Source of the DNA: Spirodela intermedia
Taxonomy: Eukaryota > Streptophyta > Magnoliopsida > Alismatales > Araceae
DNA: 64,000 bases
Reading direction: 5' to 3'
NCBI GenBank assembly: GCA_902729315.2
Contig: LR746279.1
Location: 2,136,501-2,200,500, forward strand
The position numbers and the translations under genes are program-made. Under the pieces are notes generated by a model. The model worked only from the letters and a program-made list of their open reading frames with translations, had not been told where the DNA came from and did not search any database. The first letter of the stretch is position 1; each line of letters begins with the position of its first letter. Shown here in pieces: positions 1 through 64,000 of the stretch.

Positions 1-2150
1 TTTAAATATCAAGCTACCTCCCTTTCTCATGGGACTTTCCTCTCTTCTGACCTTTTTCATCCTCTTGCACTCCACTCTATGTTTTTGCCAGGGCCAAAAC
101 ACCTAATAAATCATTAGCAGCAGTAGTAGGATCCATTGAAATAGAGGGCAGATGCTAAGTTGGGAAAAGAAAGATTCAGGACGAGATTAATAAGTAAAAG
201 AGCTCGTATGTCATGCAAATCGAACTGCCACATGAAATTGTTCTCCCATAGTTGATTGCATCATCTACATTATTCCACATGTTTCAAGGCAAGTCTTGGA
301 AGAAAAGTTCAAGACTTCTGGAAAACTCCATGAGCGATTTATGGACATTTCGTAAAAATAATAGGCCTTGGAAATTACAAGGTGACTTAAAGTGAGCACA
401 AATGATTTAACTTAAAATAATATACTTTGGAATTCCAAAAAGCTTTGTCATTCCCCAATCACACTAAAAAACGAGAAGTTTACAATTTCATTAGCCTTTC
501 AAATTTCTCCCACACTTTTTTCCACTCTCTCCATATCCAAAAGCAATTAATGGAGAGGTAAGCAATAATTATCATCTATCAATAAAAACCTGCTTCCCAG
601 AGTTTTAAAGCTCCCAATTGAAAAGGGTGAAAGCTTGAAGATACAGAATTTCCAAATAAACTTCTATTTAGACAGAAAAAAAAGAAACGTTGTCCAATTA
701 GTTGAAAGGAAAAGCATGCAATATCAATGCCAAGCTACTTCTACAACAAGATAAGACATCCATTCATGTCGGAGAGGAGAACATTTCATTAAACATTCAG
801 AAAGCAAAACTGTTTATCAGAGGTGAAGGAAAATGAATTACAATCAAGAAGGATAGACTCTAAAAATAACAAATTACAATGAGGATGTTAGAAAAAAGCT
901 GCTAAGATGATTGACAAAATGAAACATGGAGAACGCAACATTTGGTGGACAGCTCACAAAATGTAAGGAAGGACATTCAAGAATTGCGTAGATCTACAAC
1001 GAACAGACTCAAAGTGGAGAAACACAAGATAAAACAGGGCCTCTTTGAAAATTTTACTGGTGAAAATCGTGGGCAAGAGAGTGGATACTGAAAATACCAT
1101 TGGCGCACCATTAACACATTACCACTTCTTACGAGTAAATGGAAAAAAAAGAAGGCCAGGGTATGGATCATTAAGGAAAGAAAACCAAGCTAGACAACTC
1201 CTGGAAATACACAACTAAAGGAAAAAGTGCACGCCAGGTGATGAATAAAAAGATTATGAAGATTAGACGATCATCAGTAATCCACCCGTTTTAAGTTCAA
1301 CTGATAATGGAATTCACTAAAGTACATGTGGTCAAAGAAGTAGAGAAGATGACATTGAACACAAAGCGTCAATCTGTACGGGCATACTACTACCATCTTA
1401 AGATTAGGCACCTGCCAAGTAAAAAAGGCAGATACATGTCCATATTTCCGATGTCAAGAGAGGATAGGATCATAAAACCATGAATCATTTCGTTAGCCAT
1501 TATCATCTTCGCCATGGAATAAAAAAGGTAAATAAAGTTAAAGCAGGTATCCGAGTGAGCAATCCGATTTCAAATCATTGAGCTCATGCTTTCAGCTCGT
1601 TTCTGTTTTACGGTATCTTTCACACAACCGGTGGGTCTATATCTCAGTATCTAAAAGCTTTCCATAACGGCATTTTTTGCTAACATACTAAAACCGTACA
1701 TGATACAGCATGCTAAGACTCTACTACACACATCTATACTCCATTTTTTTACCTACCAATGAATTAAGAAATCGTCATTCCTCAAACAAGAACAAGTTAA
1801 TCATGGATACATTGCTACTGATGTCATGTAAAGGCTGCAAAGATAATCACATATCTTCATATGATATCCATCTGTTAAAAATCAAGCATCCAAAGTAGAA
1901 ATCGAACCGTGCCATAGGCTACATGACCCGTCAAATAATTTCCTCGAAGAAAAGATATATCAGCCCCATTTTACCACAATATGCAAGAAAACATAAAGAT
2001 CTGAAGAGATGGTGGCAATCATTCGAAAAATCATTAATAAAACCAGGAAAATATTTACATCCCACTGAGAGAAGCACATGACATCCGACACAGAGCCTTA
2101 AAAAAAAAATTCCCGCTAAAAGCTGAGCAACATGAAAAAAATGATACCCG
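1..2150. other. AT-rich left edge, no gene recognised
   Basis: I see no convincing coding region here; open frames are short and low in information. Together with the GC-rich block that follows (2155-2500), the stretch could be introns or leader of a minus-strand gene running off the left edge. On the minus strand it is T-rich, as plant introns are, but I cannot place splice sites with confidence. Part of it (about 660-1000) was copied to 17160-17590. Confidence 0.3.
660..1000. repeat. Source copy of a segment duplicated at 17160-17590
   Basis: From the 'cttctattta gacag' start to the 'gcgtagatctac' end, this stretch is almost identical to 17160-17590. It shares long runs such as the one around 'gaagctacttc' and 'gaaggatagactc'. 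The distal copy carries an extra segment of about 110 bp (about 17383-17488) that is absent here. The near identity points to a recent event. Confidence 0.85.
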
Positions 2151-2154
2151 GGAG

Positions 2155-2500
2155 TTGGTCAGGAGACACAGGGGAAGCCCATCGAGCTGCGATCGGCGAA
2201 GCGGAAACCAACAAGCCCTAGGAACCAAAAAGGTACCCCCCCTGGGTATCTCCGGCAGGACCAGAATGACGAAACATCAAACACCTTGGCCGGCCACAAA
2301 GCAGCTGGAAGACCACCCCGCAGAAGGCGGACGACCGGATCGGAGCTCCGAAATCGCACCGCCCCGAGGAGGAGATGGGGAAGAGGACAACGAGGAGAGG
2401 GATCCTGGCCCAGAGCGACGAACACGGATCGAGGGTTTGCAAGGGGTTTCTGTCTCTTCTCCGCGTTTCTGTTTTGTACTATTTATTCCTAGTTTTTAAT
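2155..2500 (-). promoter_or_regulatory. GC-rich block, candidate first exon/leader and promoter of a minus-strand gene
   Basis: A sharp GC-rich island lies between AT-rich flanks. Read on the minus strand it is pyrimidine-rich, like a plant 5' leader. A TATA-like AATAAATA stands at about 2480-2488, on the upstream side for a minus-strand transcript. Open frames on both strands (for example 2155-2499 plus) look like no known protein. I infer a transcription start near 2450 running left, with low certainty. Confidence 0.25.
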
Positions 2501-3394
2501 TTTTCCTCTGCGCCATGTCAGCTCTTCCCGCTGTCCGAAATCCGTGGACTTTTTGTTTACAATTCCAAATTTTATTTATATTTCATTTATACGCCATTCA
2601 CCCACAAAGTAGCCTCAAACCTAACACGCCAACCAGAGAGTTTTGTCCTTAACCCTTGTAAATAATTATATTTCACATATGCTCCTTTTCCTCCGGCAAT
2701 CAAAGGTTCCGTCAACAACCCGTCTCTTCCCCCGGGCGGAGCCTTCGGAATATTTTGCCCATTAACAATTATCTCCCTAAGAGTATTTAAATTTTACATA
2801 TATCCCCCTGACAACCTACGTTTAAATCATCGTAAAATTTATTTATTAATTTAGACCCTTTGACTTTTTGAAATTAATTTTCTTAAAAATCCTCGTCGTG
2901 GTATATTTATTAAAAATCCTAAAAAAAATTAAATTAAGGCCGCGAAATAATAATTCTTCCTCTTCCCCGTCTCATGCCTCCGTCGCTGTGAGAAATAGCA
3001 GATTTATTTGCATTCTGCTCCCGTGGAAAACTTTAATTATTTATTGGGACCCGAATTTTTTTAATAGAATTTGAGTTAGTCCTTACGACTGGAAAAATAA
3101 AATTTAGCCTAAAATAATTAGTTTAAAATTAATATTTTAATTTTGAATGTCAGATCTTCGTTCTTACGATGTTGAAAAATATAATCATTTATAGGGTGAT
3201 TTTGTAGCTGAATAAACTCGTAGGGTCTGTACTATACTCTTATAGACTTCACGCTTGGCCCGCCATGTCGGCCCAGAGCAGGAAGGTCCACGTGTCGTTA
3301 ATTAGTCAACGTTCTTGTCACCTTCCGGGGACGCGAATGACGTTATTGTCCCCCGTCTCTTTTGACCGTGCTTCACGTCCCTCTCTTGACCACG

Positions 3395-3645
3395 CTCTCT
3401 CTCTCTCTCTCCCCCGTGAGAGAAGCAAACCTTCTCTTTCCCTCTCTATCCGTATCTCTCTCCCCCGTGAAAGAAGCAAACCTTCTCTCTTTCCCTCTCT
3501 ATCCGTCTCTCCCTCCCCCGTGAGAGCAGAAAACCTTCTTTCTCTTTCTATCCGTCTCTCTCTCCCTGTGAGAGAAGAAAACCTTCTCCTTTCTCCCTCT
3601 CTATCGTCTCTCTCTCCCCACCGCGTGAGAACCAAACCCTTCGTG
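3395..3645. repeat. CT-rich minisatellite, about five ~50 bp copies
   Basis: An imperfect unit of the form 'ctctctcccccgtgagagaa' plus 'gcaaaccttctctttccctc' plus 'tctatccgtct' repeats about five times. Unit 3 holds one recognisable copy (about 19600-19660) and unit 2 has only a plain CT run, so the array expanded after the segmental duplication. The frame at 3265-3654 that crosses it is a repeat translation, not a gene. Confidence 0.8.
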
Positions 3646-3659
3646 TTATTCTAATTTAT

Positions 3660-5180
3660 AAAGATAATTAGTAGTTCCCTATCTTATATGTGGTAGGTTA
3701 TTGAAGAAATTAATTATCAGTATTTAATCTAATTTAACATTTTAAAATTTAAAATTTAATGATTTAAATACTGAAATATAGAATTTGTATGTATTTTATA
3801 TCTGATTTATCTATTTTCTGGATGGCATATTTAATAATGATCATTCAAAAAATATATTTAAATATGATTAAATGGAAATTTAAATATGATTATTATATAA
3901 TTTAACGAATTTTTGTTATCCCATTTTCCGTAAAATGGATTCAAACCTGATTAAATAATATTTTAAAATGAAAACTAACCAAAAAACCTAAAAAACACAT
4001 AGAATTATTAAATAGAAAATAGATTAAAGCAGAAAAAGTACTGATAAATACGAATAAAAAACATTAATTCAGAAAATAATCATTTAACACGGTTAGATTT
4101 TAAAAATGTTAAATAATTTGTACTAAAAAAATGGATTCAATTAGACAAGTGAGTGTCTACTGAATAAAAAATCAACAAAATTATAACTTTTAATTTTAAA
4201 CATGTTTCACTAATTTGATTTCCTAGTAATATATGCCAATCATAAATAACTATTGATAATAAATGCATTTAAGTTTAAAATATTGGGTCATATAATTTTA
4301 AAAATAAAAAAATAATTTGGTGAATAGTAGAGTGATCATCTATGAGTATTGGAGCATCATAAAATAGGCAAGGAGACCATTCACATCTACTATAGACAAT
4401 CTTCATTGGGGTCATCCATTGTTATTATACTACTAAAATACAATTTTAATATTTAAATTCTCACTCCCAACAGCATATGGCTAGCTGCGATATGAAATAA
4501 CTTATTCATTAATAGTAATTTTGCGTGATTTAATACACACCAAGACGATAAGACAAATTTTTGGCTGCCTCTAGATCAACAAGGATTATGGAGGTGAATC
4601 CATTCAGAGTACATTGGAGTTTGACCCAATAACTAAATAGCCTAAGGTAAACATGTTGTTCATATAGAGCCTATAATAGGAAAAAAGTCTTAATTTGAGA
4701 TGATTTGGGCCAATCATTAGTAAAGCGAACAAGTTGTTAAGTACCACAGGTGACATAGGGAAAACCTGATTAAAGGAAGATTTGATCTAGTTGAGAACAA
4801 CCCAAATCATGTGGGGTTGAAACCATGCCCTTAAATACTCAAAACATATGATTTCGCTGGACGTTATATCATCCATAATCCACATAAAAGAAGAGAAAGC
4901 TTGGCCCTTGAATCCACGAGGAGTTGATTGACTTCTCGTAGAAGAAGAAGAGAACTTAAAAATGATTAATAGAATTCATAGCCTTCATTGACTTCTCTTG
5001 GCCTGCAAAGAGTGAGTTTAAATAGATGAAAATAAATTATTTGGGCATTTAAAATTATAATTTTAAATGAATTTAAAAATGATTAAAATAGAGGAATGAA
5101 AATAAAAATAGGAAAACTGAATTTGGAAACATTTATGATGCGTACTAAACTCTTAATGCGCCATCTAGAGCTGAATTTGG
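3660..5180. other. AT-rich spacer downstream of UGT copy 1
   Basis: No coding region seen. The stretch is alignable in patches with about 11060-12800 and 19900-21180, so it is part of the tandem unit. It ends where the highly conserved 3' flank of the UGT begins, near 5190. Confidence 0.6.
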
Positions 5181-5189
5181 GTTATTTGC

Positions 5190-6190
5190 TTGTATCCATC
5201 ACACATCCTGTACCTTTGGTCCGTCTGGGCTGAGTTGAAACTGGGCTGCATCATGTGGGTCTACTGTCCGCAAACCTTGCAATGAGGTTCGCCAGTCCTG
5301 AGTACGAGCTACCCCCGGCGATCATCGATCTAACGGTTTCCTCCTTCACCTTCGCTGCCGCCGCCGCGACGGCTGCGCTCGCCATGAGCCCCCTGAGCCG
5401 CCGGCCGATCTCCTCCCCTTGAACCAGCACCCCTTCCCCTTGCCAGCTCCACTCCTTGGGCCACTCCCCTAGGCCGCTCTTCTCCATCACGCCGGCGTTC
5501 ATCCGTTGGTCGCCGTGCTGCGGCCAGGCCAGCACCCGTATCCCCCGCAGCGCCGCCTCCGTCACCGAGTTCCACCCGCAGTGGCTGACGAATCCCCCCA
5601 CGGCGGGGTGGGCGAGGATGGCCCCCTGGTCTACCCACCCCTTCACCACCCTCCCCCTCCCCTCCACCCGCCGGAGGAACCCATCTCCGAACAGCTCCTC
5701 CATGGCCTGCTCCTCTTGCTCCTCCTGCTCCTCCTTGTCGAGTTTCTTCGTCTTCACGACCCACAGGAACCGGCAGCCGCTGCTCTCTAGGCCCCCGGCC
5801 ATCTCCCGCGTCTGCTCCGGCGACAGCGCCGTGCGGCTGCCGAAGCTCACGTAGACGACGGAGCCAGTCGGCTGGCCGTCGAGCCACGCGAGCGAGTCGT
5901 CGCCGCCGCCCCCGGCGGAGTTGGATTGGGAGTGCTCCGGGAGGATCGGGCCGATGGCGACCACCGGCGGGAGGCCGGGGACTACCTTGCCGGTGTTGAG
6001 CGCCGCCAGAGTGGCCGGCTCGAGGGCCTCCCAGGTGTTGATGACGATACCATCTGCATGGACCATCACCTTCCCATTCTCTACGAACTGGGTCGTGAAG
6101 AGATTCCCCGGGTCACGGAGCGGCTGGGGGATGGAGCGCAGGGGGAGATCCTCCGCGAGCCCGGGGATCTTCAAGATCGCCGGCAGGGAG
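5190..6190. repeat. Gene-conversion tract shared with 12808-13808
   Basis: About 1 kb covering the 3' flank and the C-terminal two thirds of UGT copy 1 matches copy 2 with only about three differences that I can count, one of them changing Met to Lys. Upstream of 6190 the genes differ at many sites, and below 5190 the flanks are strongly diverged. Both edges are abrupt. Confidence 0.85.
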
Positions 6191-6693
6191 GCGGCGGAGA
6201 TTTGCGGGAAGGAGACGCATAGGGAGAGCATCTGGGCGGAGGAGGTGAAGAGGACGTAGGTTGGAAGGGGGATGGCGGCGGCGACGGGGAGCACGGCGGA
6301 GATGAGGGTGACGTCGCAGACGAGGGCTGACAGTCTAGGAGCGGCGGAGGAGAGGATTGGGCCGAGGAGGGAGGCGGAGCGGCGGATGGCCTCGAACTGG
6401 AGGAAGAAGGGGTCGGTGGAGGCCGCGGTGGAGGAGTCGAAGGGGAGGAGGGGGAACTCCAGCGGCCGTATGCCGGCGGAGGAGGCGATTAACTCAGCGA
6501 CATGACGGGCCTCGGCGGCAGAGACCAGCGGCGTGGGCGTGATGAAGGTGACGCCGCAGCCGCGCAAGGCCAACTCGGCGGCGAGGCGGATGAACGGGGT
6601 GAGGTGGCCCATGCCGGCGCTCGGTAGCAGGGCCACTTGGGGAGCTGCCGCCACCTCGCCGGAGACCACTACCGCCGCCGCCGGGGGAGACAT
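5251..6693 (-). CDS. UDP-glycosyltransferase, UGT708 C-glucosyltransferase type, copy 1
   Basis: This intact single-exon gene encodes 480 residues, the normal size for a plant family 1 UGT. The likely role is transfer of glucose from UDP-glucose onto a carbon of a 2-hydroxyflavanone or related phenolic in the cytosol. Visible marks: catalytic His30 in GMGHL; DPFF at 94-97; Asp127-Val128, the order of the Asp-Ile pair known from rice CGT rather than the Ile-Asp of O-glucosyltransferases; and a complete 44-residue PSPG box at about 353-396. The box begins WVDQ (UGT708-like, not the usual WAPQ), contains HCGWNS and ends GDQ, with the final Gln typical of glucose donors. From the stop to about codon 170 the DNA is nearly identical to copy 2. 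UGT membership is certain; C- rather than O-glycosylation is inferred from motifs. Confidence 0.9.
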   Translation of the reverse strand: MSPPAAAVVVSGEVAAAPQVALLPSAGMGHLTPFIRLAAELALRGCGVTFITPTPLVSAAEARHVAELIASSAGIRPLEFPLLPFDSSTAASTDPFFLQFEAIRRSASLLGPILSSAAPRLSALVCDVTLISAVLPVAAAIPLPTYVLFTSSAQMLSLCVSFPQISAASLPAILKIPGLAEDLPLRSIPQPLRDPGNLFTTQFVENGKVMVHADGIVINTWEALEPATLAALNTGKVVPGLPPVVAIGPILPEHSQSNSAGGGGDDSLAWLDGQPTGSVVYVSFGSRTALSPEQTREMAGGLESSGCRFLWVVKTKKLDKEEQEEQEEQAMEELFGDGFLRRVEGRGRVVKGWVDQGAILAHPAVGGFVSHCGWNSVTEAALRGIRVLAWPQHGDQRMNAGVMEKSGLGEWPKEWSWQGEGVLVQGEEIGRRLRGLMASAAVAAAAAKVKEETVRSMIAGGSSYSGLANLIARFADSRPT

Positions 6694-6975
6694 TGAACCT
6701 AACTCGGAGACTGGAAGGTAGGTAGCTCACCTCCCCCATTTGAAGATCCTGGCGGAGGTGAGCTCACCTTAGCATCACGGTGGGACCCACTTCATGCATT
6801 ACGATAAATTTCGATAAATTAAAAGAAATATTTTAAGACGAAAAATGAATTTCACGGTCGAAAGATTTTTCTGTCGCGATGGTCCAAGTGCAACCTCTGC
6901 GCGACTTTCCGCCGTCAGATGTGGTGAGTGAATCTCGACCGTCCAAGTCACCGACTTCAAATTGCACGTGGCATC
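6694..6975 (-). promoter_or_regulatory. Promoter/leader of UGT copy 1
   Basis: A block with 'ccgtcagat' followed by CCGTCC (6939-6944) is also present upstream of copies 2 and 3. A G-box CACGTG lies at 6965-6970. The plus-strand sequence GGTAGGT (6717-6723) is the complement of ACCTACC, the core bound by maize P1-type MYB factors; at 24 bp from the ATG it is probably in the leader. A block from about 6840 ('gaatttcacggtcgaaagat') is nearly identical to one upstream of copy 2. Confidence 0.5.
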
Positions 6976-6979
6976 CATA

Positions 6980-7099
6980 TTCCGCTCGTGTTCCTCATTC
7001 AGCCAGAGCATATTTTGTTCAGCAGCCACCAATGGGGATGGATTCTTTGTGAATTCTTATTTTGTCTTGCAGTAGATATATTGATATTGATTCTCTCAC

Positions 7100-7145
<46 letters not shown>

Positions 7146-7690
7146 TGGGGTTCTTTCAAGGCTCTCTTTTCACCACTAAAAACATCAAGACTATCTATGT
7201 TAGTTTGTCCCTCACTTGGTTAATTCTAGTCCAAGATCCTTCATACTGGAGTTTACTAGTTCTCTCATAAATATGCATTGATTATCATGAGATTAACCAC
7301 TTAATCACACAAGTTCTATCTTCTCAGAGGCTTCACCTTTTAATGGCTCAACCATGTTACTAGCACCTCGTGCTTTTTCCCAAATACCTCTCCCCTCACC
7401 ATCAAGATACATTCAGCCGTGATGGAGAGTGTCAACCTTTGAGATGGATGTTACTTGGATCACCAAAGTCGAATGAAAATTATATGCATCATTCTATATT
7501 TCATTGCAGCTCATAGTGATTGAATATTGAGAAGGATGCATAGATAATCATTTGAGAGATCTCCATTGTCTTCTCAAGTTTTTTCATTCGTAGTCCTCAT
7601 TCTCTAGTTGTTTTTTATTTTGAAAAGTGGTCAACCAGTTTTAAAAATCGTAATGTTGTCCCAAATACACGACAATGACCTTTGTCTTTT
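6980..7690. other. Non-coding stretch with a CT microsatellite
   Basis: A (CT)n run lies at about 7103-7142. The rest is AT-rich with no gene or element that I recognise. Confidence 0.5.
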
Positions 7691-8200
7691 TTATGATTTG
7701 AAACTCTTTATTATCGTCTGTTTAATTTGAAATTTAAATTGAAGATTCATCTTTTGTCAACATTTTTTTTTCTCTTGAGGTGAAGTCTAGATAAATATGT
7801 TTGATCTGTCGGCGTCTCCACATGAGTTGATGATGTGTCACCATCTAGATTCCAAGTTTGAGACTCATGCCTGACTTTGAGATTTCGTCAAGTTCTAAAT
7901 ATTTCATCACATGAGTTGATATTAAACTTTTTGAACTTATGTATAGAATCTATGATGCTACATTTTGAGGTTAGTTTCAACAAATAAGAAAAATTAATTA
8001 ATCTCAAAGATTAACTCTTTAGAATTGTGGCTTACATGTGACTTTGATTTTCATGAGTTTCTAAATATTTCCTCACATGAGTTGACATTAAACTTTTTAT
8101 ATTTATGTCTAGAATCTAGGATGTATTTTGAAGTTAGTTTCAGCATATATAAAAAAATAATTAATCTCAATGATTAACTCGTTGAATTTACTTATTAAAT
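7690..8200. repeat. Dispersed repeat, inverted relative to about 15640-16010
   Basis: The stretch with 'ttaattgaagat'-like, 'gaggtgaagtctagataaat' and 'tgtgtcaccatc' matches the reverse complement of about 15840-16000. Inside it, a block of about 170 bp ('gagttgatattaaactttt', 'gttagtttcaac') occurs twice in a row (about 7900-8030 and 8070-8195). I read it as a decayed transposable-element part, family unknown. Confidence 0.65.
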
Positions 8201-8459
8201 ATAGGATCACGATATCATTAAATCTTATATATATATATATATATGTTAAATTCATATTTAACACAAACTCTTATTATATATAAAATTTAATAAATATTCA
8301 ATAAATAATTTTTCATATTGTAATATCAAAACTAAGGGCATCAACAAGATATAGTGTGGGAGAGATAAATCAACTTCTCCATAAAATGTTGATACCTCAA
8401 TATACCTATAAGACTACTCTTTTCTACATCATTGAGTTTATGATTCAAATCTATCAGAG

Positions 8460-8870
8460 TACTCATATGTTTACAACATAATGTTTAAGTGTCCTTGAAG
8501 AGGTCAACAATATATTTCTTTTGATAAGATAAAATCTTTTTCTTAAACTAGGTTACGTCAATGCTAAGGAAATATTTCAACTTTACTAATATGTCTATAT
8601 CAAATTCGTTTTTCAAACACTCACTAAAATATTTTTTATTCTCATTATTTCATGTAACTATTATATCATCCACATAGACGAGAAGAGTTATAGTTCCTCA
8701 TGAAGGTGGATGTTTAAGAAACAAGGTGTGTTATCTATTACTAGGTTTATATCTTACCTCTCTCACCACTTTTGAAAATATCTCAATCCATACTCTTGAA
8801 GAGTGATTGCTTAAGTCTATATAAAACCCTCTTTAATTTACATATAATGTCTTGCTTAGAGCTGATTTCA
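8460..8870 (-). mobile_element. Decayed Ty1/copia reverse-transcriptase fragment
   Basis: On the minus strand, with stops and shifts, the translation gives a degraded YGLKQS-type block (RLKQSLFKS), then LVYVDDI, which is the YVDD catalytic box of Ty1/copia reverse transcriptase, then KYIVDLFKDT, matching the conserved block downstream of the RT core. It is a dead fragment; no LTRs assigned. A better preserved relative lies at 15020-15370 in the same orientation. Confidence 0.8.
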
Positions 8871-8938
8871 TATTCTTGTAGAACATTCATAGGTACGTAC
8901 TAAGGAGAGTAAGATTAAGATGATATCCATTGTATATT

Positions 8939-9960
8939 TGATATGGTTGGGTATAAGACCATTAGGCCTAACTTATAATTGTGAGAGAAAATAGGCCGAG
9001 TACTAGACAGAGGAGGGTCAGCCCACAAGCATATCTAGTAATGTGTCGATGAGACATCATGTATAAAAGAAGATTGAAAAGAGGAAAAAGCCCCCCCCAT
9101 AAAAAGATTAAGATTAACCAATTGAGAGTCAATGGTCTCTCAGACAACACCTTCATACACTTTGGATTTTTGTGCCCTCATCAATTTGATCTTCCCTTCT
9201 TCCAACAATTTATTTTTCCTTTTACATTCAAGATTGTTGCAACTTAATATTAGAGCCACCATGGTGCCAAGGGGAACAACAATCATTTGGAGGTGAGGAG
9301 GAGGCCTGAGTGTCATATATTAACGTGTTGAATAGATGGAAGATAACCTCAGCCACCTTCTCAACCAACTAATACTATGGATGGATCGAATGGAGACCAA
9401 GTTCATTTTTTCTGACAAGGGGGAGATAGAAGTATGCACTAATGTGACTAGGCGCGACATCAAGACCAGAAGCACCAATCACAAAAGTTAAAACAATGAC
9501 TCACTTGAAAATTCCCATCTTCAACAAAAAGGATATTTGGCATAATGGATGTTTCATTTGGAGTTTTATTTCAGGATGTATAGAGCTATAGAAGTTGACA
9601 AGATTCTAATGGGAATCATGAAAATGAGTGGATAAAGCTTATCATGGTACTTGTGGACGTTGGAGTTGTTTCTACTCAAGGGCTGTGAATTTCGGAATTC
9701 AATTGATACAACATTTATAGAGCACTACTTCATGTAATGTTTACTAGTAGTCCCTCAGTATTAAGCAAAAATAGACTATAAGTGAGTACGATAAATAGTT
9801 TGAAGTACTTTCAACCTTTATTTCAAACATTCCAGCACCCATACTAGAGAACACATTTCTCAATGGGTTAAGAGAAGATTTTATAGCTGAAGTTAAAATA
9901 TTCATGCCAAACTATCTTTGAGACTAATGAACCTAACTCAAATGACAGAGGAGTGTGTAT
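8939..9960 (+). mobile_element. Truncated Ty3/gypsy-like retrotransposon: LTR, primer-binding site, partial gag
   Basis: A putative LTR runs from TG at about 8939 to CA at about 9241, with a TATAAAA box at about 9061. It is followed by 'acttaatattagagcc' (9242-9257), a decayed form of the tRNA-Met primer site usually reading TGGTATCAGAGC. A gag remnant follows, interrupted by stops; around 9830-9920 it translates as IPAPILENTFLNGLREDF and then AEVKIF, typical of plant gypsy gag. The element ends near 9960 with no pol. LTR borders are my estimate and no second LTR was found. Confidence 0.7.
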
Positions 9961-10775
9961 CCTAACAATGGGATGCATGTAGGTCAGAGACATTGCGAGT
10001 GACAATATAGATCCATATTAATAATTATATTTCACACGATCCTTTTCTTGTGAAAGTAAAAGGTTATGTCAACAACATGTATCTTCCTAATGGTCCTTCC
10101 AACCTTCTGAATATTTGAGTCTTCACAATCGACTCCCTAAAATTATCTAAGTTTCACATATATCCACATGACTACTTACATTTAAACTTTCCTAAATTTC
10201 CTTCATTAGTTTAAACCCTATAATTTTTTTTAAAAATAATTAATCAGATGTATGATTCTTTTTATATCATCCACCAGGTCAATTGAATTCCTCTCTCCAC
10301 GTTGTCATAGTATAATTATTAAAAAAATCCTAAAAAATGTTCTTAGTTAATTAAAGTCACAAACTACTTAGTCTTTATCCTCTTGAGCTCAAGTCTCTAT
10401 CACTATGCAAAATAGTAGATTTTTTGCATTTTTCTTTAGTGGAAAATCTTAATATTTTTTGTGTTCTAGAAACATTTAGCATCCTATTAGAGTTAGTCAT
10501 TATGAATAAAATAATAACATTTATCCATAAAGTAATTTTATTTTAAGAACTATACCAGGTTTTCCTATTTCCGATTAAACAATATAACCTTTTATAGGGT
10601 GATTTTTGGGTAAATAAACTCATATGGTCTCTACTATACACATGATCTTGAGGCTTGGCCCGCCATCTCCTTCTAGAAGGTCCACATGTCATCAATTTAG
10701 TTAATGTTCTTGTTGCCTTCCGGTGACACAAATGATGTTATTGTCCCTCTTGTCTCCTTTGACCATGCCATGCTT

Positions 10776-10779
<4 letters not shown>

Positions 10780-10821
<42 letters not shown>
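10780..10821. repeat. (CT)n microsatellite
   Basis: An uninterrupted CT run sits at the position equivalent to the 3395-3645 minisatellite of unit 1. Confidence 0.95.
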
Positions 10822-10824
<3 letters not shown>

Positions 10825-10827
<3 letters not shown>

Positions 10828-12800
10828 CTTATCTGTCCATCTCATCCTATCCAAGATTAGCCTAAACCTTCTAATGACATTAAACTTCTAATAACAAAAT
10901 TTTACAATATCCATTTAATATTTTTTCATGTGATGCTCTAATGTAATAGACATACCAAAATAATTTTCCATGAGATGCTCTAATGTAATAGACAAACCAA
11001 AATAGAGTTAATCATATGATCTTGTAATGTCTAACATAAGTTCATTTTCTTAGCAGAGTTTTCAGACTTATTAGAATAATTAGTTGTTCCCTATCTTAAA
11101 TGTGGTAAGTTATCAAACATATTATTTATCAGTATTTAATGTAATTAAAGTTTTTGAATTTTATTTTTATGATTTTAATGGTGAAAATAATTTTATTGTA
11201 TATTTATATCTATTGAATGATTTTTTTTCTGGCATGCATATTTAATATTTCTCATTTGAAAATTTTATTTATTTTTAGGAATTTCGTTAGAGCAGATTAA
11301 ATACAAGTTATTATATAATTTATCTATGAGTAAATTGGTGAATGTATCCATTAGTTACTAGGGATCTTTTTACTATCAAGATGGTTTTATCGTGCGACTA
11401 GAAAAATATTCGTCCCTGTTAAACACCTTAGGGCTCAATCCCTATAGTGACAAGTAAACATTGGGGATGTATCCCTAAAAAGGGTAGTCTTTGGGGGCAG
11501 AAGCTAATTAACTCATTTAAAAATATGTGCTGTAAAATGTGATTAATTTAAAACTTCCAGCTAACCAAAAATAATAGTAGCACATTAATGTTTTTGATAG
11601 TGTCACCAATGACAAATAGATTGAATTACATAGAGTACTGCTGAATATGAAGAATATATTAATTAATTCATAAAATAACTATTAAATACGTTTAATTTTT
11701 AAATGTTTTGAAATAATGTGCACCCTAAACCCTAAAAATGGATTCAACTAGACAAATAAGTGGCTAATGAATAAAAAACCTATAAGATTATAATTTTTTA
11801 TAATAAACGTTTTTCACTAATTTGATTTCCAAGTTATATATACTCCAATCATAAATAACTTTTGACAAGAAATGCATTTAATTTGAGAATACCTGATTGT
11901 AAAATTTTAAGAATAAAAAATAAATTTGATGAATAATAGAGTGATCATGATGACCAAGTAATAGTTCTTGTTCCATGAGTTTTGGGGCATCATAAAATAA
12001 GCAACGGAGAGCATGCATGCCTATTGTGGAAGATCTTCATTGAGGCCATCGATTGCTACTATACTCCTAAAATACGATCTTACTATTTAAAGTTTCACTC
12101 CCAACACCATTAGACCAGCTGTTACATGAAAGAACTTGTTCATTAATAGTAATTTTATGAGATGTAATGCACACCAAAAAGATAACATAATTTTTCAGTC
12201 ATCTTCAGATCAACAGAAATTAGGAATGCAAATCCATTCAAAGTGGATTAGAGTTTGACTCAAGAAGTAGTCCGCCCAAGGTCAACAAGTTGTACATTGA
12301 ATGCATATATTAGGAAAAAGCCTTCATTTGGGATGATTTGGGTCAATCATCATAAAAAACCATGAGTTATTAAGTATCACAAGTGACACATGAAAACTTG
12401 ATGAAAAGATGATTTGATCCAGTTGAGAAGAACCCAAATCGTGTGGGGTTGAAATCATGTCCTTAAATACTGAAAAAACATGATTTTTGTTGAAGTTATC
12501 TCATCTAGAATCCATAGAAAGAAGAAAACTCTGACACGATAAAATAAGGGTTCCTTAAGTCCACAGAGATGGTAGAGTCCACCAGTAAAAGAGATAACCT
12601 AAAAAATGAATAATCTAATTCATAATATTTATTGGCTTCTCTTCGTCCACAAAGAGTCACTTTAAATAGCTCACAATCAATTATTTGGGCACTTAAAATT
12701 TAAAGTTCAAATAAATTTCGAAATGAATAAAATAGAAAAAGGAAAATAAAAAAGGGAAAACTAAATTTGGACACATTTAAGATGCATCCTAAATTTAGGT
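10825..12800. other. AT-rich spacer downstream of UGT copy 2
   Basis: No coding region seen. It is homologous in patches to the spacers of units 1 and 3. Short blocks such as 'ggggatgtatccctaaaaag' recur at 20347 in unit 3. Confidence 0.6.
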
Positions 12801-12807
12801 TATTAGC

Positions 12808-13808
12808 TTGCATCCATCACACATCCTGTACCTTCGGTCCGTCTGGGCTGAGTTGAAACTGGGCTGCATCATGTGGGTCTACTGTCCGCAAACCTTGCAA
12901 TGAGGTTCGCCAGTCCTGAGTACGAGCTACCCCCGGCGATCTTCGATCTAACGGTTTCCTCCTTCACCTTCGCTGCCGCCGCCGCGACGGCTGCGCTCGC
13001 CATGAGCCCCCTGAGCCGCCGGCCGATCTCCTCCCCTTGAACCAGCACCCCTTCCCCTTGCCAGCTCCACTCCTTGGGCCACTCCCCTAGGCCGCTCTTC
13101 TCCATCACGCCGGCGTTCATCCGTTGGTCGCCGTGCTGCGGCCAGGCCAGCACCCGTATCCCCCGCAGCGCCGCCTCCGTCACCGAGTTCCACCCGCAGT
13201 GGCTGACGAATCCCCCCACGGCGGGGTGGGCGAGGATGGCCCCCTGGTCTACCCACCCCTTCACCACCCTCCCCCTCCCCTCCACCCGCCGGAGGAACCC
13301 ATCTCCGAACAGCTCCTCCATGGCCTGCTCCTCTTGCTCCTCCTGCTCCTCCTTGTCGAGTTTCTTCGTCTTCACGACCCACAGGAACCGGCAGCCGCTG
13401 CTCTCTAGGCCCCCGGCCATCTCCCGCGTCTGCTCCGGCGACAGCGCCGTGCGGCTGCCGAAGCTCACGTAGACGACGGAACCAGTCGGCTGGCCGTCGA
13501 GCCACGCGAGCGAGTCGTCGCCGCCGCCCCCGGCGGAGTTGGATTGGGAGTGCTCCGGGAGGATCGGGCCGATGGCGACCACCGGCGGGAGGCCGGGGAC
13601 TACCTTGCCGGTGTTGAGCGCCGCCAGAGTGGCCGGCTCGAGGGCCTCCCAGGTGTTGATGACGATACCATCTGCATGGACCATCACCTTCCCATTCTCT
13701 ACGAACTGGGTCGTGAAGAGATTCCCCGGGTCGCGGAGCGGCTGGGGGATGGAGCGCAGGGGGAGATCCTCCGCGAGCCCGGGGATCTTCAAGATCGCCG
13801 GCAGGGAG
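12808..13808. repeat. Gene-conversion tract shared with 5190-6190
   Basis: This is the partner of the tract in copy 1: about 1 kb with about three mismatches, abrupt edges on both sides, and the same coverage of 3' flank and C-terminal coding part. Confidence 0.85.
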
Positions 13809-14308
13809 GCGCCGGCGATTTGCGGGAAGGAGACGCATAGGGAGAGCATCTGGGCGGAGGAGGTGAAGAGGACGTAGGTTGGAAGGGGGACGGCGGCGGC
13901 GACGGGGAGCACGGCGGAGGTGAGGGTGACATCGCAGATGAGCGCTGACAGTCGAGGAGCGGCGGAGGAGAGGAGCGGCCCGAGGAGTGCGGCGGAGCGG
14001 CGGATGGCCTCGAACTGGAGGAAGAAGGGGTCGGTGGAGGCCGCGGTGGAGGAATCGAAGGGGAGGAGGGGGAACTCCAGCGGCCGTATGCCGGCGGAGG
14101 AGGCGACTAAGTCGGCGACATGGCGGGCCTCGGCGCCGGAGATCACCGGCGTGGGCGTGATGAAAGTGACGCCACAGCCGCGCGAGGCCAGTTCGGCGGC
14201 GAGGCGGATGAACGGGATGAGGTGGCCCATGCCGGAGCTCGGTAGCAGGGCCACTTGGGGAGCTGCCGCCACCTCGCCGGAGACCACTACCGCCGCCGGC
14301 CGAGACAT
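12869..14308 (-). CDS. UDP-glycosyltransferase, UGT708 C-glucosyltransferase type, copy 2
   Basis: This intact single-exon gene encodes 479 residues. It carries the family set: GMGHL with the catalytic His, STDPFF, the Asp-Val pair of the CDV motif, and a PSPG box at about 352-395 running from WVDQ through HCGWNS to HGDQ. The predicted reaction is as for copy 1. The gene is a mosaic. The C-terminal two thirds match copy 1 almost perfectly (one residue differs in about 310), while the N-terminal third is closer to copy 3, sharing for example RRSAALLGPLLSS and ALICDV. The ATG at 14308 fits the N-terminal length of copy 1. Acceptor specificity is set largely by the N-terminal half, so copies 1 and 2 may differ there despite their identical donor halves. 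I am sure of the family and less so of the substrate. Confidence 0.9.
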   Translation of the reverse strand: MSRPAAVVVSGEVAAAPQVALLPSSGMGHLIPFIRLAAELASRGCGVTFITPTPVISGAEARHVADLVASSAGIRPLEFPLLPFDSSTAASTDPFFLQFEAIRRSAALLGPLLSSAAPRLSALICDVTLTSAVLPVAAAVPLPTYVLFTSSAQMLSLCVSFPQIAGASLPAILKIPGLAEDLPLRSIPQPLRDPGNLFTTQFVENGKVMVHADGIVINTWEALEPATLAALNTGKVVPGLPPVVAIGPILPEHSQSNSAGGGGDDSLAWLDGQPTGSVVYVSFGSRTALSPEQTREMAGGLESSGCRFLWVVKTKKLDKEEQEEQEEQAMEELFGDGFLRRVEGRGRVVKGWVDQGAILAHPAVGGFVSHCGWNSVTEAALRGIRVLAWPQHGDQRMNAGVMEKSGLGEWPKEWSWQGEGVLVQGEEIGRRLRGLMASAAVAAAAAKVKEETVRSKIAGGSSYSGLANLIARFADSRPT

Positions 14309-14860
14309 GGATCCGAATTCGGAGACTGGAAGGTAGGGGGATCTGCGGGAGGGGAGGGGGGCCGTGGTGGTACGCTGCCAGAGGAGTTACCTCCACGATT
14401 GGAATCGCCCGGTGGAGGTGAGGTCACCGACGCGAGCCGCAATCACTACGAAGGGACCCACCTCGTCCATTTCGTATCGATTTTTTTGTGAAAATTATGA
14501 CCATTTTGGCTTCGTTCCAGGTTGGGAATTTCGGGAAATTAAAAAATATTATTTTATGACGAAAATTGAATTTCACGGTCGAAAGATTTTTCTGTCGCGA
14601 TGGTCCCACTGCAACCTCTGCGTGACTTTTCCGCCGTCAGATTTCGTCATTGAATCCCCACCGTCCAAGTCACAAGGCTCAGATCGCACGGGGCTCTACT
14701 CCGCTCGAGCTCATATGGCCAGAGTTCATCGTTTTCCCCCGCATCAACCAACGGCCTTCGTGCACGTATTAAAGTGACCGAGTTTCTAGAAGAGGCGTCG
14801 ATTGTTCTAGAAGTCGACCCCATCACCCTGCTTCTTCACGATACCTACCGTACATACCTT
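14309..14860 (-). promoter_or_regulatory. Promoter/leader of UGT copy 2
   Basis: The block 'gaatttcacggtcgaaagat' is shared with copy 1. 'aaaattatgaccattttgg' (about 14498) is shared with copy 3. CCGTCC lies at 14661-14666 after a 'ccgtcagat' like that of copy 1. ACCTACC, the P1-type MYB core, is at 14843-14849, about 535 bp from the ATG. Confidence 0.5.
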
Positions 14861-14882
14861 CCACTCTGCTAGTATCGGTCTA

Positions 14883-14883
<1 letters not shown>

Positions 14884-14921
<38 letters not shown>
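14884..14921. repeat. (TTA)n microsatellite
   Basis: About twelve uninterrupted TTA units lie in the former promoter region of unit 2. Confidence 0.95.
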
Positions 14922-15019
14922 CATGAAGGCAAATATTATGCAATAAAAGGGAGGAAAATAGCTTAAATGCCTTGTTATTCTTTGACGATTGAGAAGGGAA
15001 GGGCGATGTATTCTATTAC

Positions 15020-15370
15020 TTTCCAGTGTCCTTGAAGAGGTCAATTATATATTCTATTGATAAATAAAACTTATTTTCTTAGAGTATGCTACCTCAAAGC
15101 CAATGAAATATTTAAACTTTATTATTCTTACTCAAATTATTTTATTAAAAACTTACTCAAATATTCTTTTCATTCTCATGATTTCTTGTCATTATTATTT
15201 CATCCACATAAATGAGATGATTTGTAATTTCTTATGATGGTGAATGTTTAACAACCAATGTTTTACTCTATTAATAGCTTTATATCAGATCTCTCTCATC
15301 ACTTTTTCAAACCTCTGAAACCATGCTTTTGGTGATTGCTTGAGTCCATATAAAATCATGCTTAATTTAT
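15020..15370 (-). mobile_element. Decayed Ty1/copia reverse-transcriptase fragment
   Basis: The minus strand translates to LYGLKQSPKAWFQRFEKV (about 15300-15358), a textbook Ty1/copia RT block. After indels comes a YVDD-box variant reading IYVDEI (about 15200), then IDLFKDT-like sequence near 15030. It abuts the place where homology to the P450 promoter of unit 3 ends (about 15010), so an element of this type, or a rearrangement involving it, may have removed the P450 of unit 2. Confidence 0.85.
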
Positions 15371-15639
15371 TAATACCCTTGGTTTTAATGCTACAATAGT
15401 AAATTTATTTATTGAATACTTATTGAATATTCATCGAACTTTGTGAGAGCCTATGTAAAGGTTTAATATTTCTAAGAAGTATTCAATATGTATAATTTTA
15501 ATGCTCTCATTATTCCATGGCTAACAGACAAATCCTTGAGACCTTTATATATTGAAACTAATGCAGCATTCTATAGTATGTATAAAAGTATAGAAAATTA
15601 AGTGAGAACTCACCTAATAGAGCATCTAAAAAGTTATCA

Positions 15640-16010
15640 AAATATCAAAGTGATTGACAAATATATAAGTTAGAATTTGGACAATGATAAGTTGGAAGCT
15701 TTGACGAAGAAACACCTAGAAATTCACAAGATATCAAGTAAGAGTGTCAAAATTGCTTGTAAAACTCAAACCTTGACTCTAGACAATGACAAGCCCGAAA
15801 CTTTGGTGAGAAGATATCTGAAAAATCATTAAAAGGAAGAGATCATCATCACATAATTTGGATGGTGACACATTCACAGATTACATGGAGATAATGATGG
15901 ATGAAACAAACTTATTTAGACTTGACCTCAACAAAATTTTGTTCATTGACAAGAATCACATCTTCAATTAAAACTTGAAGTAAAACAGACAAGAAAATAT
16001 ATAGCTTTGA
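15640..16010. repeat. Dispersed repeat, inverted relative to 7690-8200
   Basis: Its reverse complement matches about 7690-7990. Two internal sub-copies are visible ('gacaatgataagttggaag' and 'gacaatgacaagcccgaaac'), as in the partner. Family unknown. Confidence 0.65.
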
Positions 16011-16249
16011 ATCACGAGGCAAACATAGTTGGTGCATATTTTAGACAGCTAGAGGATTTTTGAAATTGTGTAACTATTTTTTAAGATAAGAAATGACTAG
16101 AGAGTATTAAAGATAAAATGAAAAAGCTTGTGAAGAGAATAGAACTAATTCCATTGTCTATCTATATTCTAACGAATATCCGTTACTCTTTAAAAAGGTT
16201 TAGCCATCATGATCTTCGATAAAGAACATAATAATACATCACATATATT

Positions 16250-16297
16250 GACCCACCTCTCTTGACCATGCCATGCTTCTGACCCACCTCTCTTGAC

Positions 16298-16361
<64 letters not shown>

Positions 16362-17000
16362 CCCCCCCCCCCTAGGCCAAGTGTTCATGGGCCTTCTAGT
16401 TTTGTCTCTCTCTCCCCATCTATCCCGTCTTATCTCATTTGAGATGGTCCAAATCTTCTGATCACATTAATCCGCTGAGAAGAACATTTTACAATACCTA
16501 TTTAATAATTTAACATGACATGCTCAAATGATAATGGATAGATCAAAATAGATTAAATTTTATGATCTTGAAATGTCTAACATAATTTCATTTTCTCAAT
16601 TGGATTTTCGAATTTATTAGAATCATTACTAGTTCCTTACCTAAAATGTGGCATGTTCCCAAAAATATTAGTCATCAACTTTTAATCTAATTAAAAGAAT
16701 CTAATTTAATTTTCTCTGATTTTAACATAAGAATTTTTTGTATATTTTATATCTCATTGAATGATTTTTTCAAGTGGGCATATTTAATAGTGCTCGTTCA
16801 ACCTTTTATTTATTTTAGGAATTTAATTAGTGCAGATTAAATCTGGGTTATTATATAATTTAATGAATACTTATTATTCTGTATACATCAATTGGTGAAT
16901 ATATCCTTTACTTTCTTGGTACCCTTTTACCGTTAAGATGGTATTTTAGTCGGCTAGAAGAATATTTGCCCCCCCCCCAAAACCCCTTGGGCTAATTTCT
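16250..17000. repeat. Partial tandem unit (spacer part), with CT/C microsatellite
   Basis: It starts with 'gaccatgccatgcttc', as in units 2 and 3. A long CT run at about 16288-16358 is followed by a C-run. Then come the 'catttgagatggtcc', 'gttccttacctaaaatgtgg' and 'aaccccttgggct' blocks of the unit spacer. It stops near 17000, where unrelated sequence begins. It belongs with the broken UGT at 17789-18285 as a fourth, degenerate unit. Confidence 0.75.
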
Positions 17001-17159
17001 GAGGTTTCCAAGGACCATCAATTATGTTTTTACAACAGTGCACTCTCCCTCAGCCTGTCCTATAGAGTCTGTTTTCTATGTTCGTGGTTCAGTATTCTGG
17101 TGTGCGAGGCAAAGAGTAACAAGACAAATCTATCCGCAACTATGTGGTTGAAGCATAAT

Positions 17160-17590
17160 ACTTCTATTCAGACAGAAAAAAAAAAAGAAACGTTGTCCAA
17201 TTAGTTGAAAGGAAAGGCATGCAATATCAATGCCAAGCTACTTCTACAACAAGATAAGACATCCATTCATGCTGGAGAGGAGTACATTTCATTAAACATT
17301 CAGAAAGCAAAACTGTTTATCAGAGGTGAAGGAAAATGAATTACAATCAAGAAGGATAGACTCTAAAAATAACAATGGGGGAACTCTCTGCTGCCTGCCT
17401 GGTTTCCTCTGATCTAAGTAAACTGTTTGCTTTCTGGCAATGAGCTAGCTTACCCCTGATTGCTTAAGGCTAGAAATGAGGATCTTATTACAACGAGGAT
17501 GCTAGAAAAAAGCTGTTAAGATGATTGAAAAAATTAAACATCGAGAACGCAACATTCATAACAAGAATTGCGTAGATCTACAGGAGAATG
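17160..17590. repeat. Duplicated copy of 660-1000 with a ~110 bp extra segment
   Basis: Near-identical to the left-edge segment. The additional segment (about 17383-17488, from 'tgggggaactctc' to 'gaggatctt') interrupts the match; I cannot tell insertion here from deletion in the other copy. The stretch 17590-17788 that follows matches nothing else in the window. Confidence 0.85.
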
Positions 17591-17788
17591 AAAGAAGCTA
17601 CGTCAGCACTCCAGTCGTACTCCATTCTACCCATTGGTCTGTCCAGGAAGGACTGCTCGGTTCAAATTCGCTGCCGTCTCAGTGGATCTGTTGTGCTTTA
17701 TATGTTGTAATCTGTTCAAGTTCCTGCCTTATGGACAAGGTATGTTTAGTGGGGTTACTCTGACTTCAACGAAAGCTCGTATTCAGAT

Positions 17789-18285
17789 AACCTTGCCCGA
17801 GTTGACCGCCGCCAGAGTGACCTGCTCGAGGGCCTCCCAGGTGTTGATGACGATCCCGTCTGCATGGGGCATCACCTTCCCGTTCTCCACGAGCTGAGTC
17901 GTGAAGAGATTCCCCGGGTCGCGGAGCGGCCGCTGGACAGAGCGCAGGGGGAGATCCTCCGCTAGCCCAGGTCGGGGACCTTTAAGGTCGCCGGCAGGGA
18001 GGCGCCGGCGATTTGCGGGAAGGAGACGCATAGGGAGAACATCTGGGCGGAGGAGGTGAAGAGGACGTAGGTTGGAAGGGGGACGGCGGCGGCGACGGGG
18101 AGCACGGCGGAGATGAGGCTGAGCGCAGACAGTCGAGGAGCGGCGGAGGAGAGGAGCGGCCCGAGTGCGGCGTGGCGGCGGATGGGCTCGAACTGGAGGA
18201 AGAAGCGGTCGGTGGAGGCCGCGGAGTCAAAGGGGAGCAGGGGGAACTCCAGGGGACGTGTCGGCGGAGGAGTCGATTAAGTGAT
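17789..18285 (-). pseudogene. Truncated UGT708-type pseudogene
   Basis: The minus strand reads as the middle N-terminal part of the UGT, about residues 60 to 225 of copy 3. The C-terminal part, including the whole PSPG box, is missing, and the start is lost beyond 18285. Compared with copy 3 there is a 5 bp insertion near 17970 (frameshift), a 12 bp deletion near 18125, and several small deletions up to 18240. It shares the MPHADG variant with copy 3, where copies 1 and 2 read MVHADG, so it is closer to copy 3. It cannot encode an active enzyme. Confidence 0.9.
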
Positions 18286-18415
18286 ACGGTTGGCCAGCGG
18301 GATCTGGTTGGCGGTCGGTGTATGCTTTCAAACTGCTTGTGGGTCCGGTTGGCCAGTGGTCACTTGATGTGATTCTAACCCACTAGTGGGCTTGGCTGGG
18401 TAGCGAGTCCCTTCT

Positions 18416-18417
<2 letters not shown>

Positions 18418-18511
<94 letters not shown>
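18418..18511. repeat. (TA)n microsatellite
   Basis: More than 40 uninterrupted TA units lie just beyond the truncated UGT pseudogene and next to a dispersed AT-rich repeat. Such tracts are fragile and may mark the breakpoint. Confidence 0.95.
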
Positions 18512-18514
<3 letters not shown>

Positions 18515-18725
18515 TTTATCTACAAAATATGAGTATAAAAATTATATTAATTTACATAAAATCAGATAATTAGTTAAAAAATCATATTAATCAACTAAAA
18601 ATATTTTTTTATCAATTTTATATAAATATAAGTTTATTTATCATGATTTAAAACTTAAAATATATTATTCATAAATTATTAATTCATAATAATGAAGACT
18701 TATCACTAACTCAAATGATAGAATA
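18515..18725. repeat. Dispersed AT-rich repeat, inverted relative to 27440-27640
   Basis: The reverse complement, including 'aagttttaaatcatgataaa' and 'taaacttatattt', matches 27450-27640 closely over about 190 bp. It is probably the end of a transposable element; the family is not recognised. Confidence 0.75.
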
Positions 18726-21700
18726 ATATATATCCAGATAATATAATGTATGTGACTTAAGAAAACTAGAAGAGATGACATAAATTTACTCTAAATAATT
18801 ATATTTCACATATATTCCTTTTCTTGTGACAGTCAAAGGTTCCATCAATAACCCATCTCTTCCTTAAGATGGTTCCTTCAACCTTCAAAATATTTGACCA
18901 TTGCTAGTTGACTCCTTAAGAGTATTTATTTTTCCCTTATATCTACCTAGCAACTTTATTTAAACTATCCAACAATTCAATAACTAATTTAAACCCTTTT
19001 TTTAAAAAAAATAGTTAATTAGATATATGATTTTTTATATATCTTCCATTAGGCCAATTGAATTCATGTCTCTGCCTCATTGTGGTATATTACTCAAAAA
19101 TCCTTAAAAACGTTTTGAGTTAGTTAAACTCACAAAGTACTTATTCTTCATCTTCTTCAACTATGTCTTTATCACTATGTGAAATAATAAATTTTTGGCA
19201 ATTTACATCTTAGGAAAATTTAATCTTTTTTATGTTGTGGAAACTTTTCTCATACAATTAGATTTAGTCCTTACTAGTAAAAGTATAAAATTTAGCCATA
19301 GAATAATTTTATATTAACAAAATATTATTTAAGCTTTGAATGCCAAGTATTCCTATTTATGATGATAAAAAATATAACATTTTGCAGGATGATTTTGTAG
19401 CTACATAAACTCATAGGGTCTCTACAATACACTCACAATCTTCACCCTTGTCCCAGCATCTCCTCCTAGAAGCTCCACATCTTGTCAATCAATCAATGTT
19501 CTTGTTGGCTTCCAATGAAGCAAATGATGTTATTGCCCCTCATATCTCTCTCTTTTGACTGTGCCATGCTTCCCTCCCATCTCTCTTGACCACTCTCTCT
19601 CTCTCTCTCTCCCCCCCCCCCCTGTGAGAAGAAAACCTTCTCCCTTTCTTTCTCTATCCATATTTCTCTCTCTCTCCCTCCCTCCCTCCCCCCTTGGGCT
19701 GAGTGTTATTGAGCTTTCTAGTTCTGTCCTTCTCTCTACCCATTTGTCCCTTTCATCTCATTTGAGACTGGCATAGACCTTTTGATCACATTAAGATATT
19801 GAGAAGAAAATTTTACAATGCCTATTTAATATTTTTCTGTGAGATGCTCTAGTAATAATAGACAAACCAAAAAATAGAATGAATCATATGATCTTGAAAG
19901 AAATAAGTTCATCTTTATAGTAGAATTTCTTAGACTAATTAGTAATTCCCTACCTTAAATGTGGTAAATTATTGAACATATTTCTTATCGGTATTTAAAC
20001 TAATTAAAAAGTTCGAATTTAACTCTTTTTTATCATTTTAACAATTAAATCAACATTTTTTGTATATTTTATATCTAATTGAATGATTATTTTCTGACAA
20101 GCATATTTAATATTGCTCGTTAGAAAATTTTATTCATTATAGGAATTTAATTAGTGCAGATTAAATATGGTTTATGTTATAATTTAACGAATATTTATTA
20201 TATGTATATGTCTATTGGTGAATGTATCCCTTAGTTACTTTGTATCCTTTATTATGGTCAACTAGAAGAATATTTGTTCCCACACTAAACCCCTTGGGGC
20301 TAAAACCTGAGGTTTCCAAGGAGCTGTACCGACGTGTTTAAACATTGGGGACGTATCCCTAAAAAGGGTACTTTTTGGGGAAAGAAAACTAATTAACCCA
20401 TTTAAAAAGACTCTTTAAAGCTTTCAACTAACCAAAATTAATCATAACACACTAAAGTTTTATGATAGTGTGTCCAATTAAAAAGAACTACTAAATAATT
20501 CTGAAAATACGTTAATTAATTCAAAAAATAACTACTAAATACGTTTAATTTGTTTTAAATGTTAAATATTTTTTTATTTACCCCAAAAATTGATTCAATT
20601 AGACAAATGAGTGGCCAATGACTTAAAAAACCTATAAGATCATAAATTTCTTATTTAAAAACATTTTCACTAATTTGACTTCGGAATAATATACTCCAGT
20701 CAAGATAACTATTGACCAGAAATGAATTTAATTTTATAATATGCAGTCATAAATTTTAAAAATAAATTTGAGGATTAGCACACTCGTAACGATTACCAAG
20801 TAATAGTTCTTGATCCATGAATTTTGGAGCATCATAAAATAGGCAAGGGAGGCCATCAATGTCTACAATGGAAGATCTACATTGGGGCCATCCATTGCTA
20901 TTATACTGCTAAAATACGATTTTACGATTTATTCATTAATAATGATTTTACGAGATTTAATCTACACGAAAAGATAACTCAAATTTTGGGCCGCCTTCGG
21001 ATCAGCAGGGATCAGGCAAGCGAATCCATTCAGACTGGATTGGAGTTTGACCCAACACCCGTATCAACGGGCGCCTCCTGGGCCCCGTCAACTGGCCAAA
21101 CGTCAATGGTCTCATGCAGGATGTACGGTCGAAGGTCAACGGGCCGTACATCGTACGCCAATATCAGGAAAAGACTTCATTTGGGATGATCTGGGCCGAT
21201 CGCCGGATTATGTAGGTCTGCTCTTCGTGAACCTCGCAATGAGGCTCTCCAGTCCACCGGCGGCCGCCGCCCGAACGGTCTCATCCTTCACCTTCGCAGC
21301 AGCGGCGGCTGGGCTCGCCATGAACCTCCTTAGCCGCCGGCCGATCTCCTCCCCTTGAACCAGCACCCTCTCTCCTTCCCAACCCCACTCCATGGGCCAT
21401 TCTCCGAGGCCGCTCTTCTCCACCACGCCGGCGTTGATCCGCTGGTCGCCCAGCTGGGGCCAGGCCAGCACCCGTATCCCCCGCAGTGCCGCCTCCGTCA
21501 CCGAGTTCCACCCACAGTGGCTGACGAAGCCCCCCACGGCGGGGTGGGTTAGGATGGCCCCCTGGTCGACCCACCCCTTCACCACCCTCCCCCTCCCCTC
21601 CACCCGCCGGAGGAACCCATCTCCGAACAGCTCCTCCATGGCCTGCTCCTCCTGCTCTTCCTTGTCAAGCTTCTTCGTCTTCACGACCCACAGGAACTGG

Positions 21701-23310
21701 CAACCGCTGCTCTCCAAGCCCGCGGCCAGTTCCCGCGTCTGCTCCGGCGACAGCGCCGTACGGCTGCCGAAGCTCAAGTAGACGACGGAACCAGTCGGCT
21801 GGCCGTCGAGCCACGCGAGCGAGTCTTCGTCGCCGCCGCCAGAGTTGGGTTGGGAGTGCTCCGGGAGGAGCGGGCCGATGGCGACCACCGGCGGGAGGCC
21901 GGGGACTACCTTGCCGGTGTTGAGCGCCGCCAGAGTGGCCGGCTCGAGGGCCTCCCAGGTGTTGATGACAATGCCGTCTGCATGGGGCATCACCTTCCCG
22001 TTCTCCACGAACTGGGTCGTGAAGAGATTCCCCGGGTCACGGAGCGGCCGCGGGATGGAGCGCAGGGGGAGATCCTCCGCTAGCCCGGGGATCTTCAAGA
22101 TCGCCGGCAGGGAGGCGGCGGCGATTTGCGGGAAGGAGACGCATAGGGAGAGCATCTTGGCGGAGGAGGTGAAGAGGACGTAGGTTGGAAGGGGGACGGC
22201 GGCGGCGACGGGGAGCACGGCAGAGATGAGGCTGACGTCGCAGATGAGCGCTGACAGTCGAGGAGCGGCGGAGGAGAGGAGCGGCCCGAGGAGTGCGGCG
22301 GAGCGGCGGATGGCCTCGAACTGGAGGAAGAAGGGGTCGGTGGAGGCCGCGGAGGAGGAGTCGAAGGGGAGAAGGGGGAACTCCAGCGGCCGAACGCCGT
22401 CGGAGGAGGCGACTAAGTCGGAGACATGGCGGGCCTCGGCGGCGGAGACCACCGGCGTGGGCGTGATGAAAGTGACGCCGCAGCCGCGCGAGGCCAGCGC
22501 GGCGGCGAGCCGGAGGAACGGCGTGAGGTGGCCCATGCCAGCGCTTGTTAGCAGGGCCACTTGGGGAGCAGCCGCCGCCGCCGGTGGAGTCATGGATCCG
22601 ATCTCGGAGTGTGTTGAAGGTGGGGAGCTCTGCGGGAGGACAGGGCGCTGGGGTCGTGACGCGGCCGGTGGAGATACCTCCCTCCCATTTGAAGCGCCCG
22701 GTGGAGGTAAGCTCACTGACCCGTCCAATCACCACATGGGACCCGTGTCGCCCATATTTTCATAATATGATAAGTTTCGTAGCTATATTTTTCTGAAAAT
22801 TATGACCATTTTGGGAATGTTCCGGATTGGAAATCTCGATCAATCTTTAAGACAGGTGGGACAGATATTCACATGCTGTGTAATCTTACCGGCAGCTCTA
22901 CCTACCTTCTGTGCTGTCAGATTTCCCACCGTCCAATCTTCTGTGCGGATTGGTAATCTGCACCGTCCAATTCACCTACTTCAGACAGGTTTCCGGGCGC
23001 CCTGCCCTGATTCCGCTCAGGCCCGGGTCAGATTCATTAGATAACAGCCTGTTGAGTTTGAGCGGACGAGCTTCCTCCACGTTTCTGTTCCCCAGGCCCT
23101 CCATCGAGTTTCTAGAACAGTTGGCTGTTGTTCTAGAACCCGAAACTAACTTCATACTTAACCCCAAAACTTTGCGATAATTACCATATTATGGTCACGA
23201 AAGGCGAATACAATGCAGTAAAGGGTGCTAGTTTGAGGGGAGGAAATATGTCAAATGACTTGTTGTTATTTGACGAGGAGTGAGAAGGGTTGAAGGGTGG
23301 CAAACTCTCT
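18700..23310. repeat. Tandem segmental duplication, unit 3 (UGT copy 3 plus P450 promoter)
   Basis: The same block order as units 1 and 2, with the UGT at 21208-22593. This unit is the only one in which the region beyond the UGT promoter still leads into an intact P450. A CT run with a C-run and one minisatellite copy lies at about 19590-19690. Confidence 0.75.
21208..22593 (-). CDS. UDP-glycosyltransferase, UGT708 C-glucosyltransferase type, copy 3
   Basis: This intact single-exon gene encodes 461 residues from the ATG at 22593. The open frame continues upstream to about 22728 but has no ATG there, and the 22593 start aligns with those of copies 1 and 2. Catalytic His22 lies in GMGHL. STDPFF and CDV (Asp then Val) follow, and the PSPG box is at about 341-384, from WVDQ through HCGWNS to LGDQ. 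The predicted role is C-glucosylation of a flavonoid precursor with UDP-glucose. It differs from copies 1 and 2 by a shorter N terminus, a shorter C-terminal Ala-rich stretch and scattered substitutions. It is divergently paired with the P450 at 23366, 772 bp away. I consider it the best candidate for the ancestral functional member of the cluster. Confidence 0.9.
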   Translation of the reverse strand: MTPPAAAAAPQVALLTSAGMGHLTPFLRLAAALASRGCGVTFITPTPVVSAAEARHVSDLVASSDGVRPLEFPLLPFDSSSAASTDPFFLQFEAIRRSAALLGPLLSSAAPRLSALICDVSLISAVLPVAAAVPLPTYVLFTSSAKMLSLCVSFPQIAAASLPAILKIPGLAEDLPLRSIPRPLRDPGNLFTTQFVENGKVMPHADGIVINTWEALEPATLAALNTGKVVPGLPPVVAIGPLLPEHSQPNSGGGDEDSLAWLDGQPTGSVVYLSFGSRTALSPEQTRELAAGLESSGCQFLWVVKTKKLDKEEQEEQAMEELFGDGFLRRVEGRGRVVKGWVDQGAILTHPAVGGFVSHCGWNSVTEAALRGIRVLAWPQLGDQRINAGVVEKSGLGEWPMEWGWEGERVLVQGEEIGRRLRRFMASPAAAAAKVKDETVRAAAAGGLESLIARFTKSRPT

Positions 23311-23365
23311 TTATAGAGAGAAAGAGAGAGGTGTTAGGACCAAGGGCGGTAGCAAGCCGGAGACA
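22594..23365. promoter_or_regulatory. Divergent promoter between UGT copy 3 and the CYP93G-like P450
   Basis: The 772 bp between the two start codons holds ACCTACC (22900-22906), the core of P1-type MYB sites, and two CCGTCC motifs (22929-22934 and 22963-22968), the first preceded by 'gtcagat' as in the other copies. On the P450 side TATAGA lies at 23312-23317, so transcription should start near 23340. On the UGT side an AATATAG-like box lies at about 22784-22790. Two TTCTAGAA-type palindromes (about 23110 and 23133) are also conserved in unit 2. Co-regulation is inferred. Confidence 0.6.
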
Positions 23366-24988
23366 ATGGAGGTGATCTCCTTCTCGTACGCCGTCCCGCT
23401 GGTAGTCCTGGCGGCGACCGTCGTCTTCCTGGTCGTTAAGCTCGCTGACCGGCCATTCAATGGGCGTCGGCCACCGGGGCCGGCGGCGCTGCCAATCATC
23501 GGGCACCTACATCTGCTCGATCGGAAGGTTCACCAGTCGTTCGACAAGCTCTGTAAGAAGTATGGGCCGGTCATCAGTCTCCGCTTCGGCTCCACCCACG
23601 CCATCGTTGTCTCCACTGTGGAGGCGGCGGCGGAGTTCTTCAAGAACCACGACCTGGTCTTCGGGAACCGCCCCCAGTCGCGGGCCTCCCGCCGGTTCGC
23701 TTACGACTCCGCCGGCTTTGCGTTCGCGCCCTATGGTGCCTACTGGCGTTTCGTGAAGAAGCTGGCGATAACGGAGCTGCTCAGCGCGCGGACGGTGGAG
23801 CAGCTCCTGCCGCTGCGGCGCCAGGAGCTGGTGGACCTCCTGGGAAGGCTACTGCAGGCGGCGGAGCGGAAGGTGAAGGTGGACGTGAGTCACGAGCTGA
23901 TCAAGATGACCAACAACACAGTCGCGCGCATGGCCACGGGGCGGACCTGCGCGCCGGCGGAGGGGGAGAGCGGAGACCCGGAGGAATCGATGAAGCTGGT
24001 GAAGCAGGTGGCGGAGCTGATAGGATCCTTCAACCTTAGCGACCACGTATGGCTGCCCCGAGGGTGGGATCTGCAGGGGTGCAACCGCCGCATCGAGGAC
24101 GTCCTCCACCGGTACGACACCATGATGGAGAGGATCATCAAGCAGAAGGAGGCGACGCGGGGGGCGAGGAGGGGCGGCGGCGCCACCCTGGATCTACTGG
24201 ACATCCTTCTCGACTTGTCGGAGAACAAGGGCGCCAACATCAAGCTCACCAGGGAGAACATCAAGGGGATTATTCTGGTTAGCGGCCCTCGCTATATTGC
24301 ATAGTATGTATAAAGTTTTACTACTACCATATAACACTAAAGCTACTCTTCCGTGCAGGACATCTTAGTGGCGGGATCAGACTCGTCGGCCGTGACGTTG
24401 GAGTGGGCGCTGACGGAGCTCATCAACCACCCGGAGATGCTTCAGAAAGCTCGGGAGGAGGTGGACAGGGTGGTCGGCCGGGAGAGACTGGTGGAGGAAG
24501 CTGACATCTCCGGGCTCCCCTACGTGCAGGCGGTGATCAGGGAGACCCTCCGTCTCCACCCGGCTGCGGCCTTCGTCTCCCGCGAGTCCCGCAAGGACAC
24601 CACCATCTATGGCTACAACATCCCCGCAGGGACCAGCCTCTTTGTCAACATCTGGTCCCTGGGGAAGGATCCAAGCCAGTGGGACGACCCGCTGGAGTTC
24701 CGCCCGGAGAGGTTCTTCTCCAGTGCTGACGATGGCCAGGAGCTGAAGCAGCAGCAGCTCCGCTCCCTGCCGTTCGGCGGCGGGCGGCGGATCTGCCCCG
24801 GGGCTGGGCTGGCACAGCAGGTGGTGCACACGGCTCTGACGGCGCTGTTGCAGTGCTTCGACTGGCAACACGTCGGGAGGCAGGACCTGGAGGAGGGGAT
24901 TGGGCTTGTCGTTGCCAGGGCTAATCCACTGGTCTGCGTCCCCGTGGCCCGGTCCAATCCAATGCCGGCCAACCGTATGGGATTCTAG
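23366..24988 (+). CDS. Cytochrome P450, CYP93G-like (flavanone 2-hydroxylase or flavone synthase II type)
   Basis: There are two exons, 23366-24277 and 24359-24988, with an 81 bp GT-AG intron in phase 0; the protein has 513 residues. An N-terminal membrane anchor (about 5-25) precedes the PPGP hinge (36-39). The I-helix motif is AGSDSS (309-314), ExxR is ETLR (366-369), PERF is at 420-423, and the haem loop FGGGRRICPG spans 443-452 with Cys450 as ligand. The stretch around SAGFAFAPYG and TVEQL, the GWDLQG motif and the AGSD start of the I-helix motif recall rice CYP93G proteins. That subfamily converts flavanones on the ER membrane to 2-hydroxyflavanones or flavones, and 2-hydroxyflavanone is the substrate of UGT708 enzymes. 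The threonine usual in the I-helix is Ser here. Alternatives are CYP93A/B or the sister family CYP712. The P450 call is certain, CYP93 likely, the exact reaction open. Confidence 0.88.
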
Positions 24989-27900
24989 GCTGAACTCGTG
25001 TAATTTTGCTCGAATAAAGGCCTTTTTCCGCGAAAATCTGTCTAATTTTCCGCGAGTAGAGGCCTTTTTAGGTCAGTTCTTGGAAAAATAATATGCCTAT
25101 TTCCAAAACCGCATCCACTCCGGCATTCACACCTGGTGAAGGGTTTTTAAAAGAAAACTGTCAAAATTAATAAAACATAATTCTTTTAATGAAAAACCTT
25201 ACCTCATATTTCTTCATGACGGGTTTGCCGTTAGTCACCGTTGGGTTGCTTTCCTCTAGTTTTCGTTATTTTTTTAAAGTTTAACCCTGTTGCACTTGGT
25301 GAACATGATTTTTTTGCCTCATTAGATGTGGAAGTTAAAAATAATGATAAGTGGCCAAGTACAGTTGAATTTACTTCTTTTTTTCTAATTATAGTATGAT
25401 TTAAATATATTTTTTCCTTAAAAATCAATAATTGTAAAACCAAGTTGCTGATTAAAGTATCTTACTTTACATTTGACTTATGGAAGGACCATTTTCCTAT
25501 AGTGGTTGGATAATCACAAGTACTAGAACCCAAGAATAGTTTTCTTAGAGTGCTTCATTTTTTTCTGTTAGTTAAAGAATAATAATGTAAATACCACATC
25601 AACTAAGGTCAAATTAATTTTTAGAATATATTTTATGAATTATTATATAATTTATATTTAATGATTAACTTATACTAATATGAATTTCCAAGGTATATAT
25701 CATTGAGAAATATTTTAATTGATACGGAACCGAAAGAAGGGAAAATGTAATTAATCTTAGAATTATTCAAATTCACAGAGGAAGATGTGGCTTGATAATG
25801 GACTGATATTATCAGGCCCAATAATAGTCCCATCACAAGTAGAGGTTGAGTGAAGAGAGGAGAAAGGTGGGGCAAACTCTAATGGGAGCTAGGGCACTGA
25901 GCCATGGCAATGGTAAGTGTCCTTCTATGTGATAAGTGGAGGTGGTTGTAGGGGCACAACAACAATGGCATGACAGCATTGGTGATGGCACAATGGCATG
26001 ATTAGCAGCCATGGCTGGTAAAACACGGCAAGCTAAACCTGGTGATGTCCATGACAAGCTGAGCATGCAATAGTGGAATAGCATTCAAGCTTTCTCTCTC
26101 CTAAGTGACATATGGAACTAGTCAAGTAGTGGAGAATGGAAATTTATGAAGTACATTTTTGTCTGAATAGTCTTTCATTGTCTTTGATTTTAGTGATCCA
26201 ACTATGCATGATTAGATTTTTCACTTGTTGATTCATATTCATATTTAATTTTGTGCTTGAGTTTGGTTTTATCAGCTTTGTTTTTGTCCTTGATTGACTA
26301 TTGGGGACCATTTTGTTTTGAATGGATTTGAATGTTTCCTTAGTATAGAAGTGATGTCCATGATTTAATTCTTATGTTGAATGTTGTTTCATCAGTACAC
26401 ATATATATTCTCTCCCCTCTTGTTCCTTCCCCCTTCTCCTTACATTTCATTGTTCCTATCTTCTTTCTAATGAAGATGTAGCAACAATGACTAGAAAATT
26501 GGAAAAATCAGTTTTTTACAACTCTTTTATTCAATGAATATTTGAGAATGGAAGTTGACTTTAAAGAATTTGGTACTTATCCCTAAGGATTGACTTGAAC
26601 TCACTATAATTTTAAAGCTAATTCCATATCCTAAGTTTAGTTAAATATTAAAATTTGATATCTTTTAATGCAATCACTAAAAAATAATTATTGTAGATGT
26701 AGTTAGTGAGTCAAACCATTATAAAATATAGTAGTGTATTCTAAATGAACTAAGTAATCTAACTACTAATAAATCTCTATTTTCATGAGTAAGTTGTTAG
26801 CTTAATGATATGTTTTATGTATTAACTCATGATAAATATTTTTTTTATTTATCTTAAATTGAGAAAAATATTTTTTACATAGTGAATATCAATTTTTGAT
26901 TAATTGTGTGATTTTATATAATTTTTATATTCATGCTTTCAAGTTAAAAAAAATTAAAAAACTAAGGTAACACGTTGATCAGCTGACGCTTGATAGTGAA
27001 CCCTATAACCAGAGGGGGATTACTCAAGTTGCTAACTCAATTAGGAAGGAGCTATGAGCTGCCAGCTCAAGTGGCTCAAATATCCATCACAAGCACGTGT
27101 GCATCACATGGACTTTTTTAGTGAAAAATCACTAATGACAAATGTTTCCCCTATTTGAGTTTACATTTTTTCATATGGAAAGAATCAATAGAAAGAGTGA
27201 GGGAGATGGTTGATTGTTGATTGAATCTTCATCAATAATAAATATGGATCTTCAATAGCATATGATGTCAAATTTCAAGTAAAAAAATTAAGCTTCTTAA
27301 AGAAAAGAGTATCTACTATTGGTTGATGATCAAGCCATCGTTAAGAATAGGGGGATCCACCAAGAGACTTCTTCTTGTCTCTTCAAAATGCCTCATTTGT
27401 AATATAGGCTCAGGAAACTTTAATTCAAATTTATATGAAAAATAATCAACAATAAGTCTTCATTATCACAAGTTAATAATTAATTTATATTATATTATAA
27501 GTTTTAAATCATGATAAATAAACTTATATTTGTGTTAAATTAAGAAATAGGTGTTTAGATAATTAATATATATCTTTAACTAATTATGTCAATTTTTATA
27601 ATTTTTATAATCATACTTTTAGATAATTAAATAAAAAATAGAAAAAAGGGGACCCATTGACTAGTCGAGACTAGCACATTGATCAAATGCACAGTTGGAA
27701 GAGACAAGCCAAGGGCTTGAGTGACTAAGAAGGACCAATCAAGGCACATGTGCATCATTCCTCTTCCATGTCACTAGAGGCTAGTCGAGCATGGGGCAAA
27801 GAGTGGTCATACACACATGGGTATGTGAAGAGGTACATTGAAGATAAAATTGACATTAATATATATATATATTCATCTCATACTTTAGAAAATAACTAAT

Positions 27901-30460
27901 GTGGGACTAAACCCACACCAATGTTCGTTGGTAGGTTTTTAACATTTTAATACTAAAAATATCCTTATATTATAAAAAGAAAATAATTTATAATGTCACT
28001 AAGTAAGGGTATGTGGGCAATTTAATAATTTTTTCTTACAAAAGCAACAACCAACGAAGATTTGAAGCCTACTATGGTCAAATTTCACATATTTTACTTG
28101 TTTAACTTTCAATTTTTCTATAGAGTGTTGGTCAATGATTAAGTCACTATAATTGTGCACTCATTGACAAAAAAATCATCTCCATTTATTCATAGATCAT
28201 CGTAAGCAATTGACCAAGTATTTTGAATACAAAAATCATGAATTGTTTAATGAAATCATCTCCAATTGATCAACGAATATGATATTATTGAAAATAAGGC
28301 AATTCACCAAAAGACAAGTCGTTGTCTCTTCATAACATACCAATGTGATGAAGAGCCTCCTACTACTACATGAATGTGAGGATAAAGCTTCATAATACGT
28401 ACTCTATTGATGTCCAACTCATCCCTATTGAGTGATGGCCGTTAGAGATTCAAACACCACCAAACTTTTGTTATGTCGGGTGACAGTTGTCAAAGATGAT
28501 CCATTGACCTATTTCATTAATTTTTGAATTTCACAAGAAGATTTAGAGATTTTTCACATTACTAATGTCTAAGGAAAGCCTTTGAGGCTATAAATGTCTA
28601 CCAATAATTCTTCCAAACATCTAAAATTCTGACAATCACCGCCACAATGCTGGAATTCTATTTTTCCTATTTTAAACTTAATTTTTATTTAAATTAGTGA
28701 GATTTTTTGTGATTTTAAGTTTCAAAACTATTATTTAGTAAATTATAATTTTTACAAGTCTAAATTTGATTGATTAAATTGTATGTTATTTTTTAGCAAG
28801 AATCATCATACGGTACTTTATTTCTACCCAAATCATACTTGTCAAGGTACTAACATCATCCTAATGTCTCTGCCCAAATTTTATTTTTTTCATAATTTTT
28901 TAAATAAATTTATCTTCATCATTTAATATACAAATTATAAAAATAAATATTCTTTAAAATTTTCTTAGATTTTACCAAATATTATCTTACACCCTTTTGA
29001 CTGATAAGAAACATTTTCAGTTTTTTGGAGGCTTTTATTAAATTATAATTAAAATATTTATACTGAAATACTTCAAAAAATCTAATATATATTAATTTTA
29101 TAAATTTATCATTTTTATAATCTATTCTACAATGATTAAATTTTCAATAAGGTAATAAGACGATTTGAAGTTTGGAAGATAAAAATGTCACTATTGTGTA
29201 TTTCAGAAAATAATAAGTATTTGAATGAAGATATTGAACATTAGAGATCTTGTAAAGTCATAAAACTATTAGAGGTCATAAGCTTATTTATCACAAAAGG
29301 CTTGAGGATCAAAAACTAATTGAATACCTGAAAATTCAAGTCTCCTTAAGTTGTTCTTGTTGCAAGCATCATTGTCGCACCAAGACGCCATACCATCTTT
29401 TCTAGCTAAGGTAACTGGGTGGTGGGAGAAGAGTGTTTTTGACAAAAGCACAAGGAGTTAGTAGCCAATCTTGGTTTAGAAATATTGAGTCTTCAAGGAT
29501 ATGAACTTAAGGTATTTGGGTGGCTGATCCTGTGAAAATCAGTATTTAATTATTAAGACAATTAATGAATACTTGAGAAAAGTTCTCCCTAAGACTAAAC
29601 ATAGTTAGGTGAGGGTGAACTAATATAAATATTCTTGTGCTCTTGGTGAGAGCATTAAGAGTATAAGTGTGTCATCACATCTAGTGTTGAGAGCACACAT
29701 GTTGATTTACCTAGTGACAACTATACATGGGTATAAATTAAGTTAAATCAAAAAAATCACCATATATTCTAGAAACTCTAATTCACCCCTTTGTGTTCAA
29801 CCTAGTCCTATAGTTTCAATAGTGGTAGCAACCCATTAGATAGGAAATCGAGCCTCTCATTCCCTCTCCTATAAAGAGGGGTCACCTTTTGCTCATAGAA
29901 GACACCAAGAGGTACCAAGTGAGCCAAGTCCCCTATACTCCTCTCCCCCTCCCCCCTGTATTCTCAAATTGGAAGAGAAGTCTTGTTGCTCCAAGTTTCT
30001 CCTATTGTGCTTTCGCTTGCATTCCTCCAATGGTCGGGAAGATGGTCAGTTGCTAGGGCATGCTGTCCAATGACCAAGGCCACAAATGGGGATCCTCCGG
30101 CTAGGGAGAATCAAAGAACCCACTTCACGCATTGTCCTTGGTTTTCCACTAAATCCTTAGTGAGAACACATTGAATACACTAAAATCTAGGGTCACAAAC
30201 CTACTCCATAGCTCAACTTGACTCAAGATTTTCAGATTTCCTTTAAGATTCTATGGTTCTAGGTGTCAAAATCGGAGAAGGTCCCCACTTCTCTCTTCTA
30301 GATTCCACGGCTCTAGCTCTAGGAGACTAACTAGAGAAGCATCCCACTTTTCTGTGCGTACATTTCAGGCTCTAAAGAAAGTTTATCTCCCACAATTCAA
30401 TTTAAGTAAGAAGAAATTAGATTACACATTAGTTAATATTTCTTTTATGCTTGATCTCAA
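24989..30460. other. AT-rich intergenic DNA with decayed repeats
   Basis: No gene recognised; frames are short and of low information. Fragments of a dispersed repeat occur near 26880-27110 and 27440-27800, sharing the pattern of an AT-rich end followed by 'cacgttgatcag' or 'cacattgatcaa' and 'gtgtgcatcac' or 'tgtgcatcat'. The second contains the stretch that matches 18515-18725 in inverted orientation. The rest shows nothing I can name. Confidence 0.5.
27440..27640. repeat. Dispersed AT-rich repeat, partner of 18515-18725
   Basis: An inverted-orientation match of about 190 bp to 18515-18725. A diverged relative of its right part lies at about 26880-26960. Confidence 0.75.
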
Positions 30461-33360
30461 TTTTTGTGGTGTGGAGAGTCAAATTATTTTTCTTCTTCAC
30501 GTTTTTCTTCTCTTCTTCTTCTAGTTATTGTCGTTATTGAGAGGATCAGTAGCAGTAGTATGGATGATCTCTTTCTTCTTCTCATTCTCTTTCTCCTTTC
30601 TTTCCTTTTTTTTTTTTTCTCCTCTTATTCTCTCATCAATATCAAAGGCGAGCAGTCTGGATGCTCTCCTTTTTCTCCATCTTAGTCTTCTCTTCTCTTT
30701 GAGTTTTCTCTTCCCATGCAATCAAATCTCTTTCTCTTTTTCTCTTAGATGAGATGCAAATAACGTTTTTGTCTTCATCCTCCTTTTGTTGCTGACATAA
30801 CTTAGAGAATTTTCTGATCATTGTTCTTCTCCTATTTCTGGCAAAAATCAATGGCTTTCTTTTCATTTAAATTTTGCATTTTTTAAGTGAAGAACAACAA
30901 CCTTTTTGTTATGCGGGAAGAGATGAAAACTACTAGACTAACCACCCTAAACGAGCAATCTATAAGGACTCTCACATTGCATCTATGAGTCTAGGGAGTT
31001 TGGTTAAACACGTTCGTGTGATTATCCCGCAAGAATTAAAGCAGGCTACAATATGGTGGTTAAAGAACCGTTGGAGATTAGGGTTTTCCATTGACAATAA
31101 ATTGGCTAGTTGAAACTCATGGGGTTCTCACTACACTCTTTAACAACTATGATAACAAGTGGACTTATCTACGGATCACTCATCGTTGATCAAATGGTTG
31201 ACTATTCAGTTGTTGACCATTGATTGATTGACTGGGGACAGGCGATGATAGAATTAATTAGTAGTTCTGGCCTGACGATTTCCCAAAACGGCTCAAGTTT
31301 CGTGGAGTGGATTGAGAACGATTCAGATCTGCCAGGTCACTGGATCACAAATGAGTGGGAGCTAACTCCGAACCAAGGGGATGGCAAAATGTGTGGGATC
31401 GAGTAGAACTAGTGGAACAGGCGGAAGGGGTAGAGTGGGCAGTGACGGAATAGGTAGAAGAACGGAACAGTGGAGTGGAGGAACAAGTGCAAAGGTGGAG
31501 TGGTGGAATAGAGAAAGTGATTGAGCGGCGGAATGGCTGAACAGACGGCGGCAGACGGCGGATGGCGGCAGTAGGTAGATGGCAAATGATGACGGTAGAT
31601 AACTAATGGACGGCTGATGATGGCGGATGATGACTGAACGATGGCAAACAATGGACAGCAGATGGAGGACGACGACGGTGGATGGTGGAAGATGGCTGTG
31701 GACGATAGATAGATAATGACCCTCATGGCCTCTCCTTCACATAAGTCATGATAGGTGACACTTACGGTCTCTCCCTCACAGAGCAATAATAGATGACCCT
31801 CACAGACTTTCTTTCCCTCACGGAGCGATGGTGGATAAACCATAAAATCAAATGATCGTTCTTTTCTCTCCTTCTAGAGTTATAAGAGGCTATTTATAAC
31901 CTCCTTGATCTTTAAAATAAATAAATAAATAAATAAATAAAGATTTCATAATAAATCAAGTCAGTCCTTAATGGGCCTAGGTCGATGTATTGATGATGTA
32001 GATGGTAGCCTGAGTCTTTGGTTCTCATCATCTTGCTGTCAAAATCTCCCTTTTTTCTTTCTGGTGAAGAACCAGGTGTTTTTTGGGTGTCATTCTCCTT
32101 TGTTTTTGGTGATGAATAGCTTGATTTTAATTGTCGACCTCCTCGTTTTTCTTGGGCAGTAGATGAGTTTTCTTCCTCCAATTTTAATAGCTTGGGAGAC
32201 AGAAGAGATTTCACCTGATTGGTTGTCGAAAATAAATATGCTTCTGGTGAAAATCGCATGTTCATTTTTCTACATTCGTTTCTCCTTTTTCCTAGCGATT
32301 TTTCTTCTGTTTATTCCTCATTTGTCCAGTAATTTCCATCGTGATTTCTCATTCGTTTTCGTCACAATCTTCCGTCTATTTTTCCTCGCTCATCCGTTGC
32401 TTTCCGCAGCTATCTCTTCGAATAGTTTCTCTTTTTTTTTTTATGTTTCCGTCGTTATTTTTCTTCTGATTATTCCCAGATTTTTCCAGTGTTTTCCATT
32501 GTGAAATTTCTTCCCTTTCTTCCTCGTTTTCCCTTTGATTCTTCGTCACGATCTTTCAATCGATTTTCCTCTTTCGTTTGTGATTCCTCGTCAAGATTTC
32601 CGTCCATTTTTCTCTTTGTTCATCCTTTACAGGAGAGAGAACGGAGGAGATAAGTTATCGTTGATCCGTAAACAAAATAAGAGAAAGTAAACGTAATATT
32701 AAAGAATAAAAAAAGAACGTATATTTAATAAGAGATAGGATCTAAGATTAAAAAATAAGAGAGAGAAAAGTTATCGTGAAAAAAAAATAATACATAATAA
32801 TTCGGCGAAATAAATATGTAAATATTTCAGATCCTTATATCACCCCCTCTAATTGGACCCATTACGTCTTTTAAATCAGCCTCAATAAATAAGTCAATTA
32901 AATTTAGATTCATGCCCAATAATTAATTCAATTTAACCTTAGATTTAAGCCAAAAATGAAATAAAATTACCTTAAATTCTTGTCCAAAAATTAAATCAAT
33001 TTAAACTTAAATACAAGCAAAATAACTAAAACAAATTCAACGTCTTTCAAACTGAAATAAATCAAGATGACATATATAAATATTGTAGACTTTATTTAAT
33101 GGAAAATACTTAAATCTAGATGCCCAAATAATTAGAAAACCTTAAAATTAGTTACAATCTTGAAATCAATACTTGAGCCAATATGATGTGGCTATCATCA
33201 AAATACCTATGGCATCTAATTCATCATCGAGTTTTCCATGACCAAGGTCTATCAAGCTGTAGACTTCTTATGATCCTTACTAGTATTGCAGCTTGACATG
33301 TCTAGTTGTGATTTTGAAATGCCCATCAGCTCGTCTCTTGCTACCCCGCCCGGGAGGTGG
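30460..33360. other. Low-complexity intergenic DNA
   Basis: Pyrimidine-rich TTC/CTT stretches (30480-30740), a GGA/GAT/GGC-rich stretch (31410-31700), an (AAAT/AAAT)n tract at 31916-31940, and short direct repeats (for example 'cttctg'-'tattcc'-'tttccatcgtg' at about 32307-32350 and again at 32463-32502). Frames such as 31409-31843 minus are translations of low-complexity DNA. I see no gene. Confidence 0.5.
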
Positions 33361-33366
33361 CCTGGC

Positions 33367-33690
33367 TTAATCTCGTCTAAACTTCGCAATAAGCTTCTCG
33401 AACGCCTCGTAGGTGCTGCCGCCGGGGGCGATCCCAGTACTGGCCCCCTTCTGCACCTTCACTGCCGCGGCTGCGACGGCGGTGCTTCCCATAAAGTCCA
33501 TAATCTGACGAACAATCTCATCCCCTTTCACCACTGACCCGTCCACAGAGCAGCTCCAATGCCTGGGCCACAACCCCAACCCGCTCCTCTCCACAGCCCT
33601 GTGATGGAGGAGACATCGCAGGGCGGTTGGGTCAAGGGCAGCCGTGACGGAGTCGGGGTTGCAGGTGGTGTCTCCCCTCGTCGGAGTTGC
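33367..33690 (-). pseudogene. Old UGT708-type C-terminal fragment
   Basis: The minus strand from the stop at 33367 reads back as a UGT C terminus: FEKLIAKF near the end, then GDEIVRQI, then ERSGLGLWPRHWS, aligning with EKSGLGEWPKEWS of the intact copies. Upstream in the same frame a degenerate PSPG remnant reads TCNPDSVTAAL, against HCGWNSVTEAAL in the intact genes, at about 33640-33675. There is no ATG and the rest of the gene is absent. It is much more diverged than the broken copy at 17.8 kb, so the UGT cluster once reached at least 10 kb beyond the P450. Confidence 0.85.
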
Positions 33691-36253
33691 CTCCTATTTG
33701 AGGTTTGGAGGAGACTAGGTATCACCGTTGGATGCACCTGCCGGGTTGGGGACGATCTGTACGTAGACCTCCACACTCTTCCCATCTCGTGCAGAATGGA
33801 CAGTAAAATTTGACGGTTAATAAAACCATAATTACTGGTAACCCACCCTCGCACTGAAAATTCGAAAGGTAGGTCAACCTTGACTATCTGCGTCTGAAAA
33901 TGGGCCATCCCAAGCCTAGGCTGTTGGAAAATGGGCTGGAAATTTAATAGTACTGCTGTACCCTGACACAATTATTATTCAACACTAGCTCACATACTCC
34001 AAAGCGAATATAAATAACCTGACATTTCTAAAGAATAAGCCTCATACCTTGTATTTACCATAGTTTAAAGGGTAACATAAGTCAGATATTCGAGCCTGCT
34101 CACCACGTCTGAAATTTAACACGAGAGATGCCAAGGTCGAGCTAGTAATTGACAATGTCTACTCAAGAGCGATTGACCTGTGTGGCAGAGAGACGGTAGC
34201 ATCAATGAAGTAATAACATCCATGGGCTTTCTGACGACATGATTGGCATTCATCCATTGAACATTAATATCAGCGCCACTTTGGAAATAGTTCTTGTTAT
34301 AATCCCTTTGGAAATAAAATATTTATCGAGTCTTTATTAAATATTAATAGACGAGAATGGGCAGCCCATAGCTGACTCGCCTGATTATTTTATATATATA
34401 TATCATTTAAACCAATAAAAACTTGGGAATCTTGGCGATGCCCAACACATTCGGTTCTGTGTATGGACGAAATTACATCTTCAATAGATGAAGACGGCTT
34501 AATAAGATTTTAGGGTACAGATATGGGCCCTCTTGGTAGTAGTATCAGAGATTAACCTAATCCCATCATTATAAGGATGCATATCAATAACATGCACATC
34601 AGTCATGGCACACTTGAGTAGACGAGCATCATAAGCCTGAAAGTTTAATGGCATCTATCGGAAAATGTTGAAGTCGTGGTCTTCTATGAAGCATGGTTGA
34701 CATTTATTGTCCTTGTTGACCACTTCATGCTGACTCATAATATGGGTATATATGCAAAAGAGCATAGATGTGGATACCCCAAGACACGAGCACATCCGAT
34801 CCCAAGAAAGAAAGTTCACACTAAAGTAAGAACAGATGCGTAAAAACCATGAATCTCTGCAGGGAACGTGAAAGGTGAGGAAGGAATCCTGCAAACACCA
34901 ACGAAGAAGGCACGAAAACACAAAAGTCAACGAGTTGCTTGAGCAAGATCCATGTTCTTGACAACCCGCCAGTCAGCTGGGATTTCCAGTGTCTTAGCGG
35001 GAACCCAAGAAAAGTCAAACCCATTTTGGGAAACCCATTTGGTCAAAGAACGTTTGGGGAGCTGGAGTCAACTCTTGTCGGGGTAGTAGAAGAACGAACG
35101 ATTAAATAAATAGGCCATACACAAGTCTATTTATTTATTCTTTCCATCCAGCTGCTGAAGGTGGCTTTAGACAGGTTCGCTCTCTGGATGGGGGAAAGGG
35201 GGGGGCATATACAGATAGTGCGAATGAACAGCGAAACCCTGATAAGCCCTAGTTATGTATTGACTCACAGGTTAGAACCCACCAAAAATAAAAAGAAAGA
35301 ATATATGAATATCGAGCTCTTGGTCCCGGGCCTGGAACAGGAACCCATATTCCTACTAGAAGGAAGGAAACCCTACTTTTCAGAAGAGTGTCGAGGCTGC
35401 GTGAACCCTCTGATATTAAATCGGCTCTTAAAATGGTAATTAGTTGGGCAGCGAGCTACTTTGAACCAGAGTATTGATTGACCGCCTCATAATCTGCAAA
35501 GCATTTCAAACGGTTAAGGATCTAAGCAATATTCTCATATAATACACTGAATGAAATATAGGTTATAGACACTACGGATAACCCATAAAATTATTTTGGG
35601 ATAGTGTAAGGTGAGCTGAAAAACTGGGGTAGTGGGTAAACTTTCCCTAATATAATATTATGCGCCTGTGTAAACACGCATCATATAGGATTTGATCGCG
35701 TGTGGGTGACTGATAATGGCATATAATCTAATACTATTTTTAGTGATAACTCTTACATGGGTGGCATATCCATGGTGTTATGCAGCTGTTCAGCTCAACT
35801 GAAGGGGTGCGTGGCAATATTTTGGTCAAATTAATAATAATAATAATGGCTAAGAAAAAATATATATATGAAAAGAAGAGCATGCATATTATTTCTTTAA
35901 TGTTTGCCAAGCTTCGGCCCTCGATGATGGAGAAACGAGCGAAAAATGATTGCAAGTTGGGCTTCACAGTTTATAACCATGAAAAAACGATCTATATGCA
36001 TGTGTACGTATGTGCGTGAAGGATTTGGACCAAAGTAGTCAGCTTACACGTTTCACGTGATGATGACAAAAGACTGATAGATATATATATATATATATAT
36101 ATAAATGTATACGTGTGTGTGCATTTGTGTGTTGTCTATCTGCGAATTCAGAGAAAAGGAATTAATGGACGGATGGCTAACCTGTAAGTGGCAGATACTG
36201 AAAACATCAACAGCTGGTTGCAGCAATTTCCCATCAGAGCAGGGCAAAATGTG
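33690..36253. other. Intergenic DNA downstream of the HECT ligase gene
   Basis: No gene recognised. A moderately GC-balanced stretch at 34600-35440 has several overlapping frames without family resemblance and may be a decayed element. A (TA)n tract lies at about 36080-36102. The 3' untranslated region of the ligase gene should lie just below 36254. Confidence 0.5.
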
Positions 36254-39200
36254 TCAACCAAAGCCAAAACCTTCACTAGATTCATGGATGGCCAGAAGAA
36301 GACGTTCTTGAAGCTGTTCCTTGGAGGAATATTCGGGCAAATCCAGTTGATTGAAACTGCCAAATATATTGCACCAAGATTTTTTTAAGTTAATGCATAA
36401 ATATACTTCCTAAAGCAGATTATCCCACCCAGCCAAACAAAGCGAGTGAAGAAGCATCGGCAAGCTATGAGAACTAACTAACCAAGTATGTGCGGATGGT
36501 AGCCTTTCAGGAGCACCATATGCCTTGTGAATCTGAAATCTTTGAGGGCCGGAGATTCCCTGCAGCGCTTTGAAACCTTCAAGAGGAATCTGAAACACAT
36601 AAAACGTTTTCCACTCAGATGTATGATAAGAAAAAGGACAGAAATATTTGGCAACATAGGCAAGAATTGTAAGGACTTGTATTGAAGAGCCCATACACCT
36701 ACCAAACCCACCATACCCAACCCAGGGTGAACATTTCTAGAAGCAAAATTTGAAAAGTTTCTAGTTTGTAATCAAACTGGCTACAAATCCATGACAGTAC
36801 CCTCACCAAAAGCAATGACATTTCAAACCCATAGTTGAAATTTTTCACTGGGAATACAATTATTTTAGCAAAATATATTTATTTCTTGCTCGACATATGT
36901 ATTGTTTCAAACATGATGTTGTACCTACAAACTGGAGGAGAAGCCAGAATAACTGATAATCCTCGCAAGACCTCACTTTATACTTTAGGGTTAGCTAAAT
37001 CTCGCTATAAAATAAATACCTTTGATGTTCCAGTTACAAATTGTAAAAGCCTTGCCATGTCCTCCTTGTTGAATGATTTAACAACCTCCCAGAACCATTG
37101 AACAACACTGGAAGCAGCAGAGTACCCAGTATACTCTGTATTGGCTTGCAGATCATCCACTGCAAATGGCGAGAGTAAGAAAAAGGCATGATCGTACGTA
37201 CAAGCAAGCGGATTATGTAAACTTACCATCAATTTCTGGAAGACCACTAATCAGAAGCTCAAGCTCTTTATCATTAAATATTGAGATGAGCTGTCGAGGA
37301 ATCAGTTCGTGGAAACCCTCTAAGAAGGAATTGATTTGAGGACGGATAGCTGTTGACAATATATGGTCAGCCACAAGATCCACATACTCGTGCTTTGTTT
37401 CTTCTGTAACCCTGATATTTCTTCCATCAGGTTTGAGCTCATGGTCGGTAACCTTGAAATTGTTGAAGTTCATTGCAAGAATGGTATGAATCAAGTTATA
37501 AGGATCAGTTCAAAAGTATAGATTCATAAATTCAGATATTCTAAGAAGGTATCGAAAGCTTCATATTAGCTTGTACCTCAGTCTTTTCACATAGGATGTG
37601 CTTCTCCTCATCAGCATCCATACTGAATGTCAAGTCAGGAATTTCGGTGACATCGTTCTGGTTTATAAATGAACAAATAGTCAACGGCAAGTATTACATC
37701 GTCCAAACCTTTGTCCCAACCTTAGAAACAATAAATCACTGACCTCGAGCATCCATTTTAGGTTCTTGTAGTAATCAGGATCAATAGCTTCAATGTCATG
37801 GTAAGTCACCTTAACCCCAAGAATGTGCTTATAAAATGAACGTGTGAAGTAAACATCCAATAATTGACCATCAAAAAGTGCCTTGGCAACCTGTAAATAT
37901 TTAATGCAATGAAAAATCAGGATGAAAAAATACACCAAAACCTGAATTTGCACAATGGTCAAGAAAATATTACCACACGACCAATAAATTTGAAGTATGA
38001 AAGATGTTCTGTTTGATAAACTGAATTGGGGTTGGGTTGGAATGTCGCACTGTTTCCAACAGTTGTGAAAAGCAAAGCTCCTTTATCAAATATCACTCTT
38101 GAAAGGAGTTGATACCACTCCCGTGTTAAACCACCTGCATCAATACCCTCCTCACCTTGAAAATGGAGGGTTAACCGACCCTTCAACTCCTGGCTGGAGC
38201 GCATCCGCAACTGGTTATACGAGTCGTCCAGGACATATCCCCTGCGGACACTAACACGAAGAGGAGCAGATGGATGCTGATCATGCTGCTGTCGGATCCT
38301 TGAACGGAAATATGCCCTCTTATTGTCAAAATCGATTAATCTCGGCACCTTTAGCATCATAGAAAGAGACTTTTCTAATAGACCAGGATTTTGTCTGATA
38401 AAAGCATTTAGCAGGCGTCTATGCTTTTCAGCAACTCTTGCAAACGTTACAGTTCCACTGCCACATCTCAGAGGTGATGAGGATGAGTTCCCAGAAATTT
38501 CTTTTATCTCTCTAGCAGTCACATTGGTATCCATCTGTGTGATGGAGTTGTTAGACTGTAACTTCTCACAAAGGACGAAGAATGCCTCTATGAATGGCAA
38601 TAATCTCTGAGTCCCAGGAGGAAGAGGTGGAGAGAGAGAGGAGAGACCTCCAGGTTCTCTGCTGTTTGGTCTTTGCAGAGAAGAAAAGGAGGAACTATGC
38701 CCCAGTTTTGTCTCAATCGTACTTATGCAATCACTTAATTCCTGCCATAACGGATCGAGTGATACATTGAGCTTCCACACAGTGGACTGTTCTCCCTGTT
38801 CACATTCATACTCTTGGTTCTTATTCCCATCATCAGATGAAGTGAGTGAACTGAGCGTTTGTAGTACTCGTAGGAATCCAGCCCCAGCCATGGAACCAGC
38901 AGATAATCCAAGCATCCCTGTTCTCTTAAGAGTTGTGAGCTCATTGACAGCAGAACCACTTAAACCATGAGCTAAACTTGCCAACTCAGCCATGAAGAAT
39001 TTCAAATAGGGATCAGCAACAAAAGCTAATTTCTTCACAACTTCAGAGGAAAGAGAGTACACTTTGTCTGAGAGCCTGTGCATCAACATAACACATTAGT
39101 TACCCCCTGAAAGCTGAAAATATGCTGTTTTAAAAATAAATGCAATTGGATTTTTTGAGCATCCCAATGTAAAGGAAGCTTCCACCATAGTCCATATTAG

Positions 39201-42200
39201 AGAGTTTTTTGCATAATATATCAACCAGAATATTTTTCGTGTGCAATGGAAGACGGCCCAGATATGTTGTGGTATTATTGTATTGTGTTTTATCCCCACA
39301 ATCATGGCTTGCCCATTAGGAAGATGGTAACTGGGGACGAAATCTCTAAGTGTCTTTTGGCTAGATGCAGTTTTTAAAGTCCGGCAACCACCCCACAGGT
39401 ATTAACCCTGCAATCCTGGCTAAGGCAGATGATTGCCATAGGAAGATCTTCCCTTCAAGATTGTCATAAACATAGAAATAGCCAGTTACCAGGCACAACA
39501 GAATACTACACCATCTGAAGATGCAAAAACGTATGTGAAAATCAAAAAAATAGTGCTAATAAAAACCTATAGGCAGCTTAGAGTCATCATTGAAGCATTT
39601 TAACGGTTTTCCCAAAGAATGCGTCTTTTGTAATCCACCCAACTTGCAACAGAATTACATTAACCAAAAATGACGAAACATAGTCATTGAAACAGGCATT
39701 CAAACTGAAAAGGGAAAAACGTCAGAAAGGTTACTATATGTACGGAGTACAGCAAAGACAAAGCAACAAGAAATAGCAATACAAAAAGAATCGCAACAAA
39801 AATGGTATTCAGCATTGGTAAACAATAACATCTAATTTAGAAATGCTTAAGAAAACACACCCTTCATGAGAGAGGAGACTACAAAGATTCCTCAAATCAG
39901 ATTTAGGGAGCTGCAAAAGAATCTCATATGGTTCACTAGTTCTCTTTCCCAGAGAACAGGGCGCTTCGGACTTGGTGGGGTTAGCGTTATCATCAGACGT
40001 AGAAGAGCCTTTCTGAGTGTTATCTGAAGATCCATTGCTTGCTTGGGCCTCATAGTTAGCTGCCTCTCTAGAACGAGGCTGACATTCAATCCTTGACACA
40101 GCATTGTTGACTACTACCTGAATCAAACTCATGACCTGCAAAAATAAGTAGAAGTCAGATAATCATACATATTGCGAAGGAAATATTCAAATATATGGCT
40201 TATAAATACCTGCTCCAGATGGGCATTACTTCGAAGAAATAAGGGCCTGTTAAGGAGTTTCAGGAATAAAACTAAAGGTATATACGCTTTCTGGGATGTT
40301 TCGAGTATATTAAGCACATCGAAATTTTCAGGTGTTTTCCTTTCATAATGCTCCTTGCTCTCAAACTGAGTACTTTGAGATTCAAGGTCCGATGAAGGAT
40401 CAAAGAAGAAAAGAATGTTTGCAACAGACAAATGATTTGTTGCCAGATACGTCAAAATTTCCAGAACACGACGTGAGACAAGAGGTGGGAGACCTACAGA
40501 ACAACAAAAGAGATCACTTATGTAAAATGTCATTATAACTGGATTAAATGTAGTATGTATGATTAAAATAGCACCTTCAGTTGTCTGTGATCGACCATAA
40601 ACTATGTTCCACTGGCATCCATACAGCCTATGTGAATCAGGTGTGGCTGACTTATTAACTAGAGCTTCACCATCTGGTTCGATTATATCAAGCAAAAGGC
40701 GAATTAAATTAGCACGTGTTGTGCTATGTGCACATAGGTTCAGCATAAGTCTTTGAAGAAGACCTTTCCCAAGGGGCTGCCAACAAAAATAAATAAATAA
40801 TAATTAATCATGAATGATATACCACATTTCACATAACCAGATGCACCGAATTGAAAAGAATTGGCATATACAACATAAGGGACATCAGCAAGGGCTACGC
40901 TAGATTGGAGTTTTTGCGTTTGCCAAGGTAGCCAACGCTGCCCACAACCTGGCCAGTAAATATTTCACATGCACCATGATTGCATGTGACCTAAGGCTGC
41001 TGCTCATAGATGACTGTAACCATTCATTTTTCCAGGATGATAGAGTAGGGTTTAAAACAGGAACCGTTAAAAGCGTGTCTTTACAATCTACATTAAATTT
41101 ATCTTCTAGATACCAAAGATAAGTAATTTGTACACACTACTCACTGATCTGCGTGTTTGAGGCAAGATTTAAACATATATGAGCAATGGTTCTAAAGAGA
41201 GTCACCTGAAATTGACTTCATTAGGCAACCTTACAGATGCTTGGCATTAATTAAAACTCAAAACAGTTTCCAGAGAAACATGCCATTATAGCTTCTCCCT
41301 TCTCTAGAATTCATGTTCGCATAAGCTACACATTTCTGAGTTTTCACAGATCTAAACTCAAGCTATATGATATAAGCACACTGCACGTATAACACCTAGC
41401 ACCAAATGACACAGGACTTGACTGAAAAAGAGCAATTTTGATAGCAATGGCTCAAAGGCATCCTGTTCCATTTATTTTCGGGTGAATTTGCCAGCAAATG
41501 TGATCATTGCATACAATAATCATACTAATTGCCAACCAAATTAGATTCACCAATCCAGATAAGCATTGAATTAAGACTTTACCTGAGCTAATCTTAATAG
41601 ACGAATTAAGGCTTTTAAAGCATCCATATTGAAAAGAGGCTCTCCTTCAAGCTCTTTGATATTTAAGTTGTTCGCAACCAGAGGCACAGTTCTTCGACCA
41701 ATCGTAACACCGACACCTCGATCCATCACTGCCTGACGGACAATTGCCAATCTCCTATTATCAAGCCTATGGTTCCCACTGAAGAGGCTACCGCGTGCAT
41801 GATAGTGACTAGCTGCTCGATCCCTAAGCATTTGTGCCTCAGCCAGAAAATTTGATGGCAATGATGATAAAACTGCTTCTGAAGAGGTCAAAAGTACCTA
41901 GAAGTGCAGGCATAGTACAATGAGAAGAAACTCTGTTACATAAATAAATTATAGAAATACAAGTCAAATATCTACCTCTTGACGAAGATCAGGAGGAAAA
42001 GTAGCGATGATTGAGGCATTATCCATGTCAACAGGTTGTCCTTCAGCCTGTTGAGAATGTACAAGCCTCTGTGCTTGCTGCTGAGCCAAAACTTCTGCTT
42101 GAATGTCAGGTGGCAGGGCAGCTAAAAACTCAGGATCAATTTCCTCAGCAAGTGGTGGCGTAAATCTCGCAGGTTGCACGGGTTGAGCCTGCTGTGAAGC

Positions 42201-45200
42201 TAGAACCTCTGCGCGCAAATCATCAGGCAATGCCTCCAAGAAAGTTGGATCAATGGCATTTGTACTGGTAACTTCATTAGTCATATTAACCGCAGCAACC
42301 TGATTAGATTCTAAAGGGACTTCTACACCTTGCCGGGCAGACAAATCTTCTCTATTAAATGAAGTAGGATCGTTACTCTCAGCCTCATTCCCAATGGCAT
42401 CTGTGCCATTCATGTCTACATCAATGCTTGTGTGAATAGAGCCCATGTGACCATCACTTGTATCTGGAATTGTGGATCCCGAATCAATTATGGCATGGCT
42501 GCTGGAGTGGCTTTCAGTTCTAGATGTCCCATCAGCACCACGACTGGGAAATCCTGAACGTTCATTATCAAGATGAAGTTCAGGACAATCTTGCATCTGA
42601 AGATCATTCTGCAAATAAATGGGTGCCACGCCACTCTCAGGAATTGTTTCCAACAGTCCACTGCCAGAGCTAACTCCCTGAAAGATATGCATGCTTTCGT
42701 TTCCATTACCTGTGCCATTGTACACACTGAGTAAACCCGACATCGATTCTCCAGTGACCTGACTCCCCTCTGCATTGCCAACTGTCGACTCTCCATCACC
42801 TGTTCCACAATGAACATCATGAAGTACTGAAACTTCTCCAGTCGCTACGTTTCCTTCTTGCTGTGAAGTCGAAATTACATACTCTTGATTTTGTACTTCA
42901 ATTGGTTGAACAGAAGCATCATCTGCTGCCACTTGTAATTCACTGTTGGTAGCCAATGACGCATTTTGGTGATGTTGCTCCTGGTTAGATTCCCCAGACT
43001 GTCTCTGAACCGAAGAATTATTTACAGAAACCAGACTACCAGCCAGCTGAGAAACAAACTGCTCCTCCACAGCCTGTGCAATGATAGCAGCCTGACTACC
43101 AGCTTGTGGTTGTCCATCATCAGTCCATCGGCCATCACTCAACCCCCTTCTACCACCAACATGAAAAGGATCCATTCCTAGCGTGAAATCAATTAATTGT
43201 GGTGGCGCAGAACCAACTAAACGGTCACCAAAAAGAGTAGTCGCTGTATTTTCAGATGGGAAACCAGAATCAAACATGTACAAATGAGTGACATCAAAGC
43301 TTCCAACTGAAAAAGCTTCTAAGTCTCTAGACGAGTTTGCAGCAGAAGGCCACAGTGAACCATTAGAATCCACTGCTGGTGATGGTCTAGTGAGCAATGG
43401 ATGTTGTAAAGCATTGCCATCTAAGCTTGGACGTTCAAGGAAACCTCTGCCACTTTGTCGTCGGCGTTCAATGCCCAATGGGCGACGAAAATGGAAAGTA
43501 TCATCAGCATTTATCCCTTGAAAAGGCTCTGTGGCAACATCGATAAAACCACCAACATCACCAGATCCCCTTAAAATTCGCAGGCGATCCAAACCATCTA
43601 AGCCTTCCCTCCACCTTACTTCTATGACACGGTCTTGACTGAATTCATCATCCTCATCAATATCATCATTATATTCATCTACTAAACCACTTTCATTATG
43701 ATCCTCCACGTCTGTGTCAGCTAGAGACATAAGAGCAGCTCCCTCTTCTGCTATATCTTCATCTTCCTCATCATCATCATCATCCACATCATCACCATCA
43801 TCCCCCATGTCTTCATCATCTTCATCAGCCATATCATCATCTGTCCTGTGCTCAACCTGGAAAGATATCCCAACCCCATCTGCTCCTTGCAAGACACTCC
43901 CTCCATTCATCTCTTCACGCATAAAGTCCTCTCCATGCTCCAGAGATGGATCAGTGACAGCATTTTCTTCACTTTGTGCTCTCAGATCTTGTTCCATGGC
44001 CTCATCAGGATGCTCATTATGGTCAGTTCCATTATGAGATTCCTGAATCTGTGATTCCTCAGGCTGATTGGCATCAGTTTCTGGTTGAGAGCCAACAATG
44101 TAGCTCTGATTTAGGGCATCATCACGTGGAGATGCATCATTACTGTCTTCAATTCTGTCATTTGTTTTTTTCTTGTTGAGTCCATCTGCCTTGAATAGCT
44201 GATCACTAGCATTCGCAGCCCGTGTTAAGTTCTCCAAAGCCTTAAGCATTAGATTGACAACTTTTGGAGCATTGGGGTGGTCAAGGTCAATCACTTGTAG
44301 AACACCAGTTAATGATTGCACCATTCCTCCATCTATCATAGTCTTGGCAATGTCCGGCGAACACCCAGGAGCATGTCCAGGAAAGCTACTGGAAGAAATA
44401 CTTTTAGACAAAATAGCATTTATTAAGTCCGAAAAAGTCAGAACCTTTTTATTTGGCAACAGCTTCCCATTAGAAGCATTGTTCACAAAGCTTGAGAAAG
44501 AGGAAAGGGCTTTCACTAGTTCATTAATAACTCGTCTACGCCCCTCACTAGAACGACCAGACAGCATTACCAAAAACGAAGATGCTTTGTCAGACAACTT
44601 GTCCTTCCACTCGTCTGAACCTCCAGCTGGTAGATCAGAAGATAATGGAAGCAGTTCGTGAATAATATGATGCAATATCCCACCATGTGTAGAGCTATCT
44701 GGATGACCAGATCCTCGTAGCTGACTAGTTTCAGAATCACGTTTCAGCACAACCCCTACAGCATGCATATACATGAGAAGAATATGACTCATCAATTTCA
44801 GGGCAAATGTCACCTTTGCAAATGCAGATCCTTCAGAGAGGTTGTCACTGTCCAAACTCATTTCGTCAACTTTCGATTTGCCTTTGTTCCTCAATGTAGA
44901 TTCATTAATGTCCATCAGTGAAAAAGAACCCACATCATCCTCATTTTTTGAGGATTGTGGATAGCTCATAATTATTTCCAAAAGCTGATCAATGACTACA
45001 GACAGAACTGCAGGAACTTTCTTTTGACTCCGGGAATACTTAGTTGGTGGATCATTTAGTCTGCCGTCAGACATCTTAATACATTCATTTGAAATTACCA
45101 CTCCCTCAGCACCAGAGGACTTTGTCTTTTCCCTCTCTTTTTCCTTACATATGACTACACTAATTCTCCCTCCTGAAGACTCCAACTGGCAAACTGCAGC

Positions 45201-48200
45201 AGCCGCCCTCATGAAAATTGTGGGATCTCTAGATATCACAGGTGCCATCGAAGTCAAAAATAGTCGTGGGGAAAGCCGACCAGCATGCCGGCTAAGGGAG
45301 CCCATTAAAGTCTGTTTTATCTCCAACTCCATGGCAGTCTGAAGAGTGTGTGGATCTTCAAGCAGATGACGAACGATAGCTGATGCAAGGCTTTCAAAAC
45401 CAGGGAAAACACAACTTTTTGGAAGGCTAAAAAGAGCAACCAAACCACCACTGTCAAGAAATTGCAGGGCGAGGGCGTGTGTTTTTGTAATGCGAGCACA
45501 TAATTGCAGAACAGCATGCATCACAGGAGCTGGAACATGCTGTTTCATGAGATCACAAGCAATTGCCAGTGTCCGCTGACTCTCCTCAAGAGTCAGATGA
45601 CCAGTGGATAGCCCCAAGATTCTCTCAAACACATTGCTGGATTCCTTCTCACAGCCATCAGCTGCAGGTTTATTCTCACTAATTGGTTCTGTGGCAGGTA
45701 GCAACGTTTCCTTTCCAAGTAAGTTGTTCACGGATGCAGTTCCTTCGGCATTTTCTGTGGGAACCTTGGGTTTACACTGCAACATGTTATCCAAGACAAG
45801 CAACAGTGCACTAATGCATTTTGACACTGAAATATCATCTCTGGATTCATTCTTCATACTGAAGTTTGTAAGGATATCTAGTGCAGCCGAGACAACACCA
45901 TTCTCTGCAGCAATTTCTCGAGTGGCAGCATCTTCAGTTAGTAACAGCACCAATATATGACATAAGCCAACAATTTCTTTAGAGAAATCTGTCAAACAAA
46001 GTTTTAATTGCTGGATGAGATAAGAAACTACCCTTCGTCGATTTTCTCCCTTATCACAGTTGCAGAGAGTTACCAGTAAGTCTGTTAATTGGAAGACGAC
46101 TGAGTCACTAGATTGAAATAGTTTCATAGATGCAGAAAGTATATCATCAACTGGGGGTACATTCACCGCTCTTTCTTCAGTAAATATATCTCTTGGCTTA
46201 TCAGTATTATCCTCCTTTGATGTTTCGGATGAATTTCCAAGTGATAACGCAAGGGCTTGGGCAAGCTGAACATCCTCCTGCACAAGTTCCTCAGGATGAC
46301 TAAATAACCAATCCATGGCCATTTCAACACTATTTGTACCAATGCTTCTCAGAGCCTCCTCAGCTCTGACCCTACTAAAGCCCATCTCAACAATGGAAGC
46401 AATTGAAGATTCATCTAAAGGAGGGAACAAAAGCCTCTGGCTAGTGCTTCCAGTAACATTATTACGACCACGCTTTGCATCTCCAACACCAGAGTATACA
46501 AGAGTGACAATAGAGATGAGAGAAGTAATAAAGGATGGGTTGCAGCAAGGAAATAGTGGATGATTCCAGATAGGAAATATCACATCCAAAACTTGAGATT
46601 GCAATATTCGAACAAACGCCTCAGGATCCCTTGGAACAGAAAATAATCCAATAGACAGCCCATCTGCAACTGGCTGAACAAGAAGTTGAGCTTGGGATGG
46701 CGAAGGAGATAGGAGAAGAGAAGAGTTAGCAAAGTATCCCAACAAATGGCAATAGCTTTTCAACGTATCAAGCAACCAAGAGCTATGAGATAACTTATTT
46801 CTGTCAGTAGCTTTGCCTTGATCAGGACCTGACATGGGGATAGAATAAGGTAGCGTCCAAAGTAATTGGCTTGTGGCCTCAAATGTAGTCAGAAGCTCTT
46901 TAAATGTTCCATTTACATAGAAACTGTTCACAATTGCTGTATTACATGAGCGCCGTCTGCTATCAAAGGTAAGTGCAATCATGTCATCCACAACCTTTCC
47001 AAGATACCTGCACTTCACAGAGAGAGAGATTTCAAGGCCAGTAGTTGAATGCCCTGAGTAACTAAGAGCTTCGTGAAAAAGCTTTGCAAGAGCTGTAGTA
47101 AGATTCTTGGAAGCAGGACTCAGAGAACCATGATCAGCTCTGCGACGGGCTGTCAGTCCTTTCACAAGAGAAGCATGGAAAGAACGAATAGATGAAACAA
47201 GTCTGGGCAAAATTTCTGATATCAGGACAGCTGGGCTTTTCTTTTTAACATCTTGGACCGAGGAAGCCTCAGAAGAGTTCATAGAACCTTCTGCATCAGT
47301 GAAAGAAGCATCAAGCTGTCGGCTTGTCCTTCCACCACGAGTCCGTGAGGGTACTTGCCGGCCATGCCGGTGAAGATTTTCAGCTGAACGAACTGCTGAG
47401 AAAATCTCTTGTGCAAAATTCCATTCTGACGCAGGACCATTTCTTACTGAGACTGGATTCATATATCTGACAAGTGGAGCAATATTTGTGTCATCATCAC
47501 TTTCTCTACCAGCAGTAGTTGGTAAGGATGCATCAGCTGCACCAGGTTCTTGACTAATATCCTGCTTCTCATCTGCCTTGTAGTCACAACATAAGGAAAT
47601 CTGCCAAAGCATTTCCTTATAAACCTTTCCCAAGTCTTTCAAGATGTCAGCATCTGCAGAGCTCAATTCAGATGTCATTGTAGTCGTCCCTTTCAACAAA
47701 AAATTTGAAAGGGATAGTAAACCATCCAGATTGAAAAGGTGTCTGAAAAATCTTATCTGCTTTGCAGTTTCAAGCTCAACAATTTTTGAACCACGGACAG
47801 AAATCATCAATTCATTGGTTAACTTAAGATGTTCCCTTAAAAAAGAGCAAACTGCCCGAGAAAGAGAGGCAGAATGTTGAGGCGAAAAATTTTTGAACGC
47901 AACAGCTATATTCTGACCAATGGACACAGAAAAAGGCATCAGTTGCAGCGTAAATAATTGGAGAACGGCTTCAATACCCTTCCTCTCAATGAATTGACGG
48001 CAGGTGTCAGCATTTTGGAGGATAGTTTCAAGCAGTCGAGCAACATTGCTCACACATTCTGGAAGAAATAGCTCAACGTTCATGGATAATCCGTCTGAAG
48101 ATGCCTCAACCATCAGTCCAGATGTCTTGGAGGATTCTCCTTCAACGAGAAAAACTGAACCTTTTTCATTGAGGTCGGCATCCATGATAAAGGGAGTTGA

Positions 48201-51200
48201 AGAGCATGAAGAGTCCAGGGAAGGAGAAGCATCAACCCCAGATCCCATTTTTAACACTGTATTCAAAATCTCAATCAGCATATCCACACCAGAACTGCGA
48301 AGAGAGGAAGCATGCCTTAGAAGTTCATCCAAACCACTGGACAGAGATCCTGGAGTATCACCAGAAAGGGCACGTAAATATGTCCTGCAAGTAAATATTT
48401 TGACAAAACACATTAGAGCATTACGATCTTTGACTTCTTGGAGACCAGTATTATTCAGGCATAGAGCATCCAGGCACTGTGGTATGCAACCAATTGCTTC
48501 AGAAGAGCAGATGACACCCCCAGTAATAGCATCAAGAAACGCCTGAGGCACGCCAGCAGCATCTAGGACAGGGAAACAGGTAGGATCTTTGTGAATAAGA
48601 TCACTCATCACTGTCGCCGCTAGAGAAAACACTCCACCACCAAAGTCCTTGGCTTTTCTGAAAATAAGGCTTAAGCAATGAGGCAACAAACTCTCTTCTG
48701 AGCCATATATGCGAGATGTAGTTCCAGGGGCATATGTCCCAAGTGATATTGCACGAAGTAAGGCTTTGATAAGTAACCTTCGATGATAGCTGACCAAGGA
48801 TTCAGAATACAGAGGTTGTGAATCAAGGTCAAATGAAGCACTAACAATTTGTTTACCCTTCTGATGAGAGAGAGATTCTTCTCCAAGTTTCTTTGGACTC
48901 TTCTCAACAGAAGACACTTCAACTTTTAAGCGTGTAATAGTATCATCTAAGCCCCCTAAATCTCTAAACAAACTGACTGCTGGGTTGCTGTAGTCCATGA
49001 AATGCTCCAGGACATTGACTGCCGTACTAACCAAGTGTAAATGTTGAGGGTTTGTATCTTTCAAGAGAGGTAGAAGTGTGGGTATAAATCCCGCTTCCCT
49101 CAGAGCTGAAGAACCAGGTGATGAAGAAACCAAAACTGTGACAAGAGATAAAAGTGCCTCACCAAAAACCACAGACCATTTTGTAGTTTCACTTGTAATA
49201 GTGTTGATGGTTTTCTGCATAAGACTCGCAAGAATTCCTCTATGGCCACCAGATGTTACAGATGTTACCACAGTTGGTTGGTGTGATCGTTCCTGACAAA
49301 GAGCAACAAGTGAAAGAACGCCCAATATCCGAATTTTCTCCGGAATTAATTCTTCATAGCTCATTAATGACACTAACTCATTGACAAACTCTGGTTCATT
49401 GTTAAAGAAATTAGTCAAGTTGTCAGTATCACTACTTGCATGAACAAGAACAATAAATGCATATAAACGGATGCAAATGTACTGCTGTCGAGAATGTAGA
49501 GAACCAAAAGCCCTTGCAAATCTCAATCTCGTCAAAAGTGAAAACCTCAGGCTAGGAGAAACTTTGTACTCATCCACTAAGTTCTTCAAGAGTTGAAGAT
49601 CACTCTCCTCATGTGAACTGATATTTTTCACATGAATGATTTGCAAACCTTGTGCAGAATGGTCTGCATTATTGCATTCATTTAGAGTATCAGCAGCTGC
49701 ATAGAATTCAAAGTGAAGTGTAGAGCCAATATCATAGGCAACTGAATCACAACCGTCTTGCAAAGAGCAAGCAATTAACCCTAGTCCCTCTTCTTTGCTT
49801 CCCCAACCTTGTGAAATAGCAAGTAACTTTGAAGTCAAACTGGCATCTCTTATACAACATTTCCCAATTGTTTTCTTCAAAAAGGCTGCCAATGTCTGCA
49901 AACTAGACTCAACTACATCTCCATCAGCAGAAGCAAGCAAAGCAGAAAGATGCTGCTGCATTCGTTTACAATAAAAAAATCGTCAATAAGCTACAAGAAA
50001 CTAACACAAGACTTTTCATTTACCAGAACAAAAACGTGTGCAGCTTAAACAAATGAGAAAGCGGGAATGAAAACAGATATATTTAGCATATTGGCCATCA
50101 AATTATGAGACACAAATTTAGCAGATTCAAGATTTAGAGAAAAAAGTAACTCCAAGTTAAGAAACGTACTTCATAAGAGCTATAAAAGTGCTTGTTTGCG
50201 CAATTTTCCAAGATAATCCTTACAACCCGAAGAATTTGAAGAACTGCTTCTTTAGGGAAAGTAGGATCAGCTTCCAGGAAATCATCCTCAAGCCGCAAAT
50301 CCTTCCTTGGTTTAACACATTTCTCAAAAAACGAATCAAAATGATTAAAAAGTTCGACCCAGTGATGAAAATCCCCCTGTTCACGGTTCAGATGAAATTG
50401 GTCAGATATTTGTACATAGCTTGAGTAAAATAATCATAATATAATTTTACTTATCATAAATGTGACCATAATAAGAGGCGCCGATATACCTTGTCAAACT
50501 CCCACACAAAGCCCTTCAAGGGAGTTTCAATATCCTCAAATGGAACATAGGTGACACTATTGATAAAGGATCGTATCTTGGAAGGCTGCAATAAAAGTAA
50601 AACCAGACCAATCTTATCGTTTCTCCCATAATAAAAGTGTAAATTGCCTTATTTTCTCAAGAGTGAGGAATTTCATCAAGGACAAACATTAAAATGAAAG
50701 CGCATTCTTGACAAACCACAAGAAATAATCATAGTCTTAAGATGCAATGCTGCAGATCACTTTGTGGAAAATAACAAGGATCACATACAAAAGACAGTAA
50801 ATATAAATATTTCGCTTTTCCAACTTCTGAATTTAGAAAAGTATTCACCTTGTTTTTGTATGGAAGAAGTTTTATGTATTAGGAAAAATTAAAAGCATAC
50901 CTCTTTCAGATCACTGTATTGACAAGAGACAAGTCACAGCAAGAATTAACTTGCGGGAGACAAAAATGATCACTTGAAAATGGCTCAATTTCAGAAAGAT
51001 AATAAATCAGCCAACTTGATAGCATAAGTGATAACCTACATAGCCGTGATTAAGTGCAGTCCTCACTCGTTACTATAACTACGCAGGTGTCCACTTTCAG
51101 ATCATTGATTAAGTAAGTACCCATGATATAGTCAAGTAGATTCTCTGCACCAGCAGTACAAGTATAGTTGAAAAATGTGGCACCTAATTTACAAGCTTCC

Positions 51201-53745
51201 CATGGCCTACACTAATGCTTCACGGCTACTTTGTGCACATTACTACTTTACAAACTAAGCTGGCGTATTCCACCACCTAATGGCTGTGGAGATTCGAAAT
51301 AGATAAATGCATGTCACATAGAAAAAGAAAAAACACTACTTAAATTCCAGCGAATAGTGGCAGCTGAACAGAGTTCAGTAAAAAATTACAGCACTATAGA
51401 TGAGCAGTTTTAACAATCAGAATGTCAACATATTCCACCTTGGCCATGCAAAATATCTTGATTTTAGGAAGATGGTCGGCGCATATGTTTTGATATCAAC
51501 TTTGATATCTTATGTTTTGAAATATGATGAATAAATAACCATTGGACAAATCAAAACTATAGGTAGAGAAGAGGGATAGGTTTAATTTCACCTCTGAAGA
51601 AATATTACAGAAACTAAGAATAAAAGTTAATGCTTTGGAGGCTACGTGTTCATATTGAGATTGATAACATTGAATAACAAGAAAAGATAACAGTTGACTA
51701 ATTGAGTGCACCATCATGTGCAATCTAGAAAGTAATATCCAAGAAGTTGAGATACACTGGCAGAGAATCTAATCAACGCAAAGCATTCTGACATGGTGGA
51801 TTGATTACAATCAACTAGAGTAAGAATGGTGAACGATTCTCTCACTACCTTCTGCCTCATATGTGAGAAGAAAAAGGCAGGGATGTTTAAAGAGGACTCT
51901 ATTATACATTTTGACCTGACCAATACAGATGTAACATCTTTAAAGATTAGTCACTGGAAGGAGAAATAATTGGAAAAAGAAGTAATAGGTCTTTTCTTTA
52001 AAAGTGACTAAATATGTTAACCTCATGATTCAGTTCAACCAAATTTCGTGAGAATTCAGATTTTATCATCCAACTTCCAGTCATGTTATGGTTTACCAGC
52101 GGAGGTCCATGTCATTAGATAACGCATGTCATTGTGAACAGGTAATAGCTTTGTTCCACACACTGAACATGCAGTGTTATCCATGCACCGAACCTGTCTC
52201 CTTGGTAGCAATACTAAATAAATGGGCCTAACATAGAAACTTCCTAGTGAACCAATACGTTGTCAGTCAGTTGAGAGTGTTTCCTAGAAGAACCGTCCAA
52301 ACTATATCATTGCAATCAAGAAAAAAGGTGTAAACGGTGAAGATAATTATTTCAGCCATATATCTTTCAGACACAGTTTTGCATCAGCTATTAACAATAA
52401 AGAGCACACAAAAAAAAAGCAGTCAATTATTAGATTAACAAAAGGCATCAAAACATACGACCAAAATAATCCATATGTTACTGTAAAAATGACACCAGTC
52501 ATGACACCAAAGTTTAATCACGAAATAGGACACCCTAAGAAACTGTGGCAGATAAAAAAAACAGCTTGTATAGAAACACTAACAAACAATGGCCGATTGC
52601 ATGTACAGTATATTCCGAGATTTTCAACGCAAAATGATATAATCTGGATAATCTGGCATATCCAGGCATGAAAAGGATTGACATAAGAAATTCCAGACCA
52701 TTCAAAGATCAAGAAGTGAATCTCAATGACACCAAACTCGCATCAATAGCGCATCTTTTAGAAGTTCAACTACCTTTTAAGAGTACATCAAAGAAATTTT
52801 GAGTATCAAAGATAATCCATAATCACAAGAAAAATCAAACATAAACCGGCATCTTCATTAAAGCAACATAATCACAAGCAGGCAAAGCTGCTTAGAAAAC
52901 TCCAGTAAAGTATTTCCGAATCCAAAAAACTCTCAAGAACTTTAAAAACGAACAAAAAAATTCAAAAAAGAGCTTTTATTTTTCTCATTCACAGAGTATC
53001 ATCCTGAGTCTATGAAATAAGAAAAAATTAAAAACAACATTGAGGGGTCAGTCCGATCGTCCTATCAGAGGACATACACTGCAGTTTACCTTGAGCAGGA
53101 TTGCACTTCTGTTCCAATGCATGACAAAATTTTGCTCCAAGGAAAGATAAAATACATATATAAAAAGGTTTACATGAGCGAGAACTAGAAACTGAATCCT
53201 AACAAAGACAACGCAAAAATTCCTTCCCTGACAATGGTAAAACAAGATAGAGGTGCAAGTCCCCAAACTACCTTAAGAGCATGCCAACACGAACCTGAAT
53301 CTCCGAAACTAATTTAGTTCCCATCGAATCCCATAGAATCTTATAATTTGAGAAAAAATATCTCAATCATGGGAAAAAATTGAAGCGTAAACAGAAAAAA
53401 TGCCAACAATACTACATTTTCGAACATATTTAACTTCATAATTCTACAAAAGAAGACAACATAAGAAAGAAAAGAGAAATTAAAAAACGAGTTTGTCCAT
53501 CCTCATTTCCTCGTAGAAAATAAAATCGTCAAAGAAACATCAGAGGCAACACGAATCTTCCCAAAAAAATTACTGAAACATGCTCATAGAAGCTGCACTA
53601 TCCCCTGCCCTTAAAAATATTGAGATACTTCTTCCAGATAATACCGACATCAAATCCTCATGGTGAAAAAAAGAGAATAAAATCTAAAAGTAAACTTTAA
53701 TCAAGGGCGTACCACTTCCAAAACTCTCCTTCTTTTAAGCTTCAT
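36254..53745 (-). CDS. UPL1/UPL2-like: HECT-type E3 ubiquitin ligase, UPL1/UPL2 class
   Basis: My gene model has 15 exons, all with GT-AG borders and consistent frame: 53713-53745, 50490-50585, 50170-50376, 41976-49955, 41583-41897, 40575-40776, 40210-40493, 39861-40135, 37974-39075, 37744-37890, 37577-37657, 37227-37452, 37020-37159, 36483-36589 and 36254-36356. The product has 3765 residues, close to the roughly 3,700 of Arabidopsis UPL1/UPL2. It starts [11 protein letters not shown], followed by DUF908/DUF913-type armadillo regions. A UBA domain (about 1290-1332) and a UIM (about 1335-1353) bind ubiquitin. A strongly acidic stretch lies at about 2145-2185, and two DPxFLxALPxD ubiquitin-binding motifs at about 2679 and 2716. 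The HECT domain is at about 3400-3765, with catalytic Cys3732 in [12 protein letters not shown] and the end GFGFG. It passes ubiquitin from an E2 through this Cys to substrates. Intron 1 is about 3.1 kb. Confidence 0.95.
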
Positions 53746-54125
53746 CTTCAAATTACCATCGCAGGGCCGACACCCCCGCGGCAAGCACAGAACTCCAGCC
53801 CCACCCTAACAGTGATCACCGGAGCGGAAAAGGCCTGGATAGAGAAGGCGATGTAGGAACGACCGGCGCGCAGGGCAGTAGGGCTTCTACCGCATAAATC
53901 GGGCCGATGGCGACGGTGCAAAAGAGAGAAGGGGCAACCCCTGGTGTCTGGCAGGCCGGGAAAACGAGACTTCCCCCATCGAAGGGAGAATTAGGGTTTC
54001 TTCGTCCCTCCGACGATCGGCTTCGGTGAAGACGAGGACCGGATGGGTAGCGGGGAGGGTGATGGAGTGGGGTAGAATTCTGAAGGAGAGCCAACGCTGT
54101 GGCGTCCCCGTATTTATATAACAGT
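53746..54125 (-). promoter_or_regulatory. Promoter and leader of the UPL gene with upstream ORFs
   Basis: A TATATAAAT box lies at about 54112-54120 (minus strand), giving a start near 54085 and a leader of about 340 bases. The leader holds a 30-codon upstream ORF (53887-53979) and a minimal ORF, ATG GTA ATT TGA (53748-53759), which ends two bases before the main ATG. The (AG)n run at 54166-54192 lies just upstream of the TATA box, where plant promoters often carry CT/GA repeats. Confidence 0.6.
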
Positions 54126-54159
54126 GAGAAAAGAGGAGGCACCCAAAAGTACGGGACGG

Positions 54160-54162
54160 CTC

Positions 54163-54192
<30 letters not shown>
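54160..54192. repeat. (GA)n microsatellite in the UPL upstream region
   Basis: An uninterrupted GA run, reading CT on the transcribed orientation of the minus-strand gene. Confidence 0.95.
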
Positions 54193-54193
<1 letters not shown>

Positions 54194-54199
54194 CCCTTT

Positions 54200-55509
54200 G
54201 TGCTGGTTCACGGAGGGAGGGTATCTTTCGAATGGATAAAACTTTTCACAAGCTTACTTTTACCCCTATTTTATCACAACAGTGAGCACACATCCAAGGA
54301 GGAAGGATATCTTTCGAAGATATATAACCTTTTCACAATTTTACTTTTACCCTCCCTATCACGACAAGTAACGTCATCTTTCAATTACGACGTGCCCATT
54401 TGACGAGAAAGTCCCCCAATCTTCGGGGAAACCGCATGCAGCACCCATTTTCTGCCATATTTAGGCACATCATCTCCTTTTTTATGATTGAAAAAAGGGG
54501 AAATAGGGGATTGGTAAATGGATGGTGTTTACCTCGATATTTATTAGAAAATCCCACTTTTTGAGCATCCCACTAAAAAAAATCGATTAGAAAAAAATAA
54601 TTATGAGACATTATTTTTCTAATTTTTTATAAATTATAGCTATAAAATATATAAAATAAAACATTTTCCATTGAACAAGATTGCAATTATATCTGTGTAA
54701 CAATCTATTTTCCAATTTAATATAAGCAGAAGTCATTTCATTGACCCACAATGTCCTCGTTGACATTGTCATGAACTATGGAAATTATCAGAGCACAGAT
54801 AGAACAAAACCGGGTGGGGGTGTTTTTATATCTACAACATTAATTATAAAAATAAATAAATAATAATTTAATACTCGGATGCCATGAACTGATCAAGACA
54901 ATAAAAGGAGAAAAAGTCGGATTATTTCGTCATGAAAAGAGGGCCAGAGCACTCATCATATAAGCGGAGTATATGCACAAGACTCTGTTTATTTACCGGA
55001 AATAGTAATAATCAACTCTCATAAACAATAATCCTCATAATTTATAGTCAACTGCATTCATTCATCAGATGAGATTCAACCACATTCCAGCATTTCAGCT
55101 CATATTTCTTTTTTGGTCTCCCAGCTCAATCAATCCTTCCTGTCTTCCATCCCTGCCTGAGCTTTAGCAGAGATTCCAGTAATGGTTACAAGAAACAGAC
55201 AGAAAAGTGAGCAGATGTCTTTCTGATGAACTTGGTTTCTGTGGCTTCGCCATCTAGAGAAGCAGCCAAGGATGGGAAGCAAGCTGCCAGTGTTCATTAG
55301 GAGCCCACCCACACCGGGCAGCCCTCCACAGAACAACGTGCAGGGTGTTGTGGGAGCCCATACCAGGAGGCCCTGGCTTCACGCAGGATGATGAACTTTG
55401 AGGCCATCTCTTCAGTTTGTCATGAACCGAGACTCAAAAAGGGGCAGATAGCCAGTCACCAATGGCATTGCAACCACCAAAATGGAAAATGACACCAGAT
55501 TTGATTCAC
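54200..55509. other. Intergenic DNA and likely 3' untranslated region
   Basis: 54200-55080 is AT-rich with nothing recognised. 55080-55509 is more balanced and lies directly after the stop codon of the next minus-strand gene; it is probably its 3' untranslated region. The short frame at 55130-55336 has no family resemblance. Confidence 0.5.
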
Positions 55510-57656
55510 TTAATCGTCACCATCAGGGAAGTCAAATATAGTATTGCTGACAGGAGAAGAGGGGTCACCTACCAGAGGCTTCCCTCTCCTGGAGGTGAAC
55601 ATGGAGACCCCTGACGTTTTCTTACCTGATGAAGGCCCAGATTTGCTTGTTGCAAGGACAAGACGCTTCCCCACTTCACTTCTTCTGAGCTTGTCTGATG
55701 ATCCCATATGAGAATCATCTCTATGACCCTCGCAGTTATCACCAGGGGCTGACAATGGAGCAGTTCCTCTCTCCTTCTCATGAAAAATGACCTCTGATGT
55801 CTTCTCCGACTGCTTCAAAGAACCATCGGCACCAACTGAAGCTGACCCACTGCTCTTAATACGGCTTTCTCCAGTCCTGTCAGTCATACCGACTCTCCCG
55901 AATGCTGTTGTACTAATAGTGCACGAATCCACGTCGTCAAGATCAGAGAAGTAACTTGAAATGATCCCTGTGATGGAGACTCTTCCAGGAAAGCTTTCGC
56001 TTGGAGTTTCAGCAAGCCATGAAGGTTTCTCATCCTTTCTACATATAGCATCTTCAGAAGGCAAGCTCCCACCATTTAGGCCAATATCCAGGAGTTCAAA
56101 CTTCATGGCACCACTGCCATCTTTTCTTCTTTTCTCTTGCTGATAATCTAAACCAGCAATCGTCTCTGAGGCTACCATCCCTTTGCCCGATAATACATTT
56201 CTTGTTCCGATATCATCCAAAGTTCTCCCAGAAGCATCATTTGAACCAGTTTCAGGGGCACGTTTTCTGAGTTGGCCTCTCTTTTGTGTTTGTTCTTCAT
56301 AGCCCTGTATTGTGTGTGGCATAGTTGCCGCCAGTCCCACAGAACCCTCTAAAGGAGAGATATCCATGAACAGGAACCATGTGATCCGCAGCCCACTAAA
56401 GACATTCCAAACAGGCATTGAATCCGGGAGATGGTAGTGGTGGATTTTTCTTTTCACCTGTTTAATTGAATAAAACCTGGGAGCGGTCACCCAAAGTCCC
56501 TTGAGTTAAATCTTTGCGAACAGAACGATGACCAGGAGAATAAAATCAATAGGGCATACCAGCAAAGCATGGACCTTGATCTTTCCAAGTTTTGGGAAAC
56601 AAGCAGAATGCTCCCTTCCCAGTTTTTCTGCAGAAGTCAAGGATGTGTTATTCCAAAAAGCCAAGAAAATAGAAGGACAATATATCCTAAAACTTAGATA
56701 CATGAGGTTGATTATGATTGCAACAGACATCATCCCTTTATATATTAACCATCAGGTCTATGGAAATTTCAAAAACTATACACAAAAATCGTATTGACCA
56801 CCTTGGAAAATAACAAAGATATTGTCTAAACATTTAAGAAAAGCAAACCATATATTGTTTTCGTCAAGAGGATCACACAAGTAGACCCACCTGTGTATCA
56901 TCTACAAGGAACTATTATCGATAGTTTTATGAGTATTATATGAGCTCCATCATATAATGAGCATTCCCCCAAGAAGAAAATGGGTTTCGATTGTAGAACA
57001 TAAATCTATTAAGTCAATGTAAACATTAGGTTGTTCCAAACTAACCACTATTTGACCATCGTCTAGGCCGTGCAAAATATCGAATTAACATCTCATACCC
57101 TCTTTCAACTGAATATCCTCGGCATATTCATTAATCCATCCCCTTGCTGAAAAAACATACATCCAAGTTCCCTGGTGCATTTATGTAGTGACCAAGTGTT
57201 GATCTGCAGAAAGACGCTAGAAGCATAGGTGCTGTCCCCCATGAAGAGACTCGGTTCCTATGCTTCCCTAAGGGTCAACGGATCCAAGGAAGAAGAAAGG
57301 GCTAATCCACCGCAAAAAGCATACGAAAATGAAAATGGTTTAACATCTGGAGAACCACCGGTCCCAAGATGGCAAAAAAGCATACCAAAAAGGCCATTTC
57401 TCGTGGAGCTAAAGAATAGTTCCTAGAAAAAGACTACTCATCACGAAGCATATGAAACGAGACGAAAATAAAAAAAAATAAAGAATGAAAGAAAGAACGC
57501 GAGGTTGCGACGAGCCAGACAGGAGCGGAAGGCGACCTTTCTTTCCCATCACTTACTCTTCAGATTCCCGACGGTGATATCCGCAGGAACGGCTACCGCG
57601 AGACGGGTGCCAAGGTTGGTGTCCGCGAACAATGGCCTCTGCGCCACCGGCGCCAT
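55510..57656 (-). CDS. Plant protein of unknown function, 371 residues, possible ubiquitin-like N terminus
   Basis: My model has three exons: 57557-57656, 56560-56627 and 55510-56457, with GT-AG introns and preserved frame. It starts MAPVAQRPLFADTNLG. The N-terminal 100 residues (RLAVAVPADITVGNLKKKL, then IKVHALLVKRK, then HYHLPDSMPVWNVFSGL) look like a small beta-grasp, ubiquitin-like fold: a strand, a helix after VGNLK, then strands. This is my reading of the pattern, not a recognised family. Residues from about 110 onward are Ser/Gly/Lys/Asp-rich and probably disordered, with a KRRKD basic patch and a terminal FDFPDGDD. Such a composition fits a nuclear regulatory protein. A TATA-like ATAATATATT at about 57747-57757 supports the start at 57656. 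I do not recognise the gene. Confidence 0.75.
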
Positions 57657-57659
57657 CGC

Positions 57660-59780
57660 CGGAACCACCTCGAACGTCGCTCCGTCGTCTGGAATTTCCC
57701 GCAAGCCTCGCACTCCTACGCTCTTGTTGGCGGGACGACAGTTCCGAATATATTATATCTGACCGACAAACTGACTTCTCCCTCTCCTATGGCCCACGGG
57801 ATGGACGGTAAAGATAACCCACTTCCGAGGAACCCCAGGATTCACTGAAGTTTACTGTTCTACCCCGGTAAAACTAAAAAATGTACATTTCTTCCCACTC
57901 CGAGCCTGAAACTCTTGTACCAAGAATGAGTGCTCATGAGAATGGATTTTGTGAATGCATCATTCCATTCACCAACGTCCAATGTCACACTAATCAAGTT
58001 TTTTGACTCATTTTTTGTGGTGGTCAATCATGATTTAGGAAAGGAGATCTTTCTAGAATAAATTTCAAGTGGATTGAGATCAGGTGAAGGATACATTAAT
58101 CAAAGACCCATTTTCTATGGAGATAGAACACATAGAGTTCTTGATTGTATATTTACAAAAATGGACGAAAAAATATGACTAAGAGCACCAAGTGTTGACT
58201 TTCCGGTCATTGACATTTTGGGATTGGTAGAGAGAACGTATAAATATGAAATTTTCATTTTACAACTATATGCCATTGATGGTTTATCACATAAATAATT
58301 GATGATAATGTTTTATTTACTTTCAAAATTGAAATATACATAAATAGTTGACTAATCTTATTTGAAAAATCTAGCATGATTAGAAAAGTCATAACATTAC
58401 TGAAGTGGGATAAATCAAGGGGTCAACTTGGATCGGATGTCTTCATGGTCCCACTCTAATCAACTCCATCATTCTTGTTGACCAAATATCAATCTAGTGT
58501 TCTTGGCACTAGAGAGCTCGAAAAGTTGCTTCTTCAGCCGTTGACAGCCTAATACTAAGAGACTCTCCAAGGAAAGAAACAAGGTGTTGACTTTCAGGTC
58601 ATTGACATTTTGGCATTGGTGGAGTCAATATATAAAGATGAAATTTTCAGTTTACAACCATGTGGCATTGACATCTTATTACATATACAAATGATGATAT
58701 TGTTTTACTTACTTTCAAAATTGAAAAGGACATAGAGTTGACTAATCTTATTTGGAAAAATAGCAACACAAAGACAATGAAAAGAACACAGAGTCATCAA
58801 ATAAAAAGAGGTGAAATTATGGGTATTATAGTTACAATAAATATATTATTATAAGGTGACTTTCAACCATTTTGGGATATGGAATCTAAGAGTAAAGTAG
58901 CATTTATGCCCCAACCTATATGGATGGATATTATTGAAAATTTATAAAAAATATTTATTTAGGATTTTCTATTAGATGACTTTCTTAAGCATACATTATT
59001 ACTCAAATCATCCAAACTATGAAAACAATAAGTGCTTTGATTTCTTTAAGGGTTCTTATTGGCACCCATTACTATTTAAATTGTAGGTAACGCGAGTGGA
59101 GAGGGCTCATTGAGAATGCTTGTTAAGAGGCCAAAATATGCTCACCAACCCATATAGTCTGCAATATTTCATTTATATCTTTTTCATTTTTTAAAACCTT
59201 AATTACATACTCTCGTGATTATATGACATAACCTCCATCTAAACTTAATTATGTTTCATAGGTAACCCCCTTTTATGATGGTTTAAATGAAATTTTGTAA
59301 AGGCTGCAATTTTCAATAATTACGAGGCTACTTATATATATTATTTTATATTTTTTTGTTATATAACGATATTAATTTAGGTGGAAAAAATTAATTTCCT
59401 ATTTATTCCGAATATATGCAAAAATTGCTATTTCCTTTTATCCAGTCTTTTATAGTATATTGTACGACAAACCCATTTTCTGAAATGAATGCTAGAGCAA
59501 AAAAAACTTTTAAAAATCATTTGCATTTATTTTATATGAATATGATCATTTTTTCATTAATTATAATAATTATATTAGAAACATAACCCCATGATTCGTA
59601 CTTCACCAGGATGATTAATTTCTACTATGAAACAAGTAATAGAACCTTATGCTACTATACACATGAAGTCGAGGAATATTCCGTATTATGGATGTTGGAA
59701 ATATTTTATTTTCTGTGAATATTCCATATTGGGAATGGATGATTTATTTTTGTTATTTATTTTTAGATTAATAATAAAAC
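57660..59780. other. AT-rich intergenic DNA with a duplicated 180 bp block
   Basis: Apart from the promoter of the preceding gene and the duplicated block at 58195-58372 and 58584-58763, I see nothing recognisable. Confidence 0.5.
58195..58763. repeat. Two direct copies of a ~180 bp block
   Basis: 58195-58372 and 58584-58763 both run from 'tgactttc' plus 'ggtcattgacattttgg' to 'gttgactaatcttattt', with scattered substitutions. They are in the same orientation, 389 bp apart. No coding content; origin unknown. Confidence 0.85.
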
Positions 59781-59789
59781 TAGAAGGGT

Positions 59790-60269
59790 CTCCATCCCAA
59801 ACCCCAACCCACAAAACCCCGCTGCCAGAGCGCCGTTGTCGCCCCCCACCTCCCGCTCTCCTCCACCAGTTCCAGAGGTCCGGAGCCGGCGAATCCTCCT
59901 CCTCTGCTGTCCATCGGCACTCCGGCTTGCTCCTCCATTATCGTCCACTCAAGCTTTTCTACTTTCCGTGGCCCTTCTACCCATTTTCCTCCCTCCCTCA
60001 CCCCCGCATGTGTCACTACTCTGTTCCCAGCGCCACCGAGTACCTTTATCTGTCGTCCTGCCTCCTCCCTCCAATGTCGTCCCCATCGTCTGGCGCCGGA
60101 ACTTGCTGACAACTGGAGGCTGGCTTCGTCTGGTGTCGTTTGTGCTTCGTGAAGGTTTGATAGGTTTCTCTGCTCCCGCGTTCGCGTACAGGTTGCATGG
60201 GCTACTTCTACCAGTGTTCTCATCTCTCGCCGCCCTTTCTGTCTTCAAAAAGTGGCGCATGAGGTGGGA
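59790..60269 (+). promoter_or_regulatory. GC-rich leader of the PARN/AHG2-like gene with chained upstream ORFs
   Basis: A pyrimidine-rich GC block starts abruptly at about 59785 after AT-rich DNA and leads to the main ATG at 60270. It holds several upstream ATGs. The last two are an ORF of 21 codons (60197-60262) and one of 4 codons (60259-60273). The first ends in an ATGA overlap with the second, which ends in an ATGA overlap with the main start. Whether all of this is transcribed is not shown by the sequence. The longer frames here (59627-60109, 59836-60273) resemble no known protein. Confidence 0.5.
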
Positions 60270-63200
60270 ATGAGGAAGCCGCTGATTCTAAGGGCCTTTT
60301 CTGTGGCTGTGACCTTGACGCCGTTGCGCTCATTGCCTCCGTCCCGATGTCTGTTCTCCACCTCGGCGTCGGCGGCTACGGCTGCGGGTGGCATCGTGGC
60401 GGTGAAGAAGGTGACCAAGTCGAACTTCACCTCGGCTTTGGAAGAACTGCGGGCCCAAGTCCGCGCTTCAGATTTCGTCGCCGTGGACCTAGAGATGACA
60501 GGCGTGACGAGTGCCCCCTGGAGAGAGGCTTTTGAGTTTGACCGCTCCGACGTACGCTACTCGAAGGTGAAGGACTCTGCGGAGAAATTCGCCGTTGTGC
60601 AATTCGGGGTTTGCCCTTTCCGGTGGGATGATACAAAGGAGTCTTTCGTCGCCCATCCGTGAGTTTCCTCTTCCTCCCGTCATTGTCTTTGCTTTGTTTT
60701 ATGCAGTAACAATATTTCGTTACTCGACACTGACAGTTATTTTGTCATGAACGATTATTCATCGTAATTGTTGGAATTATTCGCACGAAGGCCAGTGTTC
60801 TACAATGCTAATGCCATAATTTGAGTTTAGTGGGCCAAGTTAATTCTTTGAGTGAGATTATCCTAGCCTTTTCATCTCACGTTCCCTTGAGCTACTTAGC
60901 ATTTGTCCCAGCGTTGAATCAAGATTCTTCAATTTCATCTGCATGTATGTGGATTTTTCTAGAGGTAGTTATTCCATGGTTAATAAAATACAAACTTTGG
61001 AATACACTGAGGCTCATTCTGGATGGCACGATGGTGTACATAAAAGACAGCATACACTGAAGGAGAAACTAAAAAGGATCTCAAAGAACCTGCACCTCCT
61101 AGATATCCCCAATGTAACTTGTAGCCTTAATTCTGGCCCAGATGCAGGAAGTTTCCTGTCCATGAGTCAGTGAGCTATCATAATCCCCCTCTTCTTTAAA
61201 ACTCCAACTATTCGTTTCACTGAGCATGCTTGCCACTTTGGTTTGAGTTCCATTTTTGCTGCAGTTTGATGAGCTTAAATTGGGGTATGGTGAATGGACT
61301 GAATAGGTTTAAGTAGGAATGCCCGAAGGATGTTAAACTGCCTTTTGGGGTTACTAATTAGCTCAACTATGATTCAACACAAAAGTTGGTGAATCCCAAC
61401 CTCAAAAGAAGGCCGAATGGATGTCAAACCTTTTTGTCTACTCAAACATGCACTTGGTATGGAAAGCAATTGATCCTAGCTTTTAATGAATGCATGACAA
61501 ACTATCATGCGTAATACAACTCAATTTGGTGACTACTTTATTATTTAAATGTCATGCGCATTATATATGAAGTTTGTGAAAAAAAAAGGTTTCATGCACC
61601 TACTACAGGTTCTACTGGCTTATCATTTTAACTGCATCATGTGCTATTCGTTACTGTATTTTTCTTGTAGTTATATTCCAAGGAATGAGACCTTGTTTAT
61701 CCTATTTTTTTACTTTTGACGGCTAATACTTTTGCAAGGTTTTTCAATATAGTTGCATATTAAAATGGACTGCTCAACTACATATCTCATTTTTCAACAG
61801 GCACAATTTCTACATATTTCCTCGGGGAGAGCTTTCAATTGATGGGCCATGTAATGAATTTCACTGCCAGACTACTTCGATTAACTTTTTGGCTAAATAC
61901 CAGTTTGATTTTAATGCATGCATTTATGAAGGTACCATCCCTATCTTGCCTGCACGTATTTTATGACAGATAAAATATGTTTTTTGAACAAAATTCAGTT
62001 ATGACAGAATATTGCTTAGTTGGCCAGCATTATATAATGGTCAAGAGAGGAATAGAACCATAGTTGTCTGAAACTTAAAACCCCCCTCTCCCCTGGACAG
62101 AGAATGAAGGGGAAAAAAAAAAGGGCAGTCAGATCTGTTAGAGAGTGCATAAAGCTATTCGGATACAGCAGGCTATGTTTAGGCTAATTCACTGGTGTAA
62201 TTTGCTGATTTTTACAGTTGTGTACTAGTCAGCTCGGGGTTTTCATCTAGTGATGTATGTGGAAATGTAACTTTCTATCATTTGATTTGGAAGATATAAC
62301 CAGCATCAGGCCACATCTCTACCGAATCAGCCAAATTTAGATTGTTAACATTAACAATAGTGGCTTTATTTATAAAATGTCAATAAAATATTAAAATCCA
62401 TGCCAAGACAACTCTCCCATTGTCTCCCACCCGTTCACCAGCTGATTGATGCTGGCGGCAGTGGTAGTAGGCCTCAGTCACCCCTGCTGAAGCCAAACTG
62501 GCTGAGGATGTTGCTGCCTCCAACAGCAAAGGCTGGTTTTCTTTCATTTTTTGAACTTCCTTCTCTACCTCTTCTATCTTGCTTTCCTTCCTTCTTCCAC
62601 CACCCCAGAAGGCCTCTTAGTGACTGGGGACCTTTCAAAGGCCAGTTGAAGCCCTAACTAGGTTACTATTATGGTTTTATTTTTTTTGGGTCCTGCAACT
62701 CCCACATTAATGCCGTTCAAGATGATTTAAACCTAGGTGTGTAGAAGTCAAAGAGAAAATCTGTCACAGTTGGTCAGTCTTGAAGGGCGACTTTTGTTTT
62801 TAGTGATTGATTTGGTTTGACCTCTTTGGGTGGAAGCACGAGTTTCCTGGAGAGGTGCACTGTTGTGAGATCACTCCCCAGACCCCTCCATGCATTACCC
62901 AGCAGAGGTTGTCCTGTTCCCGTTTTGAAAGATCCCCCTGATTGCGGCTGCTGTTGGTTTCAAGAGCTGTGGGAATCTGGTTCTGGCCTTCAGTGCTGCC
63001 TTTTCGTGTTATGGTTTATAATTCATTGGAAATTTCGGTAGATATTTAATGTTTGTTGTTGCTACTACGTACACAGTAGCTACGATGCATACGTCTTTGT
63101 ATGATGAGTGAAGATCCTAGATTAATTTTCTTCATAATCGTAGTATGTTTGGAAAATTTGGTGTATTTACGTCATTTGAATAATCTCAGGAATATCATAT

Positions 63201-64000
63201 TTGTCAAGAGCACAAGAAGCCAAAGCTCTGAATGGTATGTCTGCGGAAACTGAGGGGAGATTATCAAATTCCATGAAAAGTGGAACTGAACCTTCGGAGA
63301 TGCCCTTAGTGCGTACGGCTGATGTACTTTTTACAGAAAGGATGAAGATTAGATTCCATGAGTGGCATAACAGTATAGTAAACTCTCAAGGTGTGCACTG
63401 TACTGAGGGAGGAAGTAACAGCTTCAAATCTCAATTTCAGACCAGCTTCTTCAAGATGCGTCCAGCTATTACATTGAGTGGATTCAGCTCTCGTCAGCAT
63501 AAATTAATTCAAATGGTATGTGCTCTTTTGTTTTAATTCAGTTTTCACCAGCACAAACTTATTCAACTGTTTGACATCTTTTGCTCAAGCTTTCTAAAGC
63601 CCCCCAAAAGTGGGGTAAGATTACATGCTTGTGGGATACCAGATATTCTTCATACAATATCTTGTCACTTCCGTCAGCCATATGCCTTTTCGATCCTCTG
63701 TTTTTGATAATTTTACTTTAAATGTCTTATGAAAAAAAGAATGAATGACTTGCCTGTTTCAACTTTGAATCCTCTGAATTGATGTGATTTTGGATGACAC
63801 TTTCGTTTTATATTTTTTTTCTGAGAATCAGATCAAGTAATGCTCAGGAAGAATTTTTTGGATTTATTTTTATACTTTCCATTGTGAATAAATATTCACT
63901 TAATTGCTCGTAAATGGTTAAATAACATGGTTTTTTTCCATGTCCATGACCTAGTTTCTGTGTATACAAAAAAGGGATGAGAAACCATGTCAACCATCTA
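60270..64000 (+). CDS. AHG2-like: Poly(A)-specific ribonuclease, PARN/AHG2 type, mitochondrial (5' part; runs off the right edge)
   Basis: Three coding exons are visible: 60270-60658, 61801-61931 and 63190-63515, with GT-AG borders and consistent frame, giving 282 residues. The first 40 residues are basic and Ser/Ala-rich with no acidic residues, like a mitochondrial presequence. VAVDLEMTG holds Asp73 and Glu75, the first catalytic pair of DEDD-family deadenylases. It is followed by TSAPWREAFEFDRSDVRY and FAVVQFGVCPFRWD, which closely follow Arabidopsis AHG2 (AtPARN). That enzyme shortens poly(A) tails of mitochondrial mRNAs, and its loss gives ABA-hypersensitive germination. Exon 2 continues HNFYIFPRGEL to FDFNACIYEG, and exon 3 ends HKLIQM. 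The frame at 60252 begins with GTG; the real ATG is at 60270. No further exon is seen to 64000. Confidence 0.9.
61932..63189 (+). other. Intron 2 of the PARN/AHG2-like gene, with a GC-richer insert
   Basis: A 1258 bp intron. About 62400-63010 is less AT-rich than the rest and has frames of 74-85 codons (62400-62657, 62817-63041) without family resemblance. It may be an inserted element, but I see no terminal repeats. Confidence 0.5.

What the first reader, a model, noticed from the sequence alone, without database searches (positions are those of the whole stretch)
5251..24988. Candidate C-glycosylflavone gene cluster: three UGT708-type genes next to a CYP93G-like P450
In grasses, flavone C-glucosides are made by a CYP93G flavanone 2-hydroxylase followed by a UGT708 C-glucosyltransferase. 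Here both families lie within 20 kb: three intact UGTs with the WVDQ-type PSPG box, DPFF and Asp-Val motifs, and one intact P450 with CYP93G-like motifs. I do not recall a published cluster that physically joins these two consecutive steps. The family calls come from visible motifs; the pathway role is inference.
Basis: partly seen in the sequence, partly recalled or inferred. Interest (0 to 1): 0.93.

Follow-up and report, generated by a model that had tools for sequence, protein, structure and literature searches.

The report
Duckweed flavone C-glucoside gene pair
In the duckweed Spirodela intermedia, a P450 gene that probably makes 2-hydroxyflavanones sits head-to-head with a tandem array of the C-glucosyltransferase genes that would use them, and relatives in taro appear to be neighbours too, so two consecutive steps of flavone C-glucoside synthesis look physically linked.

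Summary
The window is contig C16 of a 136.5-Mb assembly that fits Spirodela intermedia clone 8410. Three intact intronless UGTs (5251-6693, 12869-14308, 21208-22593, all minus) lie beside one intact two-exon P450 (23366-24277 + 24359-24988, plus). The third UGT and the P450 are head-to-head, 772 bp between their ATGs. UGT remnants lie at about 17783-18276 and 33376-33597.
The UGTs fall in the UGT708 C-glycosyltransferase clade with Landoltia LpCGTa (65-67% identity, solved structure 6lg1); the genome searches found no other intact one. The P450 is a CYP93 on the CYP93G side of the monocot tree (100/99), but it branched off before the grass CYP93G1 (FNSII) / CYP93G2 (F2H) split and is about 47% identical to either, so the strict label CYP93G is not met. 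An AU test does not exclude the CYP93A side (p 0.15).
Linkage may be conserved in aroids: taro orthologues carry consecutive locus tags and one contig length; in Wolffia they share a chromosome-size contig length (weaker). None of the papers listed in my searches names such a cluster. Enzyme activity and co-expression are untested. New variant of a known kind: a plant metabolic gene cluster.

The parts
5251..6693 (-). UGT1, intact UGT708-type C-glycosyltransferase, intronless, 480 aa
12869..14308 (-). UGT2, intact UGT708-type C-glycosyltransferase, 479 aa; 96% identical to UGT1, with a near-identical 3' tract
17783..18276 (-). UGT pseudogene: only about query residues 67-240 remain, in two frames, ends missing
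21208..22593 (-). UGT3, intact UGT708-type C-glycosyltransferase, 461 aa, divergent to the P450
22594..23365 (.). 772-bp intergenic region between the ATGs of UGT3 and the P450; candidate shared promoter (function inferred). The 245 bp next to UGT3 match the UGT2 upstream region at 70%; no second copy of the rest was found in the genome search
23366..24277 (+). CYP93-family P450, exon 1 (304 codons)
24278..24358 (+). single 81-bp intron, phase 0, at the same place as in the own-genome CYP93A-side paralogue on C4
24359..24988 (+). CYP93-family P450, exon 2, with ExxR, PERF and FGGGRRICPG
33376..33597 (-). remnant of a UGT708-type C-terminus; best of 11 compared is Landoltia CGTb (45%, E 1e-20), next Wolffia CGTa-type (48%, E 6e-17)

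Best explanation
This is a small metabolic gene cluster for flavone C-glucosides. The P450 most likely hydroxylates naringenin and eriodictyol at C-2; the 2-hydroxyflavanone opens to its dibenzoylmethane form; the three UGTs C-glucosylate the A ring; and loss of water gives vitexin- and orientin-type flavone C-glucosides. The head-to-head UGT3-P450 pair is the core, probably co-regulated from the 772-bp region between them, and the other UGTs are tandem copies. Shown here: gene structures, families, clades, absence of other intact UGT708-type genes in the genome searches, and signs of linkage in taro and Wolffia. Inferred: substrates, products, co-expression, shared promoter function. The chemistry of the route is established for grasses and is taken from general knowledge.
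For: UGT side: with UGT2 as query the best solved-structure match is LpCGTa (6lg1, 655 bits), then LpCGTb and UGT708A6. A maximum-likelihood tree puts the three UGTs with Landoltia CGTa and Wolffia (97/88), then Arisaema CGTa, Colocasia and Landoltia CGTb (97/99). Relatives in the hit list are named 2-hydroxyflavanone C-glucosyltransferase (P0029, P0009 '-like') or C-arabinosyltransferase (P0020); the names of LpCGTa and Arisaema CGTa are cut off after '2-hydr(ox)'. P450 side: CYP93G side of the tree with 100/98 and 100/99. In grasses CYP93G holds F2H (CYP93G2, G5) and FNSII (G1), which act on flavanones (PMC5070762, passages). CHI (C6, with a CHI-like match on C12) and the three full CHS-type domain matches (C5, C7, C2) are elsewhere. 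Chemistry: vitexin and orientin are reported from S. polyrhiza (PMC8525856 section 12; PMC10851477 passages).
Against: No enzyme was assayed and no expression data were seen. No flavone data for S. intermedia itself were seen; the review table lists only anthocyanin for it. The P450 branches before the grass FNSII/F2H split; at 23 sites that separate the two grass groups it has the G1 state at 7, G2 at 2 and neither at 14, so sequence does not choose F2H over FNSII. The CYP93A side is not rejected (p 0.153). MYB AC-element matches in the window equal chance (24 against 23.05). Taro and Wolffia linkage rests on tags and contig lengths; their DNA could not be read. Chromosome-size contig sharing is weak evidence: a UGT708 and a CYP93A-type P450 also share contig lengths in Cocos and Tasmannia.
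Confidence: 0.7

Rival explanations
1. The P450 is mainly a flavone synthase II: it makes free flavones for O-glucosides, and the C-glycosyltransferases get 2-hydroxyflavanone as its leaked intermediate or from another enzyme.
For: Its clade contains both FNSII and F2H in grasses. It is the only CYP93G-side gene found in the genome (84 of 216 candidates scored; paralogues placed), yet S. polyrhiza also makes apigenin and luteolin 7-O-glucosides (PMC8525856 section 12). At grass-diagnostic sites it has more G1 than G2 states (7 against 2 of 23).
Against: The neighbours are C-glycosyltransferases of a group whose relatives are named for 2-hydroxyflavanone use. Seven CYP93A proteins also show more G1 than G2 states (8-9 against 4-5), so the count is largely ancestral. 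Both activities may coexist.
Confidence: 0.18
2. The P450 acts on another substrate (as some CYP93A and CYP93E enzymes do) and its place beside the UGTs is a coincidence.
For: AU test does not reject the CYP93A side (p 0.153); mean identity to 7 CYP93A proteins (48.9%) is no lower than to CYP93G1/G2 (46.7, 47.5%).
Against: Adjacency seems to recur in taro, and a shared contig length in Wolffia. Best-tree support for the G side is 100/99. Chance adjacency is about 1 in 10,000 (arithmetic).
Confidence: 0.1
3. Assembly artefact: the genes were joined wrongly.
For: A single assembly was read.
Against: A near-identical P450 is recorded on a second, differently sized S. intermedia contig (4,044,921 against 4,082,963; P0122, P0121), though its UGT neighbours were not seen; taro has neighbouring tags. 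UGT3 and the P450 are 772 bp apart in continuous sequence.
Confidence: 0.02

Closest known systems
Landoltia punctata LpCGTa (PDB 6lg1) and Arisaema CGTa
   Same: Same clade, 63-67% identity, DPFF and Asp-Val pair and WVDQ box shared.
   Different: I saw them only as single enzymes; their genomic neighbours were not available.
Rice CYP93G2 (F2H) with UGT708A / OsCGT
   Same: Same two enzyme families and presumed consecutive steps; indica rice has six tandem CGT genes on chromosome 6 (PMC8196924, passages).
   Different: No F2H-CGT neighbourhood is described in the passages seen. The grass F2H and FNSII groups are sisters within the grasses; the duckweed P450 branches earlier.
Licorice isoflavonoid gene cluster (Glycyrrhiza C1514)
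   Same: A flavonoid-branch metabolic cluster is already reported in a plant (PMC9763095, passages).
   Different: UGT708 does not occur in its main text (0 occurrences); isoflavone, not C-glycosylflavone, branch.
Plant metabolic gene clusters in general (momilactone, thalianol)
   Same: Non-homologous genes of one pathway side by side (listing and passages).
   Different: Here two consecutive flavonoid steps, apparently also neighbours in taro.

Membership tests
UGT708 C-glycosyltransferases | UDPGT domain and placement within the UGT708 clade | tested here: met
   PF00201; tree of 51 rows (47 of the 120 listed hits, three window UGTs, one own-genome outgroup): 97/88 and 97/99 with CGTa proteins and LpCGTb
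UGT708 C-glycosyltransferases | W-V-[D/E]-Q PSPG box, DPF motif, Asp-[Val/Ile] pair | tested here: met
   WVDQ absent from 15 of 15 other UGT frames scanned, DPF absent at that place too, but 4 of the 15 are short. That these motifs mark C-transfer is recalled
UGT708 C-glycosyltransferases | C-glucosylation of 2-hydroxyflavanones | not testable with these tools
   needs enzyme assay
CYP93 | at least 40% identity to family members; conserved single intron | tested here: met
   43.5-55.1% to CYP93G-type, CYP93A-type and five other monocot CYP93 proteins; intron after codon 304, as in the C4 paralogue, whose exons match 11-303 and 305-506
CYP93G subfamily | at least 55% identity to members (convention cited in PMC5070762, section 12) | tested here: not met
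   mean 46.7% (43 G1-type) and 47.5% (16 G2-type); at most 55.1% among five non-grass monocot relatives
CYP93G subfamily | clade with CYP93G1/G2 to the exclusion of CYP93A | tested here: inconclusive
   100/98 and 100/99 in best trees, but AU p 0.153 for the CYP93A side. CYP93B was represented only by isoflavone synthase (CYP93C), and CYP93F/J were not identified in the sample
Flavanone 2-hydroxylase | 2-hydroxylation of flavanones with release of the 2-hydroxy product | not testable with these tools
   grass F2H-specific sites mostly not shared (2 of 23); a clade with the grass F2H alone is rejected, p 2.9e-5, as expected if that split is grass-specific
Plant metabolic gene cluster | non-homologous genes of consecutive steps at one locus | tested here: met
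   that the steps are consecutive is inferred
Plant metabolic gene cluster | co-expression | not tested
   no expression data available here

The most novel reading that the evidence does not exclude
An F2H-CGT gene pair has been kept together in aroids since before duckweeds split from taro's line, run from a shared promoter. It would give an enzymatic role to an early-branching, unnamed CYP93 lineage. In Spirodela the second-step CGTb-type gene has decayed to a C-terminal scrap 8.4 kb beyond the P450, which would explain why mono-C-glucosides but no di-C-glycosides are listed for this genus.
Probability: 0.33. Interest if true: 0.78.

Novelty: new variant of a known kind. Interest (0 to 1): 0.63.

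Why it matters
Flavonoid pathway genes are usually scattered, and the reactive 2-hydroxyflavanone has to be passed from P450 to C-glucosyltransferase. A divergent gene pair for exactly these two steps, if kept between taro and duckweed, would be an old plant gene cluster and a direct test of whether an unstable intermediate favours linkage. It also gives a compact pair of genes for making vitexin and orientin.

Tried and rejected
P450 as CYP712 or CYP705: no named member of those families was compared; hits whose source names give a plant CYP family number give CYP93 (one has only the generic 'CYP2 subfamily'), and the P450 groups with CYP93 proteins. P450 inside the grass F2H subclade: rejected (p 2.9e-5). 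Voting between FNSII and F2H by diagnostic sites: uninformative. MYB AC-elements as evidence of co-regulation: window total equals chance; one ACCTACC at 22900-22906 lies between the pair and gets no weight. Extension of the cluster: in the 10 kb upstream (L049) lies a WEMBL-domain gene, downstream a large ubiquitin-ligase-type gene. Four upstream stretches were fetched and one (L049) was read for ORFs of 110 aa or more; the window beyond 50 kb was read only for ORFs of 150 aa or more. CHS and CHI: on other contigs. CGTb elsewhere in the genome: a search with LpCGTb returned the same three genes at 53-54%, then 37%. Structure prediction was not used, because a solved relative at 65% identity exists.

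Linkage tally, read by eye from the contig-length columns (best 120 rows of each search only; each row shows one longest contig; length equality stands in for identity): a CYP93G-side P450 and a UGT708 share a contig length in 3 of 3 aroid species (Spirodela; Wolffia for one of its two P450s; Colocasia) and in 1 of 18 other monocot species that I could pair (Stipagrostis, an 11.5-Mb scaffold). The 17 without: Dioscorea zingiberensis, D. sansibarensis, Acorus calamus, Phoenix, Ananas, Rhynchospora pubera, Urochloa humidicola, U. decumbens, Oryza meyeriana, Setaria viridis, Miscanthus, Puccinellia, Alopecurus, Aristida, Dichanthelium, Triticum, Paspalum vaginatum. Cocos and Tasmannia share contig lengths between a UGT708 and CYP93A-type P450s.

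Rows chosen or dropped: the 193-row P450 tree left out three fused or overlong proteins of 600 aa or more (P0125, P0127, P0241); the 53- and 35-row trees use rows picked by me from the 190 listed P450s.
Full report
Where it is. The window is G000:C16:2136501-2200500 in a genome of 136,496,439 bases and 32 contigs. The P450 protein is 100% identical to a public Spirodela intermedia protein on a contig of 4,082,963 bases, the length of C16. The published assembly of S. intermedia clone 8410 has 136.6 Mb and a largest scaffold Si09 of 13.4 Mb (PMC7645714, passages); C9 here is 13,401,826 bases. So the window most likely lies in chromosome 16 of that clone.

The parts. Three intronless UGT genes on the minus strand and one two-exon P450 gene on the plus strand are intact. 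The third UGT and the P450 point away from each other, their ATGs separated by 772 bases. Between UGT2 and UGT3 lies a broken UGT: residues about 67-240 only, in two frames. At 33376-33597 lies a C-terminal UGT scrap whose best match of 11 compared proteins is Landoltia CGTb (45%, E 1e-20; next a Wolffia CGTa-type protein, 48%, E 6e-17). Its assignment to CGTb is a lead, no more.

The UGTs. The best solved relatives of UGT2 are LpCGTa, LpCGTb and UGT708A6. In a tree of 51 proteins the three join Landoltia CGTa and Wolffia (97/88), then Arisaema CGTa, Colocasia and Landoltia CGTb (97/99); Landoltia CGTb is a long branch and its place is unsure. They have WVDQ, DPFF and an Asp-Val pair. A search of the whole genome with UGT2 finds these three, the two remnants, and next by score a protein of 38% identity (shorter partial matches reach 54%); a search with LpCGTb finds the same three, then 37%. 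So the intact UGT708-type genes found in this genome are in this array.

The array is being homogenised. UGT1 and UGT2 differ at 3 of 885 bases over the last 295 codons (dS 0.009) but at 31 of 552 over the first 184 codons (dS 0.10), with a 538-base exact tract. Soon after the stop codon identity falls to 65-84% per 100 columns, and in the 340 bases upstream it is 73-92%. This points to recent gene conversion in the donor-binding half, while the acceptor-binding half differs (which half binds what is recalled). UGT2 and UGT3 are closer in the first part (dS 0.09) than in the second (0.25), so the genes look like mosaics.

The P450. It has the heme loop FGGGRRICPG and the ExxR and PERF motifs (sequence). 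Trees of 193, 53 and 35 proteins place it with Colocasia and Wolffia proteins, beside Dioscorea, on the side of the monocot CYP93G proteins (98; 100/98; 100/99). The two CYP93-like paralogues elsewhere in the genome (C4, and C16 about 600 kb away) go with monocot CYP93A (98/97). Against this: holding the aroid proteins on the CYP93A side costs only 9.1 log-likelihood units (AU p 0.153), and mean identity to G1, G2 and A groups is about equal (46.7, 47.5, 48.9%). I therefore call it CYP93, CYP93G side, and not CYP93G. CYP93J, a monocot subfamily of unknown function (PMC5070762, passages and section 12), was not identified in my sample; whether this P450 bears that name is open.

Is the pair old? 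Wolffia P0004 and P0123 share contig length 16,397,393, which is chromosome-size and so weak. In both gene trees Colocasia lies outside the duckweeds. In 17 of 18 other monocot species that could be paired by this crude measure the two are not on one contig (see Tried and rejected). That duckweeds split from other aroids about 100 million years ago is recalled, not looked up. Order and orientation in taro and Wolffia were not seen.

How it works, most likely. The P450 makes 2-hydroxyflavanones, the UGTs add C-linked glucose, water is lost. In a review table, S. polyrhiza, the other Spirodela species, has apigenin and luteolin 8-C-glucosides and 7-O-glucosides and no di-C-glycoside, whereas Landoltia, Lemna gibba and Wolffia borealis have luteolin 8-C-glucoside-6-C-xyloside and -rhamnoside (PMC8525856, section 12 read whole). 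S. intermedia is listed there only for anthocyanin. This fits a Spirodela that has the mono-C-glucosylation genes and lacks an intact CGTb, but it is a correlation from another species. Which enzyme makes flavones for the O-glucosides is unknown; this P450 may do both.

What is in print. Ten searches of open PubMed Central papers were used (one search was on duckweed flavonoids). Each listing shows at most 20 papers, while up to 901 matched. None of the listed titles or abstract starts names a CYP93-UGT708 or F2H-CGT cluster. I saw passages of nine papers: PMC5070762 (also section 12), PMC7060329, PMC10851477, PMC7645714, PMC8525856 (also section 12), PMC8196924, PMC9763095, PMC5449406 and PMC10663375. 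Subscription papers and preprints were not searched, so absence from print is not established. The (iso)schaftoside study that described LpCGTa and LpCGTb is known to me only by recall and by the PDB molecule names.

Changes on checking.

Verdict. Observation confirmed; interpretation supported with the P450 label loosened; function inferred. New variant of a known kind.

Noticed in passing
5251-6693 and 12869-14308: UGT1 and UGT2 are nearly identical over their last 900 bases but not at the 5' end or in the flanks, as after recent gene conversion.
   Followed up: yes
676-872 and 17179-17375: A 197-bp sequence, 98% identical, found at only these two places in the genome search; perhaps the flank of a lost array unit.
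   Followed up: partly
37959-49961: Large ORFs to the right of the cluster; 41964-49961 has DUF908, DUF913, UBA and UBM domains, as in UPL-type HECT ubiquitin ligases (the UPL name is recalled; 37959-39089 had no Pfam match).
   Followed up: partly
L049:6435-8327: WEMBL-domain (weak chloroplast movement) ORF to the left of the array.
   Followed up: partly
G000:C4:5517220-5518891 and 5527887-5529558: Two CYP93A-side P450 genes in opposite orientation about 10 kb apart have the same scores exon by exon, a possible recent inverted duplication.
   Followed up: no
18419-18511: A perfect TA repeat of 46.5 copies, 143 bp from the 5' end of the UGT pseudogene.
   Followed up: no
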